Below the pieces are notes generated by a model, which searched no databases, was not told the DNA's origin, and worked only from the letters and a program-made list of their open reading frames with translations. Source: Flavobacterium ginsengisoli (lineage in GTDB: Bacteria; Bacteroidota; Bacteroidia; Flavobacteriales; Flavobacteriaceae). From it: a DNA stretch of 64,000 nucleotides. The DNA is taken from positions 5,314,501 through 5,378,500 of the forward strand of contig NZ_CP121110.1 in assembly GCF_029625315.1 (NCBI RefSeq). Reading direction: 5' to 3'. The position numbers were made by a program, and so were the translations under genes. Numbering within the stretch: position 1 is the first letter of the stretch; each line of letters starts with the position of its first letter. Of the stretch, positions 1-64,000 are shown one piece after another.

Positions 1-2856
1 CTGAAACAGTTGCTGTTGTTCCAACTTCAATTCCTCCGCTATTTTTCCAAGAGTAGTTTACTGTTCCAATTGCGTTTGTTACAGTTCCAGCCGTTACAGT
101 TCCAGTGTTTGCTCCAAAACAGAAAACATCAGTTTTGGAAGATGCGTCTAAAGCTAAAGCCGCCGCAGGCTGTCCGATTGTAACAGAATTGGATTGTGAA
201 GAACAGCTATCGGTAACAGTTAAAGTATAAGTTCCCGCAGGAAGATTTGAAACAGTTGCTGATGTTCCAACTTCAATTCCTCCGCTATTTTTCCAAGAAT
301 AGGTTACAGTTCCAATCGCGTTTGTCACAGTTCCGGCTGTTACAGAACCAGTGCTTTTTCCAAAGCAGGAAGCATCTGTTTTAGAAGATATGCCTAAAGC
401 TAAAGCCGCCACAGGCTGTCCGATTGTAACAGAATTGGATTGTGAAGAACAGCTATCGGTAACAGTTAAAGTATAAGTTCCCGCCGGAAGATTTGAAACA
501 GTTGCAGATGTTCCAACTTCAATTCCTCCGCTATTTTTCCAAGAATAGTTTACCGTTCCAATTGCGTTTGTCACAGTTCCAGCTGTTACAGAACCAGTGC
601 TTTTTCCAAAACAAGAAGCATCGGTTTTAGAAGATGTGCCTAAAGCTAAAGCCGCCGCAGGCTGTCCGATTGTAACAGAATTGGATTGTGAAGAACAGCT
701 ATCGGTAACAGTTAAAGTATAAGTTCCCGCCGGAAGATTTGAAACAGTTGCTGATGTTCCAACTTCAATTCCTCCGCTATTTTTCCAAGAATAGTTTACC
801 GTTCCAATTGCGTTTGTCACAGTTCCAGCTGTTACAGAACCAGTGCTTTTTCCAAAGCAGGAAGCATCAGTTTTAGAAGACGCGCCTAAAGCTAAGGCCG
901 CCGCAGGCTGTCCGATTGTAACAGAATTGGATTGTGAAGAACAGCTATCGGTAACAGTTAAAGTATAAGTTCCCGCCGGAAGATTTGAAACAGTTGCTGT
1001 TGTTCCAACTTCAATTCCTCCGCTATTTTTCCAAGAGTAGTTTACCGTTCCAATCGCGTTTGTCACAGTTCCAGCCGTTACAGTTCCAGTGCTTGCTCCA
1101 AAACAGAAAACATCAGTTTTAGAAGACGCGTCTATAGCTAACGCCGCTGCAGGCTGTCCGATTGTAACAGAATTGGATTGTGAAGAACAGCTATCGGTAA
1201 CAGTTAAAGTATAAGTTCCCGCCGGAAGATTTGAAACAGTTGCAGATGTTCCAACTTCAATTCCTCCGCTATTTTTCCAAGAATAGTTTACCGTTCCAAT
1301 TGCGTTTGTCACAGTTCCAGCTGTTACAGAACCAGTGCTTGCTCCAAAACAGAAAACATCAGTTTTAGAAGACGCGTCTATAGCTAACGCCGCTGCAGGC
1401 TGTCCTATTGTAACAGAATTGGATTGTGAAGAACAGCTATCGGTAACAGTTAAAGTATAAGTTCCCGCCGGAAGATTTGAAACAGTTGCAGATGTTCCAA
1501 CTTCAATTCCTCCGCTATTTTTCCAAGAATAGTTTACCGTTCCAATTGCGTTTGTCACAGTTCCAGCTGTTACAGAACCAGTGCTTTTTCCAAAACAAGA
1601 AGCATCGGTTTTAGAAGATGTGCCTAAAGCTAAAGCCGCTGCAGGCTGTCCTATTGTAACAGAATTGGATTGTGAAGAACAGCTATCGGTAACAGTTAAA
1701 GTATAAGTTCCCGCCGGAAGATTTAAAACAGTTGCAGATGTTCCAACTTCAATTCCTCCGCTATTTTTCCAAGAATAGTTTACCGTTCCAATTGCGTTTG
1801 TCACAGTTCCAGCTGTTACAGAACCAGTGCTTTTTCCAAAACAAGAAGCATCGGTTTTAGAAGATGTGCCTAAAGCTAAAGCCGCTGCAGGCTGTCCTAT
1901 TGTAACAGAATTGGATTGTGAAGAACAGCTATCGGTAACAGTTAAAGTATAAGTTCCCGCCGGAAGATTTGAAACAGTTGCAGATGTTCCAACTTCAATT
2001 CCTCCGCTATTTTTCCAAGAATAGTTTACCGTTCCAATCGCGTTTGTCACAGTTCCGGCTGTTACAGAACCTGTGCTTTTTCCAAAGCAAGAAGCATCAG
2101 TTTTAGAAGATGTGCCTAAAGTTAAAGCCGCCGCAGGCTGTCCAATTGTAACAGAATTAGATTGTGAAGAACAGGTGTCTGTAACGGTAACCGTATAAGT
2201 TCCCGCTGGAAGATTTGAAACAGTTGCAGTAGTTCCTACCACCACATTTGCACTGTTTTTCCAAGAGTAGTTTACCGTTCCAATCGCGTTTGTCACAGTT
2301 CCAGCTGTTACGCTTCCACTGCTTGCACCAAAGCAAGAGGCATCTGTTTTAGAAGACGCGCCTAAAGCTAAAGCCGCCGCAGGCTGTCCGATTGTAACAG
2401 AATTGGATTGTGAAGAACAGGTGTCTGTAACAGTCACCGTATAAGTTCCCGCTGGAAGATTTGAAACAGTTGCAGTAGTTCCTACCACCACATTTGCACT
2501 GTTTTTCCAAGAATAGGTTACAGTTCCAATCGCGTTTGTCACAGTTCCAGCCGTTACGCTTCCAGTGCTTTTTCCAAAGCAGGAAGCATCGGTTTTAGAA
2601 GATGCGCCTAAAGCTAAAGCCGCCGCAGGCTGTCCTATTGTAACAGAATTGGATTGTGAAGAGCAAGTGTCTGTAACAGTTAGCGTATAAGTTCCCGCCG
2701 GAAGATTTGAAACAGTTGCAGTAGTTCCTACCACCACATTTGCACTATTTTTCCAAGAGTAGGTTACAGTACCAATCGCATTTGTCACGGTTCCTGCCGT
2801 TACACTTCCAGTGCTTTTTCCAAAGCAGGAAGCATCGGTTTTAGAAGAAGTCTGCC
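1..2856 (-). repeat. Tandem array of 246-bp (82-residue) coding repeats, 11+ copies
   Basis: The marker sequence tgtccgattg or a near variant recurs at 171, 417, 663, 909, 1155, 1401, 1647, 1893, 2139, 2385 and 2631, always exactly 246 bp apart. Each unit is 82 codons, so the array stays open. Two subtypes are visible. Three copies nearest the N terminus (about 2140-2856) read SANVVVGTTATVSNLPAGTY. The others read SGGIEVGTSATVSNLPAGTY, or TTATVS in place of TSATVS. Near-identity between copies points to homogenisation by recombination. Such an array is also prone to assembly collapse, so the true copy number may differ. Confidence 0.95.
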
Positions 2857-4622
2857 AAAGCGAGAGCTGCTAAAGGTTGTGTAATTACAACACCATTAAC
2901 ATTTGCAGAACAACCATTTGCATCAACAACTTTAATGTCATAAGTTCCTGCTGTTAAATTTTGTAAAGTATTTGGAGTCGTACCGCCGTTTATGTAATAC
3001 GTATATGGAGCGGTTCCGTTGGTAGCTTTTATCTGAATAGTACCATCATTGCCTCCAAAACATTTTACATTAGTTTTTGTATTTAATGCAACCGTGTAAA
3101 ATGGAGGTAAAACAATAGTTGATGTTACAAAATCTCGATTGGCATACCACCAAGTATTTATCGTATTTAAATTACCATATTGTGGAGAACCATTATTGTT
3201 AGAATTAAAACCATTCCATCTGTGGCAATTACTAGGAGGAGTACTGTTAGGTGTACAACCTGTTAGGTTTACTTTGGCATCAAAAGTACCGCCAGTATAA
3301 GTAATGGCGCTGTCATCCCAGTAAAACTTTAAAACGTATCCTGATGGAGCTGCTGGTCTTACAGTTGTGCATGAAAAACCATATTGATTTTCTTCTACAT
3401 CATATATTGGGAAATGGAATGCAGCCTGCCCAAATGTAACGACAATAGGTATATTTGTTCCTTGTGCGATAGTGTTTCCCAAACCATCTTTTCCGTTCCA
3501 AGGAACACTTACGGCATAAGGAGGAGCGCCTGATGCAGTAACAGTTTGAGTTGTCAAGACATCTTTGGTTCCTGGAGTATAAATTCCGTCTCCGCCATTA
3601 AAATCAAGAAGTATTTCAATTGTTCCGCTTTTAAAAACGCTGATATTGATATTACTTTCACCAATACCACAGTTTGTGATTCCGTTAATGACTATGTTGC
3701 CGTTGTAAGTTCCGTTTTTCCAGACATTAATATCAGGATCGTTTAAGAAAACCTCATACTTCGGACTCATTTTTGTGGCATCAGAAGCATTGTAAACGCT
3801 TTTTTGATCATTTGCAGCATTTCCTGAATTTCCCGGACCTGTATTGTTAAAAGCAACATTGAAGTACCATGGTCTAAAACCTGCACCATTGAAATTGATT
3901 TTATTAACAAAACCATTTTGAGTAGTAGCTCCAGTTGTAGAGCCATTGTCGGGAGCAAAAACATAGAAAGCTCCTGTAAAATCGGTGGTAACATTGTTCA
4001 TGGCAAAAGCCCAACGTTTTGAATAAAGACGACCTGGAATTGAATTTTTAGTACTGTTGTTAGCTACAGTTATATCATAATAATTATAATAAAGTTCAGA
4101 GTAGTTTGAACTGTTGCTTTCAAATTCAATCCAGTAATCACCAGCAGGCATACCTGTTGGATCAAATACAATAGGAACATAACCAGCAGTAGTAACTCCA
4201 TCGACTCCATTCGGACCATTTTGGGCTCTTGAAAGGCGTTGAGCTTCAGTACCTGTTATGTTTGCTGTAATACTGGTCAAATTATAACTAGCAAAAGCAA
4301 CCGTACCGTCAGGTTTCATAATTCTGAATTTAGAATCTATTTCGTTGCTGTTATCTGGTGCAGTTCTTCTGGCTCTAGTAAAACCTAAGTACACCTTTTC
4401 GCTATTTGGATTTTGAATTCTAATGTAAAGCCTTTGTTCATTGGTTGAACCATATCGGGCAAAATTTCCGTATTCATCATTATTTATGCAAAGAGAAGCT
4501 CTATGATTAACATCTGGAGTTGTTTGCTTAGAACCTTCGCCAGCATAAATATTGATGCATAAAGTGCTCAATACAAGGCTTAAAAGAATTTGTAAATTGA
4601 TCTTAAATGTAAAGTTTTTCAT
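1..4622 (-). CDS. Giant SprB-repeat surface adhesin, frame broken near 2850, 3' end beyond window
   Basis: The N-terminal 593 codons (2841-4622) begin with a signal peptide (MKNFTFKINLQILLSLVLS), followed by about 480 residues of beta-rich secreted sequence and then one SprB-type repeat containing NVKCFGGNDGTI and AGTYDIKVVDANGC. The reading then hits TAA at 2841, but the neighbouring minus-strand frame is open from there to base 1. It encodes further repeats with the core TDASCFGKSTGSV, WKNS and NLPAGTYTLTVTD. Replacing GCAGAC (plus strand 2850-2855) by GCAGC joins both parts as ALAASSKTD. SprB-like proteins of flavobacteria are exported by the type IX system and act in gliding or attachment. 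That role, and a C-terminal sorting domain beyond the window, are inferred. The repeat part contains no Met codon, so a start-based gene finder would miss it. The secreted gene 4708-5289 lies 85 bp upstream on the same strand. Confidence 0.85.
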
Positions 4623-4707
4623 ATTAAATATTTTTAATATTGCTGTAATTAGAACTACGAGTAAAACGAATGACTACTACATTTGGTAGTTTAAAGCATA
4701 AAGTGTT

Positions 4708-5289
4708 TTAGAAGTCTGCGATCTTTTTAAAATCTAAGATGAAGTCGTTAAACCCAACCCCTTTTGTTTTTTTTGGAGGGACATAGGTGTAAACAATAGT
4801 TTGGCTTATGCTTTGAGGACAAGTAGAAGATGTTGCAATGATTTTAGTCCCATTCCATTGATCAAGCTGACTAAGATCTCTTGGATTAAGCTTTATGTAA
4901 AATTCTTTGCTTTCTCCTGGAGCAAGAGTAATGGTTTTGTTTTCCAGTCTATTAGTGAATAAAACATTACTTTTTGAAGAGCTTCCATCTGGATTTTCAT
5001 TGAAGTCTGAAAAATTATCCGCAGATAATTGATAAGTATCTGTTGCGTTTCCAGTATTTTTAATTTGAAGCACAAAGGAAGTTTCTGCACCTGTAAATTT
5101 TTGCTCATTTGATCCATCAATAGTGATTTCCGAACCACACGAACCAGACTGAGCAAATAAAACCGTTGTAATCAAGCAGAGTAGCGACGTAAAAAAGTTC
5201 TTTTGAAAGATATTTTTTCTTTGCGAAAAAATAATCTTACAATTGCTTACAAATTTCACCGCTTTTTCAAGAGTAGATTTAGTTTTCAT
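4708..5289 (-). CDS. Secreted protein of unknown function upstream of the adhesin
   Basis: The 193-residue product has a long basic N terminus followed by a hydrophobic export segment (FFTSLLCLITTVLFAQSGS), which suggests a signal peptide cleaved near residue 47. The mature part is rich in Ser, Thr, Asn and Asp. It carries a beta-sandwich-like stretch (TSFVLQIKNTGNATDTYQL, then TITLAPGESKEFYIKLNP) resembling domains that bring extra Ig-like strands to surface proteins. An internal start at residue 23 or later is possible, because the first residues are not typical of a signal peptide. The gene lies 85 bp upstream of the SprB-repeat gene on the same strand, so co-expression and a role at the same surface structure are likely but unproven. 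I cannot name a family. Confidence 0.75.
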   Translation of the reverse strand: MKTKSTLEKAVKFVSNCKIIFSQRKNIFQKNFFTSLLCLITTVLFAQSGSCGSEITIDGSNEQKFTGAETSFVLQIKNTGNATDTYQLSADNFSDFNENPDGSSSKSNVLFTNRLENKTITLAPGESKEFYIKLNPRDLSQLDQWNGTKIIATSSTCPQSISQTIVYTYVPPKKTKGVGFNDFILDFKKIADF

Positions 5290-5778
5290 AACTTAAGATT
5301 TTATTTTAAAGTATTTATGAAATTTTAACAGAATCAAAGTTATATTAGAGTTTTTCTAATATTATTTTTTTATCTGTAACTAACCAAAAAACTCGTTGAA
5401 GTGTTACTTTTTTAGAAAAAAATGACCCAAAAACACTTTTTTTTAACTCAAAAAAGTAGAATTTTTTCGTACATTTTTTTGCTCTTTTGATGAAAATAGG
5501 TTTGTTTTTAATGTTGTAAATAATTAATAATCAAGTATTTAGTTAAAATTTTAAAAAAATGTATAATATCGACTAAATACTAATTTCTTAGATGAATTAC
5601 ATAAAAAATAAAAATTTACGTTTCTATTTTATGTTAATGTTAATGTATTGAGAATAATGTATTCTTGTTAAAATTTAATAAGAATGTTAACAGAAATAAA
5701 AAAAAGAAAAGGTTTAAAATATCTTTTGTAAATTAGAACTTAATTAAAAAAATATCCTGTAAAACAGGTTTTTAAATT
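5290..5778. other. AT-rich intergenic region between divergent genes
   Basis: This stretch of nearly 490 bp separates the divergent adhesin operon and polyphosphate cluster and presumably holds both promoters. It is very AT-rich, with many A and T runs and no convincing reading frame. A small hairpin (cctgt-aaa-acagg, 5756-5768) followed by T5 lies only 10 bp before the first gene of the plus-strand cluster. It could be a weak terminator-like or leader structure. I found no clean TAnnTTTG promoter element here. Confidence 0.5.
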
Positions 5779-6273
5779 ATGCGACTTATGAAAAATCTCA
5801 TATTAATTCGTCATGCCAAATCTAGCTGGGAAGCACCACTAAAAGATTTTGATCGTCCTTTAATGAAAAGAGGAATTTTAGATGCGCACGACGTTTCATT
5901 AAATATTTCAGAGTATCTTCCTAAAACGTATATTATTTGGAGTAGCACTGCTGCGAGGGCTTCAGAAACAGCATTGATTTTTGCTCAAAATATTTCATAC
6001 CCTATAGAAAGCATTGTTTACAAAGACGAGTTATATACTTTTGACGATAAACAACTCGAAAAAGTTATTAAATCGTGTGATAATAGTTTTGAAAGCGTTA
6101 TTCTTTTCGGACATAACGAGGCTATTACAAATTTTGTTAATAAATTTGGGGATGTTTTTATAGAAAATGTTCCAACTTCAGGCTTTGTGTCATTACAATT
6201 TGATGCAGAAAGCTGGGACACTATCCATAAGGGCAAAACACATAAAACTATTTTCCCCAAAGATTTAAAATAA
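5779..6273 (+). CDS. SixA-like phosphohistidine phosphatase (histidine phosphatase superfamily)
   Basis: This 164-residue protein starts with the histidine phosphatase signature LILIRHAKSSW (the RH of the catalytic RHG/RHA motif). It carries a second conserved region, STAARASETA, and the later catalytic histidine in LFGHNEAI. Length and motifs fit SixA-type enzymes, which in E. coli remove phosphate from histidine on phosphotransfer proteins. The substrate here cannot be read from sequence. A second ATG at 5788 (MKNLILIRHAK) matches the family start better than the ATG at 5779. The gene ends 5 bp before ppk1, so it is probably co-transcribed with the polyphosphate genes. Confidence 0.88.
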   Translation: MRLMKNLILIRHAKSSWEAPLKDFDRPLMKRGILDAHDVSLNISEYLPKTYIIWSSTAARASETALIFAQNISYPIESIVYKDELYTFDDKQLEKVIKSCDNSFESVILFGHNEAITNFVNKFGDVFIENVPTSGFVSLQFDAESWDTIHKGKTHKTIFPKDLK

Positions 6274-6278
6274 TAACA

Positions 6279-8360
6279 GTGTACGAACAGAAATATATCG
6301 ATAGAGAAAAAAGCTGGTTAGCGTTTAATGCAAGAGTACTTCAAGAAGCTGCAGATAGTACAGTGCCACTTTTAGACAGACTGCGTTTTGTTGGAATTTT
6401 TTCAAACAATTTAGACGAATTTTTTAGAGTTCGATATGCAGCCATTCGGCGATTAAGCCTCTCGGGTATTTCTGGCGAAAAATATTTAGGAGGTATTTCT
6501 GCCCACCAATTAATTAAAGATATTACCGAAATTGTAATTCAGCAAGCAATCTGAAAGTTTGCGTATACTTAGTAATATTGAAGCCGAACTCGAATCTGAG
6601 AATATTTTTATTATAAACGAAACGCAAATTACGCCAAAACAAGAGTGTTTCTTAAAAGACTTTTATACTCAAAAATTAAGTCCAGAACTGGTAACGATTA
6701 TCCTAAATGATTTAGCAGTTTTTCCAATTTTAAAAGATACGTTAGGTTATTTGGCAGTTCGTTTAGAATTAGCTAATGACGAGGTTCGTTATGCCTTAAT
6801 CGAAATTCCAAAAAATATTAACAGATTTGTCGTTCTTCCGTCTGAAGACGAAAAACAATATGTTATTTTAATTGATGATGTCATTCGTTTCAAGCTGAAA
6901 AACATCTTTAATATATTCGATTATAAGAGTGTTTCTGCTCACATGATTAAAATTACACGTGACGCACAATTGGACATTGACAGTGATTTGAGTAAAAGTA
7001 TGCTTGAAAAAATCGCTACATCTGTAAAAGACCGTCGTATAGGAGAACCTGTTCGTTTTATTTACGATAATTTAATTGAAGATGATACAGCTGCAATTTT
7101 TCTTAGATAAAATGAAAATTGTAGAAACAGATAGTATAATTCCTGGAGGAAGATATCATAATCGCCGTGATTATATGAGTTTTCCAAACTTAGGACGTTA
7201 CGATTTATTGTATAAGCCAAATGAGCCTATGCCGGTTCCTGGTTTAAGCTTAGAAGGCAGTATTTTAGAAAAAATCAGCAAAAAAGATTATTTAGTTCAT
7301 GCGCCCTATCAGTCTTTTTCTTATTTAACCAAATTTTTGCGAGAAGCGGCTTTAGATCCTAAAGTAACAAGTATCAAAATAACTTTATATCGTTTAGCTA
7401 AAAACTCGCAAGTAATTAGCTCTTTAATAAATGCTTGCTAAAAATGGTAAAAGAGTAGTGGTACAAATCGAACTTCAAGCCCGTTTTGATGAAGCTTCAA
7501 ATATTTCGTATGCCGAACAAATGCAAATGGAAGGAATTGAACTTATTTTTGGAATGAAAGGTCTTAAAGTACATAGTAAAATATGTGTAATAGAAAGATT
7601 GGAAGAAGGTAAAAATCGTCGTTATGGATTTATTTCTACAGGAAACTTCAACGAGTCGACTGCTAAAATCTATACAGACGTAACGCTTTTAACCTGTCAC
7701 CAAGGAATTTTAAAAGACACTTCAAAAATATTTGAGTTTTTCGATATCAATTACAGAGTGCATCGATATAAGCATTTAATCGTATCGCCTCATTATACAA
7801 GAACCAAATTTATAAAACTGATTGATCGCGAAATTCTTCATGCGCTTGCAGGCAGAAAAACGCACATAAAGTTAAAAATGAATAGTTTATCTGATTTTAA
7901 AATGATTGATAAATTATACGAAGCAAGCAATGCAGGAGTAAAAATTCAGCTTCAAGTAAGAGGAATTTGCTCTTTAATTCCTGGAATTCCTGGAATGAGC
8001 GAAAATATTGAAGCAATAAGTATTGTAGATAATTACTTAGAACATTCGAGAGTATATATTTTTGGAAATGCTGGTTTAACCGAAGTTTATATTTCATCTG
8101 CCGATTTTATGACTAGAAACCTAGATGCAAGGGTAGAAGTAACATGTCCGATTTATGATCTTGAAATTAAAAAAGAACTAATCGATAACTTCAATATTGG
8201 TTGGAAAGGAAATGTAAAAGTAAGGTATCATTCTTATAAATTAGATAATAAATATAAGCCAAAAAATCATCATGCCCCATTTAGAGCACAGTTTGAGACC
8301 TATAAGTATTATCAAAATAAAGTAGCAATACTAGATGAGGTTCCTCAAAAAGTAAATTAA
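6279..8360 (+). CDS. ppk1: Polyphosphate kinase 1 (frame broken at three places)
   Basis: PPK1 makes polyphosphate from the terminal phosphate of ATP, through a phosphohistidine intermediate. Four fragments in changing frames align end to end with one PPK1: SWLAFNARVLQEAAD near the start, IPGGRYHNRRDYMSFPNLG centrally, then GLKVHSKICVIER and FISTGNFNESTAKIYTD in the catalytic domains. Removing one base at each of about 6545 (GCAAGC), 7090 (acaGCTGC) and 7435 (GCTTGC) gives a continuous protein of about 692 residues, normal for the family. The GTG start at 6279 is 5 bp after the upstream stop. Three single-base gains at GCAGC/GCTGC-like sites suggest sequence error and not gene loss. ppx follows 28 bp downstream. 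Confidence 0.92.
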
Positions 8361-8388
8361 TAATAAATACCAATTTTCAAATCATAAA

Positions 8389-9285
8389 GTGAGCATGATT
8401 AACATTAGGAAGTTTGCGGCGATAGACATCGGTTCGAATGCCATGAGGCTTTTGATCGCTAACGTTGTGGAGCAAGAAGGAAAAGAACCGCAGTTTAATA
8501 AAAGTTCCCTTGTTCGTGTGCCAATTCGTTTAGGGCAAGATGCCTTTACGGTTGGAGAAATTTCACAAGAAAATATAGATCGAATGGTTGATGCCATGAA
8601 AGCATTTAATCTTTTGATGAAAGTACATAAAGTAGAGCGTTATATGGCATTTGCAACTTCTGCAATGCGTGAAGCATATAATGCAAAAGAAGTCGTGGCT
8701 TTGATTAAGAAAAAAGCAGACATAAAGATTGAAATTATTGACGGTAAAAAAGAAGCGGCAATTATTGCTTCAACAGATTTGCATCATTTAATTAAATCTG
8801 ACGAAACGTATCTTTTTGTTGATGTTGGAGGTGGAAGTACTGAGTTTACTTTGTTCTCTGACGGAAAAATGATTACTTCAAGATCGTTTAAAGCAGGAAC
8901 AGTACGTTTGCTGAATAATATGGTGCATGATGTTGTTTGGGATGAAATCGAAAAATGGATTAAAACCAACACGGCAGATTATGATGAAGTAACGTTGATA
9001 GGTTCTGGAGGAAATATCAATAAGTTGTTTAAAATGTCTGGCAAACAACAGGAAAAACCACTTTCGTACATTTATGTTAACTCTCAGTATGCTTTCTTAA
9101 ATTCGTTGACATACGAACAAAGAATTGCTGAATTGGGACTAAACTCTGATCGTGCCGACGTAATTATCCACGCAACTCGTATTTACCTGAATGCAATGAA
9201 ATGGAGCGGCGCCCGCCAGATTTATGTTCCTAAAATCGGACTTTCTGATGGTATCGTAAAAGCAATGTATTACGGTAAAATTTAA
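8389..9285 (+). CDS. ppx: Ppx/GppA-type exopolyphosphatase
   Basis: The 298-residue protein belongs to the ASKHA-fold Ppx/GppA phosphatases, which release phosphate from polyphosphate ends or hydrolyse pppGpp. Visible motifs are the first phosphate loop AAIDIGSNAMRLLIA, the FATSAMREA region, and the second loop FVDVGGGSTEFTLF. It is the short form without the extra C-terminal HD domain. The given start is GTG. An ATG two codons later (8395, MINIRKFAAID) is equally plausible. Position directly after ppk1 supports polyphosphate as substrate, placing synthesis and degradation in one cluster. Confidence 0.9.
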   Translation: MSMINIRKFAAIDIGSNAMRLLIANVVEQEGKEPQFNKSSLVRVPIRLGQDAFTVGEISQENIDRMVDAMKAFNLLMKVHKVERYMAFATSAMREAYNAKEVVALIKKKADIKIEIIDGKKEAAIIASTDLHHLIKSDETYLFVDVGGGSTEFTLFSDGKMITSRSFKAGTVRLLNNMVHDVVWDEIEKWIKTNTADYDEVTLIGSGGNINKLFKMSGKQQEKPLSYIYVNSQYAFLNSLTYEQRIAELGLNSDRADVIIHATRIYLNAMKWSGARQIYVPKIGLSDGIVKAMYYGKI

Positions 9286-9302
9286 TATTTATGTTTTTTT
9301 AA

Positions 9303-9884
9303 ATGAACAAAGGTAGACTAGAAGCTTTTAGTGATGGTGTTTTGGCAATCATTATAACCATTATGATTTTGGAAATCAAAGCGCCAGAAGGACATCAGTT
9401 TGAAGATTTAAAACCGCTTATTCCTAAATTTTTAAGTTATATTTTAAGTTTTATCTATGTTGGAATATACTGGAATAATCACCATTATTTATTGCATGGA
9501 TTGTCAAAAGTAAACGGAAAAGTGTTGTGGAGTAATCTGCACTTTCTGTTCTGGCTTTCACTAATTCCTGTTTCTACCGCTTGGATGGGAGAACATAATT
9601 TTGAGAAAGCGACAATGTCGCTTTATGGTGCCATTCTATTTTTGTCTGCAATTTCATATGTAATATTGCAGTACACGATTATGTGTAGTGAAGGTGATGA
9701 TTCTGCTTTGAGAAAAGTGCTTAAAAAAGATTTTAAAGGTAAAATTTCTTTGGTTTTATATGTAATTGGAATTGTTGCCGCATTTTATAATCAATGGATT
9801 TCTGGCGCTGCATATTTTATTGTGGCAATGTTGTGGCTTATTCCAGACAAAAGAATCGAGAGAGTTTTTGCTTCTAACGAATAA
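9303..9884 (+). CDS. TMEM175 family (DUF1211) membrane protein, probable potassium channel
   Basis: The 193-residue protein begins with the TMEM175 hallmark RLEAFSDGVLAIIITIMI, where the FSD motif lies in the first pore-lining helix. Further membrane segments are near residues 45-60, 80-95, 110-125, 148-162 and 167-182, matching the six-helix bacterial form. Bacterial TMEM175 proteins assemble as tetrameric potassium-conducting channels. The gene starts 17 bp after ppx and ends 3 bp before the Crp-type regulator, so it may be read with either neighbour. Confidence 0.85.
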   Translation: MNKGRLEAFSDGVLAIIITIMILEIKAPEGHQFEDLKPLIPKFLSYILSFIYVGIYWNNHHYLLHGLSKVNGKVLWSNLHFLFWLSLIPVSTAWMGEHNFEKATMSLYGAILFLSAISYVILQYTIMCSEGDDSALRKVLKKDFKGKISLVLYVIGIVAAFYNQWISGAAYFIVAMLWLIPDKRIERVFASNE

Positions 9885-9887
9885 TTT

Positions 9888-10448
9888 ATGAAATCTGTTT
9901 TTCAGTCCATTCAGAATTTTTCTGCTGGTGAATTAAGTCATTTAGATGATTTGATTACATTTCGAACATTGAAAAAAGGAGAGCTTTTATTGACTGAAAA
10001 TCAGATTTGCAACGAAATAGTTTTTATCGAAAAAGGAATTCTCCGTTCCTTTTTTGTTAATCATAAAGGTGACGAAATCACCAATTGTTTTGCTTTTGAA
10101 AATGAATTCATGGCGTCTTTTGCGAGTTTCATAACAGAAGAAAAAGCAGAAGAAAATATTCAGGCTTTAACCGATACAAAACTTCAAGTCTTAAATAGAA
10201 AAGCTCTTGAAAAACTATATAAATTAGGGTTCAATTGGCAGGAAACAGGACGGAAATTGACCGAAATAGAATTTGTAAATCTGCATAAAAGAATGATTTC
10301 CTTTCAAAAGTTGTCAGGCGCAGAACGTTACAGAGAATTGTATCAGAATCATCAAAAATACATTCAGTTAATTCCATTGCAATATTTGGCTTCTTACTTA
10401 GGAATTACACCAAGACATTTAAGCCGAATTAGAAAAGCGGTTTTATAG
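9888..10448 (+). CDS. Crp/Fnr-family transcriptional regulator
   Basis: The 186-residue protein has an N-terminal cyclic-nucleotide-binding-like beta barrel (LKKGELLLTENQICNEIVFI, then EKGILRSFF). A short C-terminal helix-turn-helix ends in YLGITPRHLSRIRK, the form typical of Bacteroidota Crp-like regulators. No cysteine cluster for an Fe-S centre is seen. The ligand is unknown. In this phylum such regulators often control adjacent redox genes, and a quinone reductase gene follows 55 bp downstream, making it a plausible target. Confidence 0.88.
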   Translation: MKSVFQSIQNFSAGELSHLDDLITFRTLKKGELLLTENQICNEIVFIEKGILRSFFVNHKGDEITNCFAFENEFMASFASFITEEKAEENIQALTDTKLQVLNRKALEKLYKLGFNWQETGRKLTEIEFVNLHKRMISFQKLSGAERYRELYQNHQKYIQLIPLQYLASYLGITPRHLSRIRKAVL

Positions 10449-10503
10449 GACATTTGTCTAGCAAAAGAAAATGGACGAATAGTATTTTTGGAAAAATATT
10501 TAT

Positions 10504-11082
10504 ATGAAAAAAATACTGATTATAAACGGACATCCAAATGCTGAAAGCTTTAATTTCGGAATTGCTGAAGCGTATAAAAATGGAGCGATCACTTCTGGCG
10601 CTCAAGTAGAAATTATAACGATTGCCAATTTAAACTTCAATCCCAATCTTCAGTTTGGTTACCAAAAACGAACGGATTTAGAACCTGATTTATTAGAATC
10701 GTGGGAGAAAATAAAAAAAGTCGATCATTTGGTTTGGATTCATCCTGTTTGGTGGGGTGGACTTCCAGCGATAACAAAAGGTTTTATTGATCGATTATTT
10801 TTACCAGGAATGGCTTTCCAATACCGTGAAAATTCTGTTTGGTGGGATAAATTACTGAAGGGAAAAACGGCTCATATCATTACAACTCTAGATCAGCCAA
10901 GTTGGTATTATAGATTGGTTTACGGTAGACCAAGCGTTAACCAGTTAAAGAAATCGACTTTGGAATTTTGCGGAATAAAACCTGTGAAAGTAAGTTATGT
11001 CGGAATTGTAAAAGGTTCTAATGAAGAGCAAAGAAAAAAATGGCTTGAAAAAGTTTACACTTTCGGACTCAAGAACAAATAA
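10504..11082 (+). CDS. NAD(P)H-quinone reductase-like flavodoxin-fold protein
   Basis: The 192-residue protein has the flavodoxin-like NQO fold. It shows an N-terminal FMN/FAD phosphate region (KKILIINGHPNAESFNFG), the HPVWWGGLPAITKGFIDR motif typical of the NQO1/KefF/MdaB group, and ITTLDQPSWYYR near the flavin edge. Members use NAD(P)H to reduce quinones or other small electrophiles by two electrons in the cytoplasm. The gene follows a Crp-type regulator on the same strand, which suggests stress-responsive expression. The exact substrate is not readable. Confidence 0.85.
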   Translation: MKKILIINGHPNAESFNFGIAEAYKNGAITSGAQVEIITIANLNFNPNLQFGYQKRTDLEPDLLESWEKIKKVDHLVWIHPVWWGGLPAITKGFIDRLFLPGMAFQYRENSVWWDKLLKGKTAHIITTLDQPSWYYRLVYGRPSVNQLKKSTLEFCGIKPVKVSYVGIVKGSNEEQRKKWLEKVYTFGLKNK

Positions 11083-11122
11083 AATTTTGTTCCAAATTAT
11101 CAGAATAAATTACCTCCTTAAA

Positions 11123-12879
11123 TTAAAGATTTATATCCAATCCAAATGTAGTACGCAAAAGTTCTATATTTGGATTGATTTCTAAGAAACGATTGTATCG
11201 ATCTTGATCGTTAAGAGCTCTTACTGCTTTAATCTCTTCGTTTACAATTACTTCAATTGTAATATCATGATTATGTAAGTGACCTTTTAAATGTCCTAAT
11301 AAACCATTCATCTGCCCCTCAAAATCCAATTTAGAACCTTCATTTGGCAGTTCATAAGAAATTGTTGTGCCATTCAGAACAGGATCGCTAATCAATAGAA
11401 TCGATTCCATAATCTTAAGGCCTTTTTGTCCTAAACGTTCCGCATATTTGTTCCAGTGTAGGCGCATATCGGTTTCGTTAAATTCTTCAGTTAAATAAGC
11501 AGTGGTAGGTTTAACATACGTCTTGCCGCTGGCTTCCATTTCTTTTTTCTTGCGGATACTAGCAAGAGAAAAAGCAGAAACCTTAGGAGCGCCGTTTGAT
11601 TCTGTTGTTGGAGCTTCTGGAGTCTGAACTTTTGGAGTTTCTGCAACTTGTTGTGGTTGAGAAACAGAAGTTTGGTTTTCTGTTACAGCTGGAGAAGTTT
11701 GATTCTCAGTTGCTACAGAACTTTCTATTTTGGACTTTGGACTTTGGACTTCAACAATAGAATAGCCTCCGTTTTTAAAGTAAACGGGTGGAATTATGAA
11801 TTGCTCAACTTTTTTTTTCTCCATCAAAGTTGATAGAGGCTAATTGCATCAAGCATAATTCAACTAAAAGTCGTTGATTCTGGCTTAATTTGTATTTTAA
11901 ATCGCAGTCGTTTGCAATGTCAATTCCTTTTAATAAAAACTCCTGAGAACATTTTTGAGATTGAACTGCATACATTTGCTGTGCTTGTTCTCCAACTTCT
12001 AATAAAGCAATAGTTGAGGGCGTTTTGCTTACTAGCAAATCTCTAAAATGAGAAGCTAAACCAGCAATAAAATGATGTCCGTCAAAACCTTTAGCAAGAA
12101 TGTCATTGTAAGCTAATAAAAGCTTTGGAATTTCATTTTCTAAAAGTAAATCAGTAATAGAAATATAAGTCTCGTAATCTAAAACGTTTAAGTTTTCAGT
12201 GACGGCTTGACGTGTTAAATTTGTTCCACAGTATGAAACTACACGGTCAAAAATAGACAAAGCATCACGCATCGCACCATCTGCTTTTTGAGCAATGATG
12301 TGTAAAGCATCGTCTTCAAAAACGATTCCTTGACTTTCAGCAACATCTGCTAAATGTTCTTTAGCATCTTTTACTGTAATTCTTTTGAAATCAAAAATTT
12401 GGCAACGGGATAAAATCGTTGGAAGGATTTTATGTTTTTCTGTTGTTGCCAAAATAAAAATAGCATGTTTTGGCGGTTCTTCTAACGTTTTAAGAAAAGC
12501 GTTAAAAGCGGCCGAAGACAACATATGAACCTCGTCAATAATATATACTTTGTATTGTCCTGTTTGTGGCGGTATTCTAACCTGATCGATAAGGTTACGA
12601 ATATCATCTACAGAGTTGTTTGAAGCAAGCATCTAGTTCAAAAACGTTAAATGCAAAATCTTCGGTAGGATCATCATATCCAGGCTGGTTTATTTTTCGA
12701 GCCAAAATACGAGCACATGTAGTTTTACCAACTCCACGTGGTCCTGTAAATAAAAGAGCAGAAGCTAAGTGATTGGTTTCAATGGCATTCAACAAAGTGT
12801 TGGTAATGGCCTTTTGTCCCACAACATCCTTAAAGGTCTGCGGGCGATATTTACGTGCCGATACTACAAATTGTTCCAT
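11123..12879 (-). CDS. dnaX: DNA polymerase III subunit gamma/tau (frame broken at two places)
   Basis: DnaX is the ATPase motor of the sliding-clamp loader. Three fragments lie in order: an N-terminal piece (FVVSARKYRPQTFKDVVGQ, Walker A GPRGVGKTT), an AAA+ piece (YIIDEVHMLS, SRC motif ILSRCQIFDF, then the domain III helices), and a tau-like C-terminal piece starting KKKVEQFIIPPVYFKNGG. The first break is GCAAGC at 12625-12630 (original GCAGC gives FELDAASNNSVDD). The second is an A9 run on the coding strand (11810-11818). With eight A the protein reads GEKKVEQFI and totals about 584 residues. With nine it stops just after domain III, near 360 residues, like a gamma subunit. The usual zinc-binding cysteines after Walker A are absent. 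Confidence 0.92.
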
Positions 12880-13220
12880 GTTCTCTTTTATTGGATAGCA
12901 AATATATGACTTTTGTTTCGTTGTTTAAAACCGATTTTAGTTATTTGGCGAAATTCTTTTTCTTCAAAATAATAAAGATCAAACTTGCTAATAATACGAT
13001 GTTGACAATCAAAGAAATGATGATATATCTGCCATAAGATTCAAGTTTTGTCGCTGTTTTTTCTTTATCAGAAATTTCTTTTTGTGTTTTTTTGAATAAT
13101 TTTTAGAAGTTGATAAAAATTAAATTGCTGGAAAATTTACAAATATCATAACAGTATCATATAACTCGTTGATATTTAATTTGTTTAATTTTAATTAGTT
13201 AATTATTAAAACGTATCATT
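12880..13220. other. Intergenic region with an unassigned hydrophobic open stretch
   Basis: No complete gene is visible between dnaX and the BON lipoprotein. On the minus strand, 12941-13102 is open for 53 codons. It would encode a charged segment (KKTQKEISDKEKTATKLES) followed by one transmembrane helix (YIIISLIVNIVLLASLIFII) and KKKNFAK before a stop. It has no ATG, GTG or TTG start and an in-frame stop just upstream. It may be the tail of a small membrane protein whose start is hidden by an indel, or chance. The AT-rich segment 13100-13220 probably holds the promoter of the following gene. Confidence 0.35.
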
Positions 13221-13697
13221 ATGAAAATTAGATCAATTTTATTAGGAATGAGTTTCACTGTTTTTTTGGTGTCTTGTAAACCCAGTGATGCCGATATTGA
13301 AAAAGCAATCAGTGAAAAATTAAATGATCCAGATATTCAAGTTGTAGTGCATGAAGGAGTGGCTACGATTACAGGTGTTTGTGATGATGAAATGTTCAAA
13401 AAAAATATTGGAAAAAGTGTAAAAGCAACCAAAGGTGTTAAATCTGTAGTTAATACTTGTGAAATAGAACAAGCCAATCAGGAACCTGCTGCAGCTACTG
13501 TTGTAATTAATTCAGATACTGATTTAGACAAATCGGTTAGTAAAGTTGTAGACGCTTACGATGGTGTCAGTGCAACTGTTGTTGGCGGTATTGTTACACT
13601 TTCGGGTGAAATTAAAAGAGACAAATTGCGACCTTTAATGCAAAGTATTCAGGAATTGCATCCTAAGAAAGTTGACAATAAATTAATCATTAAATAA
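13221..13697 (+). CDS. BON-domain lipoprotein
   Basis: The 158-residue product starts with a lipoprotein signal peptide ending in the lipobox FLVSC (Cys19). Two BON-like domains follow, near residues 25-85 and 95-155, each with the helix-strand pattern seen in DIEKAISEKLNDPDIQVVVH and VATITG, then KVVDAYDGVSATVVGGIV and TLSGEI. BON domains occur in envelope proteins and are thought to touch membranes or other envelope proteins. The next gene, 7 bp downstream, encodes a LysM protein, so the two form a small envelope operon, probably linked to stress or peptidoglycan contact. Confidence 0.85.
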   Translation: MKIRSILLGMSFTVFLVSCKPSDADIEKAISEKLNDPDIQVVVHEGVATITGVCDDEMFKKNIGKSVKATKGVKSVVNTCEIEQANQEPAAATVVINSDTDLDKSVSKVVDAYDGVSATVVGGIVTLSGEIKRDKLRPLMQSIQELHPKKVDNKLIIK

Positions 13698-13704
13698 GGT
13701 TGTT

Positions 13705-14076
13705 ATGAGTTTACAAGATAAATATAAAGAGGTCACAGATTTGGCATCCGAATTAGGAATCGAAAATTTGCAGGTAAGAGAGCAGGATAATGTGCTTTAT
13801 ATTGACGGAAAAGCAAAATCTGCAGCAGATAAGGAAAAGCTTTGGAATGCTTATAATACTATTGATCCTGATTTTAGATCGGCCGATTTAGTTATGAATA
13901 TCGAGGTTGAAGAAGGCGTTTCAAGAGAATATACAGTTGAAGCGGGAGATTCTCTTTCGAAGATTGGAAAAGCATACGGAGTTTCTTGGCAGGATATTTT
14001 TGAAGCGAATAAAGATATTATTTCGAATCCGGATTTAATTAAGCCAGGATGGAAATTAAAAATACCGACAACATAA
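13705..14076 (+). CDS. BON-like/LysM peptidoglycan-binding protein
   Basis: The 123-residue protein has an N-terminal BON-like half (LQVREQDNVLYIDGKAKSAA) and a C-terminal LysM domain (residues 75-122: YTVEAGDSLSKIGKAYG to NPDLIKPGWKLKIP). LysM binds N-acetylglucosamine-containing glycans such as peptidoglycan. No signal peptide is visible, as is common for YgaU/LysM-type small proteins of this layout. E. coli YgaU (Kbp), a potassium-binding BON-LysM protein, has the same domain order, so a similar ion-sensing role is possible. It follows a BON lipoprotein by 7 bp and is surely co-transcribed. Confidence 0.87.
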   Translation: MSLQDKYKEVTDLASELGIENLQVREQDNVLYIDGKAKSAADKEKLWNAYNTIDPDFRSADLVMNIEVEEGVSREYTVEAGDSLSKIGKAYGVSWQDIFEANKDIISNPDLIKPGWKLKIPTT

Positions 14077-14206
14077 TTTAAATTTATTGTTGTTTTGAAA
14101 AATTGTCTTTGTGATAGACTTTTTTATGCACGATTTTAAAATTTGATGAAATATTCACTATAATAATTACCAATTTTAGGTAACTTTACGGTCTTATCTA
14201 AATATT

Positions 14207-14455
14207 ATGGGAAGAAATACCTCTATATCGCTTGGAAACCATTTTGAAAACTTCATAGAAAACAGTCTTTCAGAGGGAAGATATAAGAATGCTAGTGAAG
14301 TTGTTAGGGCAGGATTAAGACTTTTGGAAGAAGAAGAAAGTAAATTAATTGTTTTAAAAAAAGCAATTCAGGATGGAGCTAATAGTGGACGTGCTGAAAA
14401 TTTTGATCCTAAAGAACAATTGAAAAGTTTAAAGGCAAAAAGAAAAAATGGCTAA
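14207..14455 (+). CDS. ParD-family ribbon-helix-helix antitoxin
   Basis: The 82-residue protein has the ParD pattern: a beta strand (NTSISLGNHFENFIE) and two helices with the signature GRYKNASEVVRAGLRLLEEEE, then a charged, flexible C terminus that would wrap the toxin. Ribbon-helix-helix antitoxins bind their own promoter as dimers. The stop overlaps the toxin start by 8 bp, the usual coupling in parDE modules. The promoter should lie in the 130 bp upstream, where I see no obvious inverted repeat. Confidence 0.92.
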   Translation: MGRNTSISLGNHFENFIENSLSEGRYKNASEVVRAGLRLLEEEESKLIVLKKAIQDGANSGRAENFDPKEQLKSLKAKRKNG

Positions 14456-14741
14456 ATATTATTTGACAAATAAAGCTGTTGAAGATTTAGCTGATATTTG
14501 GAATTATACTTTTGATGAATGGTCAGAAAAACAAGCTGATAAGTATTATTGGTTACTTTTAGATTCTTGTCAGGAAGTTGCTGAAAATCCAAATCTTGGA
14601 AAGAAATATGATAATGTTACAGAAAAATTATTGGGTTATAAATCTAATGAACACATTTTATTTTATCACATTATTTCAAAGGGAGAAATTGAAATTATAA
14701 GAATTCTTCATGGAAGAATGGATTTGAAAAGTAAATTTTGA
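14448..14741 (+). CDS. ParE/RelE-superfamily toxin
   Basis: The 97-residue protein fits the ParE fold: AVEDLADIWNYTFDEWSEKQADKYY for the N-terminal helical hairpin, ENPNLGKKYDNV for the loop, and the terminal strands NEHILFYHII and IEIIRILHGRMD. ParE toxins usually poison DNA gyrase; some relatives cleave mRNA. The target is not readable here. The overlap with the ParD gene and complete length argue that the module is intact. It is a chromosomal toxin-antitoxin pair with no other mobile-element marks nearby. Confidence 0.9.
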   Translation: MAKYYLTNKAVEDLADIWNYTFDEWSEKQADKYYWLLLDSCQEVAENPNLGKKYDNVTEKLLGYKSNEHILFYHIISKGEIEIIRILHGRMDLKSKF

Positions 14742-14751
14742 TAATGTTATA

Positions 14752-14792
14752 TGCCATTCCTAGAAAGGTTTAAATTCCGTTTCTAGGAATGA
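14752..14792. terminator. Palindromic hairpin between convergent genes
   Basis: Perfect 12-bp arms cattcctagaaa (14755-14766) and tttctaggaatg (14780-14791) flank a 13-base loop, between the ParE toxin and a convergent minus-strand gene. There is no strong T-run, so it may be a weak bidirectional terminator or a dispersed palindromic repeat. Confidence 0.5.
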
Positions 14793-14840
14793 CATAGATT
14801 ATTTAATATTTTTTTTGTTCTCATTTTTTTACTTGATTTT

Positions 14841-15134
14841 CTAACGTCCTCTAATACTTAAATCAAATAAAAACTTCGCTGTTTCCTGATCTGAATCGGC
14901 TGAAAAACCAGCGACATAAACTCCCTTTTTCCCCGAAGTCGATTTAATTCCGTATACAACTGCTTCATCTGCTGGGTCTGACTCACCCTCGTATCGATAC
15001 ACATGAACAATTTCAAATTTCTCAGGATTCTTTTTAATCGCATCTGAATTTCGATTAAAATCGCACGTAAATCCTTTCTCATTCAATTGATCTAAAGCCT
15101 TTGAAACAGTTGCGTAATGATACATTCTTTTCAT
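14841..15134 (-). CDS. Small conserved protein of Bacteroidota, function unknown
   Basis: The 97-residue protein begins [21 protein letters not shown] and contains [19 protein letters not shown] and [13 protein letters not shown]. This is a small family widespread in Bacteroidota that is often labelled phosphoribosylpyrophosphate synthetase in databases. It is far too short for that enzyme and lacks its motifs, so the label should not be used. It has no signal peptide or membrane segment, and is acidic and probably cytoplasmic. It is convergent with the toxin-antitoxin pair. An alternative start is the Met at residue 4. Confidence 0.75.
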
Positions 15135-15249
15135 GATAAACTGAATTTAAATTATAGATTTTTAAAGATAACTATTTTAAAATTAAAAAGTTATGATAAA
15201 ATTCATAAAATCTGAAATTTAAAACCATTATTGTTAGTTCTTAAATCGC

Positions 15250-15257
15250 TACTTTTG
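15250..15257 (+). promoter_or_regulatory. -7 promoter element of rnpB
   Basis: TACTTTTG matches the Bacteroidota -7 consensus TAnnTTTG exactly and ends 4 bases before the start of RNase P helix P1. A TTG at 15231-15233 could be the upstream element, though the spacing is shorter than usual. Confidence 0.6.
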
Positions 15258-15259
15258 CG

Positions 15260-15587
15260 GCGCAGACCGCCTTATCGTCGTCCCGATTCATCGGGAGGGA
15301 GGAAAGTCCGGACACCATAGAGAAGCATAGCGGGTAACGCCCGTCGGTCCCGATAGCTGTCGGGATTAGGACAAGTGCAGCAGAAAGTATGTACAGGTAA
15401 TGCTGTAGTGAAACCAGGTAAACTCTATGCGGTGAAATACCAAGTATATCGGCATTTAAGGGCTTCTCGTTCGTTGCCGAAGGGTAGGTAGATTGAGTCC
15501 AGTAGTAATGCTGGATCTAGATAAATGATAAGGTATTGTTTTGTTGTAAAATAAGACAAGAACAGAATCCGGCTTACAGGTCTGCAT
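15260..15587 (+). ncRNA. rnpB: RNase P RNA (bacterial type A)
   Basis: The catalytic RNA matures tRNA 5' ends. Helix P1 is formed by gcagac (15262-15267) and gtctgc (15580-15585). The universally conserved segment gaggaaagtccggacacc is at about 15299-15317. Further conserved parts are gaaaccaggtaaactc near 15409 and acagaatccggcttacagg near 15562. The length of about 326 nt fits a compact Bacteroidota form. A T-rich stretch (atttttt) follows directly. A consensus -7 promoter element lies just upstream. Confidence 0.96.
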
Positions 15588-15623
15588 TTTTTATATATTT
15601 GTGAAACTATCTAACTCGTTTTC

Positions 15624-16872
15624 ATGAATACTGCCACTCCAAATCCTTCTTCGCAATCTAAAAAAAACCTTTTTAGGACTGTTGTAACCAATCTTACATT
15701 TTGGGTTTTAATTGCCATTATTTGTGGTATCTTGTTAGGACATTTTTCTCCTGCGAATAGTGTGAAAATGGAATTTCTTGGCAAGAAGTTTATTCAGCTT
15801 ATTTCTCTTTTTATTGGACCAATTATTTTCTTGACCATAGTTTTGGGAATTTCAGGAATGGGAAACCTAAAGAAAGTGGGACGAATTGGCGTAAAAGCTT
15901 TAACTTATTTTGAAGTAGTTTCTACAGTCGCTCTTGCAATTGGAGTTGCTGTTGCTTATATATTTAAACCTGGAAAAATTGATAAATCGGGTTTGACGTT
16001 TGGAGATGCAAGCCAATATACAAATGGAGCAGACGAAGGATTTTTCTTGGTTGCAATTCTTTTTATCCAATTTTACTTTACAGGTTTTACTTGCCGCTAT
16101 TATTTGCGGAATTGCTTTGAATTTTTATCAAAAAAGGGAGCAAACTATTTTGGTTTTAGAACGATTCTCAAAAGTGGTTTTCTTTTGCTTAAAATATGTA
16201 ATGTATCTTGCTCCAATTGGTGCTTTTGGCGGAATGGCTTACACTATTGGTAAATTTGGTTTAGCAACTTTGATTCCGCTTGGAAAGTTGATGCTTTGCG
16301 TTTATTTGACGATGGCACTTTTTGTCTTTTTTGTTCTAGGAAGTATCTTGAGATATTATAAAATAAATATTCTTTCTATTTTAAAATATATTAAAGAAGA
16401 ACTTTTACTAGTGTTAGGAACTTCATCTTCTGAAGCGGCTTTACCAAGTATTATGGTAAAATTGGAAAGAATGGGCTGCAGTAAATCGGTTGTAGGATTG
16501 GTGATTCCGACGGGATATTCTTTTAATCTCGACGGAACTTCGATTTATCTTTCAATGTCGGTACTGTTTATTGCACAATTGTATGATGTTCATTTGAGCT
16601 TTTTCGAAATTATGACCGTTATCGGAATTTTGATGATTACTTCGAAAGGCGCGGCGGGCGTAACAGGAAGCGGATTTATTGTTTTAGCATCAACTTTAAC
16701 CGCTTTACATAAAATTCCAGTTGAAGGTTTGGCATTTTTGCTGGGTGTAGACAAATTTATGAGTGAAGCCAGAGCGATTACCAATTTAATTGGAAACACA
16801 GTCGCAACCATAATAATATCTAAAACAGAAAGAGATTTTACAGAGTTGAATCTGGATCCTGTCTCAGAATAG
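15624..16872 (+). CDS. Dicarboxylate/amino-acid:cation symporter (frame broken near 16068)
   Basis: The protein belongs to the DAACS family (GltP/DctA/GLT-1), which takes up dicarboxylates or glutamate with sodium or protons. The N-terminal fragment holds the first membrane helices (TFWVLIAIICGILLGHFSPA, then PIIFLTIVLGISGMG). The second fragment holds the signature core: LGTSSSEAALPSIM (hairpin 1), PTGYSFNLDGTSIY (helix 7), KGAAGVTGSGFIVLA (hairpin 2) and the helix 8 region with RAITNLIGN. Between them the frame shifts in the run cttttta-tccaatttt (about 16059-16073), where one base less or two more restores about 415 residues. Unlike many other breaks here it is not in a GCAGC context. The gene begins 36 bp after rnpB. 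Confidence 0.88.
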
Positions 16873-16900
16873 TTGTTTTTTAGGTTCAAAGGTCGAGAGG

Positions 16901-16960
16901 CTCAAAGGTACAAAGGATTTAAAACTTTGCATCTTTGAGTCTTTTCCTCTTTGTACCTTT
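16901..16960. repeat. Imperfect inverted repeat of the caaaggtacaaag type
   Basis: Arms aaaggtacaaag (16904-16915) and ctttgtaccttt (16949-16960), with an inner ctcaaag/ctttgag pair, lie between the symporter and a convergent small gene. The repeat may act as a terminator for either gene, and it resembles the low-complexity palindromes seen between flavobacterial genes. Confidence 0.55.
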
Positions 16961-16962
16961 TT

Positions 16963-17157
16963 TTAACTTTCGTCTTTTGTAGTTCGCACTAAGCTAATAC
17001 CCGATGTAAAAAATACGATTCCGAGTATGCCATAAATAATAAGCGATTTTATATCTCTAGTTTCTCCAGAAGTGCCGGCAAAAATAACCGCAGTATAAAT
17101 AAGTCCTATAATTCCGAGGATTGTAAGCAATCCGCCGAAAAATCTTTTTAGGTTCAT
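16963..17157 (-). CDS. Small two-helix membrane protein
   Basis: From the ATG at 17155-17157 the product is 64 residues (MNLKRFFGGLLTILGIIGLI at the start). A first transmembrane helix spans residues 8-28 and a second (LIIYGILGIVFFTSGISLV) residues 37-56, with a short polar loop and a charged tail. A longer reading from 17199 exists, but its extra 14 residues are unlike a start region. Similar small proteins are frequent in flavobacteria and have no assigned function. The gene is convergent with the symporter. Confidence 0.7.
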   Translation of the reverse strand: MNLKRFFGGLLTILGIIGLIYTAVIFAGTSGETRDIKSLIIYGILGIVFFTSGISLVRTTKDES

Positions 17158-17320
17158 GATTGTTAGATTTAAAAGTTCTTTAACAAAGTTAAATTTCAAT
17201 AAGTTAATTGTTGTTATACAATTGTTTATGAAAAATTACATGATTTGCAGTGTTATAAAATGTTATTTTTATCTGTAAGAAAATAATTTTGCTTTTAGTA
17301 GGATAATATGCTTTTAATAC

Positions 17321-17328
17321 TATTTTTG
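17321..17328 (+). promoter_or_regulatory. Putative -7 promoter element
   Basis: TATTTTTG fits TAnnTTTG and lies 24 bp upstream of the start at 17352. The upstream TTTG at 17288-17291 is farther away than the usual spacing. Confidence 0.4.
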
Positions 17329-17351
17329 TCGCAACCAATTAATAACTAACC

Positions 17352-17903
17352 ATGACAAAAAACTACTTGTTTTTATTTTTTTCCGTTCTTTTAATTAATG
17401 TTGCAAATGCCCAAGAGGAGGCGCCAGTTTCTGTAACTAAAAATCAATTTAAGATTAATCTTCTATTGTCTCCAGGATTTGTTTACGAACATGCATTTTC
17501 TCCAAAGAACACGCTTTATTCAGAAGCAAGTTTACTTGTTGGTTATAGAAGCAATAGTGTATACGATGAGTCCACTTGGTATTTTATTCCAAGAATTACA
17601 GAACAATTTAGATATTACTATAATTTAGAGAAAAGAGCACAAAAAGGAAAAAGAACAGCAAATAATTCTGGAAACTTTTTAGCATTACATGCAAACTATG
17701 ATTTTCAATCTATTTCGACAAATAAATGGTTTAACGAATATATCCCTTCTTTTTCTGCCGGACCAGTTTGGGGACTCCAACGTACTTATAAAGGGAAATT
17801 TAATATGGATTTTAATATAGGCGGCGGAATACTTGTAGATAAATGTAAAACTGAATTTACTCCGATTGCTAATTTCAGTTTAGGCTGGGTTATTGGAAAA
17901 TAG
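17352..17903 (+). CDS. Secreted, probably outer-membrane, protein of unknown function
   Basis: The 183-residue product has a clear signal peptide (KNYLFLFFSVLLINVANAQ, cleavage near residue 20). The mature part alternates aromatic and polar residues as in small beta barrels (INLLLSPGFVYEHAFSPKNT, then NIGGGILVDKCKTEF) and ends with SLGWVIGK, so an outer-membrane barrel is plausible. A TATTTTTG element (17321-17328) matching the phylum's -7 promoter consensus lies 24 bp before the start. It faces a convergent two-component system across a strong shared terminator. Confidence 0.75.
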   Translation: MTKNYLFLFFSVLLINVANAQEEAPVSVTKNQFKINLLLSPGFVYEHAFSPKNTLYSEASLLVGYRSNSVYDESTWYFIPRITEQFRYYYNLEKRAQKGKRTANNSGNFLALHANYDFQSISTNKWFNEYIPSFSAGPVWGLQRTYKGKFNMDFNIGGGILVDKCKTEFTPIANFSLGWVIGK

Positions 17904-17909
17904 ATCTTA

Positions 17910-17957
17910 ATTCAAAATAGAAAAACCTTGAGAGATCAAGGTTTTTCTATTTTGAAT
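17910..17957. terminator. Bidirectional terminator, 22-bp perfect stem
   Basis: The arms 17910-17931 and 17936-17957 are perfect complements around a gaga loop, with A and T runs on both sides of the ccttg/caagg core. The structure lies between convergent genes and overlaps the last codons of the response regulator gene. Confidence 0.85.
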
Positions 17958-18625
17958 TCTAAGCCAATATTTCGAACACTTTCAATCTTAATTTTTGGAT
18001 CTGAATTGAAATATTTTCTCAATCTACTGATAAAAACATCCATACTTCTTCCTGAGAAATAATCGTCTTTTTTCCAAACCGACATTAAAATTTGATCTCT
18101 TTTTAGTAACTGATTATGATTGAGATATAAATATTCAATAAGGGAAGCTTCCATTTCTGTTAGTTGCTGAACATGATTTTTATTGTTAAGCGTTAAACGT
18201 TCATTGTCAAAAATATAAGAACCAATTTCGATTATATTATTTCCGTCTAAACTTCTCTTCTGTTCAATTCTTTTTAAGATATTCTGTAAACGAAGAACCA
18301 GTTCGTCAACTTCGAAAGGTTTTGCGATGTAGTCGTCTGCACCAAGTTTTAAACCAATGATTTTATCTTCTTTTAGCTTTCTCGCTGTTAAAAAAATAAA
18401 TGGAATTTCAGGATTGATAGTAATTATCTTTTCAGCCAATGAAAATCCGTCCATTTTTGGCATCATTACATCAAAAATACAAATGTCAAAGGGCTGATTT
18501 TTAAAAAAATCCAGAGCTATTTCGCCGTTTTCTGCCCAAATTACTTCAAACTGATGCAGTTCTAAATATTGTTTTAAAATCGCCGCAAAGTCAAAATCGT
18601 CTTCGGCTAAGAGTAATCTTTTCAA
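17936..18625 (-). CDS. OmpR/PhoB-family response regulator
   Basis: The 229-residue protein has a receiver domain (residues 1-120) with acidic pocket LLAEDDFDF, phosphoacceptor Asp in CIFDVMMPKMDG and the conserved Lys in IAKPFEVDEL. A C-terminal winged-helix DNA-binding domain follows (LTEMEASLIEYLYLN, then SMDVFISRLRKYF and VRNIGLEFKI). It lies 10 bp downstream of its sensor kinase on the same strand. Target genes are unknown. The divergent esterase and TonB-type genes upstream of the kinase are candidates by position only. Confidence 0.93.
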   Translation of the reverse strand: MKRLLLAEDDFDFAAILKQYLELHQFEVIWAENGEIALDFFKNQPFDICIFDVMMPKMDGFSLAEKIITINPEIPFIFLTARKLKEDKIIGLKLGADDYIAKPFEVDELVLRLQNILKRIEQKRSLDGNNIIEIGSYIFDNERLTLNNKNHVQQLTEMEASLIEYLYLNHNQLLKRDQILMSVWKKDDYFSGRSMDVFISRLRKYFNSDPKIKIESVRNIGLEFKIEKP

Positions 18626-18635
18626 AATATGGGAA

Positions 18636-19993
18636 TTAAACTTTTAATAAAATAGTAAACTGAGTTCCTTTGCCTAAATCGCTAATAACGTTTACAGAAC
18701 CTTGATGTGCTTTTACAATTTGATCAACATAATACAATCCTAAACCTAAGCCTTTTGTATTGTGAAGGTTTCCTTGCTCTACACGATAAAATTTCTCAAA
18801 AAGAAACGCTTGTTTGTTTTTGGCAATGCCAATTCCGTCATCTTCAAAACTGATTGAGAATTGTTTTTCGACAATTTTTGTTTTCATTGTAATCGTGTTA
18901 GAACCATATTTTACAGCATTTTCTAGAACATTTAAAAAAGCAGTTGTCAAATGAAATTTATCTAAAACCAAGATAGTTTTCTCTGTTTGAAAATTGGTTT
19001 TAAGAGTGATTTTTGGAAAAGTAATTTTAAAGTCATTTACAATAGAAAGCAGAAAATCTTCAGCGTCTATTTTTTCTTTCTGTAATTCAATTTCGTTTTC
19101 AGCCAACGAATTTGCCATAACCTGATCAATCAAATTCTGAAGGCGATTGTTTTGGCGCGAAATGGTATTTACAATCGAATTGAAATTTTCATCGTTGTCA
19201 CGAATGTTTTTCTGAGCTAAAATTTTTGTCGAAATTCCTAAAGTTGCCAATGGAGTTTTTAGCTCGTGCGTAATATTATTGATGAAATCAGTTTTAACGT
19301 CGCTTACTTTTTTCTGTTTAATTAAAGCTCTAATCGCAATTACAAACAAACCAATTAATGTTGCAATCGAGAACAAAGAAAGAATCAGGATAAATGTCAT
19401 TCTTCTTAAAATAATCATTTCCCAATCAATTACAGAAACATACATCGAATCTTCTGTCAGTAATTTATATTCCTCATTTTCAAAAGTGCCATTTGTTGTT
19501 CCAACATAACTTCTTACTAAAAAAGCATGATTTAATGAAGCCAGATTTCCATACAATTTATTTTGTATAAAAGGCTTTTCAGAAAAAATAGTATCAGTTT
19601 CTTGTTCGTTTTTGTAAAGAATAAATTTGTTTAGAACAATGGCAAAATCAATTTTAAAATCGGGTAAATCTTTCTCAAGTTTTCGCTTGATTTTTTGAGT
19701 GATTATGTTTTGAAATGGAGTATTCAAAACGCCATTTTTAATATCTAGTCTGCTTTTTTTCCTTTCATGTATTTTTCTGAAAGGCTTTTGTAAAGCATCT
19801 CTTGTCTAGAAACCAAAGCCGAATCTATGTAGCTGTAATTATTGGTAATTGCGCCAATTTCGTTTTTAATCTGCGTATGAAACTGAGCTACTTTATACTC
19901 GTAAGCGGTCTTTACCAAATAGCATTGAACTGTCATAAGCACAAATAGTGCTACGACAGAAAACCCGATTAGTAAATTGATTCTTTGCTTCAT
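18636..19993 (-). CDS. Membrane sensor histidine kinase (frame broken near 19750)
   Basis: The kinase has an N-terminal transmembrane helix (INLLIGFSVVALFVLMTVQ), a periplasmic sensor segment, a second helix near ILILSLFSIATLIGLFVIA, then HisKA (FINNITHELKTPLATLG) and HATPase_c (NVLENAVKYG, DDGIGIAK, GLGLGLYYVDQI). The N-terminal fragment stops at 19745. Resuming in the next frame requires one more base, or two fewer, near the A7 and GCAGAC sequence (coding strand, plus 19748-19760). The restored protein has about 452 residues. The ATG at 19991-19993 (MKQRINLL) is preferred because the 15 residues before it do not resemble a start. It pairs with the regulator 10 bp downstream. Confidence 0.88.
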
Positions 19994-20083
19994 ATTGGTT
20001 TGAAATGATGTCTCAAAAATACAGTTTTTAAGAAACAAATAGCAGATTAACCTTGCATTAACCTACGATTAACTTTCAGAACT

Positions 20084-21019
20084 ATGTTTTCAAAGCATTT
20101 TTGCGAGCAACATAAAATCAAATTTCATAAAATGATACATACAAAAAGACTTGTAGGAGGATTATTTGCTTTCTTTTTTTTAGTGAATTGCCACGCAACT
20201 GAAATCATAAAAGAGAAGCAATATGAATTAAATATTGCTACAAAACAAAAGGCTGTTTTAATTTTATTTCCCTGCTTTCCATGCAATATAGAAAATACTA
20301 AAAACGAAGCTAAATTTCTTAAAAACTTAAAAGCCGAAGGTATAACCACATTGTTGTTGAATTACAACATGAAGCTTTATTTATCAGAGTCAGAAAAAAA
20401 AGAATACTCGTTGGCACTCAATTCAATTTTTGATCGAAATAAAATAGCAAAACAAAACATTTTTATTGGTGGTTTTTCTAGCGGCGGTAATTTGGCGCTT
20501 CTGCTTTCTAATTACCTTATTCAAACTAAAAATGCAATACAGCCAAAAGGTTTATTTGTGGTCGATTCTCCTTTAGATTTAGAAAGACTTTATATTGGCG
20601 CACAAGATGATGTGAAAAAAAATGTGAGTGAAGAAGCGGTTGAAGAAGGAAATTATTTAATACAACTGTTAAACAATGATCTTGGAAATCCGAGAACAAA
20701 TATTGAACCTTATAAAAAAGCATCTCCATATTTGATTTCTTGTAATTCAAAAGAAAATATAGAATACTTAAAAGATATTAAAATTAGGTTCTATTGTGAA
20801 CCAGATTTAGATTGGTATTTGACTAACAAAAATAGAACTTATGAAGAATTGAATGCCTTTCATTTAGAAAAAGCATATGATTCATTATTGAATTTAGGAG
20901 CAAAAAAAATAGAATTTATAAAGACTTCAAACAGAGGATTTGATTCGAAAGGAAATAAAAAACCGCATTCTTGGAATTTAGTTGAAAGAGAAGATCTCAT
21001 AAAATGGATTCTTAACTAA
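20084..21019 (+). CDS. Alpha/beta-hydrolase-fold lipoprotein or secreted esterase-like protein
   Basis: From the likely start at 20132 (MIHTKRLVGGLFAFFFLVNC) the product has an export signal with a lipobox-like LVNC. The nucleophile elbow GGFSSGGNLALLL is typical of alpha/beta hydrolases, and LFVVDSPLDLERLY and a late KPHSWNL could supply the acid and histidine. The substrate is unknown. The gene is divergent from a two-component system and 35 bp before a TonB-type barrel gene, so all may serve one envelope function under that system. The first 16 codons are probably not translated. Confidence 0.7.
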   Translation: MFSKHFCEQHKIKFHKMIHTKRLVGGLFAFFFLVNCHATEIIKEKQYELNIATKQKAVLILFPCFPCNIENTKNEAKFLKNLKAEGITTLLLNYNMKLYLSESEKKEYSLALNSIFDRNKIAKQNIFIGGFSSGGNLALLLSNYLIQTKNAIQPKGLFVVDSPLDLERLYIGAQDDVKKNVSEEAVEEGNYLIQLLNNDLGNPRTNIEPYKKASPYLISCNSKENIEYLKDIKIRFYCEPDLDWYLTNKNRTYEELNAFHLEKAYDSLLNLGAKKIEFIKTSNRGFDSKGNKKPHSWNLVEREDLIKWILN

Positions 21020-21054
21020 TTGAAGAATTTCTAAACCTAAAATCAAATTCAATA

Positions 21055-23172
21055 ATGAATTATCTGCCATTAAAACTACTTATTAGCATTTTACTTTTTT
21101 GCCTTTCATTTTTTGCGAATGCTCAAGCTCAGAATGAAACAACTAAAGATTCGATTTCAAATCAATTAAATGAAGTTGTAATCAGTCGGGAGAAAAAAAC
21201 GATTACTAATTTAAACGGAAATATAAAAGTTGATGTTGCCAATTCAGTTTACAGTACCATTCCAAATCCGATCGATTTGCTATCAAAACTTCCATCGGTT
21301 CAAATAAGCGACGATCGAGAAAACATTTCGATTGTCGGAAAAGGAAATCCGCTGATTTATATTGACGGTCAAAAAGGAACCATAAACGATTTAAATGCTT
21401 TATCTGTTGCCGATATTAAAACAATAGAAATCATTAAAAATCCGTCTTCTAAATACGAGGCAGAAGGTCGTGCCGTAATTTTGATTACTAGAAAATGGAG
21501 TAAAAAGGACAGTTTTAAAACTGAAATTTCTGAAGTAGCTTCATTTAAAAGAAACTACAATAATTATTTAGGTTTTAATTCTAGTTTTAAAAAAGATAAA
21601 ATAGAATGGAAAGCTAATTTTAATTACAATCGACGAAATCCGTGGGAAAATCATAGTTTGGAATATGAGATGCCAAAGGCTTCAATAATTTCCAATTATG
21701 ATGTGACGGCAAATTCTAATGTAAAGGAATATGTTTTTGGAGGAAGTGTGTTTTATAAAATAAACGAAGACGATTATTTGTCTGTTAATATAAACGGTAA
21801 AATGCGAAACGATACTTTCGACATTAATACGTTTACTTTTAATCAAAACCAAAATCAAATAAACAACATTCTTACGTTTAGCGAAAATTCGAGTTCAAAG
21901 AATTTTATCAATTCGTTCATCAATTATTCAAAGAAAATAAAGGCTATTGATACCAAGATGTTTATTGGTTTTCAAGGCTCCAATTACAATCAGCATTTAT
22001 TAAGTTTAGTGCAAAATAATTTTAATGACACTGCTTTTGAATTTTCGCAAAATCGCGATCAGAAATTTAATGTTGATGTTCTTTCTGGAAGAATCGATTT
22101 GGAGAAAAAGTTTAAAAACGATTTGAATTGGGAGTATGGCGCACTTTATTTGGTCGCCAAATCCAAATCGGATTACGATGTTTTTGACTATGAAAATAAT
22201 CAAAGTACAACTTTTGAGTATTATTTTAAAGAAGCAAACTCTGCAGCGTATTCTCAGCTTTCAGGAAAGATTAAAAAAGTCAATTTTTCAGTAGGACTAA
22301 GAGTTGAAAATACCAATGTAACGGGAAAGTATAGTAATGAAAGTAGTGATTTGGTCGATAAGAATTACACTAATCTTTTTCCGAAAGTGCAATTTTCATT
22401 TTCGCTAGACAGTGTAAAAAGTATAAATGTGGATTATTCTAAAAGTATTTCTAGACCTAATTATTCTTCGCTAAGTATGATTGCAGCCTACATAAATCCA
22501 TATTTTATTTATGGAAACAATATCAATTTAGGGCCAACTTTTATGGATGTGCTTTCAGCTACTTTTCAATATCATGACAAATCTGTAAAGCTGACTATTT
22601 ATGAAAATAAAAATCCTATTTACCAAGATTTTGTATTTGATAAAGAAACAAATGTGATGACTTTTACATCAAAAAACTTTAAAAAAGAATCGGGTTATAA
22701 TATTGAGTTTACATTGCCCTTTAAATATAAATTTTGGGAAAACACCAATTCTTTAATTTTTGCAACCAATAAAATTGAAGATGATTTGGCTTTGTTCAAT
22801 TCTTCCAAGACGTATTTGTATTATTATTCCAATAATACTTTTAACCTCCCAAAAGATTTCACATTTGTTCTTTCTTTTTGGGGATCTACCAAACAAAAAG
22901 AAGGCGTTTTTGAGCGTGGTGCGATGCTGATTTTTGATCTTTCTTTGGCAAAGAAACTTGGCAAAAACTGGAATTGTGTTTTGAGCTATAATGACCTTTT
23001 TAAAAATATGATTTATACCGAAAAATTTACGATCAACGCTATTAGTTCAAAAGTGCGATATTTGGGTGATGCAAACGAAATTTCTATTGCTGTTCGTTAT
23101 TCTTTCGGGAAAGTAAAAGATTCTGAATTTAAGCAAAAGAGCGTAAATGAAAGCGAAAATAGAATAAGATAA
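21055..23172 (+). CDS. TonB-dependent-receptor-like outer membrane beta-barrel protein
   Basis: The 705-residue protein has a signal peptide (LLISILLFCLSFFANAQAQ) and a plug-like domain. The plug carries the typical PIDLLSKLPSVQI, GNPLIYIDGQKG and IKTIEIIKNPSSKYEAEG segments. The rest is a long barrel-like region of alternating residues ending SIAVRYSFGKV. It matches the outer-membrane beta-barrel family common in Bacteroidota, where an N-terminal CarboxypepD-like domain is often present; here that domain is absent. No SusD partner gene is nearby, so peptide, metal or small-molecule uptake is as likely as glycan uptake. It follows the esterase-like gene by 35 bp and ends at a strong terminator. 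Confidence 0.88.
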   Translation: MNYLPLKLLISILLFCLSFFANAQAQNETTKDSISNQLNEVVISREKKTITNLNGNIKVDVANSVYSTIPNPIDLLSKLPSVQISDDRENISIVGKGNPLIYIDGQKGTINDLNALSVADIKTIEIIKNPSSKYEAEGRAVILITRKWSKKDSFKTEISEVASFKRNYNNYLGFNSSFKKDKIEWKANFNYNRRNPWENHSLEYEMPKASIISNYDVTANSNVKEYVFGGSVFYKINEDDYLSVNINGKMRNDTFDINTFTFNQNQNQINNILTFSENSSSKNFINSFINYSKKIKAIDTKMFIGFQGSNYNQHLLSLVQNNFNDTAFEFSQNRDQKFNVDVLSGRIDLEKKFKNDLNWEYGALYLVAKSKSDYDVFDYENNQSTTFEYYFKEANSAAYSQLSGKIKKVNFSVGLRVENTNVTGKYSNESSDLVDKNYTNLFPKVQFSFSLDSVKSINVDYSKSISRPNYSSLSMIAAYINPYFIYGNNINLGPTFMDVLSATFQYHDKSVKLTIYENKNPIYQDFVFDKETNVMTFTSKNFKKESGYNIEFTLPFKYKFWENTNSLIFATNKIEDDLALFNSSKTYLYYYSNNTFNLPKDFTFVLSFWGSTKQKEGVFERGAMLIFDLSLAKKLGKNWNCVLSYNDLFKNMIYTEKFTINAISSKVRYLGDANEISIAVRYSFGKVKDSEFKQKSVNESENRIR

Positions 23173-23174
23173 AA

Positions 23175-23207
23175 TAAAAAATCCCTTGATTCTCAAGGGA
23201 TTTTTTT
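23175..23207 (+). terminator. Rho-independent terminator
   Basis: The stem aaaaaatcccttga/tcaagggatttttt (loop ttc) with a following T-run lies between the barrel gene and convergent rsmD and can serve both strands. Confidence 0.9.
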
Positions 23208-23224
23208 ATGTTTTGGAAAGATTG

Positions 23225-23834
23225 CTATCCTTCGTCTTCTTCGGTTTCTTTTTTAGTAATATCATCATGAGGCAATTCTTCATCATCATCGGTTGAATTT
23301 AGTTCGAAGAAACTAAAAAAAGAACCGCCGTAACTTTTCTGAAAAGAGAAATTGCTCATATGATCCAATTTGGTGTATTTTGAATGCTCGATAATCATCA
23401 TTCCATCATCTTCCAATAAATCTCTTTCGAAAACGGTTAGAACAATTTTTTCAAAAGTAGCCTGATCCAATCCGTAAGGCGGATCTGCAAAGATGATATC
23501 GTAAGTTGTTTTAGAATTTTCTAAAAATTTAAAAACATCGCTTTTCGTTGCAAGCAATATCAAAATCATATTCCGAAGAAACTTGTTTGATAAATTTAAC
23601 GCATCCAAAATCGCCATCTACAGACGTAATTGGTGCGCTTCCGCGTGAAGCAAATTCATAACTGATGTTTCCTGTTCCCGAAAAAAGATCTAAAACCTTT
23701 AAACTGTCAAAATTAAAATGGTTATTCAAAACATTAAACAATGCTTCTTTACTCATGTCAGTCGTTGGCCTTACAGGTAGATTTTTTGGCGGAAAAATTC
23801 GGCGTCCTTTGTATTTTCCTGAAATGATTCTCAT
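23225..23834 (-). CDS. rsmD: 16S rRNA (guanine966-N2)-methyltransferase RsmD (frame broken at 23552)
   Basis: RsmD methylates G966 of 16S rRNA using S-adenosylmethionine. The first fragment shows MRIISGKYKGRRIFPP and the SAM-binding DLFSGTGNISYEFASRG. The second shows the catalytic ADPPYGL and the C-terminal MMIIEHSKYT. The frame breaks at GCAAGC (23550-23555). With GCAGC the protein reads FDIAATKSDVFKF and has about 202 residues. The tail after the domain is unusually acidic (DDEELPHDD and following). The start overlaps the stop of the DUF3822 gene by 4 bp, as in other Bacteroidota. Confidence 0.93.
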
Positions 23835-24652
23835 GATTGAAATAAGATATAATGTTTTTGATTTTGAGCGGTTGTAAAACTATTTCTTTCTTTTAGTTTT
23901 GAAACGTCTATAAAAGAAATATGGCGCACATATTTGTAAGCTATAGCATAAAACGGATCGTTTTCTGTAATAGTTCCTAAAAGTTCTAATTTGAAACTTT
24001 CGGGATTCATACTCATTTGCTCAGCCGTAAATAAAATATAGTAGATAAAATCTTCTGGAGTATTGTATTCGAATGAATTAAAAAGCAAAAGTTTTTGATT
24101 TTGCACAACGATTATTTCGAAATTTCCTGGATTAAAATTGACGATCATTTTCTTATCGTCGTTATTTCGTGAGCCATCCAAGATTTTTTCGACCAAAATA
24201 CTATTGGCATGTTTATAATCAAAAGAGCCTACATTGTCAATTAGAAAATTGTTTATGTTCACAAACGGAATATAAACCGAATTCATTTGATAATTTGGGA
24301 TTTGATCAAAAGTAAAATGATCTGTTTCGAATACTTTCGAAGTATATTGCAAGTAACTTCCTAAATAATTTTCGTCAAACAAAGCAGTCGGAACAAAAGT
24401 AGAAAGGTTATTGTTGTGAATAACCATTACTTCATCGTAATTGTTTTTTAATTCAGGATTATTTCTGAAAGCTTCATTGAATAAATCTTCAATTCGAGAT
24501 GTTTTGTTAGTAGTATCAAACTTTATTTCTTTAAAAGAAGTAATGATATTATTTAAAGTATCAAAACAGCAATATGAAAATCCAGTCAGAGAAACCTGAA
24601 TAGAAAGTTTCCTGTAATTTTTTGAAGTAATGTTAGTATTTTGTAATGACAT
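23831..24652 (-). CDS. DUF3822 family protein
   Basis: From the ATG at 24650-24652 (MSLQNTNITSKNYRKLSIQV) the product is 273 residues, without signal peptide or membrane helices. It has features of the ASKHA-like DUF3822 family of Bacteroidota: an N-terminal SLTGFSYCCFD, a central NPGNFEIIVVQNQKLLLFNS and a C-terminal FKLELLGTI. The family typically lies next to rsmD, as it does here with a 4-bp overlap, which supports the assignment. Its function is unknown; a type IV pilus PilM-like fold has been suggested for related proteins. A longer reading to 24709 lacks typical start residues. Confidence 0.82.
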   Translation of the reverse strand: MSLQNTNITSKNYRKLSIQVSLTGFSYCCFDTLNNIITSFKEIKFDTTNKTSRIEDLFNEAFRNNPELKNNYDEVMVIHNNNLSTFVPTALFDENYLGSYLQYTSKVFETDHFTFDQIPNYQMNSVYIPFVNINNFLIDNVGSFDYKHANSILVEKILDGSRNNDDKKMIVNFNPGNFEIIVVQNQKLLLFNSFEYNTPEDFIYYILFTAEQMSMNPESFKLELLGTITENDPFYAIAYKYVRHISFIDVSKLKERNSFTTAQNQKHYILFQS

Positions 24653-24932
24653 AGTTGATTTACAATTCGTTACCTGTTTTAAATCAAGAAAGAATTTAAG
24701 CGACCACAAACTTACAAATTAAAAAGGAACAATTATAATTGCAATTTCAAAAAACAATTTGGATTTCAGTTTAAAACAAGGTTAAGAAATGGTTTATTTA
24801 ATTGAAAATTAATTAGTTGTGTTTTGTTTGAGTGCTAATTGATTGTTTTTTGCTATTTATTGCAATTACTATTGAATTTTGAAATTGCCTTTGCCATTAA
24901 AAAAAGCGAACTTTGTATTTCAATATCACTTT

Positions 24933-26342
24933 ATGAATTCTGCACAGTTTTACGGTACTTTACAAAAACGATTTCCTTTTGCTCCAACTTACAAACAGGA
25001 TATTTTTTTTCAGAAAATTGCAATCTTCCTAACCGAACCTCAAAACGATACGATTTTCGTTTTAAAAGGATATGCGGGAACAGGAAAAACTACCGTTATT
25101 TCTACCATCGTTAATAATCTTGGCGATATCAACAAAAAATATGTTTTGTTGGCGCCAACGGGACGAGCGGCAAAAGTAATTGCCAATTATTCAAATAATC
25201 CAGCATTTACAATTCATAAAAAAATCTATTTCCCGAAGAAATCATCTGGCGGTGGCGTGGCTTTTACCAAACAAGTAAATAAACATAAAAACACCATTTT
25301 TATCGTCGACGAGGCTTCGATGATTTCAGATAGCACATTAGACAGTGGATCGCTTTTAGACGATTTGATCAATTATGTTTATTCTGGAAACAATTGCAAA
25401 ATGATTCTTTTGGGAGATACAGCACAGTTACCTCCAGTAAATTTAGATATAAGTCCAGCGCTTGACATTCAGACTTTGGGAATTCATTATGATAAAGAAA
25501 TTGAACATATCGAGTTGGACGAAGTAATGCGTCAGGAAGAAAGTTCGGGAATTTTATACAATGCTACTGAATTGCGTGAATTGCTGAAAGAGAGTTTTAT
25601 AACAGAATTTAAATTCAACGTAAAGAAGTTTAAGGATATCGTTCGACTTACTGATGGTTACGACATTCAAGACGCGATTAATACAGCATACAGTAATTAT
25701 AGTATTGAAGATACTGCTTTTATTGTCCGTTCTAATAAACGCGCAAATCAATATAATGAGCAAATTAGAAGTCGAATTTTATTTAAAGAAAGCGAACTTT
25801 CGGTTGGTGACTTTTTAATGGTTGTAAAAAACAATTATTTCTGGCTGAAAGAAACCGATGAAGCTGGATTTATTGCCAACGGAGATATTATTGAAGTTTT
25901 AGAACTTTTCGGAATCAGAGAGTTGTATGGGTTTAAGTTTGCGAAAGTAAAAATCAGAATGGTCGATTATCCAGAGCAAAAACCTTTTGAAACGGTTTTA
26001 ATTCTGGATACTTTAACTAGCGAATCGCCTTCTTTAACTTATGAAGAATCAAATCGTTTGTACGAAGAAGTAATGAAAGATTATGAAGATGAGCCGACTA
26101 AATACAAGAGATTTCAGAAGGTAAAAGAAAACGAATATTTTAACGGATTACAAGTTAAATTCTCTTATGCCATAACGTGTCATAAATCGCAAGGTGGGCA
26201 ATGGAATACTGTTTTTATTGAACAGCCATTTCTTCCAAACGGCATTGATACTGATTATATTAGATGGCTTTATACCGCTATGACACGTGCCAAAAATAAG
26301 CTATATTTGATAGGCTTTAAAGACGAGAGTTTTGAAGAGTAA
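24933..26342 (+). CDS. RecD-like superfamily 1 DNA helicase
   Basis: From the ATG at 24933 (MNSAQFYGTLQKRFPF) the product is 469 residues. Helicase motifs are visible in order: Walker A GYAGTGKTT, LLAPTGRAAKVI (motif Ia), Walker B FIVDEASMIS, motif III LLGDTAQLPPV, and the C-terminal UvrD_C_2 pieces SYAITCHKSQGGQW and YTAMTRAKNKLYL. This is the short RecD-like architecture found in many Bacteroidota, without the N-terminal RecD2 extension. It probably acts as a 5'-3' helicase in repair or recombination. No RecB or RecC gene is nearby. Confidence 0.88.
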   Translation: MNSAQFYGTLQKRFPFAPTYKQDIFFQKIAIFLTEPQNDTIFVLKGYAGTGKTTVISTIVNNLGDINKKYVLLAPTGRAAKVIANYSNNPAFTIHKKIYFPKKSSGGGVAFTKQVNKHKNTIFIVDEASMISDSTLDSGSLLDDLINYVYSGNNCKMILLGDTAQLPPVNLDISPALDIQTLGIHYDKEIEHIELDEVMRQEESSGILYNATELRELLKESFITEFKFNVKKFKDIVRLTDGYDIQDAINTAYSNYSIEDTAFIVRSNKRANQYNEQIRSRILFKESELSVGDFLMVVKNNYFWLKETDEAGFIANGDIIEVLELFGIRELYGFKFAKVKIRMVDYPEQKPFETVLILDTLTSESPSLTYEESNRLYEEVMKDYEDEPTKYKRFQKVKENEYFNGLQVKFSYAITCHKSQGGQWNTVFIEQPFLPNGIDTDYIRWLYTAMTRAKNKLYLIGFKDESFEE

Positions 26343-26348
26343 ATTTTA

Positions 26349-26476
26349 GCCACAGATTAAAAGGATTTTCACAGATTTTATTCATTTTAAATTGATTAAT
26401 CAGTTTGAGTTGCAATATCTTCAAGAGAAAGTTTAAACGAGCCTAAAAAATCTTTTTAATCCTTTTAATCTGTGGC
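26349..26476. repeat. Palindromic intergenic element (19-bp arms)
   Basis: Perfect arms gccacagattaaaaggatt (26349-26367) and its complement (26458-26476) enclose 90 bp, filling the space between the helicase and the dioxygenase gene. A second direct copy of the core (tttttaatcc) lies inside the right arm. This is the type of dispersed palindrome found repeatedly in flavobacterial genomes. Confidence 0.75.
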
Positions 26477-26493
26477 AAAAAAACTTTTATAAA

Positions 26494-27324
26494 ATGACAA
26501 CACTAAACGACATACATTCGATTTCATCAACGTTTTCGAATACCGATAAAATGCCAGTTCTATTTTTAGGCCACGGTAGCCCGATGAATGCTATTGAAGA
26601 AAATCAGTTTGTGACGGGTTTTCGTAATTTGGCAAAAACACTTCCGCAACCCAATGCTATTTTATGCGTTTCGGCGCATTGGTTTACAAAGGGAACAAAA
26701 GTGACTTCTATGGAAATGCCAAGAACCATTCATGATTTTGGAGGTTTTCCGCAGGCGCTTTTTGATGTGCAATATCCCGCAAAAGGGAGTCCAGAATTAG
26801 CTGTTGAAACGCAAAAGATGCTAAATCCAGTCACGGTTGAATTAGACGAACATTGGGGGTTGGATCATGGAGCTTGGAGTGTTATCAAGCATTTATACCC
26901 AAATGCAGATGTTCCAGTAATTCAGTTGAGCATTGATTATACAAAATCGGGGCAATACCATTTTGAATTGGCTCAAAAACTGCAGGCGCTTCGCTACAAA
27001 GGTGTTTTAATTATCGGAAGCGGTAATATTGTCCACAATCTTAGAATGGTCGATTTCAGAAATTTTGATAAAGACAATTATGGTTACGATTGGGCAATTG
27101 AAGCTCGCGAAATTGTAAATAATTATTTGTTAGATGGAAATTTTCAGCCTTTAATAGATTTTGAAAAATTAAATAAAGCCGTTCAATTAGCAGTTCCAAC
27201 ACCAGAGCATTATCTCCCGTTATTGTATACTTTGGGCTTAAAGGATAAAAAAGATGAATTAGATCTGTTTAATGACAAATTATTAGCAGGTTCGTTAAGT
27301 ATGACATCTGTAAAGATTGTTTAA
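26494..27324 (+). CDS. ygiD: 4,5-DOPA-extradiol-dioxygenase-like protein (YgiD family)
   Basis: The 276-residue protein belongs to the LigB-type extradiol dioxygenases. It shows the YgiD signature PVLFLGHGSPMNAI, the second metal region VSAHWFTKGTKV, and DEHWGLDHGAWSVIKHLYP with the catalytic histidine. SGNIVHNLRMV follows. E. coli YgiD cleaves L-DOPA at the 4,5 position with Zn or Fe; the natural substrate is uncertain. The first 19 residues are a poorly conserved extension, so a start at the Met before PVLFLG (26551) is also possible. The gene stands alone between palindromic elements. Confidence 0.9.
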   Translation: MTTLNDIHSISSTFSNTDKMPVLFLGHGSPMNAIEENQFVTGFRNLAKTLPQPNAILCVSAHWFTKGTKVTSMEMPRTIHDFGGFPQALFDVQYPAKGSPELAVETQKMLNPVTVELDEHWGLDHGAWSVIKHLYPNADVPVIQLSIDYTKSGQYHFELAQKLQALRYKGVLIIGSGNIVHNLRMVDFRNFDKDNYGYDWAIEAREIVNNYLLDGNFQPLIDFEKLNKAVQLAVPTPEHYLPLLYTLGLKDKKDELDLFNDKLLAGSLSMTSVKIV

Positions 27325-27335
27325 TTTACTTTACA

Positions 27336-27380
27336 AATCTTTGTGCAATAGATATAACACAAAGATTCGCAAAGTTTTTT
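27336..27380 (+). terminator. Probable terminator after ygiD
   Basis: Arms aatctttgtg (27336-27345) and cacaaagatt (27358-27367), followed by a T6 run at 27375-27380, lie just after the ygiD stop. Confidence 0.5.
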
Positions 27381-27398
27381 CGCAGAAATTCGTTAAGA

Positions 27399-28736
27399 TT
27401 ATTTTTCCTTTTTCAAATTATAAGCATATAAATAACCGTCTGCGCTTCCGTAAAAAATCACATTGTTATTGATAAATGGAGAAGAGACAATTGGACCTAA
27501 TTTGTAAAATTCATCCATTATTCTTTTGTTTTCAGAATAAATCGATAAGTCAGCTTGTTTTGCCACGAATCCAAAATCTAATAGATTATTATTGAGAATA
27601 CTTTCGGCATATTTATTTCTGTTTTCTGTCGAAATAGTATTCGATTCTTTTCCGTCAGAAAGGAGATTTAAGTCGAAAAAATTTCCAGAAAAATCTCCAA
27701 AATAAATCGTATTTCCGGCAATTGCAGGAGAAGAGTAAACATATCCGTTACCTTTAAAACGGTATTTTTCTTTTCCTGTTTTTGCATCTAAAGCCAATAA
27801 AGCATAAGTATCTGAGGTTCCCACATAAACAGTATTATTTTTAATAACGGCAGAACTTAAGATCCATGAATTTTCAGCATTATACTTCCAAATTACTTTT
27901 CCTGTAGCAGCATTAAGTGCAAAGAAATAAGGATCTCTAGCGCCAAAATAGACTATGCCATCAGAAACCGCTGCTGAAGCTTGAATTCCTGTAAAGCCAG
28001 TCTTAATTTCGGTAGAAAACTTCCATTTTTCTTTTCCTGTTTTTGCGTCTAAAGCATAAAAAATACCATCCCAACCGCCAAAATAAACGGTACTTTTATC
28101 TAGAACAGGAGTGCTATGTATTGCGGCCTTTGTCTGGAAATTCCATTTTAAACTTCCGTTTTTAGCGTCAACGGCATATATATTTCCATCACTACTTCCG
28201 AAAATTGCTAACGCCGATTTATTGTCTAGGTAGATAACAGGTGTCGAAAGATAAAAATCCCATAAATCAGCCATAAGTAAATCGCTTGGTTTCATTCCCC
28301 ACATTCCGATTTCACTGTACCAATGTTCGCCTTTGGTTTTAAAACGCCAGATTTCTTTTCCTGTTTTGGCATTTACAGCATAATAATGTCCATCAAAACT
28401 TCCAAAATAGACAATGTCATTGTAAAGGCTTGCTGAGCTATGAACAGCGCCATTGGTTTTAAATTTCCATTTTAGAGTTCCAGATTTTTCATCTGTAGCA
28501 TAAAAATAACCATCTTCGCTACCAATATAAACTGTTTCGTTTTGTACAATTGGAGAAGAAAAGATTTTTCCTTCAGTCTTGAATTTCCATTTTAAATCTT
28601 GAATAGGTTGATATCCCTTTCCAGGAAAAATACGATTTGAGAATGGATTTAAAATGTCCGATTTGTTCTGAGAAAAAGTATTAGAAGTAAAAATTAAAAA
28701 GAAATAGAGCAGGAGTAAGGTAAAGTTTTTCTTCAT
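27399..28736 (-). CDS. PQQ-like beta-propeller repeat protein, secreted
   Basis: The 445-residue product has a signal peptide (FTLLLLYFFLIFTSNTFSQ) and seven or eight propeller blades. Each has the pattern VYxGSxDGxxYALDAKTGKxKWKF, seen for example in VYIGSEDGYFYATDEKSG and VYFGGWDGIFYALDAKTGK. This is the PQQ-binding-like (BamB-type) fold. No dehydrogenase catalytic residues or haem motif are evident, so a scaffold or ligand-binding role in the periplasm or at the surface is more likely than quinoprotein catalysis. The gene is alone and divergent from 28849. Confidence 0.85.
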   Translation of the reverse strand: MKKNFTLLLLYFFLIFTSNTFSQNKSDILNPFSNRIFPGKGYQPIQDLKWKFKTEGKIFSSPIVQNETVYIGSEDGYFYATDEKSGTLKWKFKTNGAVHSSASLYNDIVYFGSFDGHYYAVNAKTGKEIWRFKTKGEHWYSEIGMWGMKPSDLLMADLWDFYLSTPVIYLDNKSALAIFGSSDGNIYAVDAKNGSLKWNFQTKAAIHSTPVLDKSTVYFGGWDGIFYALDAKTGKEKWKFSTEIKTGFTGIQASAAVSDGIVYFGARDPYFFALNAATGKVIWKYNAENSWILSSAVIKNNTVYVGTSDTYALLALDAKTGKEKYRFKGNGYVYSSPAIAGNTIYFGDFSGNFFDLNLLSDGKESNTISTENRNKYAESILNNNLLDFGFVAKQADLSIYSENKRIMDEFYKLGPIVSSPFINNNVIFYGSADGYLYAYNLKKEK

Positions 28737-28833
28737 GTTTTTTCTTATAAAAGTAAAAATATTATAAGATATTAAAATGCAATGCGTTAAGAAATATGTT
28801 ATAAATATATTTTAGAAAGCTCTTGATGTATAG

Positions 28834-28841
28834 TATATTTG
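28834..28841 (+). promoter_or_regulatory. -7 promoter element close to the start codon
   Basis: TATATTTG matches TAnnTTTG but ends only 7 bases before the ATG at 28849. If used, the transcript would be almost leaderless. Confidence 0.4.
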
Positions 28842-28848
28842 TTATGAT

Positions 28849-29373
28849 ATGGAAATAGTAAACGAAAACGTCAAAGTTTATCAGTCATCAAAAAAAGATC
28901 AATTTATATTTTTTGCAATTGTTGCATTGCTAATAATTTTATTTTCTGCTTTTAGCGGTTCGATATTAGCAGTGGTCTTTTGGTTTGTATTTTTTTTGCT
29001 TTGTGGTACATTAGCATTTGTTGCTTCAGTAAATTTGAAATTTACAATAGATTCTGAAAAAGAAGTAATTACTGTTGAAAAAATAAATTTTCTAGGAAAT
29101 GTAGTAGAAATAAAACAGTATCCATTGAATCGATATTATTTTGAAAGAAGATTTGTAAAGATGTATAAAAATCGAAAAAAAGATTGTTTTTCGTTTAGTG
29201 ACAGTAGTTATGAAGGTGGAGAATTGTATTATAATAAAGAATTTTATACAGATGATTATATTATAGAAGGACTTCCGAAAAAGATGGTGCGAGTAATAGA
29301 AAACGATATTCAAAAAATGCAAGATAAAAAAGGTCAAGTTTTATCTATAAATTCAAAATTGATAAATAATTAA
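28849..29373 (+). CDS. Membrane protein of unknown function upstream of kdsB
   Basis: The 174-residue protein has a short cytoplasmic N terminus and two adjacent transmembrane helices (FIFFAIVALLIILFSAF and AVVFWFVFFLLCGTLAFVA). A soluble part follows whose strands (LKFTIDSEKEVITVEKI, then IKQYPLNRYYFERR) recall a PH-like or DUF304-type domain. I do not recognise a named family. It ends 3 bp before kdsB, so it is almost certainly co-transcribed and may have a link to the envelope. Confidence 0.7.
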   Translation: MEIVNENVKVYQSSKKDQFIFFAIVALLIILFSAFSGSILAVVFWFVFFLLCGTLAFVASVNLKFTIDSEKEVITVEKINFLGNVVEIKQYPLNRYYFERRFVKMYKNRKKDCFSFSDSSYEGGELYYNKEFYTDDYIIEGLPKKMVRVIENDIQKMQDKKGQVLSINSKLINN

Positions 29374-29376
29374 AAA

Positions 29377-30111
29377 ATGAAAATAATAGCTGTAATTCCG
29401 GCACGATATGCTTCAACTCGTTTTCCTGCTAAGTTAATGCAGGATTTGGGAGGTAAAACAGTAATCCTGAGAACTTATGAAGCAGCAGTTTCGACAAATT
29501 TGTTTGATGATGTTTTTGTCGTAACCGATTCTGATTTGATTTTTGACGAAATTGTTTCTAATGGCGGAAAAGCTATTATGAGCATAAAAGAACATGAATC
29601 TGGAAGCGATCGAATTGCAGAAGCCGTTGCGAATTTGGATGTTGATATTGTAGTGAATGTGCAAGGTGACGAGCCTTTTACAGAAGCGGGACCATTAGAA
29701 CAGGTTTTATCGGTTTTTAAAAATGATGCAGACAAAAAGATTGATTTGGCTTCGCTAATGCGTGAAATATCAGATGAAGAGGAAATCAATAATCCGAATA
29801 ATGTAAAAGTGGTGGTAGATCAATCACAGTTCGCCTTGTATTTTTCGCGTTCTGTAATTCCGTATCCAAGAGAGAAAAATGTTGGAGTGAGATACTTTCA
29901 GCATATCGGAATTTATGCTTTTAGAAAACAAGCTTTATTAGACTTTTACAGCCTCCCAATGAAATCTTTAGAAGCTTCTGAGAAGTTGGAGCAGTTAAGA
30001 TATTTAGAATTCGGAAAACGCATTAAAATGGTTGAAACAACGCATGTTGGAATTGGGATTGATACAGCAGAAGATTTGGAGAGAGCGAGAGCTATGCTGA
30101 AGGATCTTTAA
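29377..30111 (+). CDS. kdsB: 3-deoxy-manno-octulosonate cytidylyltransferase
   Basis: KdsB activates Kdo with CTP to CMP-Kdo for the inner core of lipopolysaccharide. The 244-residue length is normal. Visible motifs are the nucleotide-binding [15 protein letters not shown], the metal-binding [20 protein letters not shown], and the end region [12 protein letters not shown]. The gene lies 3 bp after a membrane protein gene and ends before a palindromic element and a terminator. Confidence 0.96.
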
Positions 30112-30140
30112 TTAATTTGAGTAACATTATCTACAATCTT

Positions 30141-30225
30141 GTCATTTCGACGAAGGAGAAATCTCTGTAAGTGGCTCGACAAAGATTGATTTGCATTGCG
30201 GAGATTTCTCCTTCGTCGAAATGAC
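30141..30225. repeat. Palindromic element with 25-bp perfect arms
   Basis: The arms 30141-30165 (gtcatttcgacgaaggagaa, then atctc) and 30201-30225 are perfect complements around a 35-base centre. This sequence type is widely dispersed between genes of flavobacteria and resembles REP or MITE-like palindromes. No protein is encoded. Confidence 0.85.
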
Positions 30226-30248
30226 AAAACTGTGTGTTTACTTTGGGT

Positions 30249-30282
30249 AAAAAAAACGCTCCAAAATCTTGGAGCGTTTTTA
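30249..30282. terminator. Bidirectional terminator
   Basis: The stem aacgctcca (30255-30263)/tggagcgtt (30270-30278) has A6 before it and T5 after it. It lies between convergent kdsB and the E1 gene. Confidence 0.88.
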
Positions 30283-30299
30283 GTATCTAAAATTCTTAA

Positions 30300-32717
30300 T
30301 TACTGGTATAAAGCTGGATATTTAGAAGGATTTACTTCGTGCATCATGTCGTAAACTTTTTCGTAAATATCTTCAGCTGAAGGTTTAGAGAAATAATCAC
30401 CATCAGTTCCGTATGCTGGTCTGTGTGCTTTTTGTCGCCAAAGTCTGTGGTTTACTGTCTAGGTGTTTATATGCATCTTGTTCTTCTAAGATCTGCTGTA
30501 AAATAAATGCTGAAGCTCCACCAGGAACATCTTCGTCAATTACTAATAGACGATTTGTTTTGGCGACACTTTTTACAATGTCCTTGCTAACATCAAATGG
30601 AAGTAAAGATTGAATATCAATAACTTCACATTCAATTCCTTTTTCTGCTAATTCATTAGCGAGCTTGCATAACCAATCTTAAAGTTGAACCGTAAGAAAC
30701 CAAAGTAATATCAGAACCCTCTCTTAAAGTTTCTACAACACCAATTGGTGTTTTAAATTCACCAAAGTTTAGCGGTGTTTTTTCTTTTAATCGGTATCCA
30801 TTTAAACATTCAATAACCAAAGCAGGTTCATCACATTCTAACAAAGTGTTATAAAAACCAGCTGCCTGTGTCATGTCTCTTGGAACCAAAACGTGGATTC
30901 CGCGAATTGCATTGATAATCATTCCCATAGGAGAACCAGAATGCCAGATTCCTTCCAAACGGTGACCACGAGTTCTAATGATTAATGGTGCCTTTTGTTT
31001 TCCAACCGTTCTATATTGTAAAGTAGCTAAATCGTCACTCATGATCTGAATAGCATACAGTAAATAATCTAAATACTGAATTTCAGCAATTGGGCGTAAA
31101 CCTCTTAAAGCCATTCCGATTCCTTGACCAATAATAGTCGCTTCACGAATTCCGACATCTGCAACACGAAGTTCTCCGTATTTTTCCTGCATGCCTTCTA
31201 AACCTTGATTTACGTCTCCAATGTTTCCTACATCTTCACCAAAAATTAAAGTTTCAGGATATTTTGCAAATAAAGCATCAAAGTTATCACGCAAAATCAT
31301 TCTTCCATCTAAATCTGGTTTTGCATTTTCTGCATATTTAGGAAGAACTTTTTCTACTGAAAATATATTTTGAGCAGATTCAGAATGCTGATTGTCTGCT
31401 GAATTTTTGTTGAGTTTCGTTTAGGAAATTTGTAATCCAATTAGATAAAAGAACTTTACTGTTTGGAACCTCAATAAAACGAAGAATCTTTCTAGCGTAA
31501 ACTAATAATTCCTTTTTTAAAGGTGCTTTAATCGCGGCTAATTCAGAAATTAATTTTTTGATTCTTTCTTTATGGTTGATGCTTGCTTCGGCAATTTGCT
31601 CCAATAAAGCTAAAAGATTCTTTTGTTCATCAATAATTGGATTAATGAAGTTGTTCCAAGCCTCTTTTTTAGCTTCTAAAACTTCTTTCTTTAATTGAAA
31701 ATCAAGTTCGGCCAATTCTTCTGGAGAAGCAATATTAATAGCAATCATCCACAAACGCATTTGGCGAATACAGTCAAAATCTCTTTCCCAAGCCAATCTT
31801 TCTGCACTTTTGTAACGTTCATGAGAACCAGAAGTAGAGTGGCCTTGAGGCTGTGTTAATTCGTTTACATGAATTAAAACAGGAATATGTTCTTCACGTG
31901 CAATTGCTCCAGCTCTTTCATATGTCGAAACTAGTTCAGCATAATCCCAACCTTTTACTCTAAAGATTTCGTAACCTTTAGAATCTTCATCGCGTTGGTA
32001 TCCTTTTAAAATTTCAGAAATATTTTCTTTTGTAGTCTGATGTTTAGCATGAACAGAAATTCCGTATTCATCATCCCAAACACTCATAACCATCGGAACC
32101 TGTAAAACTCCCGCAGCGTTTATCGTTTCAAAAAATAAACCTTCAGAAGTACTTGCGTTACCAATTGTTCCCCAAGCTACTTCATTTCCATTAACAGAAA
32201 ATTTATCTTTAATTGTGATTCCGTCAACCTCTCTGTATATTTTAGATGCTTGAGCCAAACCTAATAATCTAGGCATTTGCCCTGCTGTTGGCGATATGTC
32301 TGAACTCGAATTTTTTTGTTTAGTTAAGTCTTTCCAAGAACCGTCTTCGTTTAAACTATGCGTTACAAAGTGTCCGCCCATTTGTCTTCCCGCAGACATC
32401 GGATCGAAAGCTAAATCGGTATGACCGTATAGACCGGCAAAAAATTGTTTTGCATTTAGTTCACCGATAGCCATCATAAAAGTTTGGTCGCGGTAGTATC
32501 CAGAACGGAAATCTCCGTTTTTAAAAGCTTTTGCCATTGCTAGTTGCGGAACTTCTTTTCCGTCGCCAAAAATTCCAAATTTAGCCTTTCCTGTTAATAC
32601 TTCTTTTCGACCTAAAAGACTACATTCGCGGCTTGTTACAGCAATTGTATAGTCATTCAATACCTCAGTTTTGAAATCTTCAAATGTCAGTGTAGTATTG
32701 GTTTTTTCTTTTATCAT
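30300..32717 (-). CDS. Alpha/beta-fused 2-oxoacid dehydrogenase E1 component (frame broken at three places)
   Basis: The E1 of branched-chain-type 2-oxoacid dehydrogenase complexes decarboxylates the oxoacid with thiamine diphosphate. The alpha half (31380-32717) shows [14 protein letters not shown] and the ThDP motif [19 protein letters not shown]. The beta half shows [16 protein letters not shown] and [16 protein letters not shown]. Breaks are at 31394-31399 (GCAGAC; GCAGC gives KFSSNQHSE), 30659-30664 (GCGAGC; GCAGC gives VMQAANELAE) and about 30429-30440 (an extra A in AAAAA). The true end is [15 protein letters not shown] to PALYQ, stop at 30300. The restored protein has about 804 residues, normal for the fused form in Bacteroidota. 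Such genes were once labelled tungsten formylmethanofuran dehydrogenase. Confidence 0.9.
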
Positions 32718-32908
32718 AATCTTGTAGGGTCATGTTATTTATGTCGCGAAATTACTTAAAAACAATCAATAATCATAATTCTTTAAACTAAATATAATTT
32801 AATTATTTGTATTCAAATTCAAAAAACTACGTATTTTATTTATGTGATTTTTATATAAAATTTAATTTTATTGATAATTTCGCAAGTTTTTGTTTAAAAT
32901 TCATTTGA

Positions 32909-35737
32909 TTAAAACCATTTTCGAGTGAAAAGAGTAACTAATGTTTTTGGTGAGAAAGTGATTATAAATCGTATTTTTTCATTGTATTTAGGTTGTGATA
33001 TTTCCCATCCATTATTGGAGTAAACTGGAAAATAGAGTTCAAAATAGTCTGGAACCAAGTTTAAACGTACTCCTGAATCGTAAGCAAAGAACTCGCTTTG
33101 ATGCTTGTTTTTTAAGAAACCAATGTCTCCATACAGTTCTACCCAGTTCCATATGGCATAACTGGCATTTAAAGTCGTTATCCATTGATTGGCGTATGCC
33201 GGTTCTAATTGCGATTTGAAACCACCTTCGGCAATAACATACTGCTGGCTAAAAAATCCAGTGCTTTCAGATCTACCAAACAAATTATAGTCAAATAAAT
33301 AATCAGTTGGACGGTCTAATCCAAAACTAAAATAATCTGAATTTGTTGTGTTGTACAAGAAAGTTCCTGCATACAATCTTAAATTTAACTTTTTATTGTT
33401 TTCAAATAACCTTCTATATTCCACCTCTCCAGACATTTTTCCGAATCCGCTAGAAAGCTGCAAATCGGTCATAAAGCTAAAATGATTAATTAATTCTGTT
33501 TTAGTATTTCCATATCGGGCATTGAAAATAGAATAATTGGGTTGTGAGTTATCTGTTATATAAGCACTCTCTTCACGATTTACAATAACCTGACGTGCTA
33601 GAATGTATTGTTTTCGATTATCTCTAAAATCTTTTTCACGAATGCGAAACTGCACCATCGGATTTAACTTCAAATAAGTGGCATCTGGCGCGTAATGATA
33701 ATAATTTTGACTGATAGAATAACGAACATTATATAAAGTGCTGTTTCTGTAATTCTGATTCCATGAAAAAGCCGATGAACCAGAAATCGTACCCGCTTTA
33801 ATTGAATAAGCTGGGTTAATATCAAAATTAAAAGGTTTGTCTAAAATGGTCTTATTATGAAAACGAACTCCAGGCGTTATACCGTCATAATAGTTGTAAT
33901 TTAATGTTGGGATATATAAAATCTGATTGTAATCTGGGTCTTCTAAATCTTTTGAAAAATTAAATTTTAAAGGACGATTCAGCGAAACATGTTTTAAAGA
34001 TCTCCAGTTGTTTCTCTGATTGTATTCTGGAACTTCATTGTTATAATTAATTACAATTTTGTCTGCATTTTTTCGGCTAAGTTCATAAACAGAATCTTTT
34101 GTTTTAGGCTCAATCCACTCTTTAAAAACAACTTCTTTCTTTTTAATTCCGTAAATCGGAATAGGAGCATAGATTCCAGTTTTGTTTTTAATAGAAAACT
34201 TTATGCTGTCTGCCGTTCTCGAAACATGAGAAAATTTATAATCGATAATATCTCTTGAATCGATAATGGTTTTAAAGAACCAATCTATGTTTTTTGAGCT
34301 TTTTTGAGTTAAAATTTTTTCAAAATCATAACGATTAGACTGACCAAATTGATTCAAGTTATAGAATTCTTTGATGCTTTTTGGAACAATATCGTGATTA
34401 AGATAATCGTCTAGATAACTCAAACTTAAACCAGCGCGGTATTTACTGGCAATTTGTTCGTTAAACTTGATTAGCGTATTTTTTGGATCTCCCAATGGCT
34501 GATCCAAATTTTTACGAGCCATTAGCATATAGTAATAGCTGTATTGTTCATTAAAAGTTAGATTTGTAATATTATAACTTTTAAAGAGTTTCATGTCAGA
34601 CAGTTTTCCCAGCATTTTTTCATCACGATGATGTTCTTCCATATAATTCATCATGGTATAAATCTGTATGGCGTCATAAACCCAATTGTCTTTTCTTGGG
34701 TCTAAACGAAGACTATTCTTGAGATAATTATTTAAAAAAGTCTTTAAAAACTGAATTTCAAATATAAAATCGTCTTCAAACGGACTAATAAATGAAGGCA
34801 ACTGATTTAATCCGTAAAACGGATTTCTGTCATAATCGATCTGAGAAACCGTTATTTTTTCATTCGGATATTTGCCAATAACTTTTTCAGCGTAAGAAAC
34901 CACTCGGTTGATTATAATAGCTCTCTGAAATTCATCTATTTTTTTGTTTTTTAGATTAGTTTCTACAAGTAAAGAGCCATTATCATACGTTCTAAAGCTA
35001 TTTTGTTTTTCGATATAAAGGCTAAAATCGGTTCTGTTTCTTCCTGAAAAAGAGTAAATGCTATAGGTTTGATTGGTCGTGTCTTTTGAAATGGAATTTA
35101 AATCGGTAGTAATAGAATACTGGTTTGGAATTTTAATTTCGACCTCATAATCGCTCACTGCATTCGCGATATCATCTAGATTAAAATTGTTGTATTTTAC
35201 AAAAAGACCATTTTCAAAGCGAGCAGGGCTTAAGAACCAGTTTCTTAGTGCCATTCCGCCATTTTGATCAAAACCAAAACGAGTGAATTTATCGTTTGGT
35301 ATTTTTACAATGTAATTAAGGTGCAGATCAATTTTTTCGTTCGGAAGAAGTTTACGATCCAATTTGACAACAATATAATCAGGATTCTGAGCACTTCTTT
35401 CCCATTCTAGAGCCGAAAAATTAGTTTCAGTTAAATTGATTATTGTTGTTTTTCCTCTATCGACAGCTTTAGCTAAATGAAAACCTTTGTAAAATTCATC
35501 AGAAAAACGTTTTGCCAAAGGCGTGTTTTTGTCGGCGAAAGCATTGTTCCAGTCATTTAGAATAATCGTAGTTAGCGTATCATTTGTTGTATTATGATAT
35601 GTAATATCTTGCTTAACGTTCAGTGTTTTAAGCTCAAGATTCACTGCCACTTCCATCTTAGAGAGATGTTGCGCAGTTAGTTTTATCGAAAATGATAAAG
35701 CTAAAAAGAGGCAAATAATTTTATAAAGTGCTTTCAA
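32909..35737 (-). CDS. M1-peptidase-like protein fused to an outer-membrane barrel, catalytic site lost
   Basis: The 942-residue product has a signal peptide (ALYKIICLFLALSFSIKLTAQ). Residues 25-230 look like the beta-rich N domain of M1 aminopeptidases (LKTLNVKQDITYHNTTND, MALRNWFLSPARFENG). Residues 270-520 resemble the helical catalytic domain, but the zinc motif HEXXH is absent. The corresponding stretch reads EIQFLKTFLNNYLKNSL, with no histidines. From about residue 600 the sequence changes to alternating strands ending DYFELYFPVYSNNGWE and a terminal aromatic residue (FTRKWF), as in Omp85/BamA-type barrels. So it appears to be a non-enzymatic M1-like domain displayed on an outer-membrane barrel. 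Function is unknown. Similar flavobacterial proteins are labelled metalloprotease. Confidence 0.78.
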   Translation of the reverse strand: MKALYKIICLFLALSFSIKLTAQHLSKMEVAVNLELKTLNVKQDITYHNTTNDTLTTIILNDWNNAFADKNTPLAKRFSDEFYKGFHLAKAVDRGKTTIINLTETNFSALEWERSAQNPDYIVVKLDRKLLPNEKIDLHLNYIVKIPNDKFTRFGFDQNGGMALRNWFLSPARFENGLFVKYNNFNLDDIANAVSDYEVEIKIPNQYSITTDLNSISKDTTNQTYSIYSFSGRNRTDFSLYIEKQNSFRTYDNGSLLVETNLKNKKIDEFQRAIIINRVVSYAEKVIGKYPNEKITVSQIDYDRNPFYGLNQLPSFISPFEDDFIFEIQFLKTFLNNYLKNSLRLDPRKDNWVYDAIQIYTMMNYMEEHHRDEKMLGKLSDMKLFKSYNITNLTFNEQYSYYYMLMARKNLDQPLGDPKNTLIKFNEQIASKYRAGLSLSYLDDYLNHDIVPKSIKEFYNLNQFGQSNRYDFEKILTQKSSKNIDWFFKTIIDSRDIIDYKFSHVSRTADSIKFSIKNKTGIYAPIPIYGIKKKEVVFKEWIEPKTKDSVYELSRKNADKIVINYNNEVPEYNQRNNWRSLKHVSLNRPLKFNFSKDLEDPDYNQILYIPTLNYNYYDGITPGVRFHNKTILDKPFNFDINPAYSIKAGTISGSSAFSWNQNYRNSTLYNVRYSISQNYYHYAPDATYLKLNPMVQFRIREKDFRDNRKQYILARQVIVNREESAYITDNSQPNYSIFNARYGNTKTELINHFSFMTDLQLSSGFGKMSGEVEYRRLFENNKKLNLRLYAGTFLYNTTNSDYFSFGLDRPTDYLFDYNLFGRSESTGFFSQQYVIAEGGFKSQLEPAYANQWITTLNASYAIWNWVELYGDIGFLKNKHQSEFFAYDSGVRLNLVPDYFELYFPVYSNNGWEISQPKYNEKIRFIITFSPKTLVTLFTRKWF

Positions 35738-35816
35738 ATAATGGCTTAAAAATTATCAGATATACTTACGTTACGGACATATTGAAGTTACGGATTTTTG
35801 TAAAAATAGTATAAAA

Positions 35817-35845
35817 AAAGCTGTTTAAAAAAACAGCTTTCAATT
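35817..35845 (-). terminator. Terminator downstream of the LOG gene
   Basis: The stem aaagctgttt/aaacagcttt (35817-35826 and 35831-35840) has an A-run on its left that reads as a T-run on the minus strand, just upstream of the M1-like gene. Confidence 0.8.
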
Positions 35846-35868
35846 TTTGCGTATTTGCAGTATATTTT

Positions 35869-35939
35869 AACCATATAAGTGATATAAGTTCATTTAAAAA
35901 GATTGCTTTAAACGCTACGCTTATATCACTTATATGGTT
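35869..35939. repeat. Palindromic element with 20-bp perfect arms
   Basis: The arms aaccatataagtgatataag (35869-35888) and its complement (35920-35939) enclose 31 bases. It ends 6 bp before the stop of the LOG gene. It is another member of the dispersed palindromes in this window, unrelated in sequence to those at 26349 and 30141. Confidence 0.82.
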
Positions 35940-35945
35940 CGAAAA

Positions 35946-36675
35946 TTAGAAATTCGGACTTAAATCGTACTTTTTGTAGAATTTATCCAAAGCTTCAACA
36001 ACTTCGTCTTCTGTGTCTACAATTTTAAATAAATTTAAATCTTCTGGGCTTACTGTATGCATTTTTTCAACCAAAACAGTTTTAACCCATTCAATCAATC
36101 CAGACCAGAATTCAACTCCAACCAAAATGATCGGGAATTTTCCAATTTTTTTGGTTTGAATTAAAGTAATGGCTTCAAACATTTCGTCTAAAGTTCCAAA
36201 ACCTCCAGGCATAACCACAAAACCTTGCGAATATTTTACGAACATTACTTTTCTCACAAAGAAATAGTCGAAATTCAGATTTTTATCATGATCAATATAC
36301 GGGTTGAAATGCTTGCTCAAATGGAAGCTCAATATTTAAACCAACCGAAGTTCCACCACCTAAATGTGCACCTTTATTTCCAGCTTCCATAATTCCGGGA
36401 CCACCTCCTGTAATCACACCGTAACCTGCTTTACTGATTTTATAAGCAATTTTTTCTGCCAATTGATAGTATTTATCCTCTGGTTTTGTTCTCGCCGATC
36501 CAAAAATAGAAACACAAGGACCAATACGTCCCATTGCTTCGTAACCATTTACAAACTCAGACATAATCTTAAAAATTGCCCAGCTGTCATTGGTTTTTAT
36601 TTCATTCCACGTTCTTTGTTTCAAACGATCCTGAATTACTTTATCTTCATCATTATCAAAATCTTCTAATCTCAT
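35946..36675 (-). CDS. LOG family protein, TIGR00730 type (frame broken at 36313)
   Basis: The LOG fold (lysine-decarboxylase-like Rossmann) includes enzymes that release free cytokinin bases or hydrolyse nucleoside monophosphates. The two family motifs are present: GYGVITGGGPGIMEAGNKGA in the first fragment and VVMPGGFGTLDEMFEAIT (PGGxGTxxE) in the second. The break is GCTTGC on the plus strand (36311-36316). With GCTGC the junction reads ELPFEQHFNPYID and the protein has about 242 residues. The in vivo substrate in non-plant bacteria is unclear. Confidence 0.92.
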
Positions 36676-37066
36676 TTTAGGTATTTTAATTTATTATTAT
36701 GTTTTATGTGATCGGAAGAAGGAGCTATTTCCTGCTGTCCGCTATATCTTTTGTGGCGAACCCCGCCACAAAAGGATGCCGCTCCCATCAGGGCTAGGGC
36801 AGTTGGTTTCAAATAAAGATTTGGTTTAATTGAAACATGTTTTCTTTAAAAAAGCATGGATTTTTCAAAAAAAAGCGGACACTAAATTAACGCTTTTTTC
36901 TAGAATTGTTACAAAAAGCAGTAATTATAATCCAAAAGTAATGTTGTGATAATAATCAAATTTAGTTTTTTGATTCATTATCAGTTGATTGGATCAAATG
37001 ATTTTCTTAAATTATTATAAGAATCCACAAAACATATACAATAGCTTAATTGATTGACGTTGCAAT
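36676..37066. other. Intergenic region with a dispersed-type element
   Basis: About 36712-36805 holds a GC-richer block beginning ggagctatttcctgctgtcc. It contains a perfect 11-bp stem cttttgtggcg/cgccacaaaag (36748-36758 and 36764-36774) and ends atcagggctaggg. Blocks of this kind recur between flavobacterial genes and may be structured RNA or a repeat. Bases 36820-37066 are AT-rich with no gene or clear signal. Confidence 0.55.
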
Positions 37067-37933
37067 TTAATCTAGGTTTTCTTCTATTTTTTTTCCATTC
37101 TCATCCCATTGAGAAAATGTATTTTTGATAGCATCTCGGATAAAATAGATTTTTCCATTTTCGTAATATTGTTTGTGGTAAAGCTCTTTTCCGTTTTCGA
37201 CTTTGCTTTCAAATTTTAAAATTCCATTTCCGTAATAACTATAAAATTTGCCAACTGGAATTCCATTAAGAACCTCTTCAAAATGTGATATTTTACCATT
37301 CTTGAAATAGCAAATTATTTTTCCGTCGAATTTTTTATTTTCCTTGTATAATAGATTGTGTTTGTATTTTCCTGAAAATTTAATTCCTCCGTTTTCATCA
37401 TAATATTTAACGGAATATTCACCTTTTTTAATTGGGTCGAATTTTTCCTTTAAACTGCCGCTCTGATAGAAATAATAATGCGAGCCATTTTCGATAAATT
37501 TTAATTTTGGCTTACCATTTTTCCAATAAGTTGTTGATTCGTTTGTTGTATTATCAAATTGTTGTTTGAAATTTCCATTTTCATCATATTCAATGCTTTT
37601 TCCAATTTGATTTCCGTAATTGTACTCTCTTGTCCATTTAAGTTTGCCATTTTCATACCAATCAATGTATTTGTCGTGACACTGATGATTTTTTACAGGA
37701 CCAATTGATTTTTTCTTTCCAGACTCGTAAAACGATATATCGATATATTCAGTTGGCGTTGTAATTAATCGTAAAGATTTTATGTTATGATTTTTATAAA
37801 ATACCGTATCTATATTAGTAAAATTCGTAGGTTTGATTTCTAAACTTTCTATTTCTTTATCAATGACGTTTTTTTTATTGCAAGAGATCAATGTAGATAT
37901 AAGAAAGAAAATTAAAGCTATATTTTTTTTCAT
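37067..37933 (-). CDS. YwqK/MORN-2-repeat lipoprotein
   Basis: The 288-residue product has a lipoprotein signal (NIALIFFLISTLISC, Cys19). It then carries a chain of MORN-2-type repeats with the pattern YYENGKxKxxxxY, for example IDWYENGKLKWTREYNYGNQ, IEYDENGNFKQQF, YSYYGNGILKFESKVENGK and YYENGKIYFIRD. Databases often call this family a YwqK antitoxin, but no toxin gene adjoins it here and the lipoprotein anchor argues for an envelope role. It lies 23 bp downstream of uvrA on the same strand. Confidence 0.82.
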   Translation of the reverse strand: MKKNIALIFFLISTLISCNKKNVIDKEIESLEIKPTNFTNIDTVFYKNHNIKSLRLITTPTEYIDISFYESGKKKSIGPVKNHQCHDKYIDWYENGKLKWTREYNYGNQIGKSIEYDENGNFKQQFDNTTNESTTYWKNGKPKLKFIENGSHYYFYQSGSLKEKFDPIKKGEYSVKYYDENGGIKFSGKYKHNLLYKENKKFDGKIICYFKNGKISHFEEVLNGIPVGKFYSYYGNGILKFESKVENGKELYHKQYYENGKIYFIRDAIKNTFSQWDENGKKIEENLD

Positions 37934-37956
37934 ATTGATGTATTGGGGGCTAATTT

Positions 37957-40787
37957 TTACTCCAACTCTTTTTTCAAAAACTTAGCCGTATAACTCTTTT
38001 TATTCTGAGCCACTTCTTCTGGAGTACCTTTGGCAACCAATTGTCCTCCGCCTTTTCCGCCTTCTGGACCAATATCGATAATATAATCAGCAAGTTTTAT
38101 AACATCCATATTATGCTCGATTACTAGAATGGTATTTCCTTTATCAACCAGTTTATTGATTACTTCCATCAAAACACGAATGTCTTCGAAGTGTAAACCT
38201 GTTGTTGGTTCGTCTAGAATATAAAATGTATTTCCAGTATCTTTTTTAGATAATTCTCCCGCCAATTTAATACGTTGCGCTTCACCGCCAGAAAGCGTTG
38301 TGCTTTGCTGACCAAGTGTAATATAACCTAAACCAACATCTTGAATGGTTTTGATTTTTCTATAAATCTTCGGAATATTTTCAAAAAACGGAACCGCTTC
38401 ATCAACCGTCATATCTAAAACATCAGAAATTGATTTTCCTTTATATCTAATTTCTAAAGTCTCTCTGTTAAAACGTTTTCCTTGGCAAGTTTCGCATTCT
38501 ACATAAACGTCTGGTAAGAAGTTCATTTCGATTGTTCTTACACCAGAACCTTCGCAAGTTTCGCAACGTCCGCCTTTTACGTTAAAACTAAAACGGCCCG
38601 CTTTGTATCCACGAATCATACTTTCAGAAGTCATGGTAAACAGATTTCTAATTTCTGTAAAAACCTCCGTATAAGTTGCTGGATTTGAACGTGGAGTTCT
38701 TCCAATCGGACTTTGGTCAATATCAATTACTTTGTCGATATGTTCTAAACCTTCAATCTTTTTGTAAGGTTGCGGTTTTTTTACGCCATTAAAATAATAT
38801 GCATTTAAAATAGGGTAAAGCGTTTCATTAATCAAAGTCGATTTTCCGCTTCCAGAAACTCCTGTAACGCAAGTCATCTTACCTAACGGAATTTCAATTG
38901 AAACGTTTTTAAGGTTGTTTCCTGTTGCTCGGTCAATTTCAAGAATTTGCCATTTCCTTTTCTTCTTTTCTTCGGAATGTCAAATTTCATTTTACCATTC
39001 AAATATTGAGCGGTAATAGTGTCTGAAGCTAAAGTTTCTTTTGGAGTTCCTATGCTGATGATTTCTCCTCCATATTTACCAGCTTTTGGTCCAATATCAA
39101 TTACATAATCAGCGGTTTCGATCATGTCTTTGTCATGTTCCACCACAATAACTGAGTTTCCGATATCGCGTAATTGTTCTAGAGAATGAATCAGTTTTTC
39201 GTTATCTCTTTGATGCAAACCAATACTTGGCTCATCCAAAATATATAAAACTCCAACCAATTGTGAACCAATTTGAGTTGCCAGACGAATACGTTGCGCT
39301 TCACCACCAGAAAGGGATTTTGAACTTCGACTTAAAGCCAAATAATTCAAACCAACATTCATCAAAAAGTTCAAACGGTCTTTGATTTCTTTTACAACTT
39401 CAGATGCAATTAAAAGCTGTTTGTCTGTCAAATGGCTATTTAAATCTTGAAACCAAGCTGTTAAATCTGAAATATCCATATCACACAATTCGGTGATATT
39501 TTTTTCATTTACCCTAAAAAATAATGCTTCTTTTTTAAGACGTGAACCATCACAAACAGGGCAATTAATTTCGTCCATGAAGTCTTTTGCCCAGCGTTTT
39601 ATGCTTGTTGTGGCACTTTCGTCATATTGATTTTTAATGAAATTAGAAATTCCTTCAAAATCGATTTTATATTCTCTTGTAACACCAAGATCTTTTGAGT
39701 TGATAGAAAACTTATCTTTTCCGCCATACAAAATCATTTGCATTGCTTCTTCGGGAATTTTCTCGATTGGATCGGTTATTTTAAAACCGAATTTTTCTCC
39801 AATAGTTTCCAATTGTTTGAAAATCCAAGACGATTTGTATTCGCCAAGCGGAGCAAAACCGCCAGCTTTTATAGATAATTTCGGATTTGGAATAATCTTC
39901 TTAACGTTGATTTCGTGCACAGTTCCCAATCCGTTGCAATGCGGACAAGCTCCTTTTGGAGAGTTAAACGAAAATAAATTCGGTTCTGGATTTTGATATG
40001 AAATTCCTGTTGTTGGGCACATTAAATTTCTACTGAAATAACGAACCTCATTAGAATCCTGATCTAAAATCATCAAGACATCTTCGCCGTGATGCATCGC
40101 AGTATTGATGCTTTCAGATAATCTTTTTTGCGTATCAGGATTGTCTTCAATCACCATTCTATCTACAACAATCTCGATATCGTGTGTTTTGTAACGATCC
40201 AGTTTCATTCCGGTAACCAAATCCTGAACGTCTCCGTTTACACGAACTTTTAAGAATCCTTGTTTGGTAATTTGTTGGAATAATTCGACGTAATGCCCTT
40301 TTCTAGCTTTAATTACTGGCGCTAGAATATTAATGCGTTTTCCGTTGTAATCCTGAATAATCAGATCTTTGATCTGTTCATCAGAATACGAAACCATTTT
40401 TTCGCCTGTGTTATAACTGTAGGCATCTGCACCACGTGCGTACAAAAGCCTTAAGAAATCGTAAATTTCAGTAATAGTTCCAACTGTAGAACGCGGACTT
40501 TTACTGGTTGTTTTTTGTTCAATTGCAATAACTGGAGAAAGTCCGTCGATTTTGTCAACGTCTGGACGCTCTAAACCGCCAAGGAATTGCCTCGCGTAAG
40601 CTGAAAAAGTTTCAACATAACGACGCTGTCCTTCGGCATAAATCGTATCAAATGCCAAAGAAGATTTTCCCGAACCTGATAAACCAGTAATTACAACCAG
40701 TTTTTCACGCGGAATAGATATATCGATATTTTTTAGATTATGAACTCTTGCACCAAGAACTTCAATAGTATTGTCTTTATCTAACAT
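37957..40787 (-). CDS. uvrA: Excinuclease ABC subunit A (frame broken near 38930)
   Basis: UvrA finds bulky DNA damage and loads UvrB in nucleotide-excision repair. Two ABC ATPase modules are visible. The first has Walker [14 protein letters not shown], zinc site [12 protein letters not shown] and signature [12 protein letters not shown]. The second has [13 protein letters not shown], zinc finger CETCEGSGV with CETCQGKRF, and [17 protein letters not shown]. The frame is lost between them, where ACCGAGCAACAGG (coding) needs one more G to read [17 protein letters not shown]. The restored length is about 943 residues. The ATG at 40785-40787 ([17 protein letters not shown]) fits the family; a longer reading to 40847 does not. 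Confidence 0.96.
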
Positions 40788-40873
40788 AATTTTGAGCAAA
40801 AACGCAAAGTTACCACTTTGATTTGTTCTTTTTGTGCTCGATAGCAAAACTTTATGTTACAATTAGTAACAAA

Positions 40874-40901
40874 AAACGCTGACTTAAATTTGTCAGCGTT
40901 T
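40874..40901 (-). terminator. Terminator of the four-gene cassette
   Basis: The stem aaacgctgac/gtcagcgttt (40874-40883 and 40892-40901), followed on the minus strand by a T-run (plus A6), lies 58 bp after the last cassette gene. Confidence 0.85.
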
Positions 40902-40959
40902 CGATGATGGCTTCGAAGACATCGTATAAATTAATTTTTTAGTCAATATTCTTTCTGAA

Positions 40960-41793
40960 TCAAATTTCGGAAGAAGAATTAAATGAATTGTATGCTGAAG
41001 CATATAACATAAGATGGTGTAAACTCTTTTTAATTTCGTTGCTTGGTTCTATTTTCTTGTTGAAAATGAAATTAAAAAATGATGCTCTTTTTGAATGTAA
41101 ATTTAATTCGTCTAAAATAGTTTCAAATTTTTCCGAGAATATTTGATTGTGCTTATTTAAAACTCTTGTTATTTCAACAATTCTAAAGCCTTCGGCATTA
41201 ACTTGCGGGGCCGTATCTTTCATTTTTTTTATTGCATTATTAATCTGTCTTGTAGCTTTTTGAACTTCTTTTCTATTTTCATTTACTTCCGTATTTAATT
41301 CTACAAGAGCAGAAACACTAGCGATTACACTTTCGATTGCAATAATTCCTAGTTCTGCATATAAATCTCCTTTTGTTAGTTTTTCATTGCTTTTATATCT
41401 TTTTTCCAATCGTACAAATGAATTATCAACAGAAGTTAAAATATCCATACCAACCTGATCAATTTTTCCTTGAAAATTAATAGAGAATTCCTTAGGATTT
41501 GCTATAAAAGAACTATAATCAAATTGAGTGATAAAATCATTTTTCTCCTTATTCTTTTTCTCATTGGAAATTTCTTTGATTTTGGATAATAAATTTTTAA
41601 AAGCTGCAATATTCTTAATTACTTCTTCTCTTTCTTCTTGCAATAAACGAAATGCATTTTCTCGATCTGTAAGTAAAATGTAATAATTGGATTCTATAGC
41701 TGTATAGTGTTTTTTTAAACTTCTTAAATCAACTTCTTCTTGTTGAAGTCGATTGTAATTTCCAAGAGTAAGTATATTTTTGACCCAGCTCAT
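40960..41793 (-). CDS. Coiled-coil protein, last gene of an unrecognised four-gene cassette
   Basis: The 277-residue protein is mostly helical, with coiled-coil potential at residues 15-85 (LQQEEVDLRSLKKHYTAIES, then LLQEEREEVIKNIAAFKNLL) and around 160-215 (LNTEVNENRKEVQKATRQIN, NNAIKKMKDTA). It has no signal peptide or membrane helix, although residues 145-160 (IIAIESVIASVSALVEL) are hydrophobic. The start overlaps the end of the TPR gene by 4 bp, so translation is probably coupled. I recognise no family. It might be a cytoplasmic structural partner of the membrane protein encoded just before it. Confidence 0.72.
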   Translation of the reverse strand: MSWVKNILTLGNYNRLQQEEVDLRSLKKHYTAIESNYYILLTDRENAFRLLQEEREEVIKNIAAFKNLLSKIKEISNEKKNKEKNDFITQFDYSSFIANPKEFSINFQGKIDQVGMDILTSVDNSFVRLEKRYKSNEKLTKGDLYAELGIIAIESVIASVSALVELNTEVNENRKEVQKATRQINNAIKKMKDTAPQVNAEGFRIVEITRVLNKHNQIFSEKFETILDELNLHSKRASFFNFIFNKKIEPSNEIKKSLHHLMLYASAYNSFNSSSEI

Positions 41794-43193
41794 GATACTA
41801 ATTCTTTAACTATGTTAGTGTTTTTTGTAAGTTCATTGTGTACATATTCTATGCTATAACTTCTATTTTCGGCTTTTTTGGAGTTTACTAGTTTTAAAAG
41901 CTTTTCGTTATTGTTGAAAATAACAAATGGCAATGCAAAAAGATCAATAATTAGGAGTGCAATGATAAAGTAAGCTACTTTTAAAGCTAAACTGTTGTTT
42001 AAAATACTTGTAAGTAATAGGTCTATATTGTTGTGATAAAAGCGAAATGCAAAGGAATTCATTATCAGAAAAGTAAATACAGCGATACTGAATAAAAAGT
42101 ATATCCAGTTTCTTTTCGTGAACAAATAGCTTCCGCCAAATATGCCTCCAAAAAATAAGCTAAGGTAAGCAGTCGATAATTTGCTGTTTCGGTATCTATT
42201 TTCTTTTTTGCTAGTGAAAAGATTGCCTACAAGAAAGTAAATCAGGCCAAAGAATAGTAGCCAGCTATATTTAGAAAAGAAACCGGCTTTTTCGTTTTTT
42301 AAAATTGCGATTTTACTATAATCTTTATTTTTATTTACTTCGTCATTTATTGCATTATATGCTTCTGCACGTTTCTCTATAGTTGTAATATCATTTGGAT
42401 TTTTAAGCAAATATTTTGTGTAATATGTTGACGCTTTTTGATATTCCTTTAAATTGAAATAGCAATCTCCAATAAATGTCAAAATTTCAGGATTTCTAAT
42501 TTTACTTTCCAAAAGAGAAAAATTTTCTAAAGCTTTTTTGTAGTTTTTAATTTCAAAGTACGTTTTCGCTTTTTTATAAGTAACATTAATTTTGTTTGTT
42601 TTAGAATCTAATAATGAACACATTTCATAATCACTTACACTTAAATTTAAATTTCCATTTAAAGCATAAGCATTAGCTCTTTTTAAATAGTATTCAGACT
42701 TTTTAGGAAATTCATTTATGCAAATATTATAATCTTTAATTGCCTGATCAAGATTGGATTCCATAAGGTTATAATCTCCTCTAATTTCGCGAGCTATAAC
42801 ATCTTTCGGATAATGTTCTATATAATGATCAATATCTTCTTTAAAGTCATCCATTTCATTGAGGCTCGAATTTACTAATGCGCGGCTGAAATATGCTTTA
42901 GATTTATCTTTTTCTAAACCAATTACTTCGTCAAAATCTTCAAGAGCATTTTTATATTGCTTTAATTTTAAATATGAATTTGCTCTTAACTTTAATGCCT
43001 TACTTAGAGTGTCTGTAATTTTTATCGCTTCTGAAGAAAAAGTTACAGCATTTTGAAATTTATTGTTTTTAAATTCATTATCTGCTTTTGAAATGAGATC
43101 ATTGTAATTCTTGATTTGTTCGTTATAGCTAATTTTTTCTTTGCATCCTGATAATGAAATAACGACAATTGTAATTAGTATCTTTTTTTTCAT
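41790..43193 (-). CDS. TPR lipoprotein with C-terminal TM2-like membrane domain
   Basis: The 467-residue product starts with a lipoprotein-type signal ending VISLSGCKE. Residues 30-300 hold about eight TPR units (KALKLRANSYLKLKQYKNAL, SEYYLKRANAYALNGNLNLS, NYKKALENFSLLES). A C-terminal region has four or five membrane helices. One pair, TAYLSLFFGGIFGGSYLFTK with RNWIYFLFSIAVF, resembles a TM2 domain. A lipobox together with several later membrane helices is unusual; the first segment may instead be an anchor. It starts 2 bp after the coiled-coil gene upstream and overlaps the next gene. Confidence 0.75.
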   Translation of the reverse strand: MKKKILITIVVISLSGCKEKISYNEQIKNYNDLISKADNEFKNNKFQNAVTFSSEAIKITDTLSKALKLRANSYLKLKQYKNALEDFDEVIGLEKDKSKAYFSRALVNSSLNEMDDFKEDIDHYIEHYPKDVIAREIRGDYNLMESNLDQAIKDYNICINEFPKKSEYYLKRANAYALNGNLNLSVSDYEMCSLLDSKTNKINVTYKKAKTYFEIKNYKKALENFSLLESKIRNPEILTFIGDCYFNLKEYQKASTYYTKYLLKNPNDITTIEKRAEAYNAINDEVNKNKDYSKIAILKNEKAGFFSKYSWLLFFGLIYFLVGNLFTSKKENRYRNSKLSTAYLSLFFGGIFGGSYLFTKRNWIYFLFSIAVFTFLIMNSFAFRFYHNNIDLLLTSILNNSLALKVAYFIIALLIIDLFALPFVIFNNNEKLLKLVNSKKAENRSYSIEYVHNELTKNTNIVKELVS

Positions 43194-43195
43194 AG

Positions 43196-43645
43196 TTAAA
43201 AATCCAATTCTAGTGGCGTATTTTTGTCAGTTAAAGCCGTATTAAATAATTCAAAATTTTCTAATGGATTTTTAGAAACAAAATCACTAGCACCTTTTAG
43301 TCCTTCTAAAATCAAGAGCTCATTATTTTCTTTTATGCCTTTATCTATAATTTCAAAATGCTTGTCTATAATTCGGCTTCGTTCAGAAAATACATTTATA
43401 ATTATGCTTTGTTTTAGCTTAAATTCAGATAAGATCGTGGTTAGTTCATTCTTTAATCTTAAATTTTCGTTGTCAAGCTTTTTTGATTCGAGGTATATAT
43501 TTCCGATGTCATTAGCCAATCCTTTAATTTCTTGGATATTGTCACTTAAAGTTTGTGCTTTTTGTAAATATTTATCAGAGGCTTGTTCTATTTTATCATA
43601 TAAAATTTCGACCTCTTGTATTTCCATCTTTATATTTTTGTCCAT
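43196..43645 (-). CDS. Small coiled-coil protein in the four-gene cassette
   Basis: The 149-residue protein is almost wholly helical with heptad-like patterns (VEILYDKIEQASDKYLQKAQ; NDIGNIYLESKKLDNENLRL; KNELTTILSEFKLKQ). Signal peptide, cysteines and membrane segments are lacking. The C-terminal part (GASDFVSKNPLENFELFNTAL) is less regular. An alternative start is Met7 (MEIQEVEIL). It is translated 2 bp before the TPR gene and 30 bp after the zinc-ribbon-like gene. I recognise no family; a cytoplasmic adaptor or filament-like role is only a guess from its composition. Confidence 0.7.
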   Translation of the reverse strand: MDKNIKMEIQEVEILYDKIEQASDKYLQKAQTLSDNIQEIKGLANDIGNIYLESKKLDNENLRLKNELTTILSEFKLKQSIIINVFSERSRIIDKHFEIIDKGIKENNELLILEGLKGASDFVSKNPLENFELFNTALTDKNTPLELDF

Positions 43646-43675
43646 CTTGCTAGTTTTTATTTATTGAATGGGTAT

Positions 43676-43927
43676 TTACAATGCTGGCGCATGTTTTCCT
43701 TTTCCAGATCCATCTGGATGTCTGCTACATGAACTAGCTGTTAGGCTTGAAATGCTTGAAGTTGAAGTACCGCAGTATTTGCGACTATATTTTGTTTTTT
43801 CTGAACCTTCATAAAGTTTATGTTTTCCTTTTCCAGAACCAAGAGGATGACGCGAGCAAGAACTTGCAGTTAAACTTGAAATGCTTGATGTTTTAGTACC
43901 ACAGTATTCACAATAAAAATTTGGCAT
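43676..43927 (-). CDS. Small protein with a duplicated zinc-ribbon-like motif
   Basis: The 83-residue protein consists of two near-identical units. The first reads YCEYCGTKTSSISSLTASSC and SRHPLGSGKGKH, giving C-x2-C ... C-x2-H, a plausible four-ligand zinc site. The second reads KYCGTSTSSISSLTASSC and SRHPDGSGKGKH, but the first Cys is replaced (SRKYC), so it may not bind zinc fully. The linker is KLYEGSEKTKYS and the tail is APAL. Proteins of this layout occur in various Bacteroidota with no assigned function. It heads a tight minus-strand operon, and a TATTTTTG promoter element lies 26 bp before its ATG. Confidence 0.78.
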   Translation of the reverse strand: MPNFYCEYCGTKTSSISSLTASSCSRHPLGSGKGKHKLYEGSEKTKYSRKYCGTSTSSISSLTASSCSRHPDGSGKGKHAPAL

Positions 43928-43952
43928 ATTTTAAAATTAAAGGGTTAAAACG

Positions 43953-43960
43953 CAAAAATA
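43953..43960 (-). promoter_or_regulatory. -7 promoter element of the four-gene cassette
   Basis: On the minus strand this reads TATTTTTG, matching TAnnTTTG, 26 bp upstream of the first cassette start. I see no clear upstream element. Confidence 0.5.
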
Positions 43961-44037
43961 GAAGAACATTAAAGCATAATTTTTTTTCTTCTTTAATGGG
44001 CTTTTTATTGTATGAAAGCACCTTTCTGGCATAAAAA

Positions 44038-44073
44038 CAAAAAAGCACTTGCCAAATAACAAGTGCTTTTTTA
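44038..44073. terminator. Bidirectional terminator
   Basis: The stem aaaagcacttg/caagtgctttt (44041-44051 and 44060-44070), with A and T runs on both flanks, ends the histidine kinase transcript on the minus strand. Confidence 0.88.
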
Positions 44074-44090
44074 ATTTTAAGAGTGAAATA

Positions 44091-47084
44091 TTAAACCCAA
44101 AACATAATGGTTACTGTTGTACCGTTATGTTCGCTAAAATTAATTTCTATTGAATTCTCTTTTGAATCTTGTAAAAGCGACAAACGCTCTTTGGTAAGTT
44201 GAATTCCTTTAGATTCATGAAGTTTATTTTTTTTGGCGACATTTATCCCCATTCCGTTGTCTATGATTTTACATTCTAAAATAGTTTCAGAAATCATTTT
44301 AAATGAGATTGTCAATTTAGGATTTTGGCTAGATTCGTTAAAGGCATGAACAAAAACATTCTCAACAAATGGCTGTAATAGCATTGTTGGGATCTCGGTA
44401 AAATGAGTATCTATTTCGTCTGAAATTAAGAGCTCAAAAGCAATAGGGTTTTCCAAACGCTTATTTTCAATTTTTATATATGCCTTTAAATACTCGATTT
44501 CTTCATCGATCGTGATTTTTTGTTTGGATGAGTTTTCAAGGGTTTTCCGAATCAATTTTGAAAATTCACTTATATAAATCATCGATTCTTCCATTTCTCT
44601 ATGCGCAATATAAGACTGAATGGTATTCATTGCATTAAATGTAAAATGCGGATTCATCTGGCTTAATAAAGCTTCTAATTTTGTCTCTGCAATACGACGC
44701 TGGACAATGATTTTTTCGTTTGATTTCTTTTTAATTCTTAGAAAAACCAATACGATTATAATAAGTAAAATGGTTGCAACCAAAGAAATAAACCACCAGC
44801 TTAACCAAAACGGTGGCTGAATATAAAGCTGTAAAATGGTAAAAACTTTCGATTTTCCTGCGTTCATATCAAAAACTTCAATCATTACATTGTAGTTTCC
44901 AGTAGGCAAATAAGGAAGAAATAAATTGGTCTTTTCGCTGTACGGACTCCAACGATTGTTACTATTTAAACGATATCTGAATTTCAGTTTGTTTGGGAAT
45001 GAATGTCCTTTAGGAATAAAATCTATGGAAAAAGAATTGTACTTATAGTCAGAAATCAGTTGTTTTGAATTGTATCTAAACCATTTGTATTCTGATGATT
45101 TTAAAGGAACGTTATTGATGGCAATCTTACTAATTCCGATCTCAGAAACAGTCAATTGTGTTGCCGTCAAACGATTTAAATCTATGGTGTAATAGCCTTT
45201 TTTGGTTCCGAGCCATAAACTGTTTTCAAAAATTTGCGAGGTTGTAATTTTAGAATCTTGAAGACCTTGCTCTTTATCAATAAGTCTTATAACACCGTTT
45301 TTATAAATGTTTATGCCTTTTTCTGTTCCAATCAAGATATAGTCTTTGTAAGCTTCAAGAAATAGAATGGTGTTTCCGATAATTTCTTTTTTCGAAATGG
45401 TATTCAGTATTTTAAACGATTTTGAATCGTCAATTACAAAAACATCTCCAAATTCAGCCGCTAAAATAAGTTGGCCTTTATTGTTTTTTGTAATGTGTTT
45501 GAACTTTTTTTCTTTCCAGATTCCATCAGTTAAATACGATTTGAATTGATCTTTTTCATGTACAAACAAACCATTAAAAACAGATATAAGGTAGGTTTTC
45601 CCCTTATTATTTAAAATTTTTACAATGTCTAAAGGTGTGTGTTTATCAAATTCCGAAAAATGTTTGGCTTTTAAATTTGGCAAATCATCATATACGCGTA
45701 CGCCTCCGTAAGGAATCGTTTCTATAAATTTATGATCATTTGTAAAACCAATTTTATAAGTATGAATCGGACTGTAGCTTATTATTTTGCCTTCAAAATT
45801 AAGTTCAAAAATTCCAATATTACTTGTAACCCATAAAGAATTCTGATGTTTTAAAAGTTCATAAAACTCAATTTTGTTTTCAGGAATATTATAATCCAAT
45901 TCATAATATCCATCGGCATGTGTGGGAAGTTTTAATTTTGTTTTTTTTATGAAATCAGTTTCATATTTTTTGAAATCGGATAATGAAATGTTTTTTAAAG
46001 CATTATTTTCATTGTTTAAAAATGTAATTCCATTTTGATGCAATATTATTTTTTGAGTTTTAATAGCTTCAAAATCAATAATGGTTTTATCATTGAAATT
46101 ATAGTAATTGATTATTTGATCTAATTGAACTTCATAAATTCCATTGTCTTTTGAACCTACGTAAAGAATGTTTTTTTTGCCATTATATACAACATTCAGC
46201 AAATTCTTCGAAGTGATTCCGTATGATTCTGAAATGTCGATCATTTTATCATCAGAAATAGAATAAAGCCCGCCGCTTAAATCAAAAACACCCCAAGCTG
46301 CGGCATACAGAGTATTTTGGCTATCTTTTGCAAAGTCCCAAACAATAGAATTTCCAATTGGTTTTAATTTCTTTTTATTTGAAATTAAATCTTCAACTTT
46401 AAAGCGATCAATAAAACCTTTATTTCCAGAATAAATAATATAATCGTAAAAGCCTAAACCGTAAAGAAATTTATGTCTAAAAACTTCCTGAATTATTGGA
46501 GCTTTGTTTTCATAAATTATTTTAAATAAGCCTTCATTTATAGTCGAAAAATAAACTTCATTCTCAAAAACAAAAAAATCTGAAACCAAAAAAACACCAA
46601 ACTGTGGTAAAATGCCTTTTGGAACTAGAACTTTATTGGTTTTAATATCAATTATTGCAGGACCTAATTCTGTACCAACATACATTTTGTTTTTGAATGG
46701 TAATAGTTTTCGAACCCTTTCATTTGGCAATTTTTGTTTTTTAGTAAAGACAGTAAACTCCCTGCCATCAAATTTAGTTACGCCACCGCTGTAGCTTGCA
46801 AACCAGATATTTCCGTCAGCATCTTCAGAAATGTCCCAACAGCTATTATGGCCTAATCCGGTGCTTTCATCCAGATTGGTAAACATGCCGTTTTCCATTC
46901 TAGAGACACCATTTTCTGTTCCAATCCATAAAACATTTTTAGAATCTAAAAACAAGGCACGAACAGCATTATTGGGTAGACCTTCAGTTGTTGTATAATT
47001 TTTTGACGGAAAATATTGTCCAAAGAAAAATATTGGAAAGAAAAAAAGAAATGAACAAAATCTAAGCTTATTTTGTGATGGCAT
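44091..47084 (-). CDS. Reg_prop/Y_Y_Y sensor with LytS-type histidine kinase
   Basis: The 997-residue protein has a signal or anchor sequence (FCSFLFFFPIFFFGQYFPS). A large periplasmic propeller follows, with blades such as GLPNNAVRALFLDSKNVLW and ILIGTEKGINIYKNG. Next come a Y_Y_Y domain (PNKLKFRYRLNSNNRWSPYS), a transmembrane helix (WWFISLVATILLIIIVLVFL) and a LytS/YehU-type kinase. Its phosphoacceptor region is LSQMNPHFTFNAMNTIQSYI and its ATP-binding part LLQPFVENVFVHAF with DNGMGI. No DNA-binding domain is fused, so it must act through the LytTR regulator, whose gene overlaps its start by 17 bp. The input signal is unknown. Confidence 0.92.
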   Translation of the reverse strand: MPSQNKLRFCSFLFFFPIFFFGQYFPSKNYTTTEGLPNNAVRALFLDSKNVLWIGTENGVSRMENGMFTNLDESTGLGHNSCWDISEDADGNIWFASYSGGVTKFDGREFTVFTKKQKLPNERVRKLLPFKNKMYVGTELGPAIIDIKTNKVLVPKGILPQFGVFLVSDFFVFENEVYFSTINEGLFKIIYENKAPIIQEVFRHKFLYGLGFYDYIIYSGNKGFIDRFKVEDLISNKKKLKPIGNSIVWDFAKDSQNTLYAAAWGVFDLSGGLYSISDDKMIDISESYGITSKNLLNVVYNGKKNILYVGSKDNGIYEVQLDQIINYYNFNDKTIIDFEAIKTQKIILHQNGITFLNNENNALKNISLSDFKKYETDFIKKTKLKLPTHADGYYELDYNIPENKIEFYELLKHQNSLWVTSNIGIFELNFEGKIISYSPIHTYKIGFTNDHKFIETIPYGGVRVYDDLPNLKAKHFSEFDKHTPLDIVKILNNKGKTYLISVFNGLFVHEKDQFKSYLTDGIWKEKKFKHITKNNKGQLILAAEFGDVFVIDDSKSFKILNTISKKEIIGNTILFLEAYKDYILIGTEKGINIYKNGVIRLIDKEQGLQDSKITTSQIFENSLWLGTKKGYYTIDLNRLTATQLTVSEIGISKIAINNVPLKSSEYKWFRYNSKQLISDYKYNSFSIDFIPKGHSFPNKLKFRYRLNSNNRWSPYSEKTNLFLPYLPTGNYNVMIEVFDMNAGKSKVFTILQLYIQPPFWLSWWFISLVATILLIIIVLVFLRIKKKSNEKIIVQRRIAETKLEALLSQMNPHFTFNAMNTIQSYIAHREMEESMIYISEFSKLIRKTLENSSKQKITIDEEIEYLKAYIKIENKRLENPIAFELLISDEIDTHFTEIPTMLLQPFVENVFVHAFNESSQNPKLTISFKMISETILECKIIDNGMGINVAKKNKLHESKGIQLTKERLSLLQDSKENSIEINFSEHNGTTVTIMFWV

Positions 47085-47824
47085 CTATAAGCTTGTTTTT
47101 TGTAAATTTTTTGTCTGAAACCTGAATTTCATGACCAGAAGTCATTTGTAGTTTAAATTCTTCCGATTTAAATTTTTTGACATATGCGAGCATTAATCAA
47201 ATAACTTCTGTGAACTTTTAAGAAGTTTTTTTCTGATTCTAATAATTCGCAGATTTCTTTAAGGGACTTTGTAGCGCAATATTTATGATCTTTAGTATAA
47301 ATGTCGGTATAAGGACCTTCTGACTTGCAAAACAAAATTTCGTTAAGTTGAATGACGTCGAAGCCTGTTTTTGATGCAAGGGCAATTCGTTGTTTTCCTG
47401 AAGATTGGTTTTCTCTATTTTCCTTTAATAGTTGATATCTATCTAAACTATCTTTTTTTTCTAAAGCTAAATCTAGTTTACTAATGGCAGTTTTAAAATC
47501 TGGTATATGAATTGGTTTTATTAAATAGTCTAAAGCACTATTTTTAATGGCTTGCAATGCATGCTCTTTATATGCCGTTGTAAAAATAATTTCAAATGGA
47601 ATTGTGTCAAAGTAAGAAAGCAAATCAAAGCCGTTTTCACCAGGCATTTGAATATCAAGAAAAACAAGATCTGGAGATTTTTTTTTAATTGATTCTAAAG
47701 CTGAGGGAACAGAACTGCATTGTTCGACTATTTCGATTTTGTCATCATAAATTTGCTTACAGAGTGTCTCTATAAGATTTCTTGCAGACAATTCATCATC
47801 AACAATAATAGCTTTAATTTTCAT
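47068..47824 (-). CDS. LytTR-family response regulator (frame broken at 47188)
   Basis: The receiver domain has IKAIIVDDELSARNL, the phosphoacceptor Asp in VFLDIQMPGENGFD and the conserved IKPIHIPDF. The LytTR DNA-binding domain follows (RIALASKTGFDVIQLNEILF, FLKVHRSYLINA). As read, it stops early at 47168, at ICQKI. If GCTCGC (coding; plus 47186-47191) is restored to GCTGC, the protein continues AAYVKKFKSEEFKLQM to NKLIDAITK, with the stop at 47068 and about 251 residues. That end overlaps the kinase ATG by 17 bp, as expected for a coupled LytTR-LytS pair. The early stop is therefore probably not real. Confidence 0.9.
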
Positions 47825-47985
47825 CTTTGGTGTGGCGTTTAAAAATAATTCTACTCTTGGGCTTTTATTTGGTGCAACTCAAATATCCTGAGAAATATAT
47901 TATTTGTACTAATATGAATTGAAAAATCAAATATAATATATTCTGTATGAATATATCTATGATCTTTAATGCGTCCAAAAGAAAA

Positions 47986-49770
47986 TTATTCAATCGTCAT
48001 AGAACGAAGTTTTGTTCTATATGCTTCAAGCGCTATTGATTTAGAAATAAAACCATAATATTTTCCATCTCTTAAAACAGGCAGAAAAGCTGATTTTGAA
48101 GTTTCGAACTTCTTCATAACAATTTCCATACTATCCAGAGTTGAAATTGTTGCCAATGGCGCTTTCATAACATCTCTAATATGGGTGTATTTAACACGAT
48201 AGGCATTGAAGATAATTTCGCGAATGTCATTAAAGTGTACAACTCCAATTAAATCTTTGTCATGGTTGACAACGGCAAAAACAACTTGGTTGGAGTGTGA
48301 AATCAAATCGACTAATTTGCTTAAGTTTTCATCTGGATGAACGGTAAGATAATCGCACTGAATAATAGTGTCAATTTCTAAAGTAGAAAGAATATTAGAA
48401 TCTTTATTGCTGGTAAAGGCATGTCCTTTTTTTGCTAAACCTTTTACGTCAAGCGAATACTTTTCGTAACGTTTAGAAATGGCAAAACTGATTGAAGAAA
48501 CAATCATTAGAGGAATCATTAATCCGTAACCTCCTGTGATTTCTGCAATTAAGAAAATAGCCGTAAGCGGAGCATGAAATAAGCCACTCAAAATTCCAGC
48601 CATTCCAACCATTGTAAAGTTGCTGATAGGAAGTTTAGATAAGCCAATCAGTGTAACCAATTTAGAAAAGAAATAGCCTAAATAAGATCCTAAAAATAGA
48701 GAAGGGGCAAAGTTTCCACCATTTCCACCGCTGCCAATGGTTAATCCAGAAGCAAAAACTTTAACCATTGCTGTTGCGCCAACAAACAAAAGCAGAACCC
48801 ATTGATTATTTCTAAAATCGGCAAACAAAGTATTATCTAATAAAAGGCCAGGATCTGCATCAGATAATGTTTTAATGCTTTCGTATCCTTCACCAAATAG
48901 TGTCGGAAAAATAAAAATTAACAACGCCAATAGCGATGAACCGATTAGAGCTTTTTTGTATGGATTAATTTGCTGTTTGGCAAAATAATGTTCTACTTTT
49001 TGGAAATTTCTCGAGTAATAAATAGCGACTAATCCTGTAATAACTCCTAAAATAACGTAAAATGGGATATTGTGATAATCGAACGTTTCTTGTTTTTTGA
49101 AGCTCAATAAAATGCTTTCATCTAAAACAATCGCAGAAACCAAAGCACCTGTAGCAGCAGAAATCATAATAGGAGTGAAGGCAGAAATACTAACATCTAC
49201 CAATAAGACTTCAATCGCAAAAAGCACCCCAGCAATTGGCGCATTAAATGCGGCAGCAATTCCGGCCGCAACGCCACAGCCAATTAATAAAGTTCTGTCT
49301 TTGTATTGTAGCTTATAGTTTTGAGCAAAATTAGAACCAAAAGCGGCTCCTGTTATCACAATCGGACTCTCTAAACCAGCAGAACCACCTAAACCAACCG
49401 TTAACGAACTGGTAATAATCTGGGCATACATTTGCTTTTTCGGGATAATACTTGCTTTTTTTGCAACGGCATAAAGTATTTGTGAAGTTCCTTTTTGAAT
49501 AGTTCCGTTAAGGACTTTTTTTACTACAAAAACCGTCAGTAATATACCAATAATAGGTAAAATACTGTTAATGAAACTCAATTTTAAAATTCCGTTAATG
49601 TATGTAGCGAAAGAAAAAACACTGTGTGCGAATGTTTTAAGGACAATTACTGCAAACGCACACGATATTCCTGTTAAAACACTAGATAAAAAAAGGAATT
49701 GTTTTGGTGTCATTAATGATTGAGCCAAAGCAATTATACTTTCAAGTCGTCTGAAATATTTTTTTATCAT
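47986..49770 (-). CDS. ClC-family chloride channel or transporter with CBS domains
   Basis: The 594-residue protein has the ClC membrane core with the selectivity motifs GSAGLESPIVITGAAFG (containing the gating Glu), AAFNAPIAGVLFAIEVLL and GSGGNGGNFAPSLFLG. It then carries two cytoplasmic CBS domains (residues 445-500 and 515-575, e.g. HIRDVMKAPLATI). The gating Glu is present but I could not judge the proton Glu, so channel versus Cl-/H+ antiporter is open. Clear neighbours are lacking: the upstream two-component system is more than 100 bp away on the same strand. Confidence 0.92.
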   Translation of the reverse strand: MIKKYFRRLESIIALAQSLMTPKQFLFLSSVLTGISCAFAVIVLKTFAHSVFSFATYINGILKLSFINSILPIIGILLTVFVVKKVLNGTIQKGTSQILYAVAKKASIIPKKQMYAQIITSSLTVGLGGSAGLESPIVITGAAFGSNFAQNYKLQYKDRTLLIGCGVAAGIAAAFNAPIAGVLFAIEVLLVDVSISAFTPIMISAATGALVSAIVLDESILLSFKKQETFDYHNIPFYVILGVITGLVAIYYSRNFQKVEHYFAKQQINPYKKALIGSSLLALLIFIFPTLFGEGYESIKTLSDADPGLLLDNTLFADFRNNQWVLLLFVGATAMVKVFASGLTIGSGGNGGNFAPSLFLGSYLGYFFSKLVTLIGLSKLPISNFTMVGMAGILSGLFHAPLTAIFLIAEITGGYGLMIPLMIVSSISFAISKRYEKYSLDVKGLAKKGHAFTSNKDSNILSTLEIDTIIQCDYLTVHPDENLSKLVDLISHSNQVVFAVVNHDKDLIGVVHFNDIREIIFNAYRVKYTHIRDVMKAPLATISTLDSMEIVMKKFETSKSAFLPVLRDGKYYGFISKSIALEAYRTKLRSMTIE

Positions 49771-49843
49771 TCTGTTTTAAAATTATCGATCTTACAAAAT
49801 TAGATTATAATCTTGTTTAAAAAAATATAAAATCAAGAAAGAA

Positions 49844-51532
49844 TTAAAAACCAGAGGCTGCATCATCTCCTCTAAAATCTGCTCCACCTTCTAATCTATT
49901 GTCTGGCAAAATCAAAATAGCATCAACTTTTCCAATAATTGGAGTTGGTTTTTCGTTTATAATGTAATGCTTAGCTTTTAGAGTGTCTATAGTTTTAGTT
50001 TCAAAAGTATTTGGTTCAAAAGTAATTAAATCTGGCAACCATTGATGATGAAAACGTGGAGCATTAACTGCTTCTTGCATGCTTAATTTGTATTCGTAAA
50101 CGTTTAAAATAGTCTGTAAAACAGAAGTAATAATTGTCGATCCTCCTGGAGTTCCTACTACCATAAAAAGTTTTCCGTCTTTCTCTACAATTGTTGGCGT
50201 CATAGAACTTAACATACGTTTTTGTGGTGCAATGCTGTTCGCTTCATTTCCAACTAAACCAAACATATTTGGAGATCCAGGTTTAGCGCTGAAATCATCC
50301 ATTTCATTATTCAAAAAGAAACCTAAATCGTCGCAATAGTATTTAGAACCATAACCATCATTTAAAGTTGTTGTAGTGGCAATTGCGTTTCCAAATTGGT
50401 CTACTATTGAATAATGTGTGGTTTCTGTACTTTCAGCATAATTAACTTTGCCTTCTTTTATTTCAGTAGATAAGGTCGCCTTTTCCGGATTAAAACTTGC
50501 CATTCTTTCGCGCAGATAGTTTTCATCCAATAATTCTTTCAACGGAATTTTTACAAAGTCGGGATCACCCAAAAAGTAGCTTCTGTCTGCATATGCTCTT
50601 CTTTCTGCTTCAACAATAACCTGAATTGCAGCTGGGGAATTGTGCCCCATTTTGGCTAAATCATAAGGTTCAAGCATTTTTAAAATTTGAGCCAAACAAA
50701 TTCCACCACTACTTGGCGGAGCCATCGAAGTTATTTTTAAATCCTTGTAAGTAAACTGAAGTGGCTTTCTCCATATAGCTTCATACTTTGCCAAATCAGC
50801 CATAGTAATAATCCCGCCTTTTTCTTTAAGGTAATTGACTAGGATTTTTGCCGTTTCGCCTTTATAAAATTCATTTCTTCCTTTTTTCTGAATCCTTTTT
50901 AAAGTCTTTGCTAGTGCTGGATATTTTATAGTATCATTTTCTTTGTAAGTTTTTGATGCGGGAGAATCTTCTCCATTTATTTTTACAATGCTTTCATGAT
51001 AATCTTTTAAACTTTTTTCTTGTTTTTTGGTAACGATAACCCCTCTTTCAGCTAAAGCAATTACAGGTTCTAGGATTTTAGAAATTGGCATGGTGCCATA
51101 TTTTTTATGAACTGCAAAAACTCCCGCAATAGTTCCAGGTACACCAATTGCAAGCGCAGTTTGTGTGCTTTTTCCTTTTATTACATTTCCTTCACTATCT
51201 AAAAACATGTCTTTTGTGGCTGCCAACGGAGCTTTTTCTCGATAATCTAAAGAACCAACTTCGCCATTTGCTTTTCGGTAAACCATAAATCCGCCGCCTC
51301 CAATGTTTCCTGCAAAAGGAAAAGCAACTGCAAGAGCTAATTCAGTTCCTACCATGGCATCAAAAGCATTTCCGCCTCTTTTCATAATGTCAGCGCCAAT
51401 TTTTGAAGCTTCTTCGCGAGCAGAAACTACCATTGCTTTTGTAACAACTAATCCGGTTGGTTTTGAAACGGCATCTTGCGCATTGATGCTATTTAGGTAT
51501 AAAAGTGCTATTAAAAGTGTAATTTTTTTCAT
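49844..51532 (-). CDS. ggt: Gamma-glutamyltransferase (glutathione hydrolase)
   Basis: Ggt cleaves the gamma-glutamyl bond of glutathione in the periplasm and self-processes into two subunits. The 562-residue precursor has a signal peptide (KITLLIALLYLNSINAQ) and N-terminal GGNAFDAMVGTELALAV, with GNIGGGGFMVYR. The autocatalytic and nucleophile Thr is in TETTHYSIVDQFGNA, and the substrate-binding part in LSSMTPTIVEKDGK and VGTPGGSTIITSVLQ. Length and motif order are normal. It is followed by a DUF479 gene on the same strand upstream, at a 56-bp distance. Confidence 0.95.
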   Translation of the reverse strand: MKKITLLIALLYLNSINAQDAVSKPTGLVVTKAMVVSAREEASKIGADIMKRGGNAFDAMVGTELALAVAFPFAGNIGGGGFMVYRKANGEVGSLDYREKAPLAATKDMFLDSEGNVIKGKSTQTALAIGVPGTIAGVFAVHKKYGTMPISKILEPVIALAERGVIVTKKQEKSLKDYHESIVKINGEDSPASKTYKENDTIKYPALAKTLKRIQKKGRNEFYKGETAKILVNYLKEKGGIITMADLAKYEAIWRKPLQFTYKDLKITSMAPPSSGGICLAQILKMLEPYDLAKMGHNSPAAIQVIVEAERRAYADRSYFLGDPDFVKIPLKELLDENYLRERMASFNPEKATLSTEIKEGKVNYAESTETTHYSIVDQFGNAIATTTTLNDGYGSKYYCDDLGFFLNNEMDDFSAKPGSPNMFGLVGNEANSIAPQKRMLSSMTPTIVEKDGKLFMVVGTPGGSTIITSVLQTILNVYEYKLSMQEAVNAPRFHHQWLPDLITFEPNTFETKTIDTLKAKHYIINEKPTPIIGKVDAILILPDNRLEGGADFRGDDAASGF

Positions 51533-51588
51533 GTGTAATAAGGTTAAAATGAGTTAGAGTGTAAGCAGTTTTTGTTTTGCTTGTGCTC

Positions 51589-52137
51589 TCATTTCTTCAA
51601 AAAAAGAGTGAATTCTTTTTCAAATTCGTCGTAAAATTCAGTGAGCTCTTCAACAGCAAACTGCATTTGAGAAATGTTTTTAGATCTTCTGTCCATTTGA
51701 GTTAAAATATGCTGAATTCCTTCAGTTGTACGATAACTTACAAGCCAGTTTCTTTCAATCATATAAGGCATTAAACCTTGTGTCCTTTCGGTTAAGATTT
51801 CGTAATTATCGTGTAAGGAGTGATAAAATCGCTTTACGAAAAGTTCTAACTTTTCATCCGAATATTTTTCCCAGTTTTTGGCTAGAAAATGATCGTAAAC
51901 AATATCTACAATTACGCCGGCATAATGATGATATCTGTCATGCAGACGTTTGGTGCTAGTTCTAAAAATATCGTGAGAATCGGTATAAGTATCTATGAAT
52001 CGATGCAGTAAAATTCCTTTTTGTACATCTTCAGGAAAATGCTCAAACTGTTTTCCGCGAATTCCGTCAGCCATAAAATTCCCAATTTTAATCAGATCAT
52101 TTTCTCCAGAAAGGTATATGTGGGCTAAGAAATTCAT
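51589..52137 (-). CDS. DUF479 / ACP phosphodiesterase-like protein
   Basis: The 182-residue protein starts MNFLAHIYLSGENDLIKIGN and has FMADGIRG, LLHRFIDTYTDSHDIFRTS and VIVDIVYDHFLAKNW. These metal-ligand patterns (His and Asp residues of an HD-like helical fold) are typical of AcpH-type proteins. E. coli AcpH removes the phosphopantetheine group from acyl carrier protein. In Bacteroidota the activity is untested. The HxxxD and DxxxH residues are kept, so activity is plausible. The gene is divergent from glmM. Confidence 0.85.
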   Translation of the reverse strand: MNFLAHIYLSGENDLIKIGNFMADGIRGKQFEHFPEDVQKGILLHRFIDTYTDSHDIFRTSTKRLHDRYHHYAGVIVDIVYDHFLAKNWEKYSDEKLELFVKRFYHSLHDNYEILTERTQGLMPYMIERNWLVSYRTTEGIQHILTQMDRRSKNISQMQFAVEELTEFYDEFEKEFTLFLKK

Positions 52138-52343
52138 TTTTTTATAAGTTTCTAAGAATCGAAGTTTCTAAGATTCTGAGTTATTTTAGTAAATGTATAA
52201 AAACTTTTTTAAATCATTTTGTTATAAAAATAGCGAGATATAAGTAGTTTCTTATAGGTTAAATTTAAAATCTTAGAAACTTAGCGCCTTAGTAACTCGG
52301 TAACTTTTTTATATTTGTAAAAAAATAACCCTAACTCACAAAA
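52138..52343. promoter_or_regulatory. Divergent intergenic region with glmM promoter element
   Basis: TATATTTG (52310-52317) matches the phylum's -7 element, 26 bp before the glmM ATG. The remainder carries imperfect inverted copies of a tttctaagattctgagtta-like unit (52145-52178 and about 52268-52300), a repeat style seen elsewhere in the window. Confidence 0.5.
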
Positions 52344-53732
52344 ATGACTTTAATAAAATCTATTTCTGGAATCCGTGGAACGATCGGAGGAAAAGTGGGA
52401 GATAATCTAACTCCTGTTGATGCAGTGAAATTTGCGTCGGCGTACGGAACTTTCTTAAAAAATAATATTGCTAAAGATAAATTGACTGTTGTAATTGGCC
52501 GTGATGCTAGAATTTCTGGACCGATGATTCATAATTTAGTAGTGAATACTTTAATTGGTCTTGGGATCGATGTTATCGATCTTGGGCTTTCTACAACTCC
52601 AACTGTTGAAGTGGCTGTTCCGTTAGAAAAAGCAGATGGCGGAATTATTTTAACAGCATCTCACAATCCAAAACAATGGAATGCTTTAAAATTATTAAAT
52701 GCAAAAGGAGAATTTTTAAGCGGTGCCGACGGAGCAAAAATTCTTGAAATTGCAGAAGCAGAAGCTTTCGATTTTTCTGATGTTGATAGTTTAGGTGAAG
52801 TGATTTCAAATGACGCTTATATGGATATTCATATCGATGAAGTTTTAAACTTGCCATTGGTTGATATAGAAGCGGTTAAAGAAGCTAAATTTAAAGTGGT
52901 TGTTGATGGTGTAAATTCATCTGGAGGAATTATTATTCCTAAACTGCTAAAATTAATGGGAGTTGAAGTGGTTGAATTGTATTGCGAACCAAACGGACAT
53001 TTTCCTCATAACCCTGAGCCATTAAAAGAACATTTAACTGATATTTCTGAGCTTGTTGTAAAAGAAAAAGCTGATTTTGGTATTGTAGTAGATCCAGATG
53101 TTGACCGTTTGGCTTTTATTAGCGAAGACGGAGAAATGTTTGGCGAAGAATATACTTTGGTAGCTTGCGCAGATTACGTTTTGAGTAAAACTCCAGGAAA
53201 TACCGTTTCTAATATGTCATCTTCTCGTGCTTTAAGAGATGTTACGAAAGCACACGGCGGAAGTTATGAAGCAAGTGCAGTAGGAGAGGTGAATGTGGTA
53301 GAATTAATGAAGAAAAACAACGCTATTATTGGTGGTGAAGGAAACGGTGGAATTATCTATCCAGAATTGCACTATGGAAGAGACAGTCTAGTAGGAGTTG
53401 CTTTGTTTTTGACGCATTTAGCAAACAAAAAAATGCCAGTTTCTGCTTTGAGAGCTTCTTATCCAGAGTATTACATGAGTAAAAATAAGATTGAATTGAC
53501 ACCTCAAATTGATGTTGATGCAATTTTAACTCAAATGACAGAGAAATATAAAAACGAAGATATCTCGACAATTGATGGTGTAAAAATTGATTTTGCAACA
53601 GAATGGGTTCATTTAAGAAAATCAAACACAGAGCCAATTATTCGTATTTATACTGAAGCGCCTTCTCAAGATGCAGCAGATAAATTAGCACTAAGAATTA
53701 TTGATGAAATCAAAATGATCGCTGGAATCTAA
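52344..53732 (+). CDS. glmM: Phosphoglucosamine mutase (alpha-D-phosphohexomutase family)
   Basis: GlmM converts glucosamine-6-phosphate to glucosamine-1-phosphate for UDP-GlcNAc synthesis. The 462-residue protein has the active-site serine loop ILTASHNPKQWNALK, the metal loop VVDPDVDRLAF, the sugar loop GGEGNGGIIYPELHYG and the phosphate-binding RKSNTEPIIRIY. The N-terminal SGIRGTIGG is also typical. Related phosphoglucomutases share these motifs, so exact substrate preference is assigned by overall similarity. It has its own promoter element and ends at a strong bidirectional terminator. Confidence 0.92.
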   Translation: MTLIKSISGIRGTIGGKVGDNLTPVDAVKFASAYGTFLKNNIAKDKLTVVIGRDARISGPMIHNLVVNTLIGLGIDVIDLGLSTTPTVEVAVPLEKADGGIILTASHNPKQWNALKLLNAKGEFLSGADGAKILEIAEAEAFDFSDVDSLGEVISNDAYMDIHIDEVLNLPLVDIEAVKEAKFKVVVDGVNSSGGIIIPKLLKLMGVEVVELYCEPNGHFPHNPEPLKEHLTDISELVVKEKADFGIVVDPDVDRLAFISEDGEMFGEEYTLVACADYVLSKTPGNTVSNMSSSRALRDVTKAHGGSYEASAVGEVNVVELMKKNNAIIGGEGNGGIIYPELHYGRDSLVGVALFLTHLANKKMPVSALRASYPEYYMSKNKIELTPQIDVDAILTQMTEKYKNEDISTIDGVKIDFATEWVHLRKSNTEPIIRIYTEAPSQDAADKLALRIIDEIKMIAGI

Positions 53733-53750
53733 GATTTCAGTTTTTAAATA

Positions 53751-53790
53751 GAAAAAAGCCTCTTTAGAAATTTCTAAAGAGGCTTTTTAT
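53751..53790. terminator. Bidirectional terminator
   Basis: Two 18-bp arms (53753-53770 and 53771-53788) are perfect complements, with an A-run before and T-run after, between convergent glmM and the acyltransferase gene. Confidence 0.9.
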
Positions 53791-53797
53791 ATTTAGA

Positions 53798-54670
53798 TTA
53801 TTCAATACGGTGTTTCCATCTTTTGTGTGTCCACAAATAAAATTCTGGAGCTTCTAGAATTTGTTTTTCTACTTCTCTTAAATACATTTCTGTGATGTCA
53901 AAATTTTCAAATTCTTTCGGATCATCAGCAAGAGAAAGAAAAGTCGCTTCGTAAAATCCTCTTTTTACTTTTTTTACTTTCACCATTATGACAGCTAAAT
54001 CGTATTTTTTTGCTAGCATTTCTGCTCCTGTATGAACTGGAACTTCAATTCCCATAAATTTCATCGAGTGAAAAATTCGATCCAGTTTTGGAGATTGATC
54101 GCTTGCTAAACCATACAAACTTAAAACTCCATCGCGCTGATGTTGCGCCATTGTTGGAATTGCTTTTCTGGTTTCGATCATTTCTGTATTGTATTTAGAA
54201 CGGATTTTTCGAACCAATTTATCAAAATAAGGATTGGCTAATCTTTTGTAAACAGCAACACCCTGAAATCCAAGTTTTGGATTAATAGTCAAAAGCCATT
54301 CGTAACTAGCATAATGAGAAGCTACAAGAATTACGCTTTTTCCTTTTTTAGCATAATCGCGAACCAAATCAATATTGGTTACCTGAAATCTCCTTTCCAT
54401 TTCTTCAGGAGACATGCTCATGGTTTTAATCATTTCTAAAAACATATCACACATATGCTTGTAGAATTTCTTTTCTATATCTTTTCTTTCAGCATCACTT
54501 AAATGAGGTAAAGTAAGCGCAAGATTTTCGCGAACCACTTTTTTACGATAGCCAATTACTCTGTATACCAGAAGGTAAACAAAATCTGAGAATAGATAAA
54601 ATATAGGAAACGGAAGTATGGAGATAAGCCAAAGTAATGGATAGGCTAAAATATAAACAAGAAACTGCAT
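53798..54670 (-). CDS. Lysophospholipid/lipid A acyltransferase family protein (LpxL/HtrB-like)
   Basis: The 290-residue protein has an N-terminal membrane anchor (LVYILAYPLLWLISILPFPI) and the acyltransferase block with SVILVASHYASYEWLL, where H-x4-E stands in for the usual H-x4-D/E catalytic pair. Other LpxL-type pieces follow (LASDQSPKLDRIFHSMKFMG; GAEMLAKKYDLAVIMVKV), then FYLWTHKRWKHR at the end. It should add the late acyl chain to lipid A, or acylate a related aminolipid, at the inner membrane. It is convergent with glmM. Confidence 0.88.
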   Translation of the reverse strand: MQFLVYILAYPLLWLISILPFPIFYLFSDFVYLLVYRVIGYRKKVVRENLALTLPHLSDAERKDIEKKFYKHMCDMFLEMIKTMSMSPEEMERRFQVTNIDLVRDYAKKGKSVILVASHYASYEWLLTINPKLGFQGVAVYKRLANPYFDKLVRKIRSKYNTEMIETRKAIPTMAQHQRDGVLSLYGLASDQSPKLDRIFHSMKFMGIEVPVHTGAEMLAKKYDLAVIMVKVKKVKRGFYEATFLSLADDPKEFENFDITEMYLREVEKQILEAPEFYLWTHKRWKHRIE

Positions 54671-54781
54671 CTAAATTTTTTTACAAAGATAAATTAAAAA
54701 TGATTATCGATTGATATTTTGCTTTCTTGCTAACTTATCTTTAAGAATGATTATATTTACAATTCACAATAATTAGTACTT

Positions 54782-55420
54782 ATGAATTTTATTTTAATAG
54801 CGATTATCGTTGCGAACGTTGTTATTAGTTACAAAGGTTTTAATGATCTTTATTTTTTTAGAAAATACGAATTTCATGTAGGAAGCATTCGTTCTGGAGA
54901 GCAAATCAGAATGTTATCTTCAGGATTTTTGCATGTAGATATGATGCATTTAATTTTTAATATGCTGACTTTGTATTTTTTTGCTCCTGTAGTTTTAAAC
55001 TGGCTTGGCAATTTTTCTTTTGTCTTGGTGTATTTTGGAAGTTTAATCTTCGGAAGTCTTCTTACCATGTTATTGCATAAAAACGATTATAGTTATCGAG
55101 CTGTTGGAGCTTCTGGCGCGGTGACTGGAGTTTTGTATTCAGCAATATTGTTGCGACCAGATATGATGCTTGGAATATTTTTTGTCATTCCTATGCCAGC
55201 TTATATTTTTGGAATTTTGTATTTATTGTACTCAATTTATGGAATGAAAGCCAAAAATGATAATATTGGGCATACAGCACACTTTGGAGGTGCTATAGGC
55301 GGATATTTGATAACTTTAATTAAAATGCCATCACTATTTACAGACCACACAATGATGGTTATACTTCTTGCGATTCCAATTTTAATACTTTTTGGAATGG
55401 CAAAATTGGGAAAATTGTAA
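54782..55420 (+). CDS. Rhomboid-family intramembrane serine protease
   Basis: The 212-residue protein has about six membrane helices. Catalytic elements are visible: MLSSGFLHVDMMHLIFNMLTL (the HxxxN helix), GASGAVTGVLYS with the nucleophile Ser, and GHTAHFGGAIGGY with the His. Rhomboids cut membrane helices of other proteins. The substrate is unknown. The gene starts 111 bp after the divergent acyltransferase gene and is followed 51 bp later by the SIMPL gene on the same strand. Confidence 0.93.
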   Translation: MNFILIAIIVANVVISYKGFNDLYFFRKYEFHVGSIRSGEQIRMLSSGFLHVDMMHLIFNMLTLYFFAPVVLNWLGNFSFVLVYFGSLIFGSLLTMLLHKNDYSYRAVGASGAVTGVLYSAILLRPDMMLGIFFVIPMPAYIFGILYLLYSIYGMKAKNDNIGHTAHFGGAIGGYLITLIKMPSLFTDHTMMVILLAIPILILFGMAKLGKL

Positions 55421-55471
55421 TGGTGGCATAACTTTTGAAATGTCTTTTTTAAATATTAAAATTTAACAAAA

Positions 55472-56161
55472 ATGAAAAAACTAGTATTATTTTTAACAAT
55501 CATGTTTATGACTATGTCTTACGGCCAAGAAATCAAACAAGTACCTCTAATTAATGTTAATGGAGAAGGAAAAGTAAAAGTAGCACCTGATCAAGTTTGT
55601 ATTTCAGCTTCTGTTGAAACAAAAGGGAATAATGCTAAAGACGTTAAAAAACAAAACGACGAAAAGATGGACGCTGTTTTAAAATTCATCAAAAAAATGA
55701 ATATTCCAACAGCAGATTTCAAAACAAAACAAGTAGCTCTTAATCCGCAGTACGATTATGAGAAAAAGAAAACTTCTTACAATGCTGTACAAACTGTAGA
55801 AATTGTAGTGAAAGATTTAGCTAAATACGACGAGTTAATGGAAGGTTTGGTTCAGCAAGGAATCAATAGAATTGACAGAGTTTCTTTCGAATCATCTAAA
55901 TTAACGCAATATGAGTCTGAAGCTAGAAAATTAGCTATGAAAGATGCTAAAACTAAAGCAGAAGAGTATGTGTCTGTTTTAGGGCAAAAAGTGGGTAAAG
56001 CTTTTACAATTTCTGATAATTCTCAAGTTTACCGTCCACAACCAGTGTACGCCGCTATGAGAATGAAAGAAGCAGATTCAATGGGAGCTTCAAATGAAAC
56101 TTTAGCAATTGGCGAAATCGAAATTACAGCAAATGTTAGCGTAAGTTTTGTATTAGACTAA
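55472..56161 (+). CDS. SIMPL-domain (DUF541) secreted protein
   Basis: The 229-residue product has a signal peptide (KKLVLFLTIMFMTMSYGQ). One SIMPL domain follows, beginning INVNGEGKVKVAPDQV, through TADFKTKQVALNPQYDY and EARKLAMKDAKTKAEEYVSV to EIEITANVSVSF. SIMPL proteins form oligomers in the periplasm and are linked to oxidative or envelope stress in some bacteria. The role here is unproven. It sits after a rhomboid gene and before a terminator hairpin. Confidence 0.92.
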   Translation: MKKLVLFLTIMFMTMSYGQEIKQVPLINVNGEGKVKVAPDQVCISASVETKGNNAKDVKKQNDEKMDAVLKFIKKMNIPTADFKTKQVALNPQYDYEKKKTSYNAVQTVEIVVKDLAKYDELMEGLVQQGINRIDRVSFESSKLTQYESEARKLAMKDAKTKAEEYVSVLGQKVGKAFTISDNSQVYRPQPVYAAMRMKEADSMGASNETLAIGEIEITANVSVSFVLD

Positions 56162-56184
56162 ATTTTTCTAAAATTCCAATATTA

Positions 56185-56230
56185 AAAAATCCAAATTCCA
56201 ATTAAAACTGGAGTTTGGATTTTTTTGTTT
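56185..56230 (+). terminator. Probable terminator after the SIMPL gene
   Basis: Arms aaaaaatccaaa (56185-56196) and tttggatttttt (56215-56226) run into a T-rich tail. Confidence 0.7.
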
Positions 56231-56313
56231 TATTTTTTTCTAAAGAATTCACACAAAGCTTACTTTCCTAATGAGAATTATAATTTGGAATTTTGAGATG
56301 GCAATTTCATAAT

Positions 56314-57685
56314 CTAAAGAACTTTTATTGGAAGAGTAAATTTGAATGTACTTCCTTTACCAAGTTCACTTTCTACCCAAATTTTTCCTTGATGTATATT
56401 TACAAATTCTTTACAGAGTAACAATCCGAGTCCGCTTCCTAGTTCATTTTCTGTTCCTTTTTGCAGTACTTTTCCATTGATTTTAAAAAGCTTTTCTTTT
56501 ATACTGTCAGGAACTCCAATTCCATTATCCGTAATCGAAATTTCTACTTTTTGATTTGTCTTGATAAGCTTCACTTTTATCTCGCCGTTTTTGTCAGTAA
56601 ATTTAATCGCATTGCTAAGTAAATTTCTCAAAATAGTGCTAATCATATTTTTATCAAATTCTGCCTCAACAAGATAAGCCGATTCAAATGTAATATTGAT
56701 GTTTTTATTTAAAGCGACATTTCTGCTCAGTTCAATATTTTCCTCAATTAAAGCGTTTAGCGACGATGTTTTTAGGATGAAAAGTAATCATTCCGGTTTG
56801 AACCTTAGACCATTCTAATAGATTTTCAAGTAGCTTATAGATGTTTTTATTTGAGTCGTGCAATAGTTCTGATATTTCTTTAATTTCTTCTCGGCTGTAC
56901 TGATCGATATTTTCAAGTAAAATTTCAGAGAGAGAAACAGAAGAACCCAATGGCCCTCTTAAATCATGAGAGATTATAGAGAAGAATTGGTTCTTGTCAT
57001 TTAAAAGCTTTTTAATTTTATGATCTTGTTTTTCTTTCACCAAAAGCAAAAAGCCAACAATTCCAATTAAAGACAATAGAAATAAACAGATGCTGTATAA
57101 ACTATCAAAAGTATCGTTAGAAATAATAAGATTTTGAGGGTACAAATATCGGTGAACGGTTCGTACTGCAATTAGAATTTCAAAACCCATATAACACAAG
57201 ACATAAAAAGTCTTAAAAAAGCTTTTTTCTTTTTCTGTAAAATAAGTTATTGTAGGCAATAAATAAATGGCAAAGACTCCAATACCGCCAATAATGACGC
57301 GAGTATTCATTGTTGCATCAAAAAGTGTCGAAATATTAAATAGCAAAATGGTTGCCGTGGTAATGGCTATCTGAAAACGATAATGTTTTTTTGCATGTGT
57401 TTTAATAAGAGACAGCATAGCCAACGTTTCAAAGCAACAAGCGCCTAAAATCATAGAATTGGCAATGTTAATAGAAGCAAAATCAGGGATAATATTTCGT
57501 AAAAGAGCCAATACCCATGCAAGAGTAAGTATTAATTTCCCTAAGCCGAACCACTTTAAAGTTTTTCTATTATCGCTAGTGGCATACGAAAATGAAAAAC
57601 TAAAAATAAGGACGCAAGTAAATAAATTGCCCCAGAAGTAAAGTAGAAATATTGTTTTTGGATCTACTGGTAAGAGTTCAAACAT
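56314..57685 (-). CDS. Membrane histidine kinase (frame broken near 56768)
   Basis: The N-terminal part has six or seven membrane helices (TIFLLYFWGNLFTCVLIFSF through SICLFLLSLIGIVGFLLLV), then HisKA with FFSIISHDLRGPLGSSVSL. The second fragment has HATPase_c with ILRNLLSNAIKFTD, ITDNGIGVPD and LGSGLGLLLCKEF. The first part stops at 56744. Between K-N-I and L-N-A-L-I-E-E the frame differs by one base around ATCGTCGCT (coding; plus 56761-56772), where one base less would restore about 456 residues. This break is not in a GCAGC motif. No response regulator gene adjoins, so it is an orphan kinase. Confidence 0.88.
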
Positions 57686-57900
57686 TGTAGGGATTTTGCT
57701 TTTTGTAAATCGATTTTACAAAGATACAAATAAAGTAAACATTCAGACCTGAGTTGGCGCTTCATGAGCCGTGTTCTTGCATATTTAACAATTAGTTTTC
57801 TTTAGAATCTTTACTGTTTTTTTAAATTTACATATAGTTAAATTATTAAAAAGGAAAACAAATTAAAAGAAAGAATTAAATTACATATTGAATGATTTCT

Positions 57901-57908
57901 TAGCTTTG
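57901..57908 (+). promoter_or_regulatory. -7 promoter element of the YheT-like gene
   Basis: TAGCTTTG matches TAnnTTTG and lies 28 bp upstream of the ATG at 57937, supporting that start over the one at 57947. Confidence 0.5.
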
Positions 57909-57936
57909 TAATAAGTACCACAAAAAACACTTTGTT

Positions 57937-58903
57937 ATGCCATTAATTGAACAATCAGAATATAATTCTCCTTCTATTCTTAATCGAAACAGGCATATAT
58001 CTACTATTTATGCTTGCACTGATAAAAAAGTTTGAAGTTCCTGAATATACAAGAGAGAAACAGGAATTAAACGACGGAGATTTTATCAATATTGATTATA
58101 TTATTGATAACCCTAAAAAAGCAGTTATTTTATGTCATGGTTTAGAGGGTGACTCACGCAGGACATATAATAATAGTTGTGCAACTTATTTTAAGCAGAA
58201 AGGTTTTTCTGTTTTTGCTTGGAACAATCGTACTTGTGGCGGAGAAATGAATCGTCTTCCGAGATTGTATCATCACGGTGCAGTTGATGATCTTGACGAA
58301 GTAGTTCAGTTTGTTTTAAGAAAAGGATTTGAAGATATTTATTTAATCGGATATTCGATGGGAGGTGTTCAATTGCTTAATTATTTAGGTTGGACAAAAA
58401 TCGACGAACGCATAAAAGCGGCAGTTTCTATTTCGGTTCCAACACATATCGCGACCAGTGCAGAAGTTCTTAAGCAAGGCTTTAATAGAGTTTATCTAAA
58501 GAATTTTACGATTGATATTAAAAAGAAACTAAAATACAAAGCGACTCAATTTCCTGATTTTATCAACCGCGATCAAATAGATAAAATTACTTCTTTTGAT
58601 GAAGTAGATCAATATTTTACTGCGCCATTACATGGTTTTGCAAGTAAAGACGATTATTATCATCGTGTTTCTCCAGAGTTTTCACTAAAAGATATTACGA
58701 CACCAGTTTTAATTATTAATTCGCTCGACGATCCTTTTCTGGGAGAAAGATGTTATCCGAGATCTATTGCTAAGGATAGTGCTTATGTTTATCTAGAAAC
58801 TCCAAAATATGGCGGACATTGTGCTTTTCCGCTTCGAGATTCTACGTATTCTTATGCAGAGAAAAGGGCTTTTGAGTTTTTTGAGTCCTGCAAACAATGC
58901 TAA
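57937..58903 (+). CDS. YheT-family alpha/beta hydrolase (frame broken at 58014)
   Basis: The true start is probably the ATG at 57937 (MPLIEQSEYNSPSILNRN, then RHISTIYA), which matches the YheT N terminus. It runs out of frame at GCTTGC (58012-58017). With GCTGC it continues YAALIKKFEVPEYTREK into the open frame that ends at 58903. Motifs are the oxyanion HGLEGDSRRTYN, the nucleophile elbow GYSMGGVQLLNYLG, the acid in NSLDDPFLG and the late GGHCAF histidine. The restored length is about 321 residues. The family comprises putative carboxylesterases of unknown substrate. The hydrophobic start of the shorter reading (NIILLLFLIETGIYLLFMLA) is an out-of-frame product and not a real membrane anchor. 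Confidence 0.88.
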
Positions 58904-58926
58904 AAAAAAATCGTATTTGTAACACA

Positions 58927-59696
58927 TCATTCATCGCCAGAATTCTCAATCTCTGAAGGTGCTTTTTTTCTAATACTGGTACTTAGATAAAAAAACAATC
59001 TTATCGTATGATTCATATCGTATTGATATCCAGAGTATTTTTGTTGATATACATTCATGTAGCCAAAATCATAACTCCATTTTGGATTGATATTTTTTTT
59101 AATCCCAACAAAAAAACGATTTTGGTCAAATGTGTTGTAAATAACTTCCTCTCCAAAATGCAGAGCAAAATCTCATCAGAAAGAACCATTTGTGGCCATG
59201 ATTTTTTATCGGAAATTCGGAAAGTAAAACTCATCAGATAGCGAATTCTGTTGGTAAATCGCCAATCTCCACTAGGTTTATCATTAACTATTTTTTCCTG
59301 CCAGCGCTGTTCATTCCGTAAGCGCCGCAGAATGCTTATATTTCCAAATTTTGTGTTTAACTGCGCTTGCTGGTAAATTCTGTTTTCATCTGCGAAAGTA
59401 CTCCAGTCTGGATTTGACGGTGCAAGCCACATATGCGCATATCCTAAATTTAAAGAAATATTTGAATTTGGAATATAACTGATACCTCCTCTTATAAAAT
59501 AAAAACTCGGATCGGCAACAAAATCATTTCGCCTGATATGAAAATCGCCAATCAAACCCCAATGGTCTGCAAATTTGGTAACCGTATTTATAGAAACCCA
59601 AGTCTGAAGCTGTTGGTTAATTTCTTTTTTCTGAGTTTGCCCTAACGCACATAGAGGAAGCAGTGAAATTAGGACTCTGATAAAATTGTTTTTCAT
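58927..59696 (-). CDS. DUF2490 family outer-membrane-like protein (frame broken at 59162)
   Basis: The product has a signal peptide (NNFIRVLISLLPLCALGQTQ) and a DUF2490 pattern: QLQTWVSINTVTKFADHWG, SFYFIRGGISYIPNSNISLN, LRNEQRWQEKI and RFTNRIRYLMSF. The frame is lost at GCTCTGC (coding; plus 59160-59166). With GCTGC it continues LLHFGEEVIYNTFDQNRF and GIKKNINPKWSYDFGYMN to the stop at 58927, giving about 255 residues. DUF2490 proteins are predicted small outer-membrane barrels of Bacteroidota without known function. Here two extra bases are needed to explain the break. Confidence 0.82.
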
Positions 59697-59922
59697 AGAG
59701 AATACGATAGAAATAAGTTAAAAAGTAAATTTCTTCTAAATCGGTCTAAGGCAATTATGGAAACAATTATAAAGAGTAAAGGTATTCTTTTTTGATGAGA
59801 ACTTGAATTGTAATTTTAATATTTAAATTGTTTTATGTCAGATAATTAGACGGTATTTTTGTGTTTCATTTTTAATCGACAACAGGTGCATTAATTTTAT
59901 TTTTTAGACGTTAATCAAAATA

Positions 59923-59940
59923 TTTAATCATTTGATTAAA
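59923..59940. promoter_or_regulatory. Palindromic candidate operator for the TetR regulator
   Basis: tttaatca-tt-tgattaaa is a perfect 8-bp palindrome with a 2-bp centre. A further half site ttaatca lies at 59911. It sits about 55 bp upstream of the TetR start, just upstream of the -7 element, as expected for autoregulation. Confidence 0.5.
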
Positions 59941-59969
59941 AAAAGTGTTTAACATATTTAAAAATAATT

Positions 59970-59977
59970 TACATTTG
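59970..59977 (+). promoter_or_regulatory. -7 promoter element of the efflux operon
   Basis: TACATTTG matches TAnnTTTG, 17 bp before the TetR ATG. Confidence 0.55.
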
Positions 59978-59994
59978 CATATAAATCATTAAAA

Positions 59995-60614
59995 ATGAAT
60001 GCTTCAGTAAAAGATTCTACGACCGAAGAAAAAATTAAAATAGCGGCAAAAACTGTTTTTTATAAAAGGGTTTTGCGGCTACAAGAACAAGAGATATTGC
60101 TGAAGAAGCAGGCTTGAATCTTGCTTTGCTGAACTATTATTTTAGAAGCAAGGCTAAACTTTTTGAGATTATAATGGCAGAAACCTTATCAGGTTTTGTA
60201 AACAGTATGAAAGTGATTTTGAATGATGAAAAAACTTCTTTAGAAGAAAAAGTAAAAGTTATTGCCGAACGATATATTGATTTTATTACTGCAGAACCAG
60301 AAATTCCAACTTTTATTCTCACAGAAGTTCGAAATAACCCAGAGGGACTTTTAAAAAGATTGCCAATCAAAGAAATTGTAAATGAATCTGTTTTTATTAA
60401 ACAATTTCAAGAAGCTGTTCAAAATAAAAAAATAACAGAACCAAACCCGTTGCATTTTATGATGAATCTTATAGGGTTGGTTGTTTTTCCATTTGTGGCA
60501 AAACCGATAGTTATGGGAAGCAGAAATTTGGATAGTGCCCAATTTCACGATTTAATGCAAGAGCGCAAGAAAAAAATCCCGATATGGATTACTATGATGT
60601 TTGCAGCGGTCTAA
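59995..60614 (+). CDS. TetR-family repressor of the efflux operon (frame broken at 60068)
   Basis: The N terminus (STTEEKIKIAAKTVFYK) and, after the break, GFAATRTRDIAEEAGLN with LALLNYYFRSKAKLF form the canonical TetR DNA-binding domain. The remaining sequence is the ligand and dimer domain. The run GGG at 60068-60070 needs one more G (reading FYKRGFAATRTRDIA). The restored length is about 206 residues. The ATG at 59995 follows a consensus promoter element. It ends 24 bp before a TolC-type gene, so it is the first gene of a TetR-TolC-HlyD-ABC-ABC operon and likely its regulator, comparable to CecR with YbhGFSR in E. coli. Confidence 0.9.
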
Positions 60615-60638
60615 TACTAACTAGAGTTAATTTATTTT

Positions 60639-61880
60639 ATGATGAGGAAATTATACTTTAAATATATCGGAATCTTGTCCTTTATGACGGCGCAGGCGCA
60701 AACCTTGACCATTGATCAAAGTTATAAGCTAGCTGTTGAAAATTATCCTTTAATCAAACAATATGAACTAATTGAAAAAAGTAAAGAATATACTTTGAGT
60801 AATGCGAATAAAGCTTATTTGCCTCAAATAAGTCTTACAGCTATTGAAGGATATGTTTTTGGTGATTTTCCAACTTTAGGAAATTCTGGAAATGATAGTA
60901 AATTTAAGTTTATTGGCCTCGGACAAGTAAATCAAACCATTTGGGATGGGGGAGCGACCAAAACGCAGAAAAAGATTATTGAGGCATCATCCAATGCAGA
61001 TAAGGCCTCACTAGAAGTTTCACTTTATGATCTTCGATCGAGAGTGAATCAGCTTTATTTTGGCGTATTGCTTATCGATGAACAGCTCAAACAATTGCAA
61101 ATTCAAAATGCTATTCTTTCCAATAATATTGATAAGGTTAAAAAACTTCATGAAAATGGTCTAGCCTACAAAACAGATGTTGATGAAATGAAAGCCGAAC
61201 AGCTGAATCTCAGTCGACAGAAAAAAGATTTTGAATACACTAAAGCAGGTTATCAAACAATGCTTTCTTATTTGATAGGGAAAAATATCAGTCAGGAAAA
61301 ATTGGGTAAACCTTTAAATTCTATCGGTATTGATACCATTATTAAACGTCCAGAGCAGTTACTTTTCGCGAGCCAGCGAAATCTTATAAATGCGCAATCA
61401 GATATGCAGAAAGTTAGCCTGATGCCAAAAGTTGGATTATTGGGTGCAGGCGTAGTTTTGGCTCCAGGAATTAATTTGGGAGCTAATAAAATTTCGACTG
61501 TTGGAGTTGCCGGACTAAGTGTTGGTTGGGATATTAAAGGATTATATAAAAATTCAAACGAAAAACAGCTGACCCAACAGGAATTGAAAAAAATAGAAGT
61601 TCAAGAAGAAACTTTTCTATTTAATACTCGATTTCAAATGAATCAAAAGACAGCAGATATCGAAAGGCAAAAAGCAATCTTAAAAGACGATGATGATATT
61701 GTAAAACTCCGCCAGACAATTCGAGAAGGCTATCAGTTAAAATACGATACTGGCGTAGGACCGTTAATAGATTTGTTGAATTCTGTTGAGAAAGAAGGAA
61801 ATGCACGCGCGGAAAAAGCTATGCACGAAATTCAATTGCTTATGTCAGAATACGAGTATCAAACAATCAAAGGAAATTAA
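60639..61880 (+). CDS. TolC-family outer membrane efflux protein
   Basis: The 413-residue product has a signal peptide (YFKYIGILSFMTAQAQ) and two OEP repeats: the first begins LTIDQSYKLAVENYPLIKQ, the second around PEQLLFASQRNLINAQSDM. Long helices in each (QLKQLQIQNAILSNNIDKVK; HENGLAYKTDVDEMKAEQ) match the periplasmic tunnel of TolC. It would be the outer-membrane duct of the ABC efflux system encoded directly downstream. It begins 24 bp after TetR and ends 11 bp before the adaptor gene. Confidence 0.93.
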   Translation: MMRKLYFKYIGILSFMTAQAQTLTIDQSYKLAVENYPLIKQYELIEKSKEYTLSNANKAYLPQISLTAIEGYVFGDFPTLGNSGNDSKFKFIGLGQVNQTIWDGGATKTQKKIIEASSNADKASLEVSLYDLRSRVNQLYFGVLLIDEQLKQLQIQNAILSNNIDKVKKLHENGLAYKTDVDEMKAEQLNLSRQKKDFEYTKAGYQTMLSYLIGKNISQEKLGKPLNSIGIDTIIKRPEQLLFASQRNLINAQSDMQKVSLMPKVGLLGAGVVLAPGINLGANKISTVGVAGLSVGWDIKGLYKNSNEKQLTQQELKKIEVQEETFLFNTRFQMNQKTADIERQKAILKDDDDIVKLRQTIREGYQLKYDTGVGPLIDLLNSVEKEGNARAEKAMHEIQLLMSEYEYQTIKGN

Positions 61881-61891
61881 CTCTATAAATT

Positions 61892-62794
61892 ATGAAAAAG
61901 ATAAAGCTTTTATATTTTCTTATGCCAACGATTTTGATGTTTTCGTGCCATAATAAAGAGAATGATTTTGATGCTTCTGGATCTTTTGAAGCTGTCGAAA
62001 CGATTTTATCAGCCGAAGCAAATGGCCAAATTTTGCAATTGAATGTAGAAGAAGGCCAACAATTGCAAGCAGGACAAAAAGTTGGTTTTATAGACAGTAC
62101 ACAATTGGCTATTAGTAAAATGCAATTGCGCCAGAATGAAAAAGCAATTTTAAGCGGCAAACCTCAAATACAAATTCAGACTGAAAGTTTGAAGAAACAA
62201 CTTGATAATGCTATTTTAGACCGCAATCGAACAGAAAGATTAGTAAAAGGCGGAGTAGCTTCGCAAAAACAACTTGATGATGCAAATTCTAAAGTTGCCG
62301 CGTTGCAAGCTCAAATAACGGCACAGAAAAGTTCGTTGGAAACCACAACAGAGAACTTGACACAGCAAGGAAATACGGTTGGAGTTCAGTTAAAAGGAAT
62401 TCAAGATCAATTGAGCAAAAGTGTGATTGTAAATCCGATAAAAGGAACAGTATTGGCAAAATATGCAGAACAATATGAAATGGCTGTAATTGGAAAACCA
62501 TTGTACAAAATTGCGAATCTCGAAACCCTAGATTTAAGAGCTTATATTACAGGGACGCAATTGCCTCAAATTAAAATCGGACAGGAAGTAAAAGTACGTA
62601 TTGACCAAGGCGAAAAGAAATATAAAGAATATCAAGGAACTATTAGCTGGATTTCGAACAAATCTGAATTTTCTCCAAAAACAATTCCGACCAAAGATGA
62701 AAGAGCCAATTTGGTGTATGCCATAAAAGTAAGAGTGAAAAACGATGGTTACTTGAAAATAGGAATGTATGGTGAAGTTCTTTGGTCAAAATAA
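61892..62794 (+). CDS. HlyD-family periplasmic adaptor lipoprotein
   Basis: The 300-residue protein has a lipoprotein signal ending FSCHN (Cys20) and a lipoyl/barrel-sandwich part (ILSAEANGQILQLNVEEGQQ, then VIVNPIKGTVLAKYAEQYE). A coiled-coil hairpin covers about residues 75-165 (LKKQLDNAILDRNRTERLVK, DDANSKVAALQAQITAQKSS). A beta barrel (LRAYITGTQLPQIKIGQEV) and terminal GMYGEVLWSK follow. It links the TolC duct to the inner-membrane ABC transporter. The layout matches YbhG of E. coli. The next gene begins 9 bp downstream. Confidence 0.93.
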   Translation: MKKIKLLYFLMPTILMFSCHNKENDFDASGSFEAVETILSAEANGQILQLNVEEGQQLQAGQKVGFIDSTQLAISKMQLRQNEKAILSGKPQIQIQTESLKKQLDNAILDRNRTERLVKGGVASQKQLDDANSKVAALQAQITAQKSSLETTTENLTQQGNTVGVQLKGIQDQLSKSVIVNPIKGTVLAKYAEQYEMAVIGKPLYKIANLETLDLRAYITGTQLPQIKIGQEVKVRIDQGEKKYKEYQGTISWISNKSEFSPKTIPTKDERANLVYAIKVRVKNDGYLKIGMYGEVLWSK

Positions 62795-62803
62795 AACGGA
62801 AAT

Positions 62804-63754
62804 ATGGCTTCAGTTACGCTAAAAAATATTACTAAAAAGTATGGCGATTTTGTCGCTGTAGATGAGGTTTCTTTTGAGGTGGAGAAAGGAGAGCTTTTTG
62901 GATTAATAGGTCCAGATGGCGCTGGAAAAACTTCTATTTTTCGCGTTTTAACCACATTATTATTACCCGATGGCGGAACTGCTTCTGTTGAAGGGCATGA
63001 TGTGGTTAAGGAGTTTCAGGAAATTAGAAATAAAGTGGGGTATATGCCAGGAAAATTTTCTTTGTATCAAGATCTCACTGTAAAAGAAAATATTGAGTTT
63101 TTTGCGACTGTTTTTGGTACTACGATTGAAGAAAATTATGAATTGATAAAAGATATCTACGATCAGATAAAGCCTTTTAACGATAGACGTGCCGGAAAAC
63201 TTTCGGGCGGAATGAAACAGAAATTGGCTCTGTGTTGTGCTTTAATTCATAAACCTGAAATTTTATTTTTGGATGAACCTACTACTGGTGTTGACGTAGT
63301 TTCTCGAAGTGAATTTTGGGATATGCTAGCTAAACTTAAAAAGCAAGATATTACCATTGTAGTTTCAACTCCTTATATGGATGAGGCAAAATTATGCGAC
63401 CGAATTGCTCTTATTCAAAACGGAAAAATAATGACGGTTGACACGCCAAAGCAAATTATAAAAAGTTTTCCGAAAACACTTTTTGCTGTAAAAGCAGATC
63501 ATATTTATAAGCTTTTGCAAAATCTTAGAGTCGAAAAAGAAATTGAAAATTGTGATGCCTTTGGAGAATTTCTTCATCTAACATTAGTATCAGAACAGGC
63601 AAATGTCGAAATGGTCAAATCGATTGCACAAAAGTATAATCCTGAAAATTTAGAAGTAAAAGAAATAGAGCCAACGATCGAGGACAGTTTTATTCGTTTG
63701 ATGCGAGAGCAAGATAATTCAACAGAATCAAAAGTAATCCTGCATGAAAAATAA
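62804..63754 (+). CDS. ABC transporter ATP-binding protein (first of two)
   Basis: The 316-residue ATPase has Walker A GLIGPDGAGKTS, signature LSGGMKQKLALC, Walker B ILFLDEPTTGVD and the sequence VVSTPYMDEA where the switch histidine is normally found, so the H-loop histidine is missing. This combination and the GPDGAGK loop match the first half of YbhF, suggesting the site is partly degenerate. The C-terminal 100 residues are the usual accessory domain. Its end overlaps the next ATP-binding gene by 11 bp. The two together would equal the fused YbhF of E. coli. Confidence 0.93.
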   Translation: MASVTLKNITKKYGDFVAVDEVSFEVEKGELFGLIGPDGAGKTSIFRVLTTLLLPDGGTASVEGHDVVKEFQEIRNKVGYMPGKFSLYQDLTVKENIEFFATVFGTTIEENYELIKDIYDQIKPFNDRRAGKLSGGMKQKLALCCALIHKPEILFLDEPTTGVDVVSRSEFWDMLAKLKKQDITIVVSTPYMDEAKLCDRIALIQNGKIMTVDTPKQIIKSFPKTLFAVKADHIYKLLQNLRVEKEIENCDAFGEFLHLTLVSEQANVEMVKSIAQKYNPENLEVKEIEPTIEDSFIRLMREQDNSTESKVILHEK

Positions 63755-64000
63755 AGCTATAATTTGTAAAGATTTAACCAAACAGTTTGGTGATTTTAAA
63801 GCGGTTGATAAAATTAGTTTTGAAGTCAGTGAGGGTGAAATTTTTGGTTTTCTAGGCGCCAATGGTGCGGGAAAAACGACAGCGATGCGCATTCTCTGCG
63901 GACTTTCTTATCCGTCTTCTGGCGAAGCAAGTGTAGCAGGATTTGATGTTTATAAACAGCAGGAAAAAATTAAAAAGAATATTGGTTATATGAGTCAGAA
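63744..64000 (+). CDS. ABC transporter ATP-binding protein (second, cut by the window edge)
   Basis: Translation from the ATG at 63744 gives MKNKAIICKDLTKQFGDF and an intact Walker A (FGFLGANGAGKTTAMRILCG), then the beginning of the Q-loop region (KKNIGYMSQ) at the edge. It matches the second half of YbhF-type exporters and overlaps the upstream gene by 11 bp. Permease genes of the YbhS/YbhR type would be expected next, outside the window. Confidence 0.93.
   Translation, partial: MKNKAIICKDLTKQFGDFKAVDKISFEVSEGEIFGFLGANGAGKTTAMRILCGLSYPSSGEASVAGFDVYKQQEKIKKNIGYMSQ

Follow-up and report, generated by a model that had tools for sequence, protein, structure and literature searches.

Consensus errors at GCAGC and GCTGC in a Flavobacterium genome assembly point to a modified base

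Broken genes in the window

The window is a 64,000-nt stretch of a Flavobacterium genome assembled as a single contig (G000; completeness 95.5%), and it holds a series of genes that are read in pieces (Table 1). The genes named in the initial annotation (ppk1, dnaX, rsmD, the E1 gene and uvrA) were found on such pieces, and many of the matches lie below the curated family cut-off, as is expected for fragments. TIGR03705 scores 118 and 370 bits on two pieces of ppk1, the cut-off being 466; matches below cut-off were also obtained with TIGR00095 on 23529-23834 (rsmD), with TIGR00730 on 36292-36675, with the E1 beta and E1 alpha models on the pyruvate dehydrogenase pieces and with NCBIfam DctA on both pieces of the transporter.

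Table 1. Affected genes of the window, an unaffected site, and the methyltransferase locus elsewhere in the assembly. GCWGC stands for GCAGC/GCTGC.
Feature	Position	Strand	Evidence
SprB-repeat protein fragment	2841..4622	-	Extra base ~2851; GCWGC in G096; Pfam SprB
fn3_5-domain fragment	4708..5289	-	Extra base ~4715; GCWGC in G096; Pfam fn3_5
ppk1 (polyphosphate kinase 1) pieces	6540..8360	+	Extra bases ~6545, ~7089, ~7436; GCWGC in G096 at 3/3
dnaX piece	11805..12632	-	Extra base ~12627; GCWGC in G096; TIGR02397 above cut-off
dctA-like transporter, two pieces	15624..16872	+	Extra base ~16033; GCWGC in G096 and G006
ORF without family match at the limits used	20084..21019	+	Extra base ~20105; GCWGC in G096
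rsmD, two overlapping ORFs	23225..23834	-	Extra base ~23552; GCWGC in G096
Pyruvate dehydrogenase E1 alpha and beta pieces	30430..32717	-	Extra bases ~30436, ~30661 (GCWGC in G096), ~31394 (no GCWGC in G096)
TIGR00730-like protein, two ORFs	35946..36675	-	Extra base ~36313; GCWGC in G096
uvrA, two pieces	37957..40847	-	Break not at GCWGC; NCBIfam UvrA on both pieces
LytR/BtsR-like response regulator	47168..47824	-	Extra base ~47188; GCWGC in G096; NCBIfam PRK11697 below cut-off
Sensor histidine kinase	56744..57685	-	Extra base ~56765; GCWGC in G096; HisKA
Alpha/beta hydrolase (PRK10985-like)	57947..58903	+	Extra base ~58015; GCWGC in G096; NCBIfam below cut-off
DUF2490 protein	59055..59696	-	Two extra bases ~59164; GCWGC in G096; PF10677
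Unaffected GCWGC (example)	6343..6353		Identical in G096; others near 13488, 13822, 29479, 53677
Cytosine-5 methyltransferase, orphan	G000:C1:4007465-4008451	-	PF00145, 285 bits
Vsr mismatch endonuclease	G000:C1:4007049-4007468	+	Tail to tail with the methyltransferase

The annotation had listed twelve breaks at which a GCAGC or GCTGC seemed to have gained bases. At eleven of these (2850, 6542, 7090, 7433, 12625, 23550, 30659, 36311, 47186, 58012 and 59160) the same-species reference G096, probably a short-read assembly to judge from how its contigs are named, shows a GCWGC no more than 8 bases away, and G000 carries one or two bases more. The twelfth, at 31394, did not hold: an extra base is present, G096 has no GCWGC there and one further difference is found. 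One substitution relative to G096 accompanies the break at 47186, and at 7090 the window still has a GCWGC of its own within 8 bases. The five sites that had been called intact (6348 and the four others given in Table 1) are intact in both the window and G096. Over the part of the window aligned to G096 there are 31 indels of one or two bases, 16 of them at GCWGC and all insertions; the remaining 15 comprise 4 insertions and 11 deletions. Compared with the more distant reference G006, dnaX is hit a second time by the loss of one base from a T run near 11819, away from the motif, and the uvrA break, which is absent from the GCWGC list, is a one-base deletion near 38932. A frame model predicted 17 shifts in the window, where about 19 had been counted before, and 7 of the 17 lie within 25 bases of GCAAGC, GCGAGC or GCAGAC.

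Assemblies and limits

G000 and G096 were aligned over 342 kb. Alignments to G096 shorter than 800 bases or below 93% identity and alignments to G006 shorter than 300 bases or below 77% were dropped, as were pieces overlapping better ones. In the comparison with G006, events at most 20 bases from the end of a reference ORF were excluded, and indels longer than 2 bases were left out of the counts for G096, G006 and the window. Minima were 20 differing cases per 5-mer in the asymmetry test against G006, 20 copies per k-mer in the table of change rates against G096 and 15 differing cases in the residual test after masking. Twenty evenly drawn stretches were taken, two being shifted to take in methyltransferase genes. 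Nine other assemblies were sampled at 40-400 kb each (40-140 kb for G215, G117, G144, G120, G065, G010 and G030) and scored for frame shifts with the model trained on G000.

One short motif carries the excess

The clustering of frame breaks at GCAGC/GCTGC proved real and larger than the initial annotation had claimed. Across the aligned sequence, 244 of the 457 GCAGC/GCTGC sites of G096 read differently in G000, compared with 6% for the average 5-mer; in the reverse direction, GCAGC of G000 is changed in G096 at 20 of 233 sites. Insertions of 1-2 bases in G000 fall at GCWGC in 81 of 167 cases (background 1.05%) and deletions in 7 of 126, so that ordinary indels, 86 insertions and 119 deletions, coexist away from the motif. 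The errors are bound to one short motif of the methyltransferase type: once GCWGC was masked, no remaining k-mer was significant after correction for the number tested, the strongest residual being GCCAC (35 vs 10, P = 2.5e-4 in 500); AAAA, one of 136 words tested, gave 434 vs 342 (P = 1.1e-3).

In the comparison with G006, 9 of 32 coding insertions of 1-2 bases have a G006 GCWGC within 6 bases (0.40 expected, P = 1.5e-10), as does 1 of 19 coding deletions, and 37 of the 55 frame-breaking coding events are isolated. Of 508 5-mers, GCAGC shows the greatest asymmetry (P = 1.2e-6), with directional counts of 20:1 for GCAGC>GCAAC and 11:0 for GCAGC>GCGAC. Its density per 10 kb is 8.0 in G000, 13.3 in G096 and 14.8 in G006, and the ratio of GCGAC to GCAGC is 0.87 in G000 and 0.20-0.49 in the nine other assemblies.

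The sister word GCSGC is changed relative to G096 at 25 of 165 sites, which is above the 6% average, with 3 of 165 altering length; GCWGC counted in the same manner gives 244 and 86 of 457. Base-callers may already be familiar with methylated CpG, which GCGGC would contain, so the small number of GCSGC errors is compatible with methylation of GCSGC as well.

Frame shifts beyond the window and in other assemblies

An enrichment in the rest of the genome had been predicted, and it was found: of the 113 shifts predicted in 400 kb beyond the window, 44 fall no more than 25 bases from GCAAGC, GCGAGC or GCAGAC (background 3.6%, P = 1.1e-33). These three words also rank near the top in a reference-free scan of 76 insertion-type shifts in these 400 kb, with 20 occurrences of GCAAGC (1.3 expected), 12 of GCGAGC (0.45) and 12 of GCAGAC (1.1). 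Predicted shifts near such motif products number 1 of 88 in the nine other assemblies together; for G006 the count is 0 of 13 and for G096 1 of 27, and the shift rate per 10 kb is 2.8-2.9 in G000, 0.70 in G006 and 0.68 in G096.

The signature is absent from G215, G117, G144, G120 and G065, each assembled into one or two contigs and each with the methyltransferase described below (G120 at 70% identity), and from G010 and G030, which have no methyltransferase match at E 1e-60; shift rates in these seven are 0.25-1.50 per 10 kb. The gene is carried by 7 of the 9 signature-free assemblies, in one of them at only 70% identity, and so does not by itself bring about the errors. Its presence in assemblies without errors would fit the use of other sequencing methods.

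Spectrum and context of the errors

The motif-bound indels of the initial annotation stood, and a larger class of error had gone unnoticed. About two thirds of the changes at GCWGC are substitutions that keep the length, chiefly to GCGAC (the commonest form, 80/244), GCGGC and GCAAC, and for this reason they were invisible to a reading based on frames. The remaining third (81/244; counting gaps next to an intact site would raise this to 86) alter the length, mostly as insertions that yield GCAAGC, GCGAGC or GCAGAC. Length changes depend on the base that follows GCAGC, with 60/204 before A, 17/134 before T, 3/61 before G and 1/58 before C.

Relative to G096, sites are changed in 228 of 429 cases within CDS and in 16 of 28 in the small intergenic sample (P = 0.70), whereas indel-adjacent bases outside the motif make up 0.0005 of CDS and 0.0049 of intergenic DNA. 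That genic and intergenic sites are changed alike, with no sign of selection, argues for consensus errors. By codon position (1, 2, 3) of the middle base, 9/22, 54/68 and 165/339 sites are changed and 1/22, 13/68 and 63/339 alter length. Since the changed fraction depends on frame, and since the most-changed position of the motif relative to G006 is the silent one (11/22), some of the motif substitutions have to be real silent ones.

A candidate methyltransferase

G000 encodes a cytosine-5 methyltransferase with the catalytic motifs PCQ at 74, ENV at 113 and RER at 158. No cognate restriction nuclease was found beside its gene, where the neighbors, judged by eye, are Vsr and housekeeping genes, and the enzyme is therefore labeled an orphan and not part of a restriction-modification system. 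Its recognition region (residues 181-270, bounds chosen by us) is 50-60% identical to all nine relatives compared, which were chosen among thousands of matched plasmid and phage records, and 21% identical to the HpaII-type enzyme of the same genome. The nine relatives neighbor PF09504 (Bsp6I) in three cases, PF20731 (NgoFVII C-terminal domain) in four and PF11645 in one, with none in the last. By this comparison, which cannot separate GCNGC, GCSGC and GCWGC, the enzyme appears to resemble the GCxGC methyltransferases of the Bsp6I and NgoFVII groups. The initial annotation, which had suggested a BbvI-type methyltransferase, is amended on this point: the G000 enzyme stands by itself next to Vsr, whereas in a BbvI-type system a Type IIS nuclease cutting at GCAGC adjoins the methyltransferase. 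We take the NgoFVII domain family to be kin to NgoAVII.

The word of Bsp6I is printed as GCNGC (PMC9799307), a Bsp6I-like methyltransferase acts on GCNGC with a mark scored as m4C by SMRT (PMC9465063), and the CglI/NgoAVII/BceSIV group recognizes GCSGC or GCWGC (PMC4267653); NgoFVII is not mentioned in the last paper. Set against the Bsp6I-type and M.CglI/M.NgoAVII/BceSIV enzymes, the G000 protein shares its recognition region with enzymes of plasmids and phages that are encoded next to nucleases of the Bsp6I and NgoFVII types, whereas its gene adjoins Vsr and no nuclease. At an identity of at least 80% the methyltransferase occurs in 21 of 249 sampled genomes of the genus, a Vsr relative lies within about 1.3 kb of it at 32 of 34 Flavobacterium-type loci, and relatives of F. 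johnsoniae commonly have both genes as a pair.

Interpretation and alternatives

The changes are very probably consensus errors at modified GCWGC and not mutations. Errors at a modified base had been proposed in the initial annotation, and the proposal is supported by the motif enrichment outside the window, the sequence of G096 and the encoded GCxGC-like methyltransferase. We infer a nanopore platform, methylation of the GCWGC sites and the identity of the writer; the single contig and the completeness value are only suggestive of native-DNA nanopore data. The DNA of the strain would bear a modified base in GCAGC/GCTGC, the likeliest form being 5-methylcytosine at position 2, and base-calling on native DNA would misread the middle of the word (bases 3-4 of GCAGC). 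About half of the sites would then be wrong in the consensus of a single-contig, probably long-read assembly, and the third of the errors that change length, mainly where A follows GCAGC, would break the frames. The mark is likely to be written by the orphan, Vsr-linked cytosine-5 methyltransferase.

A variant of this explanation, whose probability overlaps with its own, holds that another enzyme writes the mark or that the mark is N4-methylcytosine. We regard it as rather unlikely, although a GCWGC m4C methyltransferase has been reported (PMC6329791) and the genome search covered four Pfam methyltransferase families. PF01555 gives nothing in the genome, the two PF02384 matches resemble, by eye, PrmC and a non-DNA enzyme, PF07669 has one match at the place of PrmC and one below cut-off, and the sole other C5 enzyme adjoins an HpaII nuclease. 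This HpaII-type methyltransferase, whose expected site is CCGG, was rejected as a cause: CCGG is changed at 31/152 sites vs 19/140 in reverse and does not rank in the top five of the residual 4-mers.

The strong dependence on the next base is how a k-mer-based caller behaves, and the errors might then be unrelated to any modification and stem, for example, from an outdated pore, base-caller or polisher model that handles one k-mer badly. This is very improbable: the errors center on a methyltransferase-type word, GCSGC being changed at 25/165 sites with 3 length changes, masking leaves no other k-mer that passes correction, a fitting methyltransferase is encoded, and none of the 7 of 9 other assemblies in one or two contigs, which may come from other platforms, is affected.

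Least credible are real mutations that have truly broken core genes, arising for instance when methylated cytosine deaminates or through a mutator bound to the motif; as the main cause these were rejected because genes and intergenic sites are changed alike and non-silent positions are changed. GCAGC>GCAAC reads as C>T on the opposite strand, as deamination of 5-methylcytosine would produce; it shows the 20:1 asymmetry and occurs most often at silent positions, and a Vsr gene adjoins the methyltransferase. However, deamination yields neither insertions nor the AG>GA swaps that are the commonest outcome, the changed fractions at codon positions 1 and 2 (9/57 and 8/65) compare with 3.2% and 1.4% for NNAGN contexts other than the motif, and dnaX and rsmD are core genes. 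Nor did the gene-carrying assemblies have a C/T-specific long-term footprint at GCWGC (Mantel-Haenszel odds ratio 1.26 for C/T vs 1.62 for other changes); a smaller test had looked suggestive (12/54 vs 180/1413), which the larger one did not bear out. Vsr repair could hide such a footprint.

Comparison with known systems

Nanopore genomes of Listeria monocytogenes ST87 have errors at the same word, GCAGC/GCTGC, in four strains, where they were attributed to a lineage-specific methyltransferase; five low-quality strains had 1,533-5,670 mismatches, and amplification removed the errors, with quality rising in every one of the five (PMC10687267). In that study, mismatches and not indels were the main problem and the site statistics ignore gaps, while about one third of the G000 errors alter length and break genes; the Listeria platform is known, the methyltransferase system is mza and the phylum is different (PMC10687267). 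G000 would be a second, distant case of this published failure mode, in which insertions matter besides mismatches.

Two characterized enzymes can be likened to the G000 methyltransferase by description. M.BatI, also an orphan of the C5 class, is specific for GCDGC; in GCAGC and GCTGC its target is the first cytosine, and it methylates one strand of GCSGC as well (PMC8936443). GCSGC length changes in G000 are few (3/165). M.Pin25611FIII of Prevotella intermedia is likewise a C5 methyltransferase of Bacteroidota, tabled as an orphan, and bisulfite shows position 2 of GCAGC and GCTGC to be modified; a possible nuclease nearby is mentioned, and the paper does not name Vsr (PMC5608340). A search of titles and abstract openings, with subscription journals little covered, found no literature on this methyltransferase or this artefact in Flavobacterium.

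Consequences

Assuming uniformity, the 217 excess changes and 81 motif-bound insertions in 342 kb extrapolate genome-wide to roughly 3,400 GCWGC sites that are wrong and to some 1,300 such insertions. Genes such as dnaX, ppk1 and rsmD are read as broken, which affects annotations, pseudogene counts and trees, and the substitutions escape frame checks and would pass for protein variation. We see an even balance for and against a broader reading, in which a GCWGC 5-methylcytosine methylome is kept by an orphan methyltransferase-Vsr pair fixed in F. johnsoniae and its relatives, with the errors as its readable footprint. If true, the mark would be epigenetic and clade-wide and not a defence system, and consensus errors in deposited genomes could be mined for methyltransferase specificities without raw data. 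The errors also supply a cheap specificity hypothesis for a methyltransferase that is common in a well-studied group.

Frame breaks at GCWGC

The initial annotation had traced eleven or twelve frame breaks to bases gained at GCAGC or GCTGC (GCWGC). Of the 12 places listed, 11 are GCWGC in the same-species genome G096, and there the window is longer by one or two bases; at 31394 the extra base is present but G096 has no GCWGC. All five sites listed as intact are so. The part of the window that aligns to G096 holds 31 indels of one or two bases, 16 of them at GCWGC. The split of uvrA was confirmed, yet the motif is absent at its break, which is either a leftover ordinary long-read error or a true change; dnaX also carries a deletion in a T run, of another kind than the motif errors. 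The observation was right, and its interpretation as long-read consensus error at a modified base essentially right: the motif-bound breaks are an artefact whose biological cause is probable and testable.

Frame shifts were also predicted without a reference, using a Markov model that takes account of reading frame and was trained on long ORFs. The F. ginsengisoli assembly (G000; 5.41 Mb, single contig, completeness 95.5%) has 193 predicted shifts in 660 kb (2.92 per 10 kb) versus 13 in 184 kb (0.70) in G006, a more distant relative. In 400 kb of G000 outside the window, three expanded forms already named from the window were recovered among 76 insertion-type shifts: GCAAGC (20, expected 1.3) at rank 1, GCGAGC (12, expected 0.45) at rank 3 and GCAGAC (12, expected 1.1) at rank 6, the ranks between being their shifted overlaps (CAAGCA, CGAGCA, AGCAGA). 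The enrichment extends beyond the window: 44 of 113 predicted shifts in this 400 kb are near one of the three forms, where the background is 3.6% (P = 1.1e-33). In G006 the count is 0 of 13. Among deletion-type shifts, pooled over 660 kb, at most A runs were enriched. The 7-mer enriched in the pooled 660 kb, GCAAGCA, is nearly as frequent as GCAAGC itself (39 vs 40), a first hint that the following base plays a part.

Alignment to G006 (contig C15, DNA identity roughly 80-90%) was scored on that genome's own letters, which avoids a circular guess of the motif after base removal. GCWGC stood in G006 at 9 of 32 one- or two-base insertions in reference ORFs (expected 0.40, P = 1.5e-10) and at 1 of 19 such deletions.

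Comparison with the same-species genome

G096, the sole genome marked as the same species in a sample of 249, appears from its contig-title style to be a short-read assembly; 342 kb were aligned, in pieces 96-99% identical. GCAGC differs in G000 at 244 of 457 sites (20 of 233 in the reverse direction), where the average 5-mer differs at 6%. The commonest outcomes are GCGAC (80), GCGGC (27), GCAAGC (26), GCGAGC (25), GCAAC (22) and GCAGAC (18). Length is altered in 81 of the 244, depending on the following base (A 60/204, T 17/134, G 3/61, C 1/58). GCWGC holds 78 of 144 one-base insertions, 3 of 23 two-base insertions and 7 of 126 deletions, while 25 of 165 sites with G or C in the middle (GCSGC) are changed, 3 in length. 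Ordinary indels coexist with the motif errors, 53 of 111 one-base deletions falling in base runs. With the 6% background taken as 27 sites, 217 excess changes are left in 342 kb, or, assuming uniformity, about 3,400 genome-wide, with about 1,300 insertions (from the 81). Once GCWGC is masked, no remaining k-mer in this alignment passes multiple-test correction. Outside GCWGC, GCCAC shows 35 losses and 10 gains (P = 2.5e-4, which does not survive correction for 500 tests); it is possibly a second, weaker error word.

Error or mutation

Outside GCWGC, G000 differs from G096 at 0.40% of first, 0.22% of second and 2.85% of third codon positions, and genes have a tenth as many indel-adjacent bases as intergenic DNA (0.0005 vs 0.0049). 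At GCWGC, genes and intergenic DNA are alike both in changed fraction (228/429 and 16/28, P = 0.70) and in length changes (77/429 and 4/28, P = 0.80), which differs greatly from the genome elsewhere, small though the intergenic sample is. Against G006, GCAGC became GCAAC or GCGAC at 9 of 57 sites at codon position 1, 8 of 65 at position 2 and 11 of 22 at position 3; the corresponding rates for other NNAGN contexts are 3.2%, 1.4% and 26%. Since genes are hit like intergenic DNA, and codon positions 1 and 2 are hit too, most GCWGC changes bear no mark of selection. Some silent changes are surely real, because the changed fraction against G096 peaks (54/68) at sites whose middle base falls on codon position 2, which puts base 4 at the silent position.

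Among the assemblies sampled, the signature is seen in this one only. G000 has a GCGAC/GCAGC ratio of 0.87. The range in nine others is 0.20-0.49, and these pooled (40-400 kb each) have 1 of 88 shifts near the motif forms, against the 44 of 113; seven of the nine have the candidate methyltransferase gene described below, one copy at 70% identity. One of the nine, G215 (3.98 Mb, one contig), is only 70% complete, yet over the 140 kb sampled its GCAGC density and shift rate are ordinary; it is probably incomplete rather than error-ridden.

A candidate methyltransferase

A PF00145 search of G000 found two C5 methyltransferases. One adjoins a Vsr endonuclease gene; judged by eye, the genes further out resemble housekeeping genes. 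At 32 of 34 Flavobacterium-type loci, and 32 of all 51, a Vsr relative is found no more than about 1.3 kb away. The nearest named relative of the enzyme is from Flavobacterium sp. IB48 (99%), and the grouping "relatives of F. johnsoniae" was made from species names of methyltransferase matches. Nine inspected plasmid or phage relatives are 48-54% identical and stand beside nucleases of the Bsp6I family (3), with an NgoFVII C-terminal domain (4; a family presumably akin to NgoAVII), a PD-(D/E)XK protein (1) or no match (1). Over residues 181-270, the presumed recognition region, identity is 50-60% with each of the nine and 21% with the HpaII-type enzyme; in 8 of 9 relatives it is at least as high as over the first 180 residues. 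In published work, the Bsp6I group has the word GCNGC (PMC9799307; PMC9465063), and CglI/NgoAVII and BceSIV have GCSGC or GCWGC (PMC4267653). Given the recognition region shared with these enzymes, the Vsr-linked methyltransferase very probably has a GCxGC target, and only the errors point to A or T as x.

The second enzyme belongs to an HpaII-like pair. Errors at CCGG were not clear in the G096 comparison (31/152 changed vs 19/140 in reverse), perhaps because base-callers know methylated CpG. Among other families covered, PF01555 had no match in G000, PF02384 two weak ones (by eye, PrmC-like and a non-DNA enzyme) and PF07669 one at the PrmC place and another below the cut-off.

The Vsr-linked enzyme would mark base 2 of GCWGC on both strands, as published reports show for a Prevotella enzyme (PMC5608340) and for M.BatI (PMC8936443). 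Later steps are carried over from a Listeria case: as native DNA passes the pore, the mark would shift the signal, a caller untrained on that context would emit a wrong or extra base near positions 3-4 of GCAGC, and a bias common to reads would persist in the consensus. In that case all five affected strains improved in quality after whole-genome amplification, and in four of them the word was GCAGC (PMC10687267). Mismatches dominate there and the site statistics ignore gaps, whereas G000 has frame breaks too; a tool of that kind might therefore leave such breaks in place.

Features of the window and of the methyltransferase loci
Feature	Position	Strand	Remarks
uvrA, two pieces	window 37957-40847		break away from GCWGC
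Vsr-linked orphan C5 methyltransferase	G000:C1:4007465-4008451	-	328 aa
Methyltransferase and Vsr genes	G000:C1:4007049-4008451		tail to tail, overlap four bases
HpaII-like pair	G000:C1:3188408-3190731 (L042:8408-10731)		C5 methyltransferase and PF09561 nuclease, adjoining genes
Intergenic hairpin	window 30120-30290 (G000:C1:5344620-5344790)		long, near-perfect; RNA fold of 171 bases, -83.5 kcal/mol, z -13.8
Repeated stretches	near window 56155-56240 and 52134-52210		many matching places in G004, G006 and G008
Flavo-1 RNA (Rfam RF01705)	window 36724-36799	-	78.2 bits; upstream of broken TIGR00730-like gene

Repeats in the window

The hairpin has 85 matched places in G000, each strand of a copy counted separately, and a larger query around it has 85 matches in G096, nearly all at that repeat. 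It is a member of a dispersed palindromic repeat family.
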